Shown here: piece by piece, positions 1 to 64,000 of the stretch | How positions within the stretch are numbered: position 1 is the stretch's first letter | Layout of the letters: every line of letters starts with the position of its first letter | DNA from: Ananas comosus | Lineage: Eukaryota > Streptophyta > Magnoliopsida > Poales > Bromeliaceae | DNA: 64,000 nucleotides | Assembly (NCBI RefSeq): GCF_001540865.1 | Contig: NC_033632.1 | Location: 7,798,737 to 7,862,736, forward strand | Reading direction: 5' to 3' | The notes under the pieces: generated by a model | Told to the model about the DNA's origin: nothing | The model's database searches: none | What the model saw: only the letters and a program-made list of their open reading frames with translations | Position numbers and translations under genes: made by a program

Positions 1-1871
1 TGTAGTACATTAACTGATCATCAAGTACGTACTGCTCCCTAGCTTCAAGATGATCGATCACGGAGTGCGTAACTACAACTGATCAATTGCAGTGACCTCA
101 AAAGTTTTTGTAACGTCTTCTGCCATCTACCTAGCTAGTCAGCACGAAGCCAGAATCCAGGTTAATTTGGTGGGAGCCAAAAATACATTATACCTAATGC
201 ATTTATCTTAGAAAATTGAGATTTCATGTCCCATTATTGAGATTTCATGGCCAACGAGGAACCAGCTTCTGGAGAAAAAAATTCACTTGAATTTGTAATA
301 TTTTATTTTTCATTCGGGCTTTTATATAATTTTTAGATTTCCGAAGGGACCATAACCATTATGGACTTTCACATAACTCCATCCTGCTCGTCACCGCGCG
401 AGTTCTTTTTTTATATATTTTATCTTATTTTTACTTTCGATTATACTAGTTTCAGTTGACCATTGACTTTTTATGTTGTAGTTGCATGAATTACATAAGA
501 AATCATCTTGCATGTGTCCTGTATTCAAAATTCTTTTTGCTCTATTAGACCCAACTTTCCTAGAGAACTCGCTGAATCATCTGCTAGATGCTCCTATATC
601 TATCCAAATCCTACTTGTCCAAGATTCTCACATATCATGTATGTGCCGGCTAAATGTGAAATAACTTTTTCTTTTCCTTTTTCAAAGAACTAATTAAATC
701 AGTTAAGACCCCGAAAAATTTTGAATTCATGCACAAACTCCTACGTACTTTGCTACCATGTAAATTAAATAACACGTGTTCTCTAGCAAACTTAAGCTAC
801 TGGATCAAAAATAAATATTTAAGTATTAGATTAATTCTTTCTACAAAGATGTTGAATAGAAAATAAATTCCTATAAAGCCTAACTAATTAGATTTATTCC
901 TTCCATAATTTTATAGTTTGCAAATATATCCCTTCAAAAGTTGAGTAGTGTGCTTTTATACTTGTTTTTTTTTTTATACCGTTCATTCATTCCTATTCTA
1001 CATATCAGATTTAATTTGTTTTAAAATTGTAACCTACAATAGTAGGTCACTTTAAGAGAGGTATTAGTTACCAGATATCCCAAAAAGAAATATTTTAGTA
1101 TTTTAATACATTGGTAATTAAATAATTTTACATCCACTATATATTATCAAAATCTCTCTTCTCTTTTTATTTACTTTTTTTTTTCTTTTTCTCTCTCTAT
1201 CTTTCCTTTCTATTCACAAATATTTTGTTTTCATTTAAATAGTCTAGATGTGTTTCATATAAATCTATTTAAATTATCTACAATCATAATTTTGTTTACT
1301 CTAATAAAACTCTATGGTAGAAATTTATTATAACCTTAAAATTTAAATTATACAGTCTAAGTTTATTCATTAGCAAGTTTAAATTGCACCATACTATTTA
1401 GATTTATAGGAGGCTTTTATACACTTTTTAGGTTTTAAATTTCAAATTTATTTTCAGCTTATATTTTAAATTATAATACATGACCTTATTAATTTAAAAT
1501 ATTAATTTTTTATTATTAAAATTTGAATTAATTTAACCCATACAATTCTATTCCAAGAAAACTTTGGATTATACCATATATTCCTAATCAATTATCCACA
1601 TTCAAATTTTTTCAAATAGTGGCAACGAATTAATATCTAAATTAGAAAAGTTCTTAAAAGTTTTTAAATATATTAAATATGTTGAATTTAAATATTTACT
1701 CGCATTCAATTTTTTAAAATTAGTGATACAAAATTAATGTCTAAATTAAAAGAATTCAAAAATTTCTTAAATATATTAAATATGGTGAATTTAAATATTT
1801 AACAACATCAAAAACTTTGGGAGATCAATCAATTCCTTAAATAATGCTTAAAATGCACCAAAATTAATGCC
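1..1871. other. AT-rich flanking DNA, no gene recognised
   Basis: AT-rich sequence with poly-T and poly-A tracts. Short open frames near 480-690 show no recognisable domain. It lies upstream, on the same strand, of the YABBY exons at 11.7-12.0 kb, so it could be intron or 5' flank of that gene, but no splice-compatible zinc-finger exon was found here. Confidence 0.6.
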
Positions 1872-1923
1872 TAAATTGTCACGCCCCGAATTACACGTTC
1901 CCCGGGCACGCCGACAAATCCGC

Positions 1924-1952
1924 CGTATACAAAAAAAAATTTTCTGTATACG
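1924..1952 (-). promoter_or_regulatory. U5-type stem-loop, Ty3 left LTR
   Basis: Perfect 8-bp inverted arms CGTATACA and TGTATACG close to the sense 3' end of the LTR. The same structure is at 8568-8596 in the right LTR, and analogous stems with different arms occur in the other LTR families of this window. Confidence 0.55.
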
Positions 1953-2267
1953 AAGCGATAGCTGTCTCTGTAAAATATACAATACTACAAACAGTAGTGT
2001 AGAACTGAAAAGAACTAAGCAGGTAGAACGAACAAATCTCATATACATACAAACTAACAAGTACAAAAACACTCGCTCCAGCGAGTTCTAGTATCAGTAT
2101 GTACATAAGCTCAAAATAAAAACACTACTACCTGCAGCTGGTGATCCTCTAGCATGGCGCTTCGTCGAGTTGGGCTCTAGCTCGCGATGCCCTTGCCTCG
2201 ATCCGCCTCTGAAGACGCAGCAGCCGGAACAGCAGGCTCTACAAAACACAGGGTAACAACTGGGCGT

Positions 2268-2305
2268 GAGAACTACTGTAAAAACAAGTAGTCCTCAGTG
2301 GGTAC
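2268..2305 (-). promoter_or_regulatory. Conserved LTR stem-loop with CAGTGGGTAC flank
   Basis: Arms GAGAACTACT (2268-2277) and AGTAGTCCTC (2287-2296) are followed by GTGGGTAC. In minus-strand (element-sense) RNA the single mismatch becomes a G-U pair. Homologous positions in five other LTR families also form stems. Confidence 0.6.
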
Positions 2306-3415
2306 CGCCCTCAAAATCATCGGCTCACCCACTAAGACTACAGTAGGAAACAAGGCTAAAAGGTAAATCCGAAAAAATAATCCACTGCAACATGCCACTA
2401 CACTATCACACTGTGTCTACTATCAATTTTAACCCAATCTCATTAGGGACTGTGTATGCACCCGTCCCGCCTGTCTAAGCCATGCTACCTCCACGCTAAA
2501 CAGTCCGTGGCTAGCAACTAATCAGTGACATCAACGCAAAAGCACAAAGCCAAACTCCAGAGCGGCACTCGTGGGCGCGACCGAACCGAGTATGCAAGCG
2601 TATCTCTGTCGAGCTCAATCAGACTCTCACAGGCTAAAGTCAAAAAAACAGGTCTAAGAGTACTACCAACCCCTAGTCACGTGCCCTCAGCACAATCTGA
2701 TATCGGAACGATCAAATCCGGGTCCGCCGTCAACCACTACAGTACCCACTAATCCGGAACACTGTAAACACTACTGTAAAAATCGGCTCGGCATCCCAGC
2801 ACGAACGTAACTGAAATCTGAATTACCTGGGATACTCACTATGGGGATACTGCAACAGTATAAAAATACAACGGCCCCTAGGGCTAAATCAGGTAGTTCA
2901 ACATATGCCAGGTCCCAAACGCTGATTTTCTCCTATGTTTTATCCAAGTCCCACATGCATGATTAATAACAACTAATAACATGCTCCCAATTCAGTTTAT
3001 ATGTCTAAAACATACCTACTCATGAATTTGAGCTAAATAATAACAACTTGTAATATTAACGATACATGTCGACCAACAATACTATAGGAGTAGGATTTCG
3101 ATGATAAACCCACCTTGAATGCTAAATCCACCCCGGCGCGACGTCGAGAACTGTGAAACCACGCCCTAGCCCGGACTCCTCGCGATGCTACGACTGCAAC
3201 AGTATCCTCGAACGGCTCCGCGGCGCGACGTCGACGTCGAATTCGAGCTCCGCGGCTACTCCCCCGAGCTCCACCTGGTATGGTTCTCTACTTCACACTA
3301 AAGAGAGAAAGCAAATTTAGTTAGAGTGCCACCCTTAAGAAGATAAGTGGATAAGCATGCGTGGGGGGAGTGCACGTGGCATCCATAGCCACCCTCAATC
3401 TTCACCGACTAAGTT

Positions 3416-3420
<5 letters not shown>

Positions 3421-3464
<44 letters not shown>

Positions 3465-3478
3465 CTACATCCTCCCCN

Positions 3479-3523
<45 letters not shown>

Positions 3524-3537
3524 CTACATCCTCCCCC
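3421..3537. other. (TA)n tract with N gap and duplicated LTR end
   Basis: The string (TA)n-TATACTACA-TCCTCCCC occurs on both sides of the N at 3478. This fits an unmerged contig overlap at a gap rather than biology. Confidence 0.7.
3529..3537 (-). other. Polypurine tract of the Ty3 element
   Basis: TCCTCCCCC on the plus strand, i.e. GGGGGAGGA in element sense, immediately upstream of the 3' LTR start TGTAGTATA. This is the expected plus-strand priming site. Confidence 0.85.
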
Positions 3538-3575
3538 AGTACAAAAAGTTTCGTCCTCGAAACTTAACACATACC

Positions 3576-3947
3576 TCAACACGGGGCATCGAACAGGTCG
3601 GGGTAGGACTCCCTCATCACCGTCTCAGGCTCCCAAGTCGCCTCCCGCTCCTCATAATTGCTCAACTGCACTTTCACATACGGAATGACCCGGTTGCGCA
3701 ATTCTTTCGTCTCATGAGCAAGAATCCGCACCTGTCGCTCCTCGTATCTCAGATTCTCGCCAATCCCTAGTGGAGTGAAGTCAATCATATGAGAAGGATC
3801 GAAAACATATCTCCTCAGTGCCGAGACGTGGAACACATCATGGATACCAGCAAGTCGGGGTGGTAGAGCAATCCGGTAAGCAACTGGTCTAACTCGCTCC
3901 AATACCTCAGAAGGGCCAACGAAACGTGGACTGAGCTTTCCACGCAC
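3576..3947 (-). pseudogene. Ty3 integrase C-terminus with chromodomain-like end
   Basis: A 123-residue open frame covering the integrase C-terminal GPY-like region (F-x-GP then RVRPVAYRIALPP, followed by HDVFHVSALR) and a terminal segment with VIPYVKVQL and EATWEPE, typical of the chromodomain at the end of Tekay/Del polyproteins. Chromodomains steer integration to marked chromatin. It ends in the expected Y-P-x-LF. The frame is separated from the integrase core by a shift near 3950, so it is a polyprotein fragment rather than a separate gene. Confidence 0.85.
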
Positions 3948-3953
3948 TCCAAA

Positions 3954-4506
3954 TCAGCGAATCCCTCTGGACGACGAGACTTTAAGAAATACATGATCTC
4001 CAACCTGGAACTCCAAATCTCGTCTGCTGGTATCGGCGTAGCTCCTCTGGCGGCTCTCGGCTGTCAAAAGGTGTCGTCGAACAACTATGACCTTTTCCTC
4101 AGCCTCTAGCAAAATCTCAGGCCCAAGTGTCCTCCTCTCACCCACATCACTCCAAAACAACGGGGATCGACACCTACGTCCATACAACGCCTCAAACGGA
4201 GCCATCTGAATGCTCGTTTGATAGCTGTTGTTGTACGCAAACTCTGCTAGTCTCAAGTGTCGATACCACCCTCCTCCAAAAATGTGACACAAACCTCGGG
4301 TCCCGGTCTGATACGATCGATACTGGTACACCATATAGCCTGACAATCTCATCCATATACAACTGCGCGAGTCTCTCTCTGGACCAGGTGGTCTGAACTG
4401 ATAGGAAGTGAGTAGACTTAGTCAGTCTGTCTACTATCACTCAAATAGCATCATAGCCACCCTGTGCTCTAGGCAACCCCACAACAAAATCTATCGTGAT
4501 CTGCTC
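3954..4506 (-). pseudogene. Ty3 integrase core, internal deletion
   Basis: Two overlapping frames (4440-4192 and 4352-3954) carry integrase core pieces. VDRLTKSTHF and SDRDPRFVSHFW (second catalytic Asp) are followed almost at once, in another frame, by FGGGW and RLAEFAYNNSYQ, then APFEALYGRRCRSPL. The stretch that normally lies between, containing the catalytic Glu, is absent. Two further stops replace Trp codons near 4503 and 4441. No functional integrase can be made. Confidence 0.85.
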
Positions 4507-5112
4507 TCATTTCCACTCGGGCACTGACAGACTCTGAAGCTTGCCAGCAGGTACCTGATGCTCGGCCTTTACATGTTGACAAGTCAGACACTGAGCCATG
4601 CCAATGTCTCTCTTCATCCCGTTCCACCAGAACTGTGCTTTTAAGTCCTTATACATCTTGGTTCCACCAGGGTGAACCGTATAAGGAGAATAATGAGCCT
4701 CTCTCAAAATATCCGCTCGGATCTCTGAATCCATAGGTACACACAGTCGATCCCTGTACCGCAGTACTCCCGAACTGTCTAAAGCAAAACCCTCCGCCTG
4801 TCCCCTATCTAACTGCTCTCGAATCCTCAACAAATGCGAATCTCCACTCTGTTTTTCCCGGATCCTATCAAACAGAGTGGGCTGCAAGACCAGAGACATC
4901 AGTCTTGCTGTAGACCCAGGGGACACTACCTTAAGCCTCAGCCGCTGTAGCTCCTCAAGTAGCGGTCTCTGCTGAGTGATCAACAAACTTAAGCTCTGCG
5001 CTGCCCTCCTGCTCAATGCATCTGCCACTACATTCGCCCTGCCGGGATGATACTGAATACTAATATCATAGTCTTTCAGTAACTCCAACCACCGGCGCTG
5101 CCTCAGATTCAA
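4507..5112 (-). pseudogene. Ty3 RNase H end and integrase zinc finger
   Basis: A 201-residue frame. It opens with the RNase H tail ([14 protein letters not shown], then [16 protein letters not shown]), runs through the linker, and ends in the HHCC integrase zinc-binding domain: H in [13 protein letters not shown], then C-x2-C in QCLTCQHVK. It stops at a TGA where integrase normally has Trp, consistent with a G-to-A change. It overlaps the preceding RNase H frame by 4 bases. Confidence 0.88.
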
Positions 5113-5348
5113 TTCCTTTTGAGTGAACAGATACTTGAGACTTTATGATCGGTGAAAACCTCGCAATGCTCGCCGTACAAATAATGCCGCCACAGCTTCA
5201 AATCAAAGACTATCGCAGCAAGCTCCAAATCATGCGTAGGGTAATTCTTCTCATAATCCTTTAACTGCCGTGAAGTATAAGCAATTACCCTACCATGCTG
5301 CATCAGCACACAACCCAGTCCACTGTGCGATGCATCACTGTAGATCAT
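5109..5348 (-). pseudogene. Ty3 RNase H, N-terminal part
   Basis: Contains the catalytic start [15 protein letters not shown], then [20 protein letters not shown] (Glu region) and TDHK (next acidic residue). It degrades the RNA strand during reverse transcription. It is out of frame with reverse transcriptase upstream and with the linker downstream, so a frameshift lies at each edge (about 5340 and 5115). Confidence 0.88.
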
Positions 5349-6642
5349 GAATCCTTAATTCCCCCATCACAGGGAGAGCAAGGATAGGAGCTGACATCAA
5401 TCTCTGTCTCAGCTCGTCGAAGCTCCTCTGGCAGTCCTCACACCAAACAAACCGAATCCCCTTCCGTGTCAACCTGGTAAGGGGTGTGGAAAGCTTCGCA
5501 AAGCCCTCCGCAAATTGACGGTAATATCCTGCTAGTCCAAGAAAACTCCTCACCTCTGTCACCGTCGTTGACCTAGGCCAATCCCGAATAGCATCAATCT
5601 TCTTCGGGTCCACTGCTACTCTCTCTGCAGAAATCATGTGGCCCAAGAAAGCGACCTCCCGCAACCAAAACTCGCACTTCTTTAACTTGGCATACAGCTT
5701 CTTCTCTCGCAGAAGCTGTAGCACAATCCTCTCCTCATGCTCAGCATCATTACGGGAGTAGATTAGAATGTCATCGATGAAGACTACCACAAATCTATCC
5801 AAGAACGGCTTGAACACTCTGTTCATCAAATCCATGAATGCCGCAGGGGCATTCGTCAATCCAAAAGGCATCACGGTAAACTCATAATGCCCGTACCGAG
5901 TCCGAAAAGCCGTCTTGGGAACATCCTCGGCCCTCACCCTTAGCTGGTGGTAACCTGACTGGAGATCAATCTTCGAGAAGACACAAGATCCCTGCAGCTG
6001 ATCAAACAAATCATCAATGCACGACAAAGGATACTTGTTCTTGATGGTCACTTTATTCAGCTCCCGGTAGTCCACACATAACCTGACCGAACCATCCTTC
6101 TTCTTTACAAATAACACCGGCGCTCCACAAGGTGATACACTGGGTCTCACATATCCCTTGTCCATCAAATCCTGAAGCTGCGCCTTTAGCTCTCTCAGCT
6201 CTGCCGGTGCCATCCCGTAAGGTACCTTCGAAATTGGTGTAGTTCCGGGAACCACATCAATCACGAACTCAATCTCTCTCTCCGGTGGCATCATCGTCAA
6301 CTCAGGGGGAAACACATCCGGAAACTCGCGAACTATAGGAATATCCTCGAGTCCCGGTGTCGCCGTAGGTACCTCTACTACCGTCGCCAGAAACGCAACG
6401 CATCCTCTGCTCATCAGCTGTCGAGCCCTCGCCAAAAATATCCAAGTAGCGAGCAGCGTACTTCTGCAGCCCCTAAAAGTAAACTCCTTCTGGCCTGGCT
6501 CGCGAAACGTCACTGTCCTCACTCCACAGTCGATCGTAGCATAGTATCGTGCTAGCCAATCCATACCGAGCACAACGTCGAAGTCCTGCAGCTGCCCTAA
6601 AACCAACAGGTCTGCGGGCAAGATCCACGAATCCAACTGCAC
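5335..6642 (-). pseudogene. Ty3 protease end and reverse transcriptase
   Basis: The longest frame of the element (435 residues). Residues 1-60 are the protease C-terminal half ([14 protein letters not shown]). From about residue 105 the Ty3 reverse transcriptase follows: [47 protein letters not shown], the catalytic [16 protein letters not shown], and the connection region [10 protein letters not shown]. The catalytic Asp pair is intact. Synthesis of element cDNA is its normal role. The frame ends at a shift into RNase H; upstream it is cut off from the protease active site. Confidence 0.92.
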
Positions 6643-6900
6643 TGGACACGATCAACAACACTCTGTAACCTGTAACACATGGTCGGAAATCTACACCTCT
6701 CGTGCCTGTAACAAAGCTCCGAACTCTAGACCATGCAACAATACAAATGCTCGGCTAACAAAGGAATGAGATGCACCGGTATTGAAAAGGGTACGAGCTC
6801 TAATGCCAGAGATCAAAACAATACCTGCCACCACTCGGTCGGCTGCTGAAGAGTCCTCCACCTGGGCTGCATATACTCTGCCACTCGGAGCCCGCTGTCG
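6643..6900 (-). pseudogene. Ty3 protease active-site region, Asp to Asn
   Basis: In element sense the sequence around 6800-6755 reads TLFNTGASHSFVS, the aspartic-protease active site, but the usual Asp of D-T-G is Asn (codon AAT at 6783-6781). This is a single G-to-A change that would inactivate the protease. The surrounding frame is also disrupted. Confidence 0.75.
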
Positions 6901-8226
6901 CCGCTCACCCTATCGCGGCACAGATGCCCTGTCCTCCTGGCGGTAACTCTGAGGTGCTCCAAAAATCTACTGAGATTCGGATGCTGCTGAAGCGGTCGAT
7001 GGCGCTGGTGATGCTGCTCGGGGGCAAGCAGACCTCATATGCCCCTGCTGTCTACATCCAAAACATATGCCCTCATGCTGCTCACACTGCCGGCCCCAGT
7101 GCGGTCCTCCACAAATCACACATGGTGGTAATCCCTGTGACTGCCTCTGCTGCCGCGATCCCCCAGAATGCTGACGCCCCGAGAACCCACGACCCTGAGA
7201 ACGCGACCGTAGAGGTCTCGGCAGACGCCGGCTGCTCGACTATCCACCCTCATCTGGAGCTGAGCGCTTCCTGTCCTGACTCTGCCCTGCAGCCTGAGTC
7301 CTCTCCCGAATAGACACATCACCTTTCTCAACCCAAAGTGCCTGCTCCATCGACACGTCCAAGGTCCTCCTCAACCTCTATGCCTGAACCAACCGAAAAA
7401 TCTCGGGCCTCAAACCCTGCTCGAAAAGGTACACCCTGTGTGCCTCGTCTCTAGCCACAAACAGCACACAGTTCAGGAGTCGCATGAACTCTCGAATATA
7501 CTCCTGTACTGTCCGGTCCCCCTGTTGGATCTTCTCTAAATCCTCCTCGAGCTTCTGTTTCACACTATTGGAAAAATACATCCCATACAGCATTCCATAG
7601 AACTCGTCCCATGCCATCTGTAAAGTCACCAACTAGTAATCTCTCCTCACTCTCCGCCACCAAGCAAGGGCATCCCCTGTCAAGCAATGCACTCCCAGAT
7701 GTACTTGCTCCCGCTCAAGAATGAAAAGATCCTCAAATAACTTCTCCATCGAGCTGACCTAGTCCTCAACAACCCAAGCCTCTGTGCATCGGCCATCAAA
7801 AGTCGGCGGATCGAAACGATGAAAGCGAGCGAGTCTCTCAGCCATCCGCTCCTGCTCAGCCTCGGTCATCTGCGATGCCTCACCAACCGGCGCAGCTGGC
7901 ACTGAAGGAACGGTCACTAGTCTTGGTACTACTGTAGCTGGTGCTGCCGCTGGAGCAGTCGGAGGTGGAACAATCTGCTCTGGTACGGTACTCTGTGGTG
8001 AGGCTCTCACACAACCTCTCCAACAACTCCCCCTGCCGCCTCGTCACCTCTGTCAGAGCGGCCAACTAAGCACTCAAGTCGGGGGATGCGCTCGCCTCTG
8101 GTCATGTACTCTGCTCCTGCCGAGCACTCGGCTCTGCCTGCTCAGGCATCTCGGAAGGTCCCACACGATCCTGTGTCAACTGTGCCCGGTCCCACGTCGA
8201 CGGTCAGCCTCGACGACGATACATAG
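6901..8226 (-). pseudogene. Ty3 gag, broken by stops
   Basis: The probable start ATG at 8226 is followed by in-frame TGA, TGA and TAG within 60 codons. Recognisable parts in order: Pro/Ala-rich N-terminus (8010-7759) ending in FHRFDPPTFDGRC; the capsid core (7632-7378) with AWDEFYGMLYGMYF and YIREFMRLL; and two zinc knuckles (7125-7024), CVICGGPHWGRQC (a short CX2CX3HX4C form) and CFGCRQQGHMRSAC. Several stops sit where CGA, CAG or TGG codons are expected, fitting cytosine deamination. Gag would form the virus-like particle. Confidence 0.85.
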
Positions 8227-8501
8227 CTGCAAAAATAGAACAGGGTCAGATAACACAAATACTCTCAACCCAATCAACGAAAGTCCGAAAGGCAGTCCCT
8301 ATTTCTCCTCAAAATTATGTCGTCTGCAGCCAACATAATTTTGCAGGCCAGAACAGGCACTCCTCCAATCACTCACACTCCCCTCAGGGTGAGTTACAAC
8401 AATTAATCATTGACTTTCGCAATAAATCACGCCTCTCCCGTCTTGCTTTCCTAAGGTTTGCCGAACTTATGTTTTTTAGGTCCCAATGACCTAATGCTAA
8501 A

Positions 8502-8512
8502 CTCTGATACCA
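8502..8512 (-). other. Primer-binding site, initiator tRNA-Met
   Basis: The reverse complement reads TGGTATCAGAG, complementary to the 3' end of initiator tRNA-Met, eight bases from the 5' LTR. Confidence 0.9.
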
Positions 8513-8520
8513 ATTTAATC

Positions 8521-10014
8521 TATCACGCCCCGGATTACACGTTCCCCGGGCACGCCGACAAATCCGCCGTATACAAAGAAATTTTTCCTGTATACGAAGC
8601 GATAGCTATCTCTGTAAAATATACAATACTACAAACAGTAGTGTAGAGCTGAAAAGAACTAACCAGGTAAAACGAACAAATCTCATATACATACAAGCTA
8701 ACAAGTACAAAAACACTCGCTCCAGCGAGTTCTAGTATCAGTATGTACATAAGCTCAAAATAAAACACTACTACCTGCAGCTGGTGATCCTCTAGCACGG
8801 CGCTTCGTCGGGTAGGGCTCTAGCTCGCGACGCCCTTGCCTCGATCCGCCTCTGAAGACACAGCAGCCGGAACAGCAGGCTCTGCAAAACACAGGGTAAC
8901 AACTGGGCATGAGAATCGGCTCACCCACTAAGACTACAGTAGAAAACAAGGCTAAAAGGTAAACCCGGAAAGAAATCCACAACTACATATATACCACTAC
9001 ACTATCCTACTGTGTCTACTATCAATTCTAACCCAATCTCATTAGGGACTGTGTACACACCCGTCCCGCCTGTCTAAGCCGCACTACCTCCATGCTAAAC
9101 AGTCCGTGGATAGCAACTAATCAACGACATCAACACGAAAGCACAAAGCCAGACTCCGGAGTGGCACTCGTGGGCGCGACCCAACCAAGTATGCAAGCGT
9201 ATCTCTGTCGAGCTCAATCAGGCTCTCGCAGGCTAAAGTCAAGAAAACAGGTCTAACAGTACTACCAACCCCTAGTCACGTGCCCTCGGCACAATCTGAT
9301 ATCGGAACGATCAAATCCGGGTCCGCCGTCAACCACTACGGCACCCACTAATCCGGAACACTGTAAACACTATTGTAAAAATCGGCTCGGCATCCCAGCA
9401 CGAGCGTAACTGAAATCTGAACTACCTGTGATACTCACTATAGGGATACTGCAACATTATAAAAATACAACGGCCCCTAGGGCTAAATCAGGTAGTTCAA
9501 CATATGCCAGGTCCCAAACGCTGATTTTCTCCTATGTTTTATCCAAGTCCCACATGCATGATTAATAACAACTAATAACATGCTCCCAATTTAGTTTATA
9601 TGTCTAAAACATACCTACTCATGAATTTGAGCTAAACAATAATAATTTGTAATATTAACGATACATGTCGACGAACAATACTATAGGAGTAGGATTCCGA
9701 TGATAAACCCACCTTGAATGCTAAATCCACCCCGACGCGACGTCGAGAACGGCGAAACCATGCCCTCGCCCAGACTCCTTGCGATGCTACTACTGCAACC
9801 GTATCCTTGAACGGCTTCGCGGCGTGACGTCGACGTCGAATCCGAGTTCCACGGCTACTCCCCCGAGCTCCACCTCGTATGGTTCTCTACATCACACTAA
9901 AGAGAGAAAGCAAATTTAATTAGAGTGCCACCCTTAAGCAGATAAGTGGATAAGCATGCATGGGGGGAGTGCACGTGGCATCCATAGCCACCCTCAATCT
10001 TTACCGACTAAGTT

Positions 10015-10065
<51 letters not shown>

Positions 10066-10149
10066 NGAGTGCACGTGGCATCCATAGCCACCCTCAATCT
10101 TCACCGACTAAGTTCTATAATATATATATATATCAAAAGGGATACTACA
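8521..10149 (-). repeat. 5' LTR of the Ty3 element
   Basis: Starts TATCACGCCCC (TG to TA at the terminus) and ends GATACTACA. Compared with the 3' LTR it lacks about 48 bp between GAGAA (about 8914) and TCGGCTC, removing the stem-loop and CAGTGGGTAC block. Near 10066 an N gap splits two copies of the stretch from GTGCACGTGGCATCC to CTATAATATA. Confidence 0.92.
9963..10132. other. N gap with duplicated flank in (TA)n
   Basis: About 60 bp before the (TA)n tract recur directly after the N at 10066, differing at one visible base (TTTACC versus TTCACC). This is probably an assembly artefact at a microsatellite. Confidence 0.65.
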
Positions 10150-10154
10150 TAAAT

Positions 10155-10526
10155 TTGAAATATCAATCAAATTTTTTTTAAAAAAAATTTAATATCTTTC
10201 TTTATATTCTAAAATTTTTTAAATTTGAAATATCAATAAAAATAAATATTTTTATTAATCAACAGTTAAAATCTTTTTTATTTTTTTATAAAATAAAGTA
10301 CGGAATTATTTTTCTCAAAAGTTATAATACGTTTACATTTTTTTGCTGATCATTTTGCCTAATAAATTTGTTCCTAAAAAAACTATCTTCTTCCTCTCTC
10401 TTTTCCTCTTTCCTGGCCTTCGCCGCCTACCGCGCGGCGCACACCCTCCCTCTCTCTTCCCTTACTTTCTCTCCCGACCGTGGCGCGCTAGCTAGCTCTC
10501 TCTTCCCTGGCATTTGCTGCCAATTA
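10155..10526. other. Low-copy spacer
   Basis: AT-rich stretch followed by pyrimidine-rich, CT-repeat DNA. The part at 10435-10524 resembles 11049-11150 on the far side of the CACTA-like element. No gene recognised. Confidence 0.5.
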
Positions 10527-11046
10527 CACTACAACAAAAACAGTCTATAGCGACACTTTTAAATGTCTGTACAGGTTAAAAAAAGTGCTGCTGACTAAAT
10601 TACCGACTCTTTTAAAAAGTGTTACTATATGTGGGATTGCTAGGTATATAGTGATAGTTAAAGAGTGTCGCTATAGCCTCAAAAAAGTGCTGCTAATTTA
10701 CCAACACTTATTTAAACATTTAGCAACTGCTGGAACTCTATCTCGTTGACTGCGGTGGCAGAGGAGGACGAGAGGGAAGGACTCTTCTTCTAGAATTTCA
10801 GTGGATTGAGTGAGGGGAGAAAGGGAGATGATAATCAAATTTTCTTTTCTTTTTTTTTCTTTTTTGTTTATAATCGGGCCAAATGGGCTGGGTAGGATGG
10901 GTTGAGCAGAGTAACCTTTTATTTTTAGTTGGATTGTGCTTTATATTTAGGCATTAGTATATTTTTTTTAAAATTTTGACATAAATGGGATACTTACACA
11001 AAAGTGTCCCAAACATGTATCCCTATAACCTAATTCTGTTATAGTG
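10527..11046. mobile_element. CACTA-like non-autonomous DNA transposon
   Basis: The left end CACTACAACAAAAACAG and the inverted right end CACTATAACAGAATTAGG bound 520 bp without coding capacity. Subterminal repeats include perfect inverted 12-mers CTATAGCGACAC (10545-10556) and GTGTCGCTATAG (about 10665-10676), plus several AAAGTG motifs. This is the usual look of CACTA derivatives. A clean 3-bp target duplication was not found (TTA versus TGC). Confidence 0.6.
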
Positions 11047-11186
11047 TGCAACCTTCCTCTCTCTTCCCTCGCTTTCTCTGCCGACCGCGCCAAAGGCCGC
11101 TACCAGTTGAGGGCCTCGCCTTCGATTTGCTGCCATAGGCCTCGCCTGGAGGGTGAGAGAAAGATAATATGACTCAATATTATTAC

Positions 11187-11192
11187 ACAAAT

Positions 11193-11252
<60 letters not shown>
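11187..11252. repeat. (TA)n(GA)n microsatellite
   Basis: About 22 bp of alternating TA followed by about 40 bp of GA. Confidence 0.9.
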
Positions 11253-11254
<2 letters not shown>

Positions 11255-11676
11255 AAAAGGATTATTTTATCCCTTACTTAAATATATTTAACTTTTTTTT
11301 ACTCATAATTATTTATACTTTTGTGGCAAAAGAATATGTTTGTGGACGGAAGGATCTTTGAAGGAACAAATTTAATTATCCATGTTTTGTAGAAATTTGT
11401 TTGCTTTCTATTTAATATATATCTTATAGGGACTCTTATGCAATTGTGCTTTAATATTTTATTTTACACTTATAACACAAACTAAGAGTTCCCTGCATCA
11501 TGAATAATCTGCTCTGCCTTACAAGCTAGCTTTATGCACATATATCGCGACATATATTTTTTTGGTTTCACTGTATTAATTTAATTATATTCTCTATTAA
11601 TTAATTCCATGCATAAGTACGTAGATCATGCTGAACGCTGCTGTTCTCATGCATGTAACATGCAATTTTTGCTCAG
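11253..11676. other. Probable intron of the YABBY gene
   Basis: AT-rich, non-coding, ending in the acceptor TTTTTGCTCAG directly before the exon at 11677. Nothing else recognised. Confidence 0.5.
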
Positions 11677-12009
11677 GAGGAGTTATGTGGTGATGCAGAC
11701 TGCGGAGCATGGAATGATGTGGGTAACGAGGGGGAGAGGTGGAGGGAGGACGAGGAGAAAGAGAAAGAGAGCATTAATCCTACTCCTAGCGCACCCGTAC
11801 TGGTCAACAAACGTACGTGAGATCCCCATGTACAATTATGTTTGATCCATGCACTCTTTCTTCACCTCTACAATTTCCGTCTCGTTAATCTTCTATACAT
11901 TAATTAATTGAGAAGTAAGAGATCGAAAGACAAAGGATTTGCGTCTGTTTTGATTTGCAGCTCCGGAGAAGAGGCAGCGGGCTCCCTCGGCTTATAATCG
12001 TTTCATCAA
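11677..12009 (+). CDS. YABBY transcription factor, two internal exons (INO-like)
   Basis: The only host gene recognised. Exon 1 of this fragment (11677-11812) lies between acceptor TTTGCTCAG and donor GTACGTGA. It encodes an acidic linker ending PTPSAPVLVNK in phase 1. After a 148-bp intron, exon 2 (11961-12009, acceptor TTTGATTTGCAG, donor GTAATT) adds PPEKRQRAPSAYNRFIK. The join keeps frame and gives the start of the YABBY domain, an HMG-like DNA-binding domain of plant transcription factors that control organ polarity. The stretch VNKPPEKRQRAPSAYN is closest, from memory, to INNER NO OUTER, which acts in outer ovule integument growth. The 49-bp exon size is also that expected of YABBY genes. 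The N-terminal zinc-finger exons and the rest of the domain are not in the surrounding 10 kb, so the gene either has very large, transposon-filled introns or is a broken copy. Confidence 0.85.
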
Positions 12010-13329
12010 GTAATTCCTCAACCAATTTCGCAATTCTACATATATTTATTTATATATATAGAATTATATATATATATATATATACATCTTGTGCGCTTAC
12101 GTTGATCTACATCAGCTAACCAACAACTAATTACATTATATATGTTGGTTTCAAATTGGGTCCCAGATCACCTGTCACGGGCAAATCCGATCCAATCCAT
12201 TAAGATAGTGCGCGCCTAGTTTTCCTGGGTAGTTGAAAAACTAGCAGTTGCTGTTAAAAGGAGAGATACAGGAAACTTAACATTAGCTCAGCCTAGCTCT
12301 CCGTGCCTGTATGAGATATTCCCTCTTCTAGAACTTTGTTTGATTGAGAAGAAGGATTTCCTAAAATTCTTTTCCAATTCTTGGTGAATTTGGCATTTAA
12401 GTTGTGGAGGTTAGTGCGATTACCCTCTCACGATCTTCCGCTTGGCTTATTGGAGCAAGTACATCAGTTGGATCCTTATTTCATTACATTTTTCAAATTG
12501 CATGGGAAACAATTTCAAACTCAATTTCTGATTTCACATTCTTAATTTGAATGCCTCACTCCTATAGGACATTCATCTAAAAACGTTATGGTTTAACACT
12601 TCAGAGTCTATTTGGTTCTGTTTTCACTACTGTTTTAAGTTGTATATTTTTTACTATAATGATGGAGTAGGAATGAGATTTCAAGCCTTAAAAAGGAAAA
12701 ACTTCAATTTAACATTTCTATTTATGCCATTTTTTATTTTTGTTGAATAAAGAATGTGTTATAATTTAGTGTTTCACATAATAGCACACTAACTAAATAT
12801 TAATGCACCAAATAATGCAACTCTCGAAAATATGACCACCAGGCCCTTACAAAAAGAGAAAAAGAAAATAAACAATACAAAAAATTCACAAGAATGTCAT
12901 AACTTTCATAAGTGGAATGGCATAAATTAAATGCCTCTCAGGGCCTTGGATAATAAGTAACAGTGAAGTAGGGCCGTCAACGAGCCGAACATGAGCGAGC
13001 TAGGGCCAGCTCATGTTCACTTGTTTATTAAACAAGCTGAATACGAGGTGGCTCGTTAGTTCGACTTATTTGTTAATGAGCCAAACACAAGTTGTCTCGT
13101 GAACAACAACTTATATCTCAGTCCTGCTACTGGGTGAAAAGTAAAAAAAATAAAAAAGAAAGAAAAAAAGAAAAATGAAATCTTAATATGACATTTGAAA
13201 TACGCAAAATATAAATTTCTCTACATTTGGGATCGCTTTAAATGCAAATAGTATATATATAGAGAGAGAGTGTGTGTGTGTGTGTGTGTGTTTGGCTATA
13301 ATAGTGTCCGACTGTGGATACTATCTAGT
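12010..13329. other. Putative YABBY downstream intron, no exon found
   Basis: AT-rich DNA with (TA)n at 12049-12084. No sequence matching the remaining YABBY domain was found. At 12969-13110 a stretch starting GGGCCGTCAACGAGCCGAAC resembles the end of hAT-type MITEs but no partner terminus was seen. 13250-13291 is a (TA)n(GA)n(TG)n microsatellite. Confidence 0.5.
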
Positions 13330-13332
13330 TTA

Positions 13333-13562
13333 GGCTTCGTTTGGAATTGCGGGGAGATTGCGTTATGTGCGGTGAGAAAGTACGTTGGAAAAATATTCTG
13401 TTTATTTCCGTACGTAATATTGCGTTCCGCATATCGCGATTAGTCGGTTACGATATATTTTCTGCGGTCCCACCGGAGAACGCAAAGCATATCCCAACAT
13501 GTTTTTTTCTCAACTCCATTTTATCTAATAGCGTTAGATAGGCCTCAATACCAAACTAAGTC
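13333..13562. mobile_element. Tourist-like (PIF/Harbinger) MITE
   Basis: A 230-bp element with terminal inverted repeats GGCTTCGTTTGGAATTGCGG and (inverted) GACTTAGTTTGGTATTGAGG, flanked on both sides by TTA (13330-13332 and 13563-13565), the PIF/Harbinger target duplication. No coding capacity. Confidence 0.75.
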
Positions 13563-13582
13563 TTAGTAGGATTGGATAACAA

Positions 13583-14432
13583 TGGTAGCTGTTTGGTTCA
13601 GGGATAAGGGGTGGGATAACCCCTTATCCCCACCTTTATATCCAAACGCTATTTTCTATACTCGGAAACAGTAGTTTTTTGGTGCCTGGAATAAGCTCGT
13701 ATAACTCAGTATAAATCTGAAATTATTGTTCCACTCTTATCCCTGGAACAACCGAGAACAAGATTAATTAAACTCTAATTAATAATTTTAAATTATTAAT
13801 TAATCTAATTAATATATTTAAATTATTAATTAATCTAATTAATATTAAATTATAATCTCTAGATAACCTGCTAAAGGTGAGAATAGTTGTTGGGAACAGC
13901 TGTTCCCAACCCTATTTTTATTTTTAGATTTTAAAATTTAAAAATTAAAATTTAAAATTTGAAAGTTTAAGATTTATAATTTATAATCTGAAAATTAAAA
14001 TTTATAATTTTATATTTTATATTTTATTATTTTATATTTTATATTTTATATTTTATATTTTTCAAATTTAAATTTGATCTTAAATTTAAAGTTTGAAATT
14101 TAAAATTTAAATTTGGAATTTATAAAATTTTTAAATTTTATATTTTAAAGTTTAAATTAAAATTAAAATTTTAAATTTCAAAATATAAATATAAAATTTT
14201 AAAATTTAAAATTCAAATTAATATATATAGGTTAATAATCATTATTTTTCTTGTATAAACTACCCACTATTCTTTTTATTCCATCTTATCTATCCAAACG
14301 CTAATTTTCTTATTCCCGAAGACAACCCAATTTTAATCCAAATACAAAATTGGTATAATTCTTGGTCATACCCAAACTTAAACCTATCCTTGAAATAGGC
14401 AGTTGTTTCTTATAACCGAACCAAACGATAGT
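13583..14432. mobile_element. MITE-like element with AT-rich core
   Basis: The left end CTGTTTGGTTCAGGGATAAG and the right end, inverted, TCGTTTGGTTCGGTTATAAG are alike. ATCCAAACGCTA occurs inside each end in direct orientation. The core 13770-14225 is almost pure A/T with short tandem units such as TTTATA. Exact ends and target duplication are unclear. Confidence 0.4.
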
Positions 14433-14573
14433 GATGGTCCGATTCTCCTTAGGATTTAGTGGGTGGTAGGTAGAATAGCATGATCTAAAATGTGAAATTA
14501 ATCAAAGTATAGAACTAATGGTTATAAACTAGATAGCATCAAGTGCTTGATATTATCAATAGTATCCCAAACG

Positions 14574-14577
<4 letters not shown>

Positions 14578-14619
<42 letters not shown>

Positions 14620-14632
14620 GTGTGTGTGTGTA
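14578..14632. repeat. (TA)n(TG)n microsatellite
   Basis: About 36 bp of TA followed by GCGCG and TG repeats. Confidence 0.9.
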
Positions 14633-14654
14633 GAATCTAGCTACTATACTCTTA

Positions 14655-15958
14655 TTGTGATGGTGACCAGCCAACAAGGCTCAGCGACAAAACACGGAGC
14701 AACCAAACACCATCGGAAAGAATCCGAACCGAAATCGCGTTCTTTCGGCGAATTTCGCCGAAAAACGCACCGAAATCGACTTTTCGATTTCCGCGAAAGC
14801 TAACGGACCGTGGACAATCAGTCCAGAGGTCATCACACACCCACGGGCACTGCCCACAGTAGCCACACGATGCACAAATGCATAAAAGCCCCTCAAATTA
14901 CATAAAATCCTATCATTTTATGTAATTTGAGCGATCAAGTGGCTCGTTCACGCAAACCGAGAACTTCCAAGATCTACAGAGACACGTACTGACAGGTCTC
15001 GACGTACCGGAGGCCGTGCTCACGGTCTGGAGCACAATAGCTCACTGTGGGAAGCGCGGGAGCAACCCGAAGGTTCAGCGAACAGCGCGCAGTCAGGGAA
15101 GATCGCGCCAATCAGGGCTAACCGGACACTGTTGATCCAAAGTGAGGTGAGCACTGTGATCAGCACTGACCAACGATCACCGTGCTCACCTCCGGAGGCA
15201 TCAGGATAGCCTCGGATCGCCGGATAAGCGCACGCAAACTAGAACAGTAGCCAAAAAGGCTCTGACAGGGTCGAAACACCAACAGCCATACGAAAAACGG
15301 CGGAACGGAATCTCTCCCCGACAGAATAGTAGGTGACACGATGAATAGTATTGCTAGCGATCACCGTGCTCACTTGCAGAGATCCGGAGGATCGAGAAGT
15401 CTCAGAACAATAACATTCCAAACTAAAGCCTTATTTCGGGCTTGGCCGGAGCAAGGTGTCGTGGCTCCGCGGAACGGGCCGGCGCGCGGCGGCCAGGGAC
15501 GGGTGGGCGGGGAAGGTAAGGAGTTGTGGTGCTCCTCGGATTGCATGCTGGAAGCGGGGGCCGGCGGCGGAACAACTGCAGGCCCGCATGAGCTAGGCGG
15601 ATCGGGGCTGCTGCGGCCGATCGGCGGCGGCTAGGGCAGGTGGGAGGTCGGCCGGCGGTTTTGGAGCCGGATGGGAAGGAGGAAGGCGGGGCGACAGGGC
15701 GGGCGCCGGGGTCGGGCGTAGCCGCGTGAGGCTAGGGCTCGGTCTGCAGGCTTGGGGCGGGCGGCGCGCAAGAGTCGGGGTTAAGGTCGACGCAGGCCCC
15801 GGATGGCACGCGGCGGCGGCGGCGCATATTCCCGCAGGGCGGGGCGCCGGCGCGGGGGTCGCCAGGTCTTGGGACGGGGGAGCGATCTCAGGCGGTGGCG
15901 CGCGCAGGCGAGATCACAGCTCGGGCACCTGGTGCAGGGCGGGGCGCGCAGCTGCAGA
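14655..15958 (-). repeat. Fragment of a long Ty3-type LTR
   Basis: Starts abruptly with GTGACCAGCCAACAAGGCTC. The same ordered blocks occur at 21136-21640, 31268-31790 and 58510-59040 inside long solo LTRs, including a GAGGTGAGCACTGTGATCAGC-type motif cut short here. From 15440 it turns very GC-rich, as do the other copies. Both LTR termini are missing. Open frames here are GC-driven and lack domains. Confidence 0.7.
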
Positions 15959-16425
15959 TGATAACGACCCAGCCCACTACAACAATAAGTCGTTGGGCGC
16001 AATACAACCAGGAACACAAAAGTAGCATTAAGATTAACAATGTTATTCATTACTAGTGGTCTGAGTCTATATATAAACAAATGAATATCCCCATTCACCA
16101 TTCATGTGGGATTATTGGTGTCACAGATCCCCGTTAAGGCTCGTGACGTCCTCGTCAGTCCATCACACACCAGCCAGATCCCAGGTGATGGTGAGATCGT
16201 TGCGCTGCCGCCGTCATCCAGACCTGGCTCACTCGGCTCACAAGACAGTCTGCTGGTGAACTGCTCTGATACAAATGTACGAACCAGCCATAGCAAACAA
16301 TAACTGTTTGGCGCCAATACACGGCCGCAAAATGCTTAAGCCCCAGTTATTATTCTTAGTTTCTAAGTCTATTATAAACCGTGACACGCCCATTCCCGAT
16401 CCGATGTGGATTATTGGGGTGTTCC
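15959..16425 (-). mobile_element. TRIM-like miniature retrotransposon
   Basis: Two related direct repeats, 15959-16125 and about 16276-16425, share ACGACCCAGCC / ACGAACCAGCC, GGCGC(C)AATAC and GTGG(G)ATTATTGG. They flank about 150 bp. Just left of the right repeat, CTGCTCTGATACAA matches an initiator tRNA-Met primer site in minus orientation. Just right of the left repeat, ATCCCCGT could be a weak polypurine tract. Size and layout fit a terminal-repeat retrotransposon in miniature. The repeats are strongly diverged. Confidence 0.55.
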
Positions 16426-16429
16426 CTTA

Positions 16430-16805
16430 TGAGTATACTGTTTATACCATAAGTTTTGCGTTAGATATAATTCTTTGACATTCCTCACCATTAGATATAC
16501 TATTTACCAACCACCTACGCAATACTAGGGAACACTATCATCTAAGCGCATCTTTCTCACAGTCGAAAAATTTATGAGTAGAAGGGCTCTATACTCATAA
16601 GAAGTAGTAGCGCCTAACTATAGTGTGTGTGTGGTGTGTGTACGCATAAACCGTATATGTATACATCATCCATATATATATATATATATTATATAATAAT
16701 ATATATACTATATATATAATTATAGTATATTATATATATATATCTATAGTGTCGGTTGTGTTGTGTGTGTGTGTGTGTGTGGTGTGTGTATCGAGAGAGA
16801 GAGAG
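16430..16805. repeat. Microsatellite cluster
   Basis: (TA)n at about 16670-16745 with palindromic interruptions, (TG)n at about 16759-16790 and (GA)n up to 16807. No gene. Confidence 0.8.
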
Positions 16806-17340
16806 AGTAGGTCTTGTAGTCTATTAGAAACGAGGCCTCTGTGGCTCTAAGCCTTTTCGATAATGGAGCTTCCGAACGACGATCGCTCGTTAGACTTGAT
16901 TAGCAATTTGAAGTATCTTAGAAAATATTTTGTGACTTTTCATATCATTTACGTAACGATCAAAGCGGTTCCAAATCAACGGCTGAAATAAAAATTTACA
17001 CAAAAAGTGCGCTTATTATACCTGAAAATTTTCGATTAAACCTATTGATCTTGCTTAAAATAGTATACAAGAATTTTCTATCAAATTTTAGTCTGATTTG
17101 AACACTATCTAACTATTAAACTTGCAATACATGTATACATAGCTATTAAAATTGTTGATTTTGAACCTTGGATCGGCTAAAGGAAAATGATACGAATAAA
17201 TCACAGAATTTATGTTTTAGATAGTTCAAATACGCTAGATCAAAGTCAATGGAGCGATCGTCGATTAGGAAGCTCCAGCATCGAAATACGGCTTAGAGCA
17301 CGAGGCTCCGTTCTACTTAATAGCATCACAAAGACCTACT
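16806..17340. mobile_element. Foldback element with about 90-bp inverted ends
   Basis: The left end AGTAGGTCTTGTAGTCTAT and the inverted right end AGTAGGTCTTTGTGATGCTA begin inverted repeats that remain recognisable for about 90 bp (both contain GCTCTAAGCC, GGAGCTTCC and GACGATCGCTC). The AT-rich core of about 350 bp has no coding capacity. It sits between (GA)n and (TA)n microsatellites. A TA target duplication is possible but ambiguous. Confidence 0.7.
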
Positions 17341-17364
17341 ATATATATGATATATATATATATG

Positions 17365-17408
<44 letters not shown>
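17341..17408. repeat. (TA)n microsatellite
   Basis: Nearly perfect TA tract of about 65 bp after the foldback element. Confidence 0.9.
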
Positions 17409-17412
<4 letters not shown>

Positions 17413-17809
17413 CTGTAACTCAACAAGGGGTACACACCGATCTATCAGATCCAATTCATATACAGGTGGACATCCCACCAGATCATCACCTACTCTACAT
17501 ATCACACATGAGCTATAGAAGAGAGTTCAATCACGGAATTGCGAATCAATATGATAATCAACATAATAAGCCACAGGCATGTAAAGTGAAAGCATGAACC
17601 ACTATGAAGTCAAAAGTAGTCCTACTCAATTAATATAATAGATCAAGCAGAAAAAAAAAACCGAGTAAAGATACAACTTTACCGACTTCGGAATAGAGCA
17701 CCCACCTCAACAAGCATCCGAGTCCTCGACTCGACTGATAACTCTAGATGTCATCTGTACCTACATGATACCACCAAAACCACCATCAATATTATGCATG
17801 TCAACTATA
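17409..17809 (-). repeat. Old LTR-like sequence E, left part
   Basis: Non-coding. Contains ACTTTACCGACTTCGGA...GCACCCACCT, matching a block conserved in the other long LTRs (for example 20698-20729, 50795-50822). It continues, after the insertion 17810-22059, at 22060. Confidence 0.5.
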
Positions 17810-17932
17810 TGTCACGCCCCGAGGCCGATTTTAAAAGCTTTTTTAAAATCTATTACCATTTTGAAAACAGAGTTGCTGAAGATGTGCCTTTTTTTTTTTC
17901 AACTTGGCCCACGTGACGTACAGACCCACCAC

Positions 17933-17979
17933 AAATACAAAGTTCCTCTGTCCACTCGGACAGAGTCTCCTTTGTATTT
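17933..17979 (-). promoter_or_regulatory. Compound U5-type stem-loop
   Basis: Outer arms AAATACAAAG (17933-17942) and CTTTGTATTT (17970-17979) enclose inner arms CTCTGTCC (17946-17953) and GGACAGAG (17958-17965). Confidence 0.65.
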
Positions 17980-18573
17980 ACACGGCGTACCAACAGCTAC
18001 AACAGGATCTCAACTACAGTCTACATTTACCAATCAACGACCAATCATGCCATGCATTTTTATACAACTACTGATCCTTAGAATGATGAATGCCTCTAAA
18101 CACTCTATAGGCGCTGGATGATGCGATGCACAGTACAACAATCATCCTATTTAAAAGTGCTCTCCACTCGGAAGTTTTGTTTTTAAATCTAATTCAATCA
18201 TTCACCAAAATCATTCGAAAATCCTTTTAAAACTGTTTTCCACTCGGAAACTCTATTTTGAAAACCGACTACCTCGAGGGGTAGAAAACCACGATGCATA
18301 AAAACATAAATACACGAACTAAATATCTATAAAATCAAATCCATAGATCCACAAATCTCTAATCACATGCATAAAAGAAAATCGCCAACTGAATAGTTTA
18401 CAAACATTCAAACATCATAGGGATCATCTAACTGAACCATTTATTACTAAAATTACTAAATGCATAAATACAAATAACCCCGGTGATGGTTGCTATGGCA
18501 AGCTAGCTAGATCGTCCTCTCGTCGTGCCCAACACCAACTACTTGCCCGAAATCACCTGGGGAAATGGGGGGC

Positions 18574-18607
18574 GAGAAACCGCAATCAAGGTTTCCCAGT
18601 GGGTACG
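18574..18607 (-). promoter_or_regulatory. Conserved LTR stem-loop with CAGTGGGTAC flank
   Basis: Arms GAGAAACC and GGTTTCCC pair fully only in minus-strand RNA, with one G-U. Followed by CAGTGGGTAC. Confidence 0.6.
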
Positions 18608-18693
18608 ACGGAGCTACGGAGGGAAGCCGTAATCACCGGAAACCAAAGGAGATAGATAAACAAGTATATATGCTGATATGAAGAAACTATAGT

Positions 18694-20101
18694 TGTTAAG
18701 GATTTTTTATGTTGGCGGTTTTCATGAAGTTCAAATGGAGTCTTGAAGCTTTAAAGACGGTGATTGATGAGAAGATTGGATTTTGACGACTAAAGACTCA
18801 TTTGCAATGCTCGAGATCTCAGGTATGAAAGATAAATAGTTCGTGGTGAATTTCTATTGTTAAAATGTGTTTAGAAAACTTAGTTTTCTTTGCTATTGAA
18901 TAATCTGGACAATCTGAACCTATTCTGGTTCAGGGACCGCTCCCTAAACAAGAGACCGGTCCCCGTAGGTCTTCTCGATCCCTGCAAAAAAGATGTAAGA
19001 GACCGGTCTGTGGAACGAATGACCGGTCCCCGTACACTGGACTCTTTGCTACTCAGGGAGGGACCGGTTCCTACAGCGAAGGACCGATTCCCGTAGCCTG
19101 TATTTTTGTGTACGCAGAGAGGGACCAGTCTCTAGAATGAGGTACCGGTCCCCGTAGCTTGGTTTTTCTATGCGCAGAGGAGGACCGGTCTTTGGAACGA
19201 GGGACCGGTTCCCGAAGCTTATGTTTTTAGCTACGCAGAGAAGGACCGGTCTTCACAACGAGGGACCGGTCTATGTAATCTGTGGTTTTTGCTACGCAGC
19301 GAAGGACCGGTCTCTGGCTTGGAGGACCGGTCCCCCAAGGATCGGTCTCCTCGGGAAGACCGAATCCTGAGACCGTTGTCAATCTTTAAAATTGTGTTTT
19401 TGAAATTCTAGTCGATCTAGCAGTCTTCTAAACCTATATATATGATATAAGGAGCCCATATGATGTAAGTTTAGAGAGAAAAGCTTTTTGAAACCCTAAG
19501 AGCTTGTTTTAGAGTTTTCGATCAATGTTTTGAAAATCAAGTTTTTGGTTTTGATCACCGATTCAATTCTTCGATTCCAATTTCAATGGTTCTTTAAGAA
19601 TTAGAACGGTGATGAACTAATTAGGGTTTCTCCTCACATCATATGTTCTTTCTAAGTGTTTCAATCACCACAAATTGTCAATCGTAACGAGCTTCGGATG
19701 GAGCGGATGCGCATGGATCTCGGGTGAAGCCGTGGATTCGGTGGGCGTTTTGTGGATTCGAGGCGTGTTTGCTGCGAGGGCTTGCAGCGTGATCGGTTGA
19801 AGGAGTTCGATCAATCGACCACCGGCGAAGATAATCTACAATGAGGATTCGGTAAATTGAGTTGTGTATTTTCGGTAAATCACTTGTACTCAATTGTTTC
19901 TATAGTGTATTTTTCGCGTGATTGGTCCCGTGGGTTTTTCACTCCGGATTGGAGTTTTCCCACGTTAAATCTTGGTGTTTGGTTTTATTTTTCGCTATTT
20001 ACTTTTATTTTGCATCGAGAGTTTTATTTTTGCCATTTACACCTATTCACCCCCCTCTAGTTGTTATTTACCTTTTACATCCTTGGGATCCATATCTTAC
20101 A
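18694..20101 (+). mobile_element. SIRE-type Ty1 solo LTR
   Basis: TGTTAAGGATTTTT...CATATCTTACA with a perfect target duplication ATAGT (18689-18693 and 20102-20106). It is homologous, inverted, to the LTRs of copia B (23756-24977, 47284-48219). It includes the ACCGGT array (18935-19375), a TATA-like TATATATA at about 19435 and ACCTATTCACCCCCCTCTAG near the 3' end, a motif shared with LTRs A and B. Confidence 0.92.
18935..19375 (+). repeat. 60-bp tandem array of ACCGGT palindromes
   Basis: About seven degenerate units of roughly 60 bp, each with two copies of a palindrome GGACCGGTCC or close variants spaced about 20 and 40 bp, with a link resembling TTGCTACGCAGAG. It lies 240-680 bp from the LTR start and just before a TATA-like sequence. 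Confidence 0.85.
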
Positions 20102-22059
20102 ATAGTAGCAATAACAGATAAATAAGGAGCAATAAATAAACTTGCTACTGTATAGAAAATAATGCTAAGAATGCCTCAAGGTAATCAAACCAAAACTGTA
20201 CCCAATCTGGTGCCTGCTATATCGGTCCGCAAACCTCAAGCGCTGCCTGTCACTAATCTGCACCGACCTGATTCATCCATCCCACAGGACGACCCATCCG
20301 GATAAGTACACCTCCGATCGGTGGCCAAACCGATCTGGTGTCATGAATACCCCCAAGTGTTGTGACTAAGTCATGCTAATATGCTCAAACAAAAACCGGC
20401 TGAAGCCGGTGACTAGGCCAAAGCCAGAAACAAGGGCGTACAACGCCGAACCATAATAGATATTAGGGCGTACAACACCGAACCATGATCAACTAGATCG
20501 AAACACACGACAAGAGAGTCGATGTGTTGCCTGGACCCAACGTCCACAAAGATGCAAAGTACAAATGCAAACCTGCTTTACATGTCTATCAACCACAAAC
20601 CGATGCAGCCAAGAAAGTAAGATATACGAATGATAAACAAGCAATGACATGTAGAGACTATAATGCTAGAATAGAAAAACAAGGAAAGGTAAAACGATCT
20701 CACCGACTACCAGCTCGAAGCACCCACCTGTACTACTGTCACACCTATCTCCCAACTGTACACGATCGTCAACCGGACCTGCGAAGATCCACCGGGTCAG
20801 TAACCAACCCACTCACCCAAATTACGAGACTCACAAACCCCCACACAAGTCCCTGAATCGGTCTTCCCAAAACCGATCACCGTAACTCATCGGAAGTCCC
20901 GAAAAGCACACCAGGACGCCGTCGGGACCCACTAAGTGTCCCGAAACTCACCAACTCATGCCACGAGCCACCCGCTGCCACAAAACACACCGATTTGGAT
21001 GTCTTGGCAGCAAACATAAGGTAACACAAACCAACAATTATCGTCGGATAATTATTCGGATCCGGGTTTTCGGAAGTGTCTATTTCGACACCGGAACCGA
21101 CCGTCACTCACCCGTCACCACCGAACCCACAATATGATGATGGTGACCAGCTAACAAGGCTCAGCGACAATTCACAGGACAACCAAACAACGTCGGAAGA
21201 AATCCGAACCGAAACCGCGTTCTTTCGGCGAATTTTGCCGAAAAACGCACCGAAATCGACTTTTCGATTTCCGCGAAAGCTATCGGATCATCAACAATCA
21301 GTCCAGAGGTCACCACACACACATACACATTGCCCACAGTTGCACAAAAGCGCTTGTATTTACATAAAATCCCAACATTTTATGTAAATCAAGCGATAAT
21401 ATGGCTCGTTCATGCAAACCGAGGACTTTCGAGGCCCACCGAGACACGCACTGATAGGTCTCGATGTGCCGGAGGCCGTGTTCACGATCCGGAGCACGAC
21501 GGCCCACTGTGGGAGGCGTAGGAGCGACCGGAAAGTTCTGCGAACAACGCGCAGTCAGGAAAAGTCGCATCGAACAGGCCGATACGACATCCGTTGATCC
21601 AAAGTAAGGTGAGCACTGTGATCAACACAATGGAGACAACAAACCCATCATTTCGTTTCACCTCGATCGGTCACGGATTTGCGACGAAATCCAATCTCTC
21701 TTCAAAAGACGAAAAGAGACACTTATACATATAAACATGTATTTTCAGATTTTCTCGAAATCCGTGGATCAAACCCAAAATCCGTCAGCGCTATTAGTTC
21801 CAGAATAGCCGAATCGTTCGAAACGAACTATTGGATCGCTATGAACGGAGTCCGATACGCGCTAGAAGCCAACTTCACACCGTGGCTTCTCCGGAAAACT
21901 GAGTTACTATTCACTTTAATTGAATCTTAGAGATTGCGTAAAATCTCCATTCTAACTCGTTTTCTCCGGAAACTTGACAAGTGCTTTTGTAATTAAATTA
22001 CGCACAAAAATATCGTCAATAGAGAGTTTAGCTACACTGCCAAAATCTCAGTCCTTATA

Positions 22060-23755
22060 TTATATCAATCCGACACGTTCAACCGACACCTGCGTATACC
22101 ATGGCGCGACCAAAACATCAGTTCCACAATCGGCTTACCGAACTAAACTGAACAATAACCGGCTCTCTATAGAGAGTCACCACAACACACACACTGTCCC
22201 AAAATGCACCACTTTGCACACCAAGTGCTCGACGACCGCTGAATTAAAACCACAACAAAGCCTAAGAGGGCCGTTACAATAATCCGAATGCCACTTTTGT
22301 GTCGAACCACACACGCACTATATAATTGGCCCTACGATGCTCACAACATCGTCACATCACCACTTGGTGACATAAAGTCACCCACAATGTGCCACGACAC
22401 AAACGGAACATCGGCCATTTTGCCGAATCCTGAATACGTCGAAATCCACATAACTAACCGTGATGTCACTACACCGATGTCACTACACGTCACAAAGTGT
22501 CACGAGTAGCACCAAAAACCTCAAAATCACACCCGTTGTCCCTAAACACCACATTTTAGGTTTTAGGGGTAACCGCACATAGGCATGCATCAGCGGGAAC
22601 CATAACTCCAAAGATTGACTCAAAAATGTGTTCCGCGATACCTATTTCGGTATTCGAATCACCCACAAGGCACTCGCTGCCACGAGGGGCATAAAACACG
22701 AGGCTATTCCAGCCAACAAGGCTCAACAAACATCCTGGATAGTAACAACATCAATTTCGTGAAAACAAAACCGAAAATCGAACTATCGACCCACAATCAA
22801 CTCGATTCCCTACCAAAACAACCATGGGAGGTTTCTCATACCTTGGAAAATAAGTCCGAACCTCCAAATTGCACAACACTGCTGCTCAACACTATCCACG
22901 ACGCACAAAGTGCCGAAATGTCCAAGTCGCCCCAACATTATATGTATACAACATCTATAATAGAAGAAAGTGGGGTTTCGGTGTAATTTACCAAGTTTGC
23001 GCAATCCGAAAGTGAACCAACAATGCTTTGGGTTTGAAGACATGCCTTTGGCAACAATGGACCAGTGTCTAAGTCACCCCAACGATTGTCGTCCGTCGGA
23101 GAGCAAGAAATAGGACGTGCATAGCCGATTTTGAGTATGCGATGGGTTTGCGATTCCACCGGTCGCTCAATTCACACCAGCGAACCGAGCACCGCGTAGA
23201 GGATTTCCTAATGATCGCCGTGCTCCAAAGAAACCCGAGTTTCGATCAACGGATTGACCGCAAAAGCCAAAATAATGAATCGTCAATTTACCAAACACCT
23301 TGGCAGGCAAGAAAGAAGACATCTATTTGGAGCACTGTAACCTGAAACACAGGGAAGCACGGACTAGTACTTATGCCCAGAAGTGTCGTTCTCACCAGTG
23401 GATGGTTGCCGGAGGCGCCTGATGGCCGAAATAGTGCCCTCGATCACTACCAAGTTGACAAAAGTAGAAACAATTCAACCGCAACAAAGAAAGATTGCAA
23501 GGCCACTATAGGAATTGAGGAAGGTCGGCCCAAAGGAGGGGGGGTCGGGAGCACGCTTGCCACTGGCGGAGCAAGCTAGGCTTCAACACAGGACCACCAC
23601 CAACACAGGAACTGCAATGACCAGTGAGTTGTAGATAATTATCGAGGTAGTCAAGGGAGATGGAAGGGACCCCTTGCCGGCGGGGGACAAAATCCAGCGG
23701 ACGGCGACAGCCCTCGGGGCTACGGAGGCTGCAGATGGAGCAATGGCCTAGGTCG
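22060..23755. repeat. Old LTR-like sequence E, middle part
   Basis: Non-coding, moderately GC-rich, becoming G-rich toward 23750. No domain in any frame. It ends in GGTCG, the target duplication of copia B, and continues at 48225. Confidence 0.45.
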
Positions 23756-24977
23756 TGTGTGATATGGATCCCAATGATCTAAAAGGTAAATAACACCTAG
23801 AGGGGGGAGAATAGGTGTAAACGGCAAAACCAAAATTCTCGATGCAAATTCAAACTAAATGCGAAAAATTAAAATCAACACACCGAGATTTTACATGGAA
23901 AAACTCCAACTCGGAGTAAAAAACCCACGGGACCAATCACACGAAACAATCCACTATTAAAAATTGAGTACAAGTGATTTACCAAAATACACGACCTAAT
24001 TTACCGAAACCTCGTTGTAGATCGTCTTCGCCGGTCCTCGATCGATCGAAGTCCTTCAACCGATCACGCCACAAATCCTCGCAGCAACAACGCCTCGTCT
24101 CCACGATGCGTCCACCGAATTCACGGCTTCACGCGAAATCCACGCGCACACGCTCCATCCGAAGCTCGTAGAGATTAATGATTTGTGGTGATTCAAAAAC
24201 TTAGAAAGATCATATGAAACGAGGAGAAACCTTCTAATTCATCACCGAGTCGATTCCCAAAAAACCATAAGATTTAGAACCAAAGAATCGAATCGGCGAT
24301 CAAGAATGAAAAACTTGTTTTTCAAAACATAGATCGAAACTCACAAAAACAAGTTTTAGGATTTCTAAAACGTTTTCTTTCTAAGCTCCTTTCATATGAT
24401 ACTCCTCATAACATATTTATAGGTTTAGAAGACTTCTAGATACATTAGGATTTCAAAAACATGGTTTTAAAAACAAACGACGGTCTCAGGGTCCGGTCCT
24501 CCCGGAGGGTCCGGTCCTCCAAGGTTTGGTCCTCGAAGCTAGGGACCGGTCCCTCTGCGTATTAAAAAAAAACAAGCTACGGGTTCCAATCCATCGCTCC
24601 AGGGTCTAGTCCCTCACAGCGAAACTTAAATTTCAATGTACGGGGTCCGGTCCCTCTGCCCACGGACCGGTCCCTCGCAGTCATCCAGCTGAGAAGACCT
24701 ACGGGGTCCGGTCCCTCTGTCCAGGGACCGGTCCCTGAACCTTGAAAGGCTCAGTTTTGTCCAGATATTACATTTTAAAACCATCCTAAGTCTTCCAAAC
24801 ACATTTATGAACAAAAAATCTCACCACAAATTATTAACAGTCATACCTGAGATTCCGAGCATCACAAACGAGTCTTTTGATCTTGAATTACTAAATCGTC
24901 TCTTCAATCTTTGTCTTTAACTCTTCAAGACTCCATTCAACTTCACAAAATTCGCCAACTTAGAAAAATCCTTAACA
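23756..24977 (-). repeat. 3' LTR of copia B
   Basis: In sense TGTTAAGGATTTTTCTAAG...GATCCATATCACACA. Contains variants of GGGACCGGTCCC at 24481-24735, a TATAAATA sequence at about 24415 (sense downstream of the array) and CACCTAGAGGGGGG near the sense 3' end (about 23793). Confidence 0.92.
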
Positions 24978-24989
24978 ATCTCCCCTTTT
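24978..24989 (-). other. Polypurine tract of copia B
   Basis: In sense AAAAGGGGAGAT directly before the LTR start TGTTAAGG. Confidence 0.85.
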
Positions 24990-25586
24990 GGCGATTTCGC
25001 GACAAAACTCACTACAATGCCCATACAAATCTCAAAAACAAAGAAATAGAAGATTATCGCAATCACCTAACGACAATCTCCTGCATGATCGATCCAACAA
25101 AATAAAAATTATATTTTTCACATCCTAACACAAACTCTATGACTTAGACATAACATGGAGTCTTGATGTCTTGAAAGTTCCTGCAAAAACATTCTCCAAA
25201 ATACACAGTCAAAATTCAATCACTTTCATAGTCTAAGCCATTCACAAGCTAAGCAAGATCTAAACAAAAACTAAGTCAAGTTCTACAAAAACTAAGTCAA
25301 ATTCTAAACAAAAACTAAGTCAAAGTCAAGCATCATCAAGCATCAAAGTCAAGCATCATCTCCTCCTTTTTGTCAGAAAACGCCAAAACGACAAAAGGAG
25401 GTAAACCCAAAGCATTCAATCCGAATCTGCACCCGAAGGAGGTATATCGGCACTGCAACACCCCATATTGTCAAATATAGCTTTCATAAGCCTGGAGAAT
25501 TTGCCGAGCTTCCTTGTAATTCGAGCTTGCTCAGTTGTAATGCATTGCAATTCAATGGAAATCCGCTCTTGCTCAATGGAGAGTCT
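24990..25586 (-). other. 3' untranslated region of copia B with internal purine hairpin
   Basis: Contains imperfect tandem ACAAAAACTAAGTCAA units (about 25265-25325) and an inverted repeat CCTCCTTTTTGTC (25362-25374) / GACAAAAGGAGG (25390-25401). Its sense version GACAAAAAGGAGG resembles a second polypurine tract. Confidence 0.55.
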
Positions 25587-26908
25587 CTACTGCTCACGAT
25601 AAACCGAGGAAACCGACATATCCTCAGAAACATCCTCAGAAGGCTGTGAAGGGCCTGGAGCAGCAGGAAGTGGAGTGGAGCACTGCTGTGCAGAACTACG
25701 TGGAGGAGAACACCGCGTAGGAGAGCGGAGCTGAACTAAAGACTTGATGAAAGTAGTCTCACTTATCATGCCAAGACTATGCTCATATGAAACATATCGA
25801 GTATCCACCCCATGACTCCACAGAATGCGCAAAATGATCATCGGATATGGCAAACGCTCATTCTGACTAGAAGTCTTAATATCCTTCGCCATCCTAAGCC
25901 AAATCAGGAAGGGAACATTGAGATTAATCCCTCGGGCACGTACCACATCCGAGTGTCCGAGCAGATACATATATAAAAGTTGCTCCCATCTAACCACCTT
26001 CGTATTCATTAAAGGCAAGATGTTGTAACAGACAACAAAATTTAGAAATCTGTACTCCACTTTCAACTCCTTGGACATAACAGAAACACCAGTGGAGACC
26101 GTGTCGGGCACACAAACACCATTCACGATTCGGCGCCAGTCCTGAGTTGAATCAAAACCAGCATGCAAGTAATCCACACCGTCAGTCCTAGCCTCCATGT
26201 TAAGAACAGAAGCCACAACATCTGGCGTAATATTCAAAGCCACACCACGGACAGACGTCTTGAAAGCATACGGGCCACCTTCAGAATCTTCCAAATAGCC
26301 CGCCCGCATGTAGAATTCCTGTATCAACTCTAAACAATAACCGGTCTGTTCGGAAATATTGCATATCTCATAAAGATCGCCGTTGTTAAAAAGAGCTTCA
26401 AAAGCGGGCACGTGTTCAACCAAGTTTTGAACGCCAATAGCATGCTCACCAACACACTGTTTTGATGAATACATGGCATGCCGTTTCGGATCAACTGATG
26501 CTTCTTGTGGAATACTTCGGCGTGGAGGGTCGGAAGCCGGTTCATGAATCTCAACTCCACCAGTTTTTTCTTACCACGGGTCGAAGGCAATTTCCCCTTT
26601 CCCTTCCCTTGACCCGCGGGCTCTTTTGCTTTCTCCTTTCCCTTTTTCTTGGAGAGAACTTCAGGAGCCAGAGCTTCCCAGTCAGTCGACTCAGTCTCTG
26701 ACTCCTCCCTGGGGGCATACTCATTGCCCACATCCTCAGCTGGTTGCTGAGCAGAGGAACGACGGCGCTTACCACCACCACCACCACCAACCATTAAGAA
26801 CAAAAGAACCAGAAGCAGAGAAGACATCTTGAAAGAAACCCCTATTTTAGAACAATTTTTGAAACAAATTGAACATATGAATATCACTCTTTCATAAATT
26901 TTCCTCAA
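25587..26908 (-). pseudogene. Extra ORF of copia B in the env position (frameshifted)
   Basis: Two overlapping frames (26908-26330 and 26474-25587) form one ORF broken by a frameshift near 26460. From the internal ATG at about 26827 it begins MSSLLLVLLFLMV, then a Gly run, KRRR, and an acidic/Lys-rich tract (KKKGKEKAKE). The C-terminal domain has VPAFEALF, LIQEFYMR, ITPDVVASVLNM, SKELKVEYRF, VRWEQLLYMYLLGH and INLNVPFLIWLRM, followed by a Ser/Pro-rich tail. It shares this whole plan with the ORF at 38119-39006. The domain resembles, from memory, the 'putative plant transposon protein' family; biochemical role unknown. Its place between RNase H and the 3' LTR is where SIRE elements carry their env-like ORF. 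Confidence 0.75.
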
Positions 26909-27409
26909 ATTTCAGAAAAATATCTAGAGAATCCTAGGGCCACACATAGCGATGAATGAGCACATTCCAACACAAAACAATACGAAACAATGCAAAATAT
27001 CAGTAAAAAATCCATCATTTCAAAAAAAAATAGCATGATGTTTTTGATGTGTCGAGATGGAACAGATCCGAGCAAATAAATGGATAAAATCATGGAAAAT
27101 GACAATATGACATGCTCTTACAAGTATAGATCGAGGATAGAAACAAAAACACGAGATTCAAGCACGATTTATAGATCAAACACCAAAAATCATAAAACTA
27201 GCCACATATTCGGAATATTTGCAAGGAAATAAGAAAGATTTGAAAATCTTACTGAAAATGAGTGGTAAACCGAGGAGAATCGAGGCAAAATCACTCTGGA
27301 ACCCTAAGGAGCTCGTGAGAGAAATTTTAGGTAAAGTGAAGAACAAAGAACAGAGAACGAAAGGGTTTTCATATATGACATCAGGCGGAGGGTCTGATCC
27401 TTCCAGCAA

Positions 27410-27421
27410 GGGACCGGTCCC
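27410..27421. promoter_or_regulatory. ACCGGT palindrome upstream of extra ORF
   Basis: GGGACCGGTCCC, the same arm type as in copia B LTRs, about 500-590 bp upstream of the ORF start. Confidence 0.55.
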
Positions 27422-27909
27422 CGTAGCGTTTAAATCATTTTTTTTTATTTATCTCAAAAATGCCCAACATCAGTATCAATATGTGTGAATTCCCAATAAC
27501 TTTTAAACTAAAATTTCAATAATACGTTAAACAAAGTCTAGTTCAGACAACATTCAAAAATGTCATAAATTGATTGAATGACAAACCAAGTAAAGCCTAG
27601 ATGGATATAATGTTGAATCTAACACATCAAACAAGATCCAAAAACTAATTGTATCTTTCCATCATCACACCCGCTAAAATAATGAACAAAGAGATCCCAA
27701 AAATGTGAAATCAAAATAATATAATCAAATTGAGTTATGCACAATATTTGAATAAGGAAGTTCTTGTAATAATCAACCTTATATCACCTAGGAGATATAT
27801 GAGATATATAACTTGAATTTTATCATCTCCAAACCATCTCGTGACCTGGTCAAATTTTTCAGTCATTCAATTTCAATTTTTTTTTTTAAATTTTAAGAGA
27901 GGATTATCA

Positions 27910-28022
27910 AAAACATGTGGTAGCTGTACACACTGTCCGGACGACCAGGGTGGTAGCTCTTTCCTACATGTGGTGGTAGTTTTCACACTCCCTGAAGGGA
28001 TGTAACTCTTTCCACATTTTGT
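27910..28022 (-). promoter_or_regulatory. Conserved non-coding block in the SIRE spacer
   Basis: In sense it contains GGAAAGAGTTACAT, CTACCACCACATGTAGG, AAAGAGCTACCACC and AGCTACCACATG. It is nearly the same as 39938-40052 in copia A although the surrounding spacers differ. Confidence 0.65.
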
Positions 28023-28417
28023 AATTTTTAATATCAAATATCAGAAAGACTCTCCCTAAATTTGTGCAACCCCCAAGTCGAACATAATATTGAGAATTCA
28101 AGAAATAGGGAAAATATTATTCACATCGTAGCAAATAATCAAATAAATCAGAAACAATATTTAAAGTTCGATGCATGAGGTGTTTAATTTAACAGAATAT
28201 ACCAAAAAAGAATTTAAATAGTTTAGGCGTTTAATAGAAATGACATATAAGAATAGAATTGAAACTGACTAAGTAAAACACATCATGAATCAATCAAAGT
28301 CATTTCATGGGATTCACAAAGAGAGCGAAATACAATCATGAAAAAAAAATAAATTTGAAAAATGCAAAGACGCAAAATATTTGTGCATGTACCATGGCCC
28401 ATAGAATATAGCTAGAT

Positions 28418-28531
28418 AGAAGGATTCATACCAATAGCCTTTCGCAAATGTAGAAAACGTTTTTGATCTAAAGGCTCTGTTAAAATGTCAGCAAGTTGAT
28501 CATCAGTAGAAATATATTCAAGTTGAAGAAC
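28418..28531 (-). pseudogene. Copia B RNase H, C-terminal end
   Basis: In sense reads LQLEYISTDDQLADILTE then PLDQKRFLHLRKAIGM, the last segment of Ty1-type RNase H. It is separated from the rest (33501 onward) by a solo LTR whose target duplication AGAAC lies at 28527-28531 and 33496-33500. Confidence 0.88.
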
Positions 28532-28630
28532 TGTCACGCACTGAGGTCCCTTTTTAGTTTAAAAACACAGCAGAAGTGTTAAATTTTTTTTTTTTTGTAA
28601 CCTGACCTCGAGGGTATGCCAGATTCGCCA

Positions 28631-28732
28631 CAAATATAAAAAATCTACTATTCACACGGACAGAGTCTCCCCTATATTTGCACAAATATAAAAAATCTAC
28701 TATTCACACGGACAGAGTCTCCCTTATATTTG
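28631..28732 (-). repeat. Tandemly duplicated U5-type stem-loop
   Basis: Arms CAAATATA and TATATTTG occur twice (28631-28680 and 28683-28732) in a 52-bp tandem duplication, each with CGGACAGAGTCTCCC between. Confidence 0.75.
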
Positions 28733-29249
28733 CACGGCGTCGCACAAGTACAAGATGCATACACAGTATACAACTACCAGAACTGAATATACAACATCCA
28801 TACAATCATATATTCATACACCATTCACCACAGGTTCATATACAGAGTATAATTATAAAATCACAACTATTAGTTAAAACGTTTCCTATCTGGAAACTGG
28901 TTTTGAAATACTAAGTTATAAAAACCATAAGAAAAACCTTTTAAAACTATTTCCCACATGAAAATCCTTTTTTTTTAAAACACGCTACCACAAGGGGTAG
29001 AAAACCATTTTCATTTCATAGAAATCCACAAATCTTTATTACCTTCAGAAAACTAACTGAAATCTTAAATATTCAAACAAAAATGAAATACTGAATCATA
29101 TTAGCTGTCTAAGTTATATCAACAGAAATAAGAGGGTAGCAACTAAACTAAACAAATCGGGTCGGAAGCTCTATCGACCGCTACGAACGTGTCTCACATC
29201 ACGTCTCAATCCTCACTGCCCGCAATACCTGAAAAATAGTCGGGGAGGT

Positions 29250-29287
29250 GAGAACATCTAAATATGTCTCCCCTCCCAGTGGGTACC
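29250..29287 (-). promoter_or_regulatory. Conserved LTR stem-loop with CAGTGGGTAC flank
   Basis: Arms GAGAACAT and ATGTCTC with one bulged base, followed by CAGTGGGTAC. Confidence 0.55.
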
Positions 29288-30760
29288 GCAAGCCAACAAA
29301 GGCGAGGAGTACTCACGGGATCAGGAAGAGATAAACAAGATCATGAACAGATATAATAAATACAGTAGCTGAAAACTGAAAGGAAGTAGAACAATAACCT
29401 AATACACAACTACCGCTACTGTAACGAAGAATTGTATACATACATGGATATCAGAGCTATAGTAGCAAGACAAGTGTAAAGAAAGAACTGTAAGTATACA
29501 TGCAACAACCGCTACTATAGTCATATGCATCAACTGGACGAGTAGTCCAAAATATACCTAATCTAAACCGTCGTGTCGGTCTAAGGACCTCAGGCAAAAG
29601 CCACTACCTGCTCACACCTGGCATGTAACCCTAGCGCAAAAAGAACACCGCTGAGCTCACGGGTTGGATGTACGACCACTTTTTCTGAAAAGAACACCTT
29701 TCTGCGGGGGATCAACCTGTTGGTGTACGTGAAATACACTCGAGCTGTGGCGATCAATGCGGATATGATCAAGAGCCAACCCTCGGCAACTAGCCGACAA
29801 TCACCGCCCCACGGGCAAACCGACCGATAGGTCATCAAACTGTATGGAAGCACAAGAACCGACCACTCAGGACAACTAGGATGGAACAACTCAACATCCT
29901 CCCAAAAGTATGCAAGTACTGATCAATAGGTCAACTAAAGTATATACTCAAGAACTGACCAACAAGTCACCAGAGTGTATAATCCAGAACTACGGTCAGC
30001 CACTAGCCGACAATCCTAACCCTCAGGTTACACTGACCTCAAAGGTCATCAAAGGTCATCAAACAATGAAAGTCACGAACTGACTGACTAGGTCGCAAAC
30101 ATATCAAATAGTGGATCTGAGTAAACTTTAATCCTCCGTCGGCAACTAACCGACAATCCTACCCCTCAGGATATACCGACCTCAACGGTCATCGAACAAC
30201 AGAAATCAAGGAACCAACCGAATAGGTCATAGTACTAGATACCAGAACCAACCAACTAGGTCCACAATTACCAAGTATAGATAAAGCTACTCTACTCCTA
30301 CTCATGATACTAAGCATGCAAACAACGAGTAGAGTATAATAGGATAACAAGGGTGCAAGGCTCAATATATGCACTACGCAATAACAATAACAAAAGAGTA
30401 AGGGTAAGAGGATATCACCGAGCGTACACCACTGTACCGACTTCGGATCGTAGTAGCCACCTGTAAGAATGTCGCGCCTATCTCCTGACTGCGAAAGGAC
30501 GTCAACCGGACCTAAGAAGGCTCCACCGGGTTAGTATCTAACCCACAACTAATAGCCACTGAATCCACAACCCCACAAACAAACCCACGGAGATCGGTTT
30601 CCCAAAACCGACTACTGTAACTCGTCGGAAGTTTCAAAAATCGCACCGGGACTCTGCCGGGACCCACTAACTGTCCCGGAACTCACCAACTCATGATATG
30701 AGTTGCCCGCTGCCACTAAACACTATTATCCAAGGAACTTGGCAGCAAACACAAGGCCTC

Positions 30761-31148
30761 TGTCACGCCCCGGGACCGGCGGAGGCCCTCCCGGTAGCGT
30801 GCCCAGACCCGCCATATGTCTACACATATAAGGCGTCTACGATAAAAGCGGAAGTAAAAGCAAGAGATAGAACAAATATAAGAAATGAAATAACTAGCAA
30901 CTAGTGATATCAGAGCAAGTAAAGTTCTATCATCTACACCAAAGTAAAGAAATAAAGCTAGTCAAACAAAGNTCTCTCCTTCCAGGGACCGGTCCCCGAG
31001 AGTAAAAACTCTCAGGACTTGTCCAAAGTTCCAGATTTCGAACTTTTCGGGTCGGGGAACATTTTACAACCCTCCACCAAGTGTGGAAAAGCTCGAAATA
31101 CAACCAAACACTCGAACCTCGCAATTTGCAAAGGTCCAGTGTGTTACA
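30761..31148 (-). mobile_element. Solo LTR, gapped (N at 30972)
   Basis: TGTCACGCCCCGGGACC...CAGTGTGTTACA with perfect target duplication GCCTC (30756-30760 and 31149-31153). Its sister at 59277-61735 is 2459 bp, so about 2 kb is missing at the N. Contains GGGACCGGTCCCC at 30985-30997 and a small stem ATATGT/ACATAT at 30814-30829. Confidence 0.9.
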
Positions 31149-33500
31149 GCCTCGCATCGAAGCGATTATCATCGACTAATCGTTCAAATCTTGGTTCCCT
31201 GAAGTGTCGATTTCGACACCGGAACCCACCGTCACTCACCCGTCGCTTTCGAACCCCCGAAACAACGCAGGTGACCAGCCAACAAGGCTCAACGACGCAA
31301 CAATTGCTCATGAGGCACCGTCGGAAGAATTTCGAACTAAAACTGCGTTTCGTCGGCGGATTTCGCCGAAAAACGCGTCAGAAATCAATATTTGATTTCC
31401 AGAAGGGCTTGGGGCCTTGGACAATCAGTCCAGAGGTTACCCACTACCCACACATGCTGCCAACAGTAGCCGCGACAAACAAAATTGCATAAAAGCCCTC
31501 CCGATAGCATGAAATCACTTTATTTCATGCTATTTTCGGGCTTTTATGGCACGACCGTGCAATCTGATAACCTTTCTGCTCCGCCGAGACACCCACTGAC
31601 AGGTCTCGGCGTGCCGGAGGCCATGCTCACCTTTCGGAGCACTGCAGTCCCTGTGGCATGCGCACAAGCGACACGAACATTAGTGAAACAGCGCGCACAG
31701 CGCCTAAGTCACGTCTAACTCGCTAACCACGGCATCTCTGACCCTGTCGGAGGTGAGCATGATGTTCAGCACGAATCTAAGATCATCGTGGTCACTTCAC
31801 GGGGTGTCGAAGTGTCCTCGGATCACCGAAAAGGTGACCGAAACTCTAAACTACAGTGCTGTCAATCTAAAAACAACTTACCCGAGCAGTGGGAGCTAGG
31901 GTTGGTCGTCGGCAGCCGGACGGCGTGCGCCTCGGCTGGGGAAGGGTGCGGACGGTCGAAAGGGTCCGAGGCAGGTGTTGGCTGGCGGCGGGAGGCGGCC
32001 GGTGGCCCGACGGAGGAGATCAAGCCGCGTCTTGTTGTCGGGTTCTAGGGGTTAGCAACGGCAAGGCGGCAGCCGGAGGAGCTCGAGGTGACGGCGATCC
32101 GTCGCCGGAGGCCGAGGGTAAGGTGATGCGCCCAACGGTGGGCGGCGGCGGCACATGGAGACGCTGTGGGCTCAAGCTCGGCCCGCACGTGTCCTAGACG
32201 GCCGCAGGGAGCTCGGGCGGCGGCCGGCGGCATGCGAGGATGGCGGGGATGCTCGCAGGAGGTCGCCGGAGGTCACCGGAGGACGGCACGACCGAGGGGG
32301 AGCGGCGACGGCACGCGAAGGCAGAGATCACCCAGGCTCAACCTGGTTGACCGCGGGTAGCCACACGGATCTTGGGCGGCGCCGGCGGCGCACCGGGATA
32401 GCCGGGGACGCATGCCGGAGGTCGCTGGAGGCCGGAGGAAGTTGGGGCGGCCGATCTAGGGCTGCCTTACCAAGCGGGCCCCGAGCTCAAGTTAGCTCAG
32501 CCTAAGCTGACCCAGGCTAGCCGCAGCTTGCACAGAGGGCTCCGGCGGCGCGCGGGGACGGCGGGGGCCGACGGGGACGGCGCCGGAGATGGGCCTCGGC
32601 TAGAGGATGAAGGCTCCACGGTTTAGGGTGACATCCAGAGGCCGACAGCCACAGAGGTGGGAACAAATAGAAAGAGGAGTTAAGAGGGAGGTTCTTCCGA
32701 CGATCGGAGCAGCTTACCGGCAAGGGAAGGGAAGGGCTGAGGTCAGTTAGGTTTAGCTGGGGGGTGATGGGTCGGCTAGGGCTAGGGTTTGTGCATGAAA
32801 ACCCTAGCTACCCATATATATATATACTATGGACAATTTGCAGAAAACCGCTCCCAAAGATAAATATTTATGGTCTAGCCCGTAACAGCACGTGCACTTT
32901 GCACGCCCGCACCTCGACGTTTGAAATCGCACCAAACGGTACATAAATTATTGGACCTTTCGCAAAATTTTTATTTTTGCCAATTCGACCCCTCAGCGAA
33001 TATCTCACGATTCCCAAAGTTTCGTCCGTCGGATTTTTGAACGGATTGCACCAACGCGTTCAGCACGACTGGAGCATCGAATCTAGCTTTTCGTTTCATC
33101 CAATTTGGTCGCCAATTCGCGACGAAACCAATCCTCTTTGTTTCCACCACTAATACATATATATGTAAAACCAATCAAACCCCTTTTTCTCGTAAACCGT
33201 GCATCAGAACCCAAATCCATCAGCGCCATTGGGTCCAGGATAGTCGAACTGTCGAAAACGAGCTATTGGACCACTATAATCGGAGTCCAATACGCACCAG
33301 AAGCCATCTCCACTCGTTGGCTTCTCCGGAAAACCGGAGTTACGATTCACTTTAAGTCAATACAAAAGTTCCTGTAACTCCTCCATCCTAACTCGTTTTC
33401 TCCTGAAACTTGACGAGTGTTTATGTAATTAAATTACACAAAAAAACATCGTCAACACAGAGTTTATATGTACAACAAAAATCTCAGTCTTTACAAGAAC

Positions 33501-33836
33501 ATTAGATTCAACTAAATCTCTTAAAAAGTGGTATCGAAGTTCAATGTGTTTGTTCTAGAATGCAAAACAGGGCTTTTTGAAATATTAATGGCACTTGTGT
33601 TATCACAAAGAATTATAACGATGATGGAGGGGATCCGATAGTCACTCAATAAACTTTTCATCCACAATAATTGAGTTGAGCAACTACCGGACGCAATATA
33701 TTCAGCCTCAGCAGTGGAGAGGGCAATGCAATTCTGTTTCTTGCTATGCCATGCAACAAGACAATGGCCAAGATAGAAACAGGCTCCACTTGTACTTTTC
33801 CAGTCATCCATAGACCCGGCCCAATCCGCATCTGAG
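33501..33836 (-). pseudogene. Copia B RNase H, main part
   Basis: Carries DDWKSTSGACFYLG, VAWHSKKQNCIALSTAEAEY and LCDNTSAINISK, the Ty1 RNase H core. A frameshift near 33545 precedes KHIELRYHFLRDLVE. A stop (TGA) sits at about 33838 just before YSDADWAGS would begin. Confidence 0.9.
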
Positions 33837-34822
33837 TATCAAATCAAGTCTAGAGAAGTTCCCTTAGAATACCAGATACCATAAACGGTTGTACCTTTAA
33901 CGTACCGAATAATCCTTTTAACTGCTTTCAGATGAACTTCCTTCGGATTGGCTTGATAGCGAGCACAAATTCCTACACTAAAAGCTATATCCGGTCTACT
34001 CGCTGTTAAGTACAACAAACTCCCAATCATACTCCGATAGAGTTTTTCATCAACACTCTGTCCCTCAGCATTCAATCCAAGTCCTTTATTATTTGTACCC
34101 ATCGAAGTAACGTAATCTTTAGCACTGTCCAATCCAAATTTCTTTACCAACTCTTTTACATACTTGGATTGGCACAAGTGAATTCCATCTTTTGATTGTT
34201 TAACTTGAAATCCAAGAAAATAGGTAAGCTCCCCAATCATCGACATCTCAAATTCACTCGTCATCAATTTCGCAAAATCAGTGGCATCCTTATCTTTAGT
34301 TGCGCCAAAAACAATGTCATCAACGTAAATTTGTGCCACAAGAAAGTCATTTTTTGAATGTTTTACAAAAAGAGTTATATCCGCTCCCCCTCGGTTGTAG
34401 CCTTTTGCTAAAAAATATTTTGTTAAACGTTCTTACCATGCCCGCGGAGACTGTTTAAGTCCATAAAGTGCTTTTTTCAATCGAAAAACATGATCAGGAT
34501 ATTTTGAATCTATAAAACCTTTTGGTTGTTCCACATAAACTTCTTCTTTTAAAAATTCATTTAAAAATGCACCTTTAACGTCCATTTGAAAAAAAGTGAT
34601 TTTAAAATGACAGGCAATAGCGAACAAAATACGAATTGATTCAAGGCGAGCAACCGGAGCGAATGTTTTATCAAAATCAATACCCTCAACTTGTGAATAG
34701 CCCTGAGCAACAAGTCTAGCTTTGTTTCGAACAATAGTACCATCTTCATTTTTCTTATTTTTAATAATCCACTTGGTACCAATAACATGTTGCTCAGGAC
34801 GTGGCACTAATTCTCAGATATC
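33837..34822 (-). pseudogene. Copia B reverse transcriptase
   Basis: Two frames (34807-34433, 34339-33839). The first has [40 protein letters not shown], the first catalytic Asp in [12 protein letters not shown], and [14 protein letters not shown], then a TAA. The second has the catalytic YVDDIVFGAT, LTYFLGFQVKQ and YRSMIGSLLYLTASRPDI. The catalytic residues persist but the chain is broken by at least two stops. Confidence 0.92.
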
Positions 34823-36062
34823 GTTTCTAGAAAATTGACCAAGTTCTTCTTGCATAGCATTTATCCAATATTCATCAAGAAGAGCTTCATCAATATTTTT
34901 AGGCTCAACTAGAGACACATAACAAGCAAATTCACACTGCAATTGTCTCCTAGTTTTTAATCCAGTCAGTGGATCTCCAATTATATTTAACAAGGGGTGA
35001 TCTTTCATAGGTGTAAGTTCAGAAGAAGTGCTAGGGGTTTCAAGAGGTGCAGTTAAATCATGAGATGCAACAGTTTCAATAATTTCAACAGTTTTATCAA
35101 ATGGAGAAGTTTCATCATTCACAGACAAGTCAAAAGGAGAATCATCATCATCATCAATCAAAGTAGTCGAAGAATCATTCACAGAAGAACTTACAGAAGA
35201 AGCTTCATCTACTTTTATATTACTTGATTCTATTACCGTCTTAGTATGCAAATTGTACGCACGATACGCTTGACTAGTAGTAGAATAACCAAGAAAAATT
35301 CCTTCATCACTTCGGGAGTCAAATTTTCTAAGATTTACACGATCCCTCGGGATAAAACATCTACTCCCGAAGACATGAAAATATTTGATATTCAATTTTC
35401 TACCATGCCACAATTCATACGGAGTATTTAGAGTACCCGAGCGTAAATAAATTCGATTGATAACATAGACGGCTGTATTAACTGCTTCAGCCCAGAAGTG
35501 TAGTGCGACTTTCTTGCTATGAAGCATAACACGAGCCATCTCTTGAACAACCCGATTTTTTCGTTCAACCATTCCGTTTTGTTGTGGTGTATAAAGGGTA
35601 GAGAATTCATGTTTAATGCCTTTTGAAATACTGAAATCAATAAATTTTGAATTTATAAATTCTCGTCCTTGATCACTTCGGATCCGGACAATTTTATCAT
35701 TACGTTCAGTCATAAGACGAAGACAAATTTCAGAAAAGGAATCGAAAGTATCAGCTTTTTCACGTAAGAAAGCACTTCACACAAAGCGAGTAAAATCATC
35801 AACAATAAGCAAGATGTAATGCTTTCCACCCATACTTTGAATCCTAGAAGGTCCCATCAAGTCCATGTGAAGTAACTCTAGAAGTTTAGATGTCCCTAAG
35901 TGGTTCAAATTCTTATGTGCGGATCTAGTTTGTTATCCCAGTTGACAACCCCCACACACAATGTTCTCTTTGAAGTTTATCTTAGGTACATCTCTAACTA
36001 CCTCCTTCTTTGTTATTCTAGATAGTTCCTTAAAGTTTATGTGACCTAGTCATTCATGCCAT
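34823..36062 (-). pseudogene. Copia B integrase
   Basis: N-terminal zinc-binding residues (WHE then LGHINFKELS, C-x2-C in VCGGCQLG) lie at 36062-35940, interrupted by stops. The core holds LHMDLMGPS (first Asp), IRSDQGREF (second Asp) and NGMVERKNR (Glu), so all three catalytic acids are still encoded. The C-terminal KLNIKYFHVFGSRCF and GIFLGYSTTSQAYR follow in the long frame 35713-34814. The linker toward reverse transcriptase is Asp/Ser-rich. Confidence 0.9.
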
Positions 36063-36470
36063 AAGGTTTTAGTATCTAGTGTCGCTAGGTTACAATGTTC
36101 AGTTGAAGCACTAGGAACTACATAACAGTTGTTCTGTGACCTAACACCTTTTAAAAAGAAAGAATCATCATCAAGAGTCACAGTGCATTCTTTAGTAGAA
36201 AATTTAACCGAGTACACGTCATCACACAATTGACTTATGCTTATAAGATTTGATTTAAGCCCTTCAACATAAAAAACATCATTCAAAGTAGGGCCATCAA
36301 AGATAGTGACTATTCCTTTTCCAACAATTTTCGATAACCGACTGTCTCCAAAGACAACAAATCCTCCAAAGATTTTATTTAAAGATGTAAAACAGTTTTT
36401 ATCACCGGTCAAACGTCGTGAACAACCACTATCTAAATACCAAGAAGAATTATCATAAGCATGAGCGATG
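36050..36470 (-). pseudogene. Copia B protease and pre-integrase region
   Basis: In sense SWYLDSGCSRRLTGD carries the D-S-G protease active site (36450-36410), followed by FGDSRLSKIVGKG and NLISISQLCD, the GAG-pre-integrase segment. It ends at a TGA in the LWHE-LGH junction (CGA to TGA). Confidence 0.85.
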
Positions 36471-36476
36471 TGTGAA

Positions 36477-38118
36477 TGACAAGGTAAGGAAAGAGTTCAC
36501 CTTTGCGCACCCAAACCTTACGTGTTTTGGGTTGCGTTGGCCGACTTGATTGAGACATGAGTTGCTTGTCGACGATTTGTGTATTTATCTTCTTAGGATC
36601 ATCCTTCTTCGGTTTTCATGTTTGCATGGCCTTCGTTTTCATCGGTGTCGAGGTACTCTTCGGTTTTTGTTTGCAAGAGCGTTTCACATGACTTACAACA
36701 CCACATAGATGACAAGTTTTGTTAGCAAAAATATTCTTAGGAGGGATAAACTTACCGTAAACCTTGGGAACCGATTTCATCAAGTGTTCGTCAACTTTCT
36801 TCATCACTTGATCAACGTAAGTCCTTTCGTATCCAAGTCCAAATTTATTGATTTGACCAAGTTCTAACATTTTATCAATTTTGCTAGACCCAGACGAAAA
36901 TTTATTTAAATCCGATTTGAGTTGAATAATCATCTTGGTGAATTCTATGTTTGATTCTCTAGCTTCCGTATATTGCTTGGTAAGGAAATTAATATTCTCA
37001 ACATGTGTTTCATTTTCCTTCTCAAGCAATGCACACTTGTCAAATAATGAGTTGTAGGACTTAGTCAAACCGCCTTTTTCCTGCGCTAGACTTTTTATCA
37101 GTGATTCCAATCTAGTGTTGTCTTCTTCCAGATCGTACAATCTTCGCCGCGTCTTCTTGTTGTGTTTCGCCATTTTCTTTGATTCAACAACAAGTTGATG
37201 ATATGCGGTGGTCATATCATCTTCCTCCGACTATTCATCTGATGAGTTCTCCGACATAGATTTTTCATGCAAAGGAGACATAGAAATAGAGTCAGTAGAA
37301 GCTAAACACATAAAAGAAGAATCATGTGCAATAAGTGCAGTGGCATTAATATCCTCATCACTTGAGGTTGACTCATCAGTTGACAAATCGTCCCAAGTAA
37401 TGGCTTGCATCGCCTTCTTTTTCAAAAAATTTTTATTAGGACAATCCAATATAATATGACCAAATCCTTTACACCTATAGCATTGGATTTATCCTTCAAC
37501 ATTCTTCTTTTCTTTTGAAAAATCTTTTGATGATCTTTCGGATTTTTTAAACTTAAAAGTACTTCCTTTTGATTTCTTTTGCTTGGAGGAGGTCGATTTG
37601 AACGGTAGTTTCTTCCTAAAGTTTCGACCAAACTTCCTTGTTAGAAGCACCAGTTGCTTTTCAAACTCCTCCAAGGTTACGTCTGGGTCCGAATCGGATG
37701 ATGATGTCAAGTCGTCTCCTTTTGTTGATTTTAAGGCCATACCTGAAGCTTTAGAAGACAACTTGGAAGAAGATGAATTAGAAGAAAAAATCATTTCATA
37801 AGTTTGAAGCGCACCAACTAATTCCTCTACTTTTAATTCATCTTGATGTTTTACCGCTTCTATAGCCGCAACCTTTGGACGAAATCGTTCGGGAAGGGTT
37901 CTTAAAATTTTTCGAACTATTTTAGGTTCAGAAATCTTTTCTCCCAAGTTAGCACACGTATTTACAATATCTTGAAGACGAGTATAATACTCAGTAAAAG
38001 TTCATGTTCTTCGATGTGAATAGAATCAAATCTACTAGTTAACATTTACAATTGTTGAACCTTTACCAAGCTTGTACCCTCGTGTGTAACTTGTAAAGTG
38101 TCCCAAATTTCTTTGGCG
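36477..38118 (-). pseudogene. Copia B gag, main part
   Basis: Begins with AKEIWDTLQVTHEGTSLVK directly at the junction with copia A and runs through three broken frames (37947-37489, 37449-37231, 37215-36616). Features in order: RKILRTLPERFRPKV, VEELVGALQTYE, a Ser/Asp-rich linker, zinc knuckle CYRCKGFGHIILDC (about 37490-37440), a coiled coil (about 37190-36900) and a second knuckle CHLCGVVSHVKRSC (about 36720-36680). A zinc knuckle on either side of a coiled coil is also found in copia A. Confidence 0.88.
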
Positions 38119-39006
38119 TGCACCCTGAATCACGTGTATCATCCTTTGCCAGATCAGAAACGGGATGTTGATGTTCAACCCATGAGCCTGCTCGGGATGA
38201 CCAAGAAGATATAGCAATACTAATCTCTCCCAACGGATCCTCTTCGTGCCGATGGTTGGTTGAACATTGTAGCTCATGACCAAGGATAGCAAGTGGTACT
38301 CAGGTAATAATTCCTTAGATTCTATGTAACCATGAGTCATGTGAACACCGGGCTTGCATATAGCTCCAAGAACGATATCCAAGTGAGTTGACGATTGGAA
38401 TCCTCCTGATGTATAGAGAATACCTGTAGTGTCCACATGCATTCCCAAGATCTCTCCAATAGTATAGGGAGTAACTGGGACTCTCTTCTTACGCACAACA
38501 GTCTCAAAAAGAAAAGTGCCTGTCTCCTCGTCTTCAACAAGTACCTTTCCACGCATATAGAACTCCCGAATGAGTTCCACATAGAAGGGAGCCTTGGCAG
38601 AGACCCGTCCAACTGGCTCAATAGGTGCGTGCTCTAGCAGTCGTCCAAAAGCAGGAACATCCCGAAACAGGTCATTGAAGTTCTCGAAGCGTTTAGCTAT
38701 GCACGACTTCGACATATATAACCTTTGGCGTGCTGAAGGGACATCCGCGGCTCGTTTTGTACGTCCCTCACGCGTACGAGAACCACCGCCATGAGATGAT
38801 TCGCCCACAACACCCTTTCCTTTAGCAGCTTGAGTCGCCGCTTCTTTTGATTCTTCCTGCGAGCTTGCTTGATACTCCGGATATGAACCGGACTCTCCTG
38901 TAGCAGCACGGTCTCTCTTTGAGGTTCCACGTCGTCCTCGACCACCACCTCGACCACGACCGGTGGCCATAAGCACCAAAAGTAGGATCACGAGCGAAAA
39001 CGCCAT
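38119..39006 (-). pseudogene. Extra ORF of copia A, C-terminally truncated
   Basis: Open from ATG at 39006. N-terminal hydrophobic FSLVILLLVLM, then Gly/Arg-rich TGRGRGGGRGRR and a Lys/Glu-rich stretch. The domain shared with the copia B ORF follows: VPAFGRLLEH, ELIREFYMRG, VTPYTIGEILGMH, AICKPGVH, SKELLPEYHLLSLVMSYNV, IRWERLVLLYLLGHPE and LNINIPFLIWQRM. It is cut at about 38120, where the frame runs into gag of copia B. There is no stop within about 295 codons, so it decayed less than the pol remains nearby. Function unknown. Confidence 0.78.
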
Positions 39007-40543
39007 TTCCTACATGAAAATGAGCCATTTATGAAGAAAATTTTGAAATATCTGTAAAAATAGCGAAAAAATATCTGATAATCTTAGAATGCATACCAAC
39101 GCTATTTCCAACTCATTCATGCAAAAAATTTCATCAAAAAATTGATATTGCACCAAAATCCCGAAATTCCATGTATTATGATATAAGGATCATAGATTAG
39201 CGAAAAATATAGCATTATAACCTGATCTAAGTGTTCTAGAAGCAAGATAATGTCCTTAAGCACTGATCTACAGCAAAAAATTGCATCAAAAACGATTAAA
39301 AACAGAGATTTAGCTTCAACTCGGAATATTTTCGAAAAATAAACATGAGCGCGATGAAACGATTAAATCCAAGCTAAATACTCACAAATTTCTGAGGGAA
39401 AACGTGTAGATCTGCAAGAGGAAGGCACCAGGGATTTTTAGAGAGAGAAAGAGCGAAATTTGATTTTGATTTGAGGCAAAATGAAGCGCTATACCCGGTT
39501 ATAAGCCGCTCGGGTACAAACCTTGTACTGGTACACGAGTTCTTGTACCGGTACAAGGACCAAAATGTGAAAATTTTTTTTTTAAAAATTATGCTTTAAA
39601 AATCCATCACATTTAAATAAATTCATACAAATTAAGGATTTAACTCCAAAAATTATTATAATGAAGGTAAAATATTATAAGATCTCAAAATACATCGAAA
39701 CATCCAAATTTTATTATCAAAAATGATCTCAAGATTCAAAATCATCAAGATGTAACGGTTTACGAAAAATGATTTTAGAAATTTGGCAAAATTAACACCA
39801 ATTTGTCGCAATCCGTTCAAAATAGAGACACCGGAGGTGGCTCTTTGAGTATCTTTTCAACTTACCACCTTATAACTCCGAAAATTCTAAAATAGTCAAA
39901 TTTTTTTTCAACCTTTTTCGGTTACACAATTTAATCTTCATGTGGTAGCTTCACACACTTGCCGGACGACCGGGGTGGTAGCTCTTTCCTACATGTGGTG
40001 GTAGTTTTCACACTCCTTTTGGATGTAACTCTTTCCACATCTTTTTAAACATAGGAGTTTTCTTTTTTTAAAAAAAAAAATCAAACTCCCCCTAAATTAG
40101 ACAATCTCACAATTGAAAATATTTTGACAAACGCGAATATCTATCTATCATATTCAACACACACAACCAAGATGAATAAATCATCAAGAGATCAAATTTG
40201 ATTTCAAAATTTTGATGAATATATGCATTAAGAAATCATATATTAAATTATCGTCAAAATAATAAAAAGTGGAGTAAAAACGATAATTAATATGAATTTA
40301 ACTTAATATGATTGTGAAGATAAAACCCGTTTAAACAATCTTTGAAACATTTCTCTCCTCAAAAAAAAAGATTCTGAATTATCTCCTCTCTCAAAAATTT
40401 TGAAATTCCCAAATACCTTTCCTCAAAAATGATTTTTAACCGAATAAAAACCAAAGCACCAAAAATCGTCTAAACATGTAATGCAATGATTAAAAATATG
40501 CAGTAAGCACCTATCAAAGCACTACACAAGAAATCAAAAACAA
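39007..40543 (-). other. Spacer between gag and extra ORF of copia A
   Basis: AT-rich, non-coding. Contains CTTGTACCGGTACAAG (39542-39557) plus a variant at 39523, about 540 bp upstream of the ORF start, and the conserved block 39938-40052. Confidence 0.7.
39938..40052 (-). promoter_or_regulatory. Conserved non-coding block in the SIRE spacer, copy 2
   Basis: Matches 27910-28022: the same order of CATGTGGTAGCT, GGACGACC, GGGTGGTAGCTC, CATGTGGTGGTAG and GATGTAACTCTTTCC on the plus strand. Confidence 0.65.
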
Positions 40544-42080
40544 CTAAGACGAGAAGCAAGGAAAGATATCACCTTTCCGGATCCAAACTCGTCGGATCTT
40601 TGGTTTTCTCGGCTTGTCGACATTTGGTGCCATTTGCTTAGATTTAAGATCAACCGTTGGTGTTTTCTTCGCTTGAGGCTTCGGTTGAACTTGTCTTTTA
40701 GGCTTAGAATTCCGGTTTGCAATAGGATTCGGTCGGATTTTGCGTTGCGCATTCAATCGATCTTTCTTTTGATTCCTTGGTGGATGTCGAGTTGAAGGTG
40801 ATGTCGATTGAGGTTTAGACATTGCCGATTGATTCTTTGTTTCCTTATTTGAGCAATTCCTTTTAATGTGTCCTTTCATGCCACATTTATGACATACCTT
40901 CTCTTTCGAAATTGTTGAGACTTTAGAAGTTGATTTTGAATCCTTCTCAACGTATGTCCGTTCATAACCAAGGCCCATCTTGTTTGTTTGACCCAATCCA
41001 AGCATTTGATCCAATTTCTTAGATCCCGAAGAAAATTGTTGAAGATCGGATTGGAGTTGACGAACTTGATTGGTCAATAATTTGTTGGATGTATGCAATT
41101 CTTCATATTGATGCTCCAAAAATCCAACTTTATCTTTATAAGAGTTAATCGTTGATTCCGCTCCATTAAGCTTCTCTTGGAGGTCCAAATTATTTTTCAA
41201 AATTGATTCTCTTTCCTCCTCAAGAGCTTTGTTCGTTGTCTTCAAGTTGTTGTTTTCCTCTTCGAGATTCAACAAACGACGCCTCAACTTCTTATTAAGT
41301 TTAGCCATCTTCTTTGATTCAATAAGAAGTTGATTGTATGCTTCCGCTATGTCGTCGTCGTTTGATTCCTCCTCGCTTTCGCCATTGTCGCTCGAAGAAT
41401 CATGCGAAGAAAGAGAAATATTGGAATTAGTATCAATGGAGGATAAACACACAATGTTAGACGAAGGCAAGGTAGATTTAGCAAATAAAGCAAGATTTCC
41501 ATTCTTTTCTTCATCACTTGAACTTGAATCACTTGAAGTTGTATCATCCCACGTCTTTGCTTGCAAAGCCTTTTGTTTATAAGCCTACTTTGAAGGACAA
41601 TCCGTCGCGATGTGGCCGTAGCCTTTGCACTTGTAGCATCGGATCTCGCCTTCAAATTCTTCCTTTTCTTTTGAAGCCTTTGCACGCTTCTTCTCGTTAG
41701 AAGATGGAGACTTAGAAAACGTTTGTTGCTTTGAAGATGAAGGTTTATTCGATTTGCTCTTTTGGAAATTTCGGCGAAACTTTTTTGTGAGAAGCGCAAG
41801 TTGATGTTCAAAGTCGGCAAGCGATACATCTTCATCAGATTCCGAATCGTCTTCTTCTTTCTTTGTAGATTTCAATGCAACCCCTGTGCTTTTAGAAGAA
41901 GACTTGACAAAAGATTGATTAGTAGGAAAAGTCATTTCATAAGTTTGTAATGCACCTACTAATTCCTCGACTTTCATCTCGTCCGGATGTTTGACCGTTT
42001 CGATCGCGGTTATTTTAGCCCGAAAACATTCCGGAAGAGTTCGAAGAATTTTATGAACAACTTTAGCATCTGGGATCTTC
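40544..42080 (-). pseudogene. Copia A gag, main part
   Basis: Continues the gag interrupted by the solo LTR at 42081. It has VHKILRTLPECF, VEELVGALQTYEM, zinc knuckle CYKCKGYGHIATDC (about 41635-41590), one TAG near 41584, an acidic Ser/Asp tract, a coiled coil from about residue 80 to 200 of the frame 41566-40544 (NKKLRRRLLNLEEENN onward), a second knuckle CHKCGMKGHIKRNC, and a Lys/Pro-rich tail ending RVWIRKGDIFPC. Only one stop besides the insertion, so it is better preserved than gag of copia B. Confidence 0.88.
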
Positions 42081-42547
42081 TGTCATGCCCCGCGACCGAC
42101 CGCCTATTTGGCCGGGTCGCGGCGCCGCAACAGACCGCCGAACGGACAGGGTTTCCCCTGTACCGCGGACAGAGTCTCCCCTGTACATTCAAGGCGTCGC
42201 AATAAATATAATGTACAAAGTTCCAACCAGGAACACATTTCAATCAAAGATTGCATAAGAAAGTATCAAAAACATAATCTACTTGTTATTACAAGCATTC
42301 ACATTCACTAGATACATTTTACATCACAATTACTTATTACATTTAACTTCCAAATACAATCAAGCTTTTATTACAAATTATTACAACTTGATTCTTTTCA
42401 TTTTCTTACATCCCTAAGTAAAGGCCGACTCGGGGTACCGCTATCTCTGGTCTCGGTGGTAGGGCGCTAACTATGATGCTACGCCCTCGCCTCGCGCCGC
42501 CGCGCCGCTCACGTGTGAACCTGTAACACCCCAAAACCACGTGGGGT

Positions 42548-42578
42548 GAGAACCAACTCCATGGTTCCCAGTGGGTAC
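42548..42578 (-). promoter_or_regulatory. Conserved LTR stem-loop with CAGTGGGTAC flank
   Basis: Arms GAGAACCA (42548-42555) and TGGTTCCC (42562-42569), fully paired only in minus-strand RNA through one G-U. Confidence 0.65.
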
Positions 42579-44835
42579 GGCCACCCAAGGGAAAAGCTCG
42601 ACCAATAGGTCCAAGGGAGGCAACTGCAAGTTAGTTCAATAAACAGATAGATATATATCTTGATTATGCAACGAATAAAACCATGCATTGCCTCACGAAT
42701 GCAATATGAAGATCATGCAATGATGCGACTATACAATCAACTAGTAATTCAATCGATTACTACTTTCATCCAATTGACATTTAAGGTTTTCTGTCATTTA
42801 CCATTTTAATCATAAAGTTTCATCTATCTTTACAAAGCTAACCGCCCGACTCGGTCTTGAGTCAATCGTCTGCGGAGTACCGCACAAAGCCAGGCCCGAG
42901 GCGAAGGACGTCTCACTTGCACCTCGGCCTTAAATCCCCTCAACTAGGACATCACTATAGCTCATAAGTTTATTACCCAATCACTTGGCTAACCCGAAGG
43001 TTTCGCCCTCAACAAACTCACCAACCCAAAATCCCATTAACCGGGGAGATACCCGCTACAACCCGGTGGGACCGTCCTCTGGGGAGATACCCGCTACAAC
43101 CCAGTGATGTCGACTCCGGAGCACATCGCCCGAGGGGGAGCTACCACAACCTCGAGCAAGGACTAAAGGTGAGTATGATCAATGATCAAATCCAAAATCT
43201 TGAGGATGTCAAGTTCAATCCATTCCTTAACTTTAGGAAGACTATGCTCAAATGACCCTAACTCTAGGGTTGAAATGTCATAATATTTCCATCATTCTTT
43301 TCTTTGCATTCTTTACTATCACTTGTGTCATATACACTACTATATTCTTGGACTCATGCCACACTTGTTTTCTAAGTGTTCAACATACCATAAGTGTTTC
43401 CACTATACTAATCATATGCCACTCGATCTAATATATATAGATTGTCCACGTCACATATCATAGTTCATATGTCATTGTTTTTCAATGTCGAGTTCTCTAA
43501 TTCACCTAGAGTTTATCGACCCAAGTTCAACATGCATGTGTCATTTAACATAATCCACAATATGTCAATATACATTCATCTAGTATATTCTACAATAAAT
43601 CAACATGCACTCATTCATCATATTCCACAATATGTCTACATATATATGCCAACCATTCATATGCCATCCAACATGTTCCATAATTTATCAACATGCATAT
43701 TACCTCTAACATATTACTATAACATTATTTTCATGCATTCATGTAACAATTAACTCATGCATTCATCTAGCATTATGTAACTTGCATCTTATCATTACGC
43801 ATTTCTACTTGGCATTTACATTAACATGCATCATTTTCATGCTTCATTTACATCTATATGCATCAACATGGATTCTTAATTTGCTTAGACATAAAGGCGA
43901 CCTAGTCGCTTCGGTAAGCACAACCCACCTTAACTCGCGTTCCGATTGCTTGTCGACACTTGCAATCACCCTCCCGCGGCACCCGTATCCGGCACGGCCC
44001 GAACTCTTGTGCGACCTCCCGAACGGCCACCAATCCGCGATCCGTCTATTCGAGAGTTTATTCCCCGTTACCACGATGCTCCAGATCCATTTTCATGATT
44101 TTTGGGCGTCTATCCCGCGTGCTGCGGCTATCTGTACCAAAACAGACCGTTTCGTCAATAACTTCACGTACACTCGTCGGATTGTCGAACCGAGCGCACC
44201 AACGCGTTCATTATACCCCCAATTAGGTTTCTACAAGGTCAATTTACCTCGAAAACACCCGGAGGTAAAAGCTCCAAATTTGGTGCCCTAACAATGCCAT
44301 AATGAGATTTCTTGGGATTGATCTTGTTGCTAAGCATAATCAAGCTTAGAACCACCAAAGAAGCTCTCTAATATCATCTCCAACCTAATTGGACCAACCC
44401 TAAGGCATCTAATACAAACCCTAGGTGATCACCATGAGAGCACCCTAAGCTTCCATAGATTTTCATGGAGCTCAAGCCTCTAGAGAGGTTGTAGTCTTAC
44501 AAGAAGTCCAAAACAGTAAATCTTAGGGTATAAATCTAAACCCTAGAAGTATTCTTGAGAAATAACTCACCTTAGCCTAAGCTCTTCCAAGTCCACTATG
44601 AAGGAGAGCTTCTTGATCCTCCAAAACCCTCAAAATCCACCTTCAAGACCTTCTTCTCCTTCTCTTTAAGCTTTGGTGGAGAGCTTTTAGAGAGAGAAAG
44701 GGAGAAGAAATAAGGGAGAGAGGTGTTTGCTGCTGTGAAGGGGTGTTTGGGAACATATGGGGTGTGCCACAATTGCAAATAAGCCCCCCAACTATTCTTA
44801 TTTGCAGTAGACTTCATTGTGCTGTCGGGTCCCCC

Positions 44836-44975
44836 GCGTACCGGTACACGTCCCACGCGTACCGGTACACGGGCTGGTGTCACCGGTACACGACTCGCGC
44901 AACAGCCAAACCCGAGGCCCATCTTCTCGAATTTTACACTGCGTACCGGTACACGAAATCCTGTCACCGGTACAC
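44836..44975. promoter_or_regulatory. ACCGGT palindrome array in solo LTR
   Basis: Three copies of GCGTACCGGTACACG and two of GTCACCGGTACAC, 325-465 bp from the sense start of the LTR. Confidence 0.6.
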
Positions 44976-45299
44976 ACCCTTTTTTTCAGGACTTAGCCAA
45001 TTTTTCAGCATTTTTACCGTTTTCGCTCGTTTTCGCTCTTTTGACATCTGATTCGTTTCAAATCGAACCGAAACTCTCCAAATATGTTTTCAAGCATGTT
45101 TTCATCATCTTTTCATCCACGCTAATGCTGGATTTAGTCCATGGTCCAACATAGCCTTTCGGGTTCCGTTTTCGCACCTACGCGCACCGAAACGCCCGAT
45201 TACTCCAAAACTTCACCGAACTCCACCGGGACCATTCAAATGGCTTTTCAACTAAATGTACACCGTAACTTGAAAGTTTTAGAAGTTCGATATGTTACA

Positions 45300-45777
45300 T
45301 CTTCTCTCCCAAATTAGCACATGTGTTAATAATATCTTGAAGTCTAGTATAATAATCGGTGAAAGATTCATGCTCCTCCATACGAATAGAATCAAATTGA
45401 CTAGTCAACATTTGGAGCTTTTGAATTTTTACTAAACTAGTACCTTCATGTGTAATTTGTAGAGTGTCCCAAATTTCCTTGGCGGTTTCACACGCCAAAA
45501 CGCGAGTAAACTCCGTTTGTGACAATGCATTAAATAAAGCGTTTATGCCCTTGCCATTAAACGAAGATGACTCGTTTTCATCTTTCGTCCACTTGGTCCG
45601 TGGTTTTGGCGTTTCAACATTCTCAACATTTTCAATAGGATGTTTCCATCCAAATTCAATAGATTGCCAAACGCGCTCATCGATTGCAATTAGAAAAGCT
45701 CTCATGCGAACTTTCCAATAGGCATAGTTTGTGCCATCGAAAAGCGGTGGTCGATTAATGTTTCCACCTTTGGCCAT
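45300..45777 (-). pseudogene. Copia A gag, N-terminal part
   Basis: Starts MAKGGNINRPPLFDGTNYAYW at 45777, only about 22 nt from the primer site, and runs 160 residues through the UBN2-type gag domain (RVWQSIEFGWKHP, ACETAKEIWDTLQITHEGTS, FDSIRMEEHESFTDYYTRLQ). It is cut at LGEK by the solo LTR insertion; reading resumes in frame at 42080 when the insert and one target copy are ignored. Confidence 0.92.
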
Positions 45778-45799
45778 TAGATAACAATTTATCTAGATC

Positions 45800-45813
45800 C
45801 CGCTCTGATACCA
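45800..45813 (-). other. Primer-binding site of copia A
   Basis: The reverse complement TTGGTATCAGAGCG matches the initiator tRNA-Met 3' end, next to the LTR. Confidence 0.9.
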
Positions 45814-45815
45814 AT

Positions 45816-47022
45816 TGAAAGTTTTGAAGAGCCCAAGGATCTATTTAGATTGTATCTATCACCTAGAGGGGGGTGAATAGGTGAAATAGCCAAAAACCAC
45901 AAATCTCAATGCGATAAAAATAAATGCGAAAAATAAAAATCACACCGAGATTTACGTAGGAAAACTCCAATTTGGAGAAAAACCTACGGGACCAACACGC
46001 GAAAAAATAATCCACTAAGAGAAAAGATTACAAGGTGATTACCGACTCTACGGACTCAACCTCTCTTAACCTCCTATGGATCTCGCGCAATCCTCCGAGT
46101 TGTCCACGCCCTCACGTTCGAATCCACGAACGCCTCGCACACATCCAAATCCACGAACGCCACTCGAATCCACGAGCCCATGATCCGAATCCACGAACCG
46201 CCGTCAATCACGCCGAATCCACGACGCCATCATGAAAAACATCATGTGTATGGTGATCCTTTGCTTAGAGTATCGATGAAAACCAGGGAAGCGAACTCCA
46301 AGCGAAGCGGAGATCAAATCGACATATTGATATGAAAATCCAATCTCTCGATTTGACCTAAAAGAGGCTTTTTGTAGAAAATAGATTTTAGATGAAATCC
46401 GAACCTCTAGGGTTTCTCAAACATGTATTTTCGTGATGCTTAATATGTTAGAGAAGCCCAATAGCTTATTTATAGACTTTAGAATCAAACCGGAGTGGGA
46501 TTAGAAAGTTTCTTTCTATATTCAGCACCTTGTACCGGTACAAGAGTAGCTGTCCAGGGTACAGCATGACGGAAGATTTTTCTGTGAAGCTTCTGTACCC
46601 TGAACAGACTGCAGCTTGTTCCGAAACAGGTCTTGTACCGGTACAGCCATGATGGCTGTACCGGAACAACCATAAAAAAACTCAATGGCAATAGCCGATG
46701 TCTGTACCGATACAGCAACACCCTTGTACCGGTACAACAATGCAATTTTCGCTGAAAATGTATTGTTTCGAGTTTTACAAGCTCTTAGAAACTTTCTAAT
46801 CAATTACAACTTGAAAATTATGATTCTAAGATCTATAATTAAGTATGAATCACCATAAACAAGATTTAAAGCTTACCTAAGCATCGTGATTCAAGTTTTG
46901 CGTGTTTTGCGTCCTTTCCGATTCTTCGAAGTCTTGAATTCTTCGATCTTCAATACTCCGCTCCGGACTTCTTCAAGACTCCGACTCGACCCACGAAACT
47001 TGCCAACACATAGGACCTAACA
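45816..47022 (-). repeat. 5' LTR of copia A
   Basis: In sense TGTTAGGTCCTATGTGTTGG...CTTCAAAACTTTCA. Its array of TGTACCGGTACA-type palindromes is at 46529-46737, with TATAAATA at about 46475 downstream in sense. CACCTAGAGGGGGGTGAATA near 45861 is shared with copia B LTRs. Confidence 0.92.
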
Positions 47023-47273
47023 GTTTCAACGCCGAAACACGAGAAAATTCAGTTTAACTCAAAGCGTTAAACAAGGCATTAATACTCTTTTCGTTAAACG
47101 ACGATAGTTCATTCTCTTCCTTCGTCTACTTATTTCTAGGTTTGGGGATGGTAGAATTATCGACTACTTCATTAGGATGTTTCCATCCAAATTCAATTGC
47201 TTGCCAAACCCGCTCGTCAATGGCAATAAGAAACACATTCATACAAACTTTCCAATAAGCGTAATTAATGCCA
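47023..47273 (-). pseudogene. Copia B gag, N-terminal fragment
   Basis: Reads INYAYWKV, LIAIDERVWQAIEFGWKHPN and SSFNEKSINALFNAL in sense, with two in-frame stops. The start codon, leader and primer site are missing: the sequence passes directly into the middle of the LTR at about 47284. Confidence 0.82.
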
Positions 47274-47283
47274 CACGCACACA

Positions 47284-48219
47284 CTCGATCGATCGAAGTC
47301 CTTCAACCGATCACGCCGCAAACCTCGCAGCAACAACGCCTCGTCTCCACGATGCGTCCACCGAATCCATGGCTTCACGCGAAATCCACACGCACACACT
47401 CCATCAGAAGCTCATAGAGATTAATGATTTGTGGTGATTCAAAAACTTAGAAAGATCATATGAAACGAGGAGAAACCTTCTAATTCATCATAGAGTCGAT
47501 TCCCAAAGAATCATAAGATTTAGAACCAAAGAATCGAATCGGCGATCAAGAATGAAAAACTTGTTTTTCAAAACATAGATCGAAACTCACAAAAACAAGT
47601 TTTAGGGTTTCTAAAACGTTTTCTTTCTAAGCTCCTTTCATATGATACTCCTCATAACATATTTATAGGTTTAGAAGACTTCTAGATAGATTCGGATTTC
47701 AAAAATATGGTTTTAAAGACAAACGACGGTCTCAGGGTCCGGTCCTCCCGAAGGGTCCGGTCCTCCAAGATCCGGTCCTCGAAGCCAGGGACCGGTCCCC
47801 TCTGCGTATCAAAAAAAAACAAGCTACAGGTTCCGGTCCCTCGCTCTAGGGTCCGGTGCCTCACAGCGTAACATAAATTTCAACGTACGGTGTCCGGTCC
47901 CTCTGTCCACGGACCGGTCCCTCACAGTTATCCAGCAAGAGGACCTACGGGGTCCCTCTGTCCAGGGACTAGTCCCTGAACCTTGAAAGGCTCAGTTTTG
48001 TCTAGATATTACATTTTAAAACCATCCTAAGTCTTCTAAACACATTTATGAACATAGAATCTCACCACAAATTATTAACATTCATACCTGAGATTCTGAG
48101 CATCACGAACGAGTCTTTTGATATTGAATTACTCAAATCGTCTCTTCAACTTTTGTCTTCAACTCTTCAAGACTCCATTCGACTTCACGAAATCTGCAAA
48201 CTCAGAAAAATCCTTAACA
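47284..48219 (-). repeat. 5' LTR of copia B, truncated at its sense 3' end
   Basis: Matches 24030-24977 closely, including GGTCCGGTCC variants at 47735-47970. It lacks the approximately 280 bp next to the primer site. It ends in CCTTAACA at 48219 followed by GGTCG. Confidence 0.88.
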
Positions 48220-49257
48220 GGTCGGGCCGCAATCTGCTGTGCAAGGGCGGCACGGTGGCGCCGTAGCTGCACGGGAGGGGCCTCCGGCTTGGTTCCCGCA
48301 ACGACGATGCCAATGGCGGCGGCGGCTTCAACCAGAACAGAGGGCAGGGGGGTGGGGGAGTTTCACCTTAGTGTATAAGTATGTAGAGAGACAGAAAGAG
48401 AGATAGAGAGGAGGAGAGCTTCTCCTTGGTCGGTGCCTCACCGGAGTGCCGCATCGGCGGCCCCATGTAGAGGAAGTGGCGGTGGCTATTAGGAAGAAGG
48501 GGGAAAGGTGTACGGGCTAGGGTTCCAAACCTTTGTACGAGCTAGGGTTCCAAACCTTTGTACACATATACATATACACATATATATATACACATATACT
48601 CTTGTAACAATTACAACTTACTCCTCAACTGTTAATTATTGCTCGCAACTCCACAGCTAAGTATATTATGCATCATAGCTCTTCTCGCTATAAAATCTCG
48701 CCATTAAAAGCACTAAATTTCGCACTTTTGCGAAAACATCCCCGTTTGATTTCCTTTCTCTTGCTTCAATCACGTCCTAATTTTCACAGAAATCTCGAAA
48801 TTTCGTAAAACTTGAATCCACACGATCCCCGCTGAGTCTAGTTTCACATGAGTCCATCCGCTTATGAAAATTCTAGAATATCTTACATGAAATGATAACT
48901 CCTTCGCACATTGTCCTTTTTTGACGAATTGCAAAAATTGCAGTTTAATCCCTCATGCTCACCCATAGGTGCATTTTGCTCATAAGTTCCTCCACCTCAA
49001 AAATCGTAAGAATCGACACATGAAATGTTCTGCTTTTTGAATAAATACTCCGATTTAGTAAAATTGCACTTATGCAAAATTATCTCCAAAATATCGCCAT
49101 ATCACGCCAAATTGCATCGAGGCCCATTATGGGACTTACCGCACTGGATAAAACCATGAAGGTGGCACTCTTTGTTTCATCGAAAACCACATCTAATTGC
49201 GTAATAATACATCATCACTAAGAATATTCATAGAGAAAATACTTCGGTTACTACAAA
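48220..49257 (-). repeat. Old LTR-like sequence E, right part
   Basis: GC-rich start (48220-48500) continuous with the G-rich sequence before 23755, then AT-richer DNA with CATATATATATACACAT near 48570. Non-coding. Confidence 0.45.
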
Positions 49258-49364
49258 GAGAGAGAGAGAGAGTTGAGCTGGAATATTATCGGTAGCAAAC
49301 GGACTCACGTTGCCACCTATTTATTTTCGATGATGGAATCTTCAAATCGACGATCGACACCGTT
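49258..49364. mobile_element. Partial foldback element end
   Basis: (GA)n followed by a sequence aligning loosely to 16800-16910: TTTCGATGATGGAATCTTC against TTTCGATAATGGAGCTTC, and CGACGATCG in both. It is cut off by the LTR starting at 49365. Confidence 0.4.
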
Positions 49365-52300
49365 TGTCACACCCCGGGGCCGATTTTAAAAGCCTTTTTA
49401 TAATGGATACAAATTTTGAAATCAGAGTTGCGGAAAATGTGCCAATTTTTCTTTTATTTCAGCCTGGCCCACGTGACATACAGATCCGCCACAAATACAA
49501 AGTTCCTCTGGTCACATAGACAAAGTCTCCTTTGTATTTGCACGACGTACTAACAACAACATCAGGATCAAAACAACAACCTATATTTACCAATCCACAA
49601 TCAACTCATACCATGCCATTTCATATAGCTACTGATCCTTAGAAATGATGCATGCCTCTAAGCACTCCTTAGGCGTTGAATGATGCGATGCACAGTACAA
49701 CAGTCATCCTATTTAAAAATGCTTCCCACTCGGAAGCTGTATTTTTAAACTCTATTTAACCATCCATAAAACCATTCGAAAATTTTTTTAAAACTGTTTC
49801 CTGCTCGAAAACTCCATTTTGAAAACTGACTACCTCGAGGGGTAGAAAACCATAATGCATAAATCCAATACCAAGATGCATAAATTTTCAATTGCATGCA
49901 TAATAAAGAAACCTCAACTCAACCCAATTTACACATACTCAAACAGCACTATTGATCATCTAACTGGACCATTCATTATTAAAACTACTAAGTGCGGTAA
50001 TGAAACATAGCCAGCGTGACGATTGCTATTGCAGTCTAGCTAGTACGTCCTCCCGTCGTGCCAAAAAGTCAACTCCTTGTCCGAACCACCTGAAAAAATG
50101 GGGGGTGAGAAACCACAATCAAAGTTTTCCAGTGAATACGACAGAGCCAAGAAGGCAAGTCGTAATCACCGAAAAATAAAGGAGATAGAACAATAGATAT
50201 GGTATGTTATAAGAGCAACTACAATAATAATAGAAGCAGAATAGTAAATGAGCAAGAATCAAACAACTACTGTAACAGAAACTCAACTGAATAGATGCCT
50301 CAAGGTATATAATCCAAAACCAAACCCAATCTGGTGCCTGCCATATTAGTCTGCAGACCTCAAGCGTTGCCTGTCACATTGCTTGCACCGACCTGATTCA
50401 TCCGCCCACTAGACGACCCATCCGGATAAGTACACCTCCGGTCCGTGGCCAAACCAACTTGGTGTCAATGAATAAATCCAAGTGCTATGACTAAATCATG
50501 CTGATATGCTCAATGCGAAAATCGGCGGAAAGCCGATGCCTTGGCCGAAGCTAGATACAAGGGGGTACAATGCCGAACCACGATCAACTAAATCGAAACA
50601 TACAACAAAGGTGTCAATGTATTGCCTGGACCCAAAGTCCACAGATATACAATATATGTAAGCCTACTCTACATGTCTAGCCACAACTATCATCATGCAA
50701 TCAACAAGATATAGATGAACGAACAATAAACAAAATAACTGACATGTAGAGACTACAATGCTGATATAGAAGAACAGAGGAAAATGAAATGATCTTATCG
50801 ACTACCAGCTCGAAGCACCCACCTATACCGTACGAAGTACATGGGTTGTCGACCGCTTGCCGCTGCCTTCCGCTATCACCCGGACCTATGCATAGTCGCA
50901 ACGAAGCCGTAATTAGCCTAAACATGTAAAGTACTAACGCCTTAGACTCGACGTGATTTTAATAGTTGACTAAACGGACTTTCCCAGTTTTCGACCGATG
51001 GTCACCGAAGAATCATCCGAATGCCACGCCGATTCGACGGAATGTCGCACCAACACACGGGGTGATCCGAAGTATACACCACAGCTATTCTACACTGCCC
51101 GCTACCCCAAAGCATCATTTTAATGCCCTTGGGACAATCGCTCAATTAGTGCGCTAAAACAAAAACTCGGGATTTCGGAAACTAGCCGTTTGGCTTCCGA
51201 GGTGCCGTATTTGGTCCCGGAACCCTCCATGGCTTTTTTTGCTGCAAACCAGGGTGTCCAACCTTCCCCCAGCGCTTCAGAAATCAGCCACAAGCCTGCT
51301 GTGAACAGCAACAGCAAATACGACGCGAGATCGCACCCGAAATCGCCCGAAATTTGCATTATCGAGCTCTGTTGAGCCTCGAAACATGCTAAAACATTCC
51401 AGATCTAATCCTAGCTTATTTGCTGTCCCCAAACACTCAGTTTTCGGCAGCGGAATAGCAGCACATCATTTGGTGCAAGAGTGATTGATTCTAAGCGGTC
51501 TATGTCACGACTGGGGTCCCAATCGTTGCCGTTTAGGCTCCAGAAACCTCCAATTCGCAAAGCATCAATTTGTGAACCCCAAGGACTCACCAACCTCTGC
51601 CCAAGAGGTCTAACACTCACTACAAACAGCAGCAATGCAAGTCCTACAACCGAAGCCTAAAACAAGGCTCCACGACACCTACAACGTCAATAAATGCGCC
51701 GATTGCCCCCGATAATCGAACCATGGGGTTTTCGGGTATCGGATCTTGAATGACAGCATTACTATTTCGATACCCATGCTGCCAGGAGCAGCCACAATGC
51801 GAAAGCATCGCTGCGATGCAACGATGTGCATTTGCGCGCAACAAACGGCATTAAACGGACGATAGCTACGACAAGTGCGTGAATAGAGCCTTACCGATGC
51901 TCCAGGGACCACGGGAACTCAGCGAAAGTGAGATCCACGTCCTCTTGTAAGTGCTGGACTCCTCTCTTAACAGTCCCAAATGAGGATCGCGCTCGCTGCG
52001 CGGCGAAACTACAAACATTGCCTTATCGTAGCATGCGGACGATAGATCGTCGCGATCTGCGAACCGGCCGAGAAATGCTATGAATCCAGGTGAGCCTCGT
52101 GATGTAAAGGACGAGTGAGGGAGAGTGCTTACCTCAGTTACACCCCATGTGGTTCAAATCTGGTAGGAACGCAAATCGGTCTAAGACAATGCTTCGAACG
52201 CGGCTGCTGGATTGCTTCTTCTCAGCAGTAGTTTTTCAGCAGTTCGCAGCAGTAAAGGAAAGCTTGGGAGGGAAGATGCAGGTTGGAAAAGATTCAAGGA

Positions 52301-53210
52301 GGCCTTGACTATCGCGTACGAAGCGCAGCAACCCAACTCGGGCAAGATCATCCCGAATCAAGCGCACGCGGACAGGGACGGCCGAGGAAGGTCGACGGCT
52401 GTGTCGGGGAGGAATCAAGAGGGCCCTCAAATCTCCAAACTGATAGGGGAGAAGAGAAGGGCTCAGATCTGGGATCAAGAGAGAAGGGCTCAGATCTGGG
52501 ATCAAGAGAGAAAGAGAGAGATAAGAGGTGCGGCCTCTCCCAATTGGCGTTCCGGCGATCTAGAAGGCCGACGGTGGTCGGCGAAGATGCGGGTTGCAGT
52601 GGAGAGGGGCTGCGGCTGATGTGGGCGGAAGGTTGTGGCAGGGGGAGGAGAAGGAGGCGGCTAGGTTAGGGTTTAGAGAAAAGAAACCCTAGCCTCCAAG
52701 CCGTGCATGATATATTTCATGCGAAATTGCGCATAACACCCCCCTCCCCCGGCAATAGATTTCTTTGCGAGTCCCTCTCATGAGGTGTATTTTGCATAGA
52801 AGCACCTCCATAATCAGCCCTATTTAGATCCATACATAAAATAATAGGTTTTCCTTTTTGAAACCCAAGTAGCGCATTGCTGAATTATTAAAATCTGCCA
52901 ATTTCTCCGCACTCAGGTTGTCGAATCCAAAATCCGACTTCATCATGTGTCTCGGCACTGCCGGACCATCGAAAACAACCTATTGGATCGATCAAAATGG
53001 TGCCTGATTCGCATCCGAAGCTAATGTTATGCGTGTGCTGCCGAACAAAATGCTGATTATTATTCACTTAAGTTAAAATTGAAAATCGCGTAGCAGCTTC
53101 ATTTTAATTCGTTTTTTGTTGAAATTTGGCATGCAATTTTAGAATTAAATTACACATGATAACATTTAAAATGTATCCAATTTACATCAAAAAAACTTTC
53201 AATTCTCACA
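49365..53210 (-). repeat. Left LTR of long-LTR element C
   Basis: TGTCACACCCCGGGGCC...AATTCTCACA, 3846 bp, followed by a polypurine tract. Homologous in order to 54022-56150 and 63173-64000. Contains stem arms AAATACAAAG/CTTTGTATTT (49493-49539), a decayed GAGAAACC stem near 50108, and a two-unit 25-bp tandem repeat at about 52459-52510. Open frames such as 52212-52669 have no domain. Confidence 0.85.
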
Positions 53211-54021
53211 TTATCCCCCCCCTTAAGGAAAGTTTCGTCCCTAAAACTTGCTCACATACCCACAGAAAATAAATTCGGATATCGCTCCACTAATGCACCA
53301 AGCATGCCCTGGCAAAAATGCTCCTAAACTTGAGTATCAACACTCACCTCGGAGGCTATCACCTCCCATAAGTCTGAACTATAATCAGACAAAGCCAAAC
53401 CCTAACTATCAGAACCTATCGATGGCCTCCGACTCACTTAGGTCCAAGACCTAACCTTCCGCCTAGACCAAAAGGTTTAAGGCTGCCATAACCAGTTGAG
53501 CCCGGCAATTTAGCCTACTCAACACTCAAACGTACAACCAAAGCATGTCCGTCACTAGGTGAACAGGGTTGCCTCTCGCAACATGCGACCGTAACCACCA
53601 GTGATGCCCAACATCTGTCTCTACGAGACTCTGTCGCTGCCATCCCTAAGGGACCCTAACGATCGATGTTCTTAGCAATACTAGTGCCAGTCTCATCGAG
53701 ACTCCAACGTACCTCTTACCAAGTGACCGAACAGCAATCCAAACCATGGTATTCACGAAAAAACCAAATCGTATACCCTGTACAATATCACAAATCATGA
53801 CATCTGAGCCAACCACCAGGCTCATAAGGTGGTCAAGATGACCATCGCCTCTCTACAAGACAGTCTAAGAGATAGTCTTACAATAGAAAGTACAGACCCA
53901 ATCCAGGTATTCCCCAAAAGAGGTAAGGTATCTTCTCCCGACTTTAAACACTACGTTGTCTGCAGCCAACGTACTTATCGAAAGAAAAGTAAAATCAGGA
54001 TCACAACAACATACTTATCGA
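53211..54021 (-). other. Reduced internal region of element C
   Basis: Opens with TTATCCCCCCCC (polypurine tract in sense), then AAAGTTTCGTCCCTAAAACTT, matching the Ty3 element at 3548-3568. Near 53935-53972 CTCCCGACTTTAAACACTACG and GTCTGCAGCCAACGTA match the leader of that element (8310-8335). All coding sequence is absent. The primer site and the sense 3' end of the right LTR are deleted; the junction contains filler-like duplicates. Confidence 0.7.
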
Positions 54022-56275
54022 AGAGTCTCCTTTATATTTGCACGGCGTACCATCAACAACATCAGGATCACAACAACAACCTACATTTACCAATCCACAA
54101 TCAACGCATGCCATGCATTTCCATACAGCTAGCGATCCTTAGAAATGATGCATGCCTCTAAACACTTCTTAGGCGCTAGATGATGCGATGCACAGAACAA
54201 TAGTCATCCTATTTAAAAGTGCTCCCACCCGAAAGCTTTATTTTTAAACTCTATTTAATCATCCATAAAACCATTCAAAAACTTTTTTAAAACTATTTCT
54301 TACTCGGAAACTCCATTTTGAAAAGCGACTACCACGAAAGGTAGAAAACCACGATGCATAAATCCAATACCAAGATCCATAAATTTCTAATTGCATGCAT
54401 AATAAAGATAACTCAACTCAAACCAGTTCACACATACTCAAACAGTACTATTGATCATCTAACTGAACCATTCAATATTAAAACTACTAAGTGCAGGAAT
54501 AAAACATAACCAAGGTGACGATCGCTACTGCAGTCTAGCTAGTACGTCCTCCCATCGTGCCCAAAAGTCAACTCCTTGCCCGAACCACCATCAAGGTTTT
54601 CCAGTGGATACAACAGAGCCACGAAGGCAAGTCGTAATCACCGAAAAAGAAAGAAGATAGAACAATAGATATAGTATGATATAAGAGCAACTACAGTAGT
54701 AATAGAAGCAGAATAGTAAATAAGCAAGAATTGAACTACAACTATAACAAAAACTCAACTGAACAGATGCCTCAAGGTATATAATCCAAAACCAAACCCA
54801 ATCTGGTGCCTACCATATTGGTCTGCAGACCTCAAGCATTGCCTATCACATTTATTGCACCGACCTGATTCATCCGTCCACTGGACAACCCATCCGGATA
54901 AGTACATCTCCAATTGGTGGCCAAACCAATCTGGTGTCAATGAATTCACTCAAGTGCTGTGACTAGATCATGCTGATATGCTCAATGCAAAAACTGGCAG
55001 GAAGCCGATGCCTTGGCCGAAGCCAGATATAAGGGCGTACAATGCCGAACCACGATCAACTAGATCGAAACACACGATAAAGGTGTCGATGTGTTGCCTA
55101 AACCCAAGGTCCACAAATATATAATATATCCAAGCCTGCTCTAAATGTCCATCCACAACTATCATCATGCAGTCAACAAGATATAAGTGAAAGAACGATA
55201 AACAAAACAACTGACATGTAGAGACTACAATGCTGATATAGAAGAACAGAGGAAAGTGAAACGATCTCACCGACTACCAGCTCGTAGCACCCACCTATAC
55301 TGTACGAAGTACACCAGTTGTCGACTGCTTGCCGCTGCCTTCCGCTATCACCGGGACCTAAGCATAGTCGCAACGAAGCCGTAATTAGCCTAAACATGTA
55401 AAGTACTTAACGCCTTAGACTCGACGTGATTTTAACCGTTGGCCAAACGAACTTTCCCAGTTTTCGACTGACGGTCACCGAAGAATCATCCGAATGCCAC
55501 GCCGATTTGACGGAATGTCGCACCAACACACGGGGTGATCCGAAGTATACACCACAGCTATCCTACACTGCCCGCTATCCCACAGCATCATTTTAATGCC
55601 CTTGGGACAACCGCACAATTAGTGCACCAAAATAAAAACTCGGGATTTCGAAAACTAGTCGTTTGGCTTACGAGGTGCCGTATTTGGTCCCGGAACCCTT
55701 CATGGCTTTCTTGCTGCAATCTAGGGTGTCTAACCTTTCCCCGGCGCTTCACAAATCAACCACAAGCCTACTGCGAACGGCAGCAGCAAATACGACGCGA
55801 GATCGCACCCGAAATCGCCTGAAATTTGCGTTATCGAGCTCCGTTGAGCCTCAAAACATGCTGAAACATTCTAGATCTAATCATAGCTTATTTGTTGTCC
55901 CTAAACACTCAGCGTTGGGCATCGGAATAGCAGCACATCATTTGGTGCAAGAGCGATTGATTCTAAGCGATCTATGTCTCAACTGGGGTCTCGATCGTTG
56001 TCGTTTAGGCTCCGGAAATCCCCGATTCGTAAAGCGTCAATTTGTGAAGCCGAAGGACTCACCAACCTCTGCCCAAGAGGTTTAACGCTCACTGCGAACA
56101 GTAGCAATGCAAGTCCTGCAACCGAAGCCCAAAACAAGGCTCTATGACACTGTCACGCCTCAGGGTTCTTTTGTAAAGCCATTTTGAATGAAAGGGCAGG
56201 TTGAAATAAGGTCAGCGAAAAATGCCCATAATTTTTTTTTTTTCAACTTGTTCCCAGGACGTAACAGACCCGCCA

Positions 56276-56325
56276 CAGATACAAAAATCTCTATGTCCAC
56301 ACTGGCGAAGTCTTTCTCATATCTG
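56276..56325 (-). promoter_or_regulatory. U5-type stem-loop
   Basis: Arms CAGATA (56276-56281) and TATCTG (56320-56325): the same position as CAAATA/TATTTG in sister LTRs, a compensated change. Confidence 0.55.
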
Positions 56326-59300
56326 CGCGGCGTACCAATATAATAATTACAACAACACACTCATCCATTCACTCAAACAGCATACACAATGCGGATGTCA
56401 GAATACCATTCAGCTAATCATCCTTACGATGATGCATGCTCTAAACACTCCTTAGCCGAAGGATGATGCAAATGGACATACAACAATCAATCCTATTCTG
56501 TGAAAGTGTTTCCAACCCGAAAACTATGTTTAAAAAAATACTAAACATCAATAAATCCAAAAGTCATTTGAAAACTGTTTCCCGCATGAAAACTCACTTT
56601 TAGAAAACCGTCTACCACGAAGAGTAGAAAACCAAGTACGATAAAACCACCAACCGTATGCCTCAAATAAACCACAACGATCACCATGAATTATTGAAAT
56701 TCACCAAGCATTCACAAAACTCAGAAATCACCAAGTCCGACAATCAAACAAGCAATTAACTGAACAACTGAACCACATAACTCTAGTTTATTAACCAATA
56801 AGAAAAGAGGGGTCAAGACATGGCAACCGTAACCGAAGGATGACTGGTCGGAACCCCTGTAGCTCACTAGCTATCGCGCCTCCCACCATCCCAACTCCCA
56901 CCACCGAAATCACCTGAAAATGGATAAGGGTGAGAATATGTAAACATGTCTCCCCTCCCAGTGGGTACTGCAAGCGGACGAAGGCGGGGCGTACTCACCG
57001 GTAAGGAGGAACAACAGATAGTTATGTATATAACAAGTATAGTGGCGAATAATGGAGAACAGATATAAGCAGGTATGAACCACTACTGCTACTGCAAATC
57101 ATGAACATATGCATCAACTGTAGATAAACTGAAAACCCAATCACCATGCCCTATAGATCCGCAGATCGCAGGCTATGTCACATTATGCTCAGCAGATATA
57201 AATCAAAGTACAGTAGTGAGTAATGCAAAATAGGTATAAATAGGTATGAACAACTACTGCTACTACAAATAATAAGCGCATGCATCAACTGTAGATAAAC
57301 TGAAGACCCACTCACCGTGCCCTATAGATCCACAGATCGCAGGCTATGTCACAGTGTGCTCACCCACCGGCACACAACCTCTGCAAGTACCTGGCAAGAG
57401 CTCACGGGTCTAGTAGACAACCACTTTTCCGGAAAAGAACACCCCCACGATGGCCAAACTACTGGTGTACGTGAAGTGCTAAATGAGCTGTGACGATCGA
57501 TGCAAAATGCTCAATCCATAGGACGACAACAAGCCGAGAATAGCAACGACTAACACAAGTCCAAGAGATCGCTCGGATCACCGAGCCGATCAACACTGAC
57601 CAATCAGGTCTCAAACTGTAAGGAACATAAGTAACGACCACTCAGGTCTACTAGGATGGAACAACTCAACATTCTCCTAAAGATATGCAAGTACTGACCA
57701 CTCAAAGTCAACTAAAATATATGCACGAGAATCGACCAATAGATCACAAGAATGTCACGTCATGCATCAGTATAATCTCAAACTAGCCGTCAGCCACAAG
57801 CCGACAATCCTATCCCTCGGGGTACACTGACCTCAAAAGTCATCAAACGACAAGAGTCATGGAACCGACCGACTAGGTAACAAGAGTGTCACAATGGACG
57901 AGATGCAAACAATGTCCGCTCTACTTCTAGATCATGATAGCGAGTATAGAAAAAGAATAAGTAGAGCAATACATAAAGGTTCACATGGTGTCAGGCTCAA
58001 CAATGATAAACAACTGTAATAAGAGAGATAAGATAGAGAAAATATCATCGAGCATGCACCACTAGACCAACTCCGAGTCGAAGTACCCACCTGTACATAT
58101 GTAGCACAGGTCTCTCAACTACAGAAGAAATATCAACCGAACCTACGAAGGGTCCACTGGTTAGAATCTAACCCACGAATATGAACCACTAACCCACAAT
58201 CCCCACGTATAAACCCATGGGAATCGGTTTCTCAAAATCGATTGCCGGAACTCGCCAGAAGTCTCGAAAATCACACCAGGACTCCGCCAGGATCCACGAA
58301 CTATCCCGGGACTCACCGGCTCGTGTCACGAGTCATCCGCTATCACATAACACCATAATTTGTGTGTCCCGGCAGCAAACGCGTATCCACACATCGAAAC
58401 GATTAACATCGGATAACCGTTCCGATCCGGATTTTCGAAAATGTTAATTTCGACACCGGAACCCACCGTCGCTCACTTGTCATCTTCGAACCCTCGAAAC
58501 GATGTAAGTAACCAGCCAATAAGGCTCAGCGACAACAAAAATCATAGTGAGTCATTGTCGGACAAAATTCAAACTGAAAACGCGTTCCGTCGGCAGATTT
58601 CACCGAAAAACGCACCGAAATCGATATTCAATTTTTGCGAAGGGCGTCTAACCTTGGACAATCAGTCCAAAGGTCACCCGCATCCCACACGTACTGCCCA
58701 CAGCAGCCATGAAGTGCAAAATTGCATAAAAGTCCCTACTAATACGTAAAATCATGATATTTTATGTGATTTACTGGGTTTTTCGGCTCGATACCCCAAA
58801 CCGAGGGCTTTCGAGGTCAGCCGAGACAGGTACTGACAAGTCTCGACATGCCGGAGGCCGTGCTCATGATCCGGAGAATAAACGTCCACTGTAGGAGGCA
58901 CAAGAGCAAGTCAAAGTTCAGCGAACCTTGCGCACTGAAAGTAAAACGCTTCTAATTCGCTTATCCGGCACTCGTTGACCCAAAAAAAGGTGAGCACAAT
59001 GATCAGAACTGACTAACGATCACCGTGCTGACCTTCGGAGGCATCAGAACAGCCCTGGGTCGCCGGAACAGCAGAGACAACCAAGAACAGTGCGGAAACA
59101 GCATACTAAAAACTTACCGGGAGGGTGGAGGCTCGACTACGGCCGGGCGGCGGGCACGTCGGCGGTAGGAAGGTGTGGCCAGTGGAATGAGGCCCGGGCG
59201 CGCGTTGGCCGATGGAGGGAGGCAGCGGCGACAGCAGCGGAGCTGCCCATGCCCGCACGGGTTGACGGAGAGCTCGTGTCACGCCCCGGGACCCAGCAGA

Positions 59301-59693
59301 AGCCCGCCCGGCACGTGTCCAGACCCGCCATACGTCTAAAATATATAAGGTGTCTAGTATAAAACGATAAATAAAGCAATGATAAAAGAACATCTAGGAG
59401 TATCAGAGCAAAGTACAACTAGATTCTACAATAGAGAAATAAACAAACAGCTAAAATCCACTAAGAAAGAACCATAAAGTAGTACAACAAAATCCAAATA
59501 CAAGTGCTAAGAGAAATACAATGGTGGTCTCTATACATAGGAACAAGACTCTCCCTCACCAAAACTCAAAAGAGAGTAAACCACCTAGGAGCAAAAGTAA
59601 GCTCCGCTATCTAGCTACGCGACCCCTTTGCCACGATCCCGTGCCTCCACCGGTGCTGAAGGCTCTGAAATAAAATCATTAAACAAAGGGCGT

Positions 59694-59726
59694 GAGAACT
59701 ATTAAATAATAGTTCCCAGTGGGCAA
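59694..59726 (-). promoter_or_regulatory. Conserved LTR stem-loop with CAGTGGG flank
   Basis: Arms GAGAACTATT (59694-59703) and AATAGTTCCC (59708-59717); the only mismatch is a G-U in minus-strand RNA. Followed by AGTGGGCAAT. Confidence 0.65.
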
Positions 59727-61359
59727 TTACTGACTTCAGTGAAAAGCTGGCTAGGCTCGAAAACTAAGCAGGTAAGTGCGAATAAATAAGCAATATGAAT
59801 AACAAGTATTTAAATATAAATACTTACTATACCATGATATCTCTACTTAGCATGAATTTGCATAAGTATGATGCTATTCTAACATGTATATGCATGAATA
59901 TACAACCAACATGATAATCCCAATGTAATCTGTAAGATGTCATTGTTTACTATTCTAGTCAATGCCCACTTGGCATGTTATATCACTAGAATCCCAATCC
60001 TGTAGGACCTACCCGTAGGTAGTCTGGCCTGCGCCGTGCCTAATGGCCCCGTAGTAGTCAACATCCCCACTCTAGGAATGAACCTCCCCCACGGCATCCC
60101 ATTTTGGCGCCCAATCCCGCACTGGCGAGCATGTGTCGCGATGGCTATCTCCGGAGTGCCGGCTTGTAGGGAGCGACCCTCACAAGCATGTGCGAATGAG
60201 CACAATGGCAAGCAAGCGTAAAAGTCCGTATCAAGTCTCAAGTCATCATGTCTAAAACATGAAATGTAGCAAATATCTCAATGGCCTATCACTATGTCAT
60301 CATGTCTAAAACATGGAATATAGTCGATGTCACAATGGCCTATCACTATATCTCTACATTGCAGTTTAACAGTTTACTAGTTCGGTGCCCCTATATGGCA
60401 CTTTTGTTCGCTTTGCCCAAACATGAGTTAGGAGTTCAAGAGTACACAATTCTAGTTCTTTTCATCATATGAGAAATGTTTCCAACCCACAAGAAAGAAT
60501 ACTACTCACACGCATGTATAATACACATAAGGCTCTACTATAAAGAGTTGAATTTTCATAATATATAGCGCATGCATTTTAAGTATTCTAAAATTCATAT
60601 AAATCCTATCTAGCATGAATATGCATGCGATACGATAAACGAAAACATTTAATCACTTAGGAGAAGATTTCTCCTATTCTAATGAAGTCAAACCTACCGT
60701 GACTCTCGCAACCCTTCGTTTCGCCGAACGAAGTTGCCCACTACTCTCCTAGCACCCTAAAGGTAAGGAAAAGAGAGATACACGAACGTTACGAACAATT
60801 CTAAGATCGATCATTAACCAACTCAAGCAAAAGGGCGAAAACTCACCGAATGCGAAGAAACCTCTCTCGATCTCCAAAAGGGAATTAGAGGCCCTCTAAT
60901 CCAATCTAAACAAAGGTTCTAAACCAATCAATTTGGTTCCAAAAGCCTCAAATCCAAAATTCCCAAAATAAATCCTAATTTCCAATTCTAGGGTTTCATC
61001 TAGTAGAATCTACTAAAACATGAATCAAAGAGAAGATTAAGTTTACTAACCTCACTAGAAGCTTCAAATCACCCAAGAACCCGGCTAGAGTTGAAGATCT
61101 TCCCTCCACAAAGCTCCAATCACGAGCTCAAGGCTTCTCCCATGGTGAAAACCAACAAGAAGCAAGAAAAAGCAAAGAGGAGGAGATAAAAACTAGCTAA
61201 AATCCATCAAAAATAGAGAAGAAATCAAGAGGAAGAGGTCTCACCTTGCTCTCCACATTCTAGGGCTCAAAAGGGCACTCTGAGGGGGTTGAGGTGCTAT
61301 ATATAGAGTTGCAACAATTGCAAATACAACCCCTAACTAAAACAGCCCTTTCTGCAAAG

Positions 61360-61541
61360 GGTACCAGTACACGGGAAAGTGTACCGGTACAAACCTAGTG
61401 TACGTGCGAACCCGAGGCTCTGGTTGGCAGAAAAACCCATTTATACCGGTACAACCATCAAGGTGTAACCGGTACAACCATCAAGGTGTAACCGGTACAC
61501 TTTCTGTACCGATACAACCATCAAGGTGTATCGGTACACAG
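61360..61541. promoter_or_regulatory. ACCGGT palindromes with 24-bp tandem units
   Basis: TGTACCGGTACA-type palindromes, several in units of ACCGGTACAACCATCAAGG plus GTGTA, 195-375 bp from the LTR sense start. Confidence 0.6.
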
Positions 61542-64000
61542 CTCAGCAAAATGCAACCCGAGAGCAGCCTAAGTCCATCACTTTGGTGACCTTAGCGTTA
61601 CTTTAAATACCACAATTCTCGGGATACGAGCCATAAATCGGAACACTGTCAACAACCCTCCAGAATACCTGAAAAAACTCAGAACACTGACCAAACACTC
61701 GAACCTTGCAATTTGCAAAGGTCCAGTGTGTTACAGCTCGGCTCCAGTCCGGCCGGCAGGGGGCTCCGACGAAAGGAGTGCCAACGGCAGTCGAGGGTGG
61801 AGACCAAGGGAAGCCGATGCTCAGTTCGACTAGCGATGGGAGGCGGCAGGAGTTGCGAGCCATGATGCCCTAGCCCGCAAGCACCCAGGGAAGAAGCTCT
61901 GGCTTCATCTCTGGCAGCGACGGCCATAGGGCAGTGCCGGTCGGCGGCGGGGGTCCCCCGGGGACCCGGGAAGGGAGTTGCAGCACCGGGCGATGGCGGC
62001 GACGGTGCGCGACCATGCTTCAGCCGCCCAGGCTCAGCTTGGTTAGAGGGATGCCGCAGGGCGCCCTAGGCCCACGGCGGCGACGGCGACTGCTCCGGTC
62101 GGGCGCGGGGAAGGCCGAGGGCCAAGAGTATGGTGGGCCAAGCCTCGGGACATGTGGGGAGGTTGACACAAACTTTAGCTACACGCATCTGGCCAAGATG
62201 CTCCCAGCAGGTCGGCTAGGGTTGGGGCGACGCCGGCGGCAAGCAGAGGAGGCAATGCTGCCAAGAACCACCCCTCAAACCCAATAGGAAGATGGGGAGA
62301 TGGATATGGTGAGGGAAGAGATGAAGAAAAGCTTGGCAGCCACTCTGGCTGGCAGCGGTAGGTCAGCGGCGGCGGCGGCGGCAGCGGCAGCTGTGCTCAT
62401 GGAGATGAACAGAGGGAGGGGATGGCGGCTGGGATCTTAGCTGAAGGTGCAAAGGCTAGGTTAGGGCTTTTACCTTGCAAACCACCTTTAAAGCACTCCA
62501 ACTTCGCACGTATCACCCTCCAAAAAGCGATATTTTTGCTGAGGTCCAGACCATGTGTGTATGACCATCTCGCGCATCAGCCCGCCGAGTCTTATAGAAT
62601 TCTGCGCATAAAATATAGGAGGTTTCGCGCGAAAAGCAAAAACATCAATCCGACCCTTCTCGATAAACACATAATATCTGGCTATCTGTCCGTTGGATTT
62701 GCGAACGGACTACGCCGACGCATCCAACACGACTGAGGCATTGAACTCACAATTTTGTTTCACCCGATATATTCGCCAATTTTCAACGAAACCCATCCAC
62801 TCTCTAGATTTCCAAAAACCATACTTATGCAAATGTACAAATCTAATAAACCCCCTCTATCTTGAAATTCGTGCATCAAAACCAAAATCCATCAGTGCCA
62901 TTGGGTCCAAGATAGTTGAACCATTGAAAACGAGCTATTGGATCACTATGAACGGAGTCCAATACGCACCAAAAGCCATCTCCACTAATTGGCCTCTCAG
63001 AAAAATCGGAGGTACTATTCACATTAAGTGAATAGTAAAGGTCGCGTAACTTCTCCATCCTAACTCATTTTTTTCTGAAACTTGATGAGTGCTTATGTAA
63101 TTAAATTACACACAAAAATATCATCAACAGAGAGTTTAGCTACACTGCCAAATCCTCAGTCCTTACAGGTACCTACAACGTTAATAAGCGCGCCGATTGT
63201 CCCCGATAATCAAACCATGGTGTTTTCGGGTATTGGATCTTGAATGACAGCATTACTTATTCGATACCCATGCTGCCAAGAGCAGCCATGATGCGAAAGA
63301 ATCACTGCGATGCAACGATGCGCGTTTGCGCGCGACAAATGACATTAAACGGATGATAGCTACGACAAGTGCGTGATTAGAGCCTAACCGATGCTCCAAG
63401 GACCTCAAGAACTCAGCGAAAGTGAGATCCACGTGCTCTTGTAAGTGCTGGACTCCTCCCTTAACAGCCCCAAATGAGGATTGCGCTCGCTGCGCGGCGA
63501 AACTGCAAACATTGCCTTATCGCAGCCTGCGCGCGATAGATCGTCGCGATCTGCGAACCAGCCGAGAAACACTATGAATCCAGGAGAGCCTCATGATGTA
63601 AAGGACCAGTGGGGAAGAGTGCTTACCTCAGTTACGCCCTATGCAGTTCAGATCTGCTAGGAACGTAGATCGGTCCAAGACAATGCTTCGAACGCGGCTG
63701 CTGGACTGCTTCTTCGCGGTAGTAGTTTTTCAGCAGTTCGCAGCAGTAAAGGGAGGCTTGGGAGGGAAGATGCAGGTTGGAAAAGATTTGAGGAGGCCTT
63801 GACGACATCCCAAAGCAGCCATGGTCGCGTACAAAGTGCAGCAACCCAACTCGGGCAAGATCATCCCGAATCAAGCGCACGCGGGAAGGGACGGCCAAGG
63901 AAGGTCGACGGCTGCGTCGGGGAGGAAGCAAGAGGGCCCTCAAATCTCCAAACTGAGAGGGAGAGGAGAGAAGGGCTCAGATCTAGGATCAAGAGAGAAA

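Follow-up and report, generated by a model that had tools for sequence, protein, structure and literature searches.

CCGG-centred palindrome arrays upstream of TATA-like boxes in copia-type and Ty3 LTRs of Ananas comosus

LTRs of both copia-type and Ty3 retrotransposons in Ananas comosus were found to carry arrays of short CCGG-centred palindromes, and their sites, position, spacing, retention in the examined copies and change of arms between homologous LTRs were established here. These arrays are probably U3 enhancer or operator platforms in which dimers would bind cooperatively to sites whose arms vary with the family, and we infer that a protein of host origin binds them, cooperates and activates the promoter. 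The window, namely the whole stretch of 64,000 nucleotides analysed (contig NC_033632.1), had previously been interpreted from its letters alone. This sequence-only reading had regarded ACCGGT-centred palindromes in LTRs of both superfamilies as a recognised operator or enhancer.

Palindrome arrays in the window and in the genome

As listed in Table 1, every place at which ACCGGT palindromes had been proposed indeed held sites. The array at 30985 may be truncated, because its site adjoins an assembly gap, and no TATA-like box was found with the patterns used for the array at 44837..44974. In the aligned part of the Ty3 LTR pair 1879-3460 / 8523-10059 there were no palindrome sites; the arrays are not carried by every LTR. 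Neither Rfam at gathering scores nor the tRNA scan returned a match in the window.

Table 1. Palindrome arrays and single sites in the window (LTR starts and TATA-like boxes are approximate)
Feature	Position	Strand	LTR start	TATA-like box	Remark
13 GGG-arm sites, copia-type LTR	18933..19334	+	~18709	~19435	
7 GGG-arm sites, copia-type LTR	24489..24735	-	~24978	~24420	
Single exact GGGACCGGTCCC (GGG site), isolated	27410..27421	.			Absent from sequence-only reading
Single exact GGGACCGGTCCC, Ty3-type LTR	30985..30996	-	~31149		Assembly gap adjoins (N at 30972)
TGT-arm pair, 20 bp apart, one with ACTGGT	39524..39555	.			Absent from sequence-only reading
5 TGT-arm sites, LTR interrupting copia gag	44837..44974	-	~45300		
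5 TGT-arm sites, LTR adjoining copia gag	46531..46736	-	~47023	~46474	
GGG-arm array, copia-type LTR	47735..47976	-	~48220	~47667	
7 TGT-arm sites, Ty3-type LTR	61360..61538	-	~61736	~61305	

ACCGGT occurred 38 times in the window, as compared with a mean of 9.37 and a maximum of 17 in 100 dinucleotide shuffles. Throughout the Ananas comosus genome, the TGT-arm palindrome TGTACCGGTACA gave 17,162 matches (384 for the reversed word), the GGG-arm palindrome GGGACCGGTCCC gave 8,914 (188 reversed), and GGGTCCGGACCC gave 740 (11 reversed). The last of these had been used as a control palindrome; it yielded 82 matches in 12 copies, the other three controls yielding 4 combined, and being unfit as a control it was recognised as a third form of the motif. 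In a background sample of 20 stretches of 10 kb each, chosen by round coordinates and blind to the motif, TGTACCGGTACA was matched exactly 18 times in 4/20 stretches against a mean of 0.00 over 59 permuted palindromes. GGGACCGGTCCC had 4 exact matches in 2/20 stretches of the same sample, and with at most one mismatch 27 matches against 0.16 for 19 permuted palindromes. The proposed palindromes are thus real, with counts far above those of shuffles and reversed words, and the arrays extend far beyond the window; a chance origin was ruled out by the dinucleotide shuffles and the permuted palindromes.

A second word, TCGGGTT, was shared by 7/11 groups (0.65 expected). In the genome collection, two prokaryote records and no viral record contained the TGT doublet when its two sites were separated by a gap of 8-11 bp. 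No earlier description of such arrays was found among the titles listed in searches of mainly open-access literature.

Position in the LTR and retention among family copies

The arrays lay between the LTR start and a TATA-like box, that is, within U3, as judged with the looser of two TATA patterns. The distance from the LTR start, which was located for 13/17 arrays, was 158-331 bp. With the looser pattern, a TATA-like box followed 15/17 arrays, mostly at 53-105 bp and once at 129 bp; the strict pattern was found within 160 bp of only 8/34 arrays or sites. In the Ty3 copies the box stood 53-57 bp past the last site in 12/12. These data bore out the proposal that arrays of both superfamilies occupy the same U3 place upstream of the box. 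As for the five window arrays said to be followed by a TATA sequence after about 50-60 bp, the box does follow each of them, but at 55, 57, 68, 68 and 100 bp.

Ty3 or copia domains were found beside the LTRs. Ty3 reverse transcriptase (RT), RNase H and integrase adjoin one LTR (L020), SH3_Tf2-1 lies beside two others (L036 and L009), and an RT fragment at L035 runs antisense to the array. Rows L003-L005 and L007 of the array list were excluded as overlapping duplicates. In the window, copia gag spans 45295-45792. The LTRs at 18.9, 24.5 and 47.7 kb were 77-79% identical over 194-244 bp to the stretch at 45.8-46.0 kb adjoining this gag, and are termed copia-type by that similarity.

Further family copies were retrieved via the neighbouring LTR stretch, not via the motif. 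CCGG-centred arrays occupied the same place in 12/12 copia-type copies, including two from the window, and in 12/12 Ty3 copies, copies within one family not being independent of each other. The number of sites per array differed between copies. This variation, together with tandem units of 61, 23 and 21 bp in the window, would suit passive minisatellites, in which a palindrome that arose by chance is lengthened by reverse-transcription slippage and then spreads, functionless, as its family amplifies. We consider such an origin very unlikely, as the same two CCGG words recur in both superfamilies against several U3 backgrounds that are unrelated, the spacing stays at 20-23 bp while the spacers differ, and the arrays keep their position ahead of the TATA-like box. 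The outcomes that the sequence-only reading had named as evidence against itself were checked in part, and what was checked did not go against it: the arrays were not missing from the other copies of the two families examined, nor did their fixed spacing and diverse spacers resemble random simple-sequence expansion.

Spacing, core and arms of the palindromes

Among the doublets listed, 58/66 had a distance of 20-23 bp, although 12-42 bp was allowed, and the same held for 25/33 distinct spacers. Larger site distances were mostly near multiples of a helix turn. Exact neighbours were fitted by a period of 10.75 bp (R 0.73, n 34), and family-unique distances of at least 30 bp by 10.25-10.5 bp (R 0.49, n 31). 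The helical spacing anticipated for an enhancer of dimer sites was observed, but with a weaker fit below 30 bp, where no helix period was singled out (best 14 bp), and in the copia-type copies, where 10.0 bp fitted better than 10.5 bp (R 0.64 vs 0.51). Off-register spacings of 15, 17, 18 and 35 also occurred.

In the U3 platform proposed here, each 12-bp palindrome would be the site of a putative homodimeric sequence-specific protein, which would read CCGG together with the outer arms (TGT or GGG) specific to the family. Since the sites are about two helix turns apart, neighbouring dimers would share a face of the double helix, where they could cooperate. The platform would be situated approximately 50-100 bp upstream of the core promoter, and families of both superfamilies would use this one design.

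The doublets might instead act in RNA, as in the 3' U3 copy of the full-length transcript each doublet could pair as a stem of 12 bp closing a loop of 8-11 nt. Such structures would serve the stability, packaging or polyadenylation of the RNA, and the sites in DNA would be a by-product. For six array stretches, folding was indeed better than that of shuffled sequence (z -2.25 to -7.34), although palindromes fold by construction. Within families, letters outside the TGT sites showed mirror symmetry at -4 (49/84 vs 33.0 expected by chance) and -7 (39/84 vs 23.6), while that at -5 and -6 was not significant and the GGG sites had no outer symmetry. Moreover, any complementary pair of arms would suffice for a stem, so that neither a constant CCGG across families nor self-complementary sites would be needed, and there would be no need to hold the loop at 8-11 nt. 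Taken together, a role in RNA appears improbable. Symmetric letters outside the 12-mer of TGT sites are not required by a fixed protein site, which counts against the enhancer platform.

In 12 copia-type copies, the centres of 80 sites were ACCGGA (34), TCCGGA (21), ACCGGT (19) and others (6). This family retains GGG-W-CCGG-W-CCC, and ACCGGT is not universal; the centre put forward by the earlier reading, albeit present where it had been placed, was too narrow as an invariant core for this family. The operator proposal otherwise agreed with U3 arrays before a TATA-like box in both superfamilies and with arms independent of LTR descent. In the arm analysis, 43/168 ACCGGT sites did not conform to either of the arm rules; removal of near-identical sites reduced the TGT-arm set from 75 to 58 and the GGG-arm set from 50 to 47. 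Homologous Ty3 LTRs had TGT arms in one copy and GGG arms in another, and the arm type also differed among LTRs that adjoin homologous integrase sequence of Ty3 elements, confirming that arms do not follow LTR descent. Homologous LTRs have replaced one arm code by the other across the whole array, as though tracking related proteins with different arm preference. Beyond the 12-mer, the flanks of copia-type and Ty3 sites were more alike than letter shuffles, but because this null ignores neighbouring sites, the likeness decides nothing on convergence versus exchange.

Candidate binders and comparison with known systems

SPL/SBP sites have the core GTAC, which occurs twice in TGT-arm sites, whereas GGG-arm sites contain none. 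Repeated boxes in the U3 of tobacco Tnt1 and the array of Su(Hw) sites in Drosophila gypsy resemble the pineapple arrays in that an LTR element contains several copies of a factor site; each of these, however, is known from one family, and their motifs differ from those of pineapple. CCGG is also a target of methylation.

TCP factor sites are given as GGNCCCAC / GTGGNCCC in PMC6892148, and the half site GGGWCC of the GGG arms fits their inner GGGNCC. The TCP core GGNCC was present in GGG-arm sites and absent from TGT-arm sites. The T before GGG in GTGGGNCC was found at -4 in only 4/94 half sites of the 47 deduplicated GGG-arm sites. TCP factors were ruled out as binders of both arm types by the flanks and the TGT arms, and among known factors none was found to fit both.

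Clusters of factor sites in LTRs are already known, e.g., the heat-responsive elements of COPIA78/ONSEN and TERESTRA in Brassicaceae, whose nGAAn units are bound by HSFA2 and which, according to the title of the paper, were gained more than once (PMC5059998). As described there, these share with the pineapple arrays clustered short symmetric factor sites within LTRs of plant copia elements, but the pineapple units are CCGG-centred, occur in Ty3 as well as copia-type elements and have a putative binder only. Neither GAA nor TTC occurs in the 12-mers TGTACCGGTACA and GGGACCGGTCCC. In pineapple, a single platform design extends over copia-type and Ty3 families; its sites number in the tens of thousands, their spacing is strict and their arms switch. 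The arrays offer a handle on the drivers of retrotransposon transcription in a bromeliad, and on whether regulatory sequence is acquired convergently by unrelated elements or traded among them; the doublet could serve as bait for the putative binding protein.

The VANDAL elements of Arabidopsis, which are DNA transposons, encode a VANC protein that reads arrays of non-palindromic motifs in one orientation, arrays that evolve by tandem repeats (PMC5735166). On that description, the pineapple arrays are similar in that a short motif is densely repeated in non-coding parts of the elements and takes altered forms in related ones, and in evolving by tandem repeats; they differ in being palindromes at a fixed LTR place in two superfamilies. 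The parallel with VANC targets would favour an anti-silencing or chromatin platform, at which a host or element protein recognises the arrays and keeps the LTRs unmethylated or open. CCGG being a methylation target points the same way, as does the more frequent retention of CpGs within sites in motif-blind copies (345/532 pair comparisons in sites vs 1516/3050 elsewhere), although this difference is modest and the pairs compared are not independent. A further comparison (117/139 in sites vs 430/981 elsewhere) was set aside as biased, because some copies had been chosen by exact motif. The short fixed distance to the TATA-like box suits a promoter element instead, and we regard an anti-silencing role as unlikely.

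Returning to the enhancer platform, we tentatively raise the possibility, on balance doubtful, that LTR retrotransposons of both superfamilies use related proteins with diverged arm preference. Arrays might then be re-tuned wholesale, keeping CCGG, place and helix register, as families compete for, divide or escape these proteins. If true, this would constitute a retrotransposon operator-switching system that resembles the pairing of VANC with its targets, except that it would be shared across superfamilies.

Abundance of the palindromes in the window and the genome

In the window, ACCGGT occurred 38 times against 9.37 expected (maximum in 100 shuffles, 17), and 40 of the 42 matches to the general motif fell inside nine spans totalling 1,650 bp, which had been set around arrays already seen. 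Genome-wide (381,958,007 bases searched), the TGT-arm palindrome TGTACCGGTACA was found 17,162 times versus 384 for its reversed word, the GGG-arm palindrome GGGACCGGTCCC 8,914 times versus 188, and a third form, GGGTCCGGACCC, 740 times versus 11. A sample of 200 kb cut at round coordinates ranked TGTACCGGTACA first and GGGACCGGTCCC joint second among 12-bp palindromes containing two or more G or C, permuted palindrome forms being nearly missing. When places were taken from the start of contig 1, the first 3.7 Mb held 1 of the 99 TGT-arm and 0 of the 65 GGG-arm places, among the matches listed, against genome means of 45 and 23 per Mb, and hence the sites are scarce at that contig end.

Del has been reported as the largest of the pineapple LTR lineages (PMC6022998), and a term search of the accessible text of that paper returned neither "palindrom" nor "motif". 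By title, no earlier report of these arrays was found in the literature searched, among the matches listed. In the genome collection searched, doublets of TGTACCGGTACA came up in two prokaryote records only, one from Bifidobacterium hapali (L038) and the other from a Dactylosporangium (L039), and are possibly bacterial operators.

Family membership and arm types

Ty3 domains were shown to adjoin the arrays in three of the compared stretches (L020, L036 and L009), and a copia gag comes after the LTR carrying the 46.5 kb array. The LTR group f4 (18.9, 24.5 and 47.7 kb) is, judged from sequence likeness, copia-type, since its 3' part was 77-79% identical over 194-244 bp to the 45.8-46.0 kb stretch adjoining that gag. 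In L035, the array and a neighbouring RT fragment are on opposite strands, and thus this neighbour may come from another element.

TGT and GGG arms were each found on both Ty3 and copia-type LTRs. A GGG-arm LTR in the compared stretch L013 was 70.7% identical to a window TGT-arm LTR over 1,165 bp downstream of the array and 81.8% over 66 bp upstream, and the sequence adjoining a second L013 GGG array shares 80.5% identity, across 730 bp, with the Ty3 integrase region that flanks the L036 TGT array. The claim of the sequence-only reading that two LTRs of one Ty3-type family (30.8 and 59.3 kb) differ in their arms agrees with this, the LTRs being 82% identical over 98 bp and 83% over 89 bp, but the single 30.8 kb site borders an assembly gap.

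Outside the 12-mer, TGT sites were mirror-symmetric at position -4 in 37/58 cases versus 20.8 by chance. With within-family shuffling of 84 sites, symmetry was observed in 49 versus 33.0 at -4 and, significantly, in 39 versus 23.6 at -7, with no significant symmetry at -5 or -6. The flank-letter test found no outer mirror symmetry for GGG sites.

Other features of the window and of the compared records are listed below. The ten relatives of the second PF20167 protein were all Ananas comosus proteins annotated as uncharacterized, and no such palindrome sites were found in the Ty3 LTR pair.

Features of the window and, where named, of other records
Feature	Position	Strand	Remark
Ty3 LTR pair	1879-3460 / 8523-10059		91% alike; assembly gaps within TA repeats border the pair at 3478 and 10066
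Copia-type LTR	18693-20096		perhaps a solo LTR; splits repeat common to 49365-51678 and 54024-56150
PF20167 (putative plant transposon protein) ORF	25587-26570	minus	
PF20167 (putative plant transposon protein) ORF	38035-39009	minus	
TGT-arm LTR	~44.0-45.3 kb		within copia gag (fragments 45295-45792, 41585-42082)
GGG-arm sites and both neighbours	L026 4225-4283, 5672-6241, 7132-7785		sites ~1.4 kb from MULE transposase fragment, 2.8 kb from L-galactono-1,4-lactone dehydrogenase exon
Bacterial TGTACCGGTACA doublets	L038 2506-2537; L039 2120-2151		

Position and retention of the arrays in LTRs

Single linkage on the flanks outside the array (75% identity over 100 bp) placed the 34 arrays and sites in 11 groups, or 24 at 85% identity; for anatomy and spacing, one group was split by hand and the isolated site at 27410 excluded, the total again being 11. 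In sense order, the LTR start is followed after 158-331 bp by an array of up to 13 sites and then, mostly after 53-105 bp, by a TATA-like box. The LTR start was located for 13/17 arrays, using search words chosen by the analyst, and the box for 15/17 (one at 129 bp; one array with an extra match at 11 bp), while a strict TATA pattern was satisfied in only 8 of the 34 arrays and sites. Most Ty3-type TGT arrays run from distal doublets through CTCTCGGGTT to a proximal doublet. TCGGGTT, selected as the strongest among many words, was shared by 7/11 groups versus 0.65 expected (z 6.4); AT-rich words reached 8-10 groups in shuffles. Beside the palindromes, CTCTCGGGTT was thus placed as a second shared word in U3 of Ty3-type arrays such as L029, L036 and L030.

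Using two LTR stretches downstream of TATA as bait, copies were picked independently of the palindrome. The f4 bait gave 40 scored matches, of which the best 12 were extracted, two being window copies; CCGG-centred arrays of 3-8 sites stood at the same place in 12/12 of these, the constant part being GGG-W-CCGG-W-CCC. The stricter ACCGGT rule left just one site in 4/12, because the centres are often TCCGGA, ACCGGA or altered at CpG. For the Ty3-type group f2, one of the 40 scored matches was the window itself, and upstream stretches were taken for 12 of the remaining 39, chosen at intervals through the ranking. Each of these carried 4-6 TGT-arm sites (60 in total) and a TATA-like box 53-57 bp past the last site, one with an extra match at 33 bp. 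The register 22-40-62-20 was exact in 4/12 and nearly kept in most others, a CTCGGGTT-type word was present in 11/12, and three control palindromes gave zero matches in these stretches.

Spacing of the palindromes and candidate binders

TGT doublets with a 0-30 bp gap numbered 6,309 genome-wide versus 132 for the reversed pattern. Among the matches listed, 58/66 distinct doublets, and 25/33 distinct spacers, gave a distance of 20-23 bp, the spacers falling mainly into two classes of 8 bp and 10-11 bp; CATC or GATG occurred in 8/33 and CCCG or CGGG in 5/33. Exact neighbours on contig 1 lay 20-23, 39-41, 50-51, 62, 72-74, 82-85, 94-95 and 105 bp apart, with 17, 33, 65, 109, 114, 147 and 162 as exceptions. 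For those at least 30 bp apart, 10.75 bp was the best of ten periods tried (R 0.73, n=34). For family-unique distances of at least 30 bp (n=31), the fitting period was 10.25-10.5 bp, with R 0.49 and p ~5e-4 uncorrected for periods tried. Counting against a helix register, 14 bp fitted distances below 30 bp better than 10.5 bp, and 10.0 bp fitted the f4 copies better. Copies within one family are non-independent.

The fixed spacing, free spacer sequence, helix register, palindromy and place before TATA together point to putative cooperative dimers, for which the palindromes would be sites aligned on one DNA face. It is also possible that the array stretches act as RNA hairpins, six of them folding with z of -2.25 to -7.34, but such folding does not require the common CCGG. 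The SPL core is GTAC, which was present in TGT sites only, not in GGG sites. TCP factors were rejected because the flanks failed to match, with T at -4 in 4/94 half sites, the consensus being that in the portion consulted of PMC6892148.

By analogy with the part of the VANC work available (PMC5735166), the arrays may have an anti-silencing role. The closest known systems, as far as the accessible text of the respective papers describes them, are the VANC targets and the ONSEN-type heat elements (PMC5059998).
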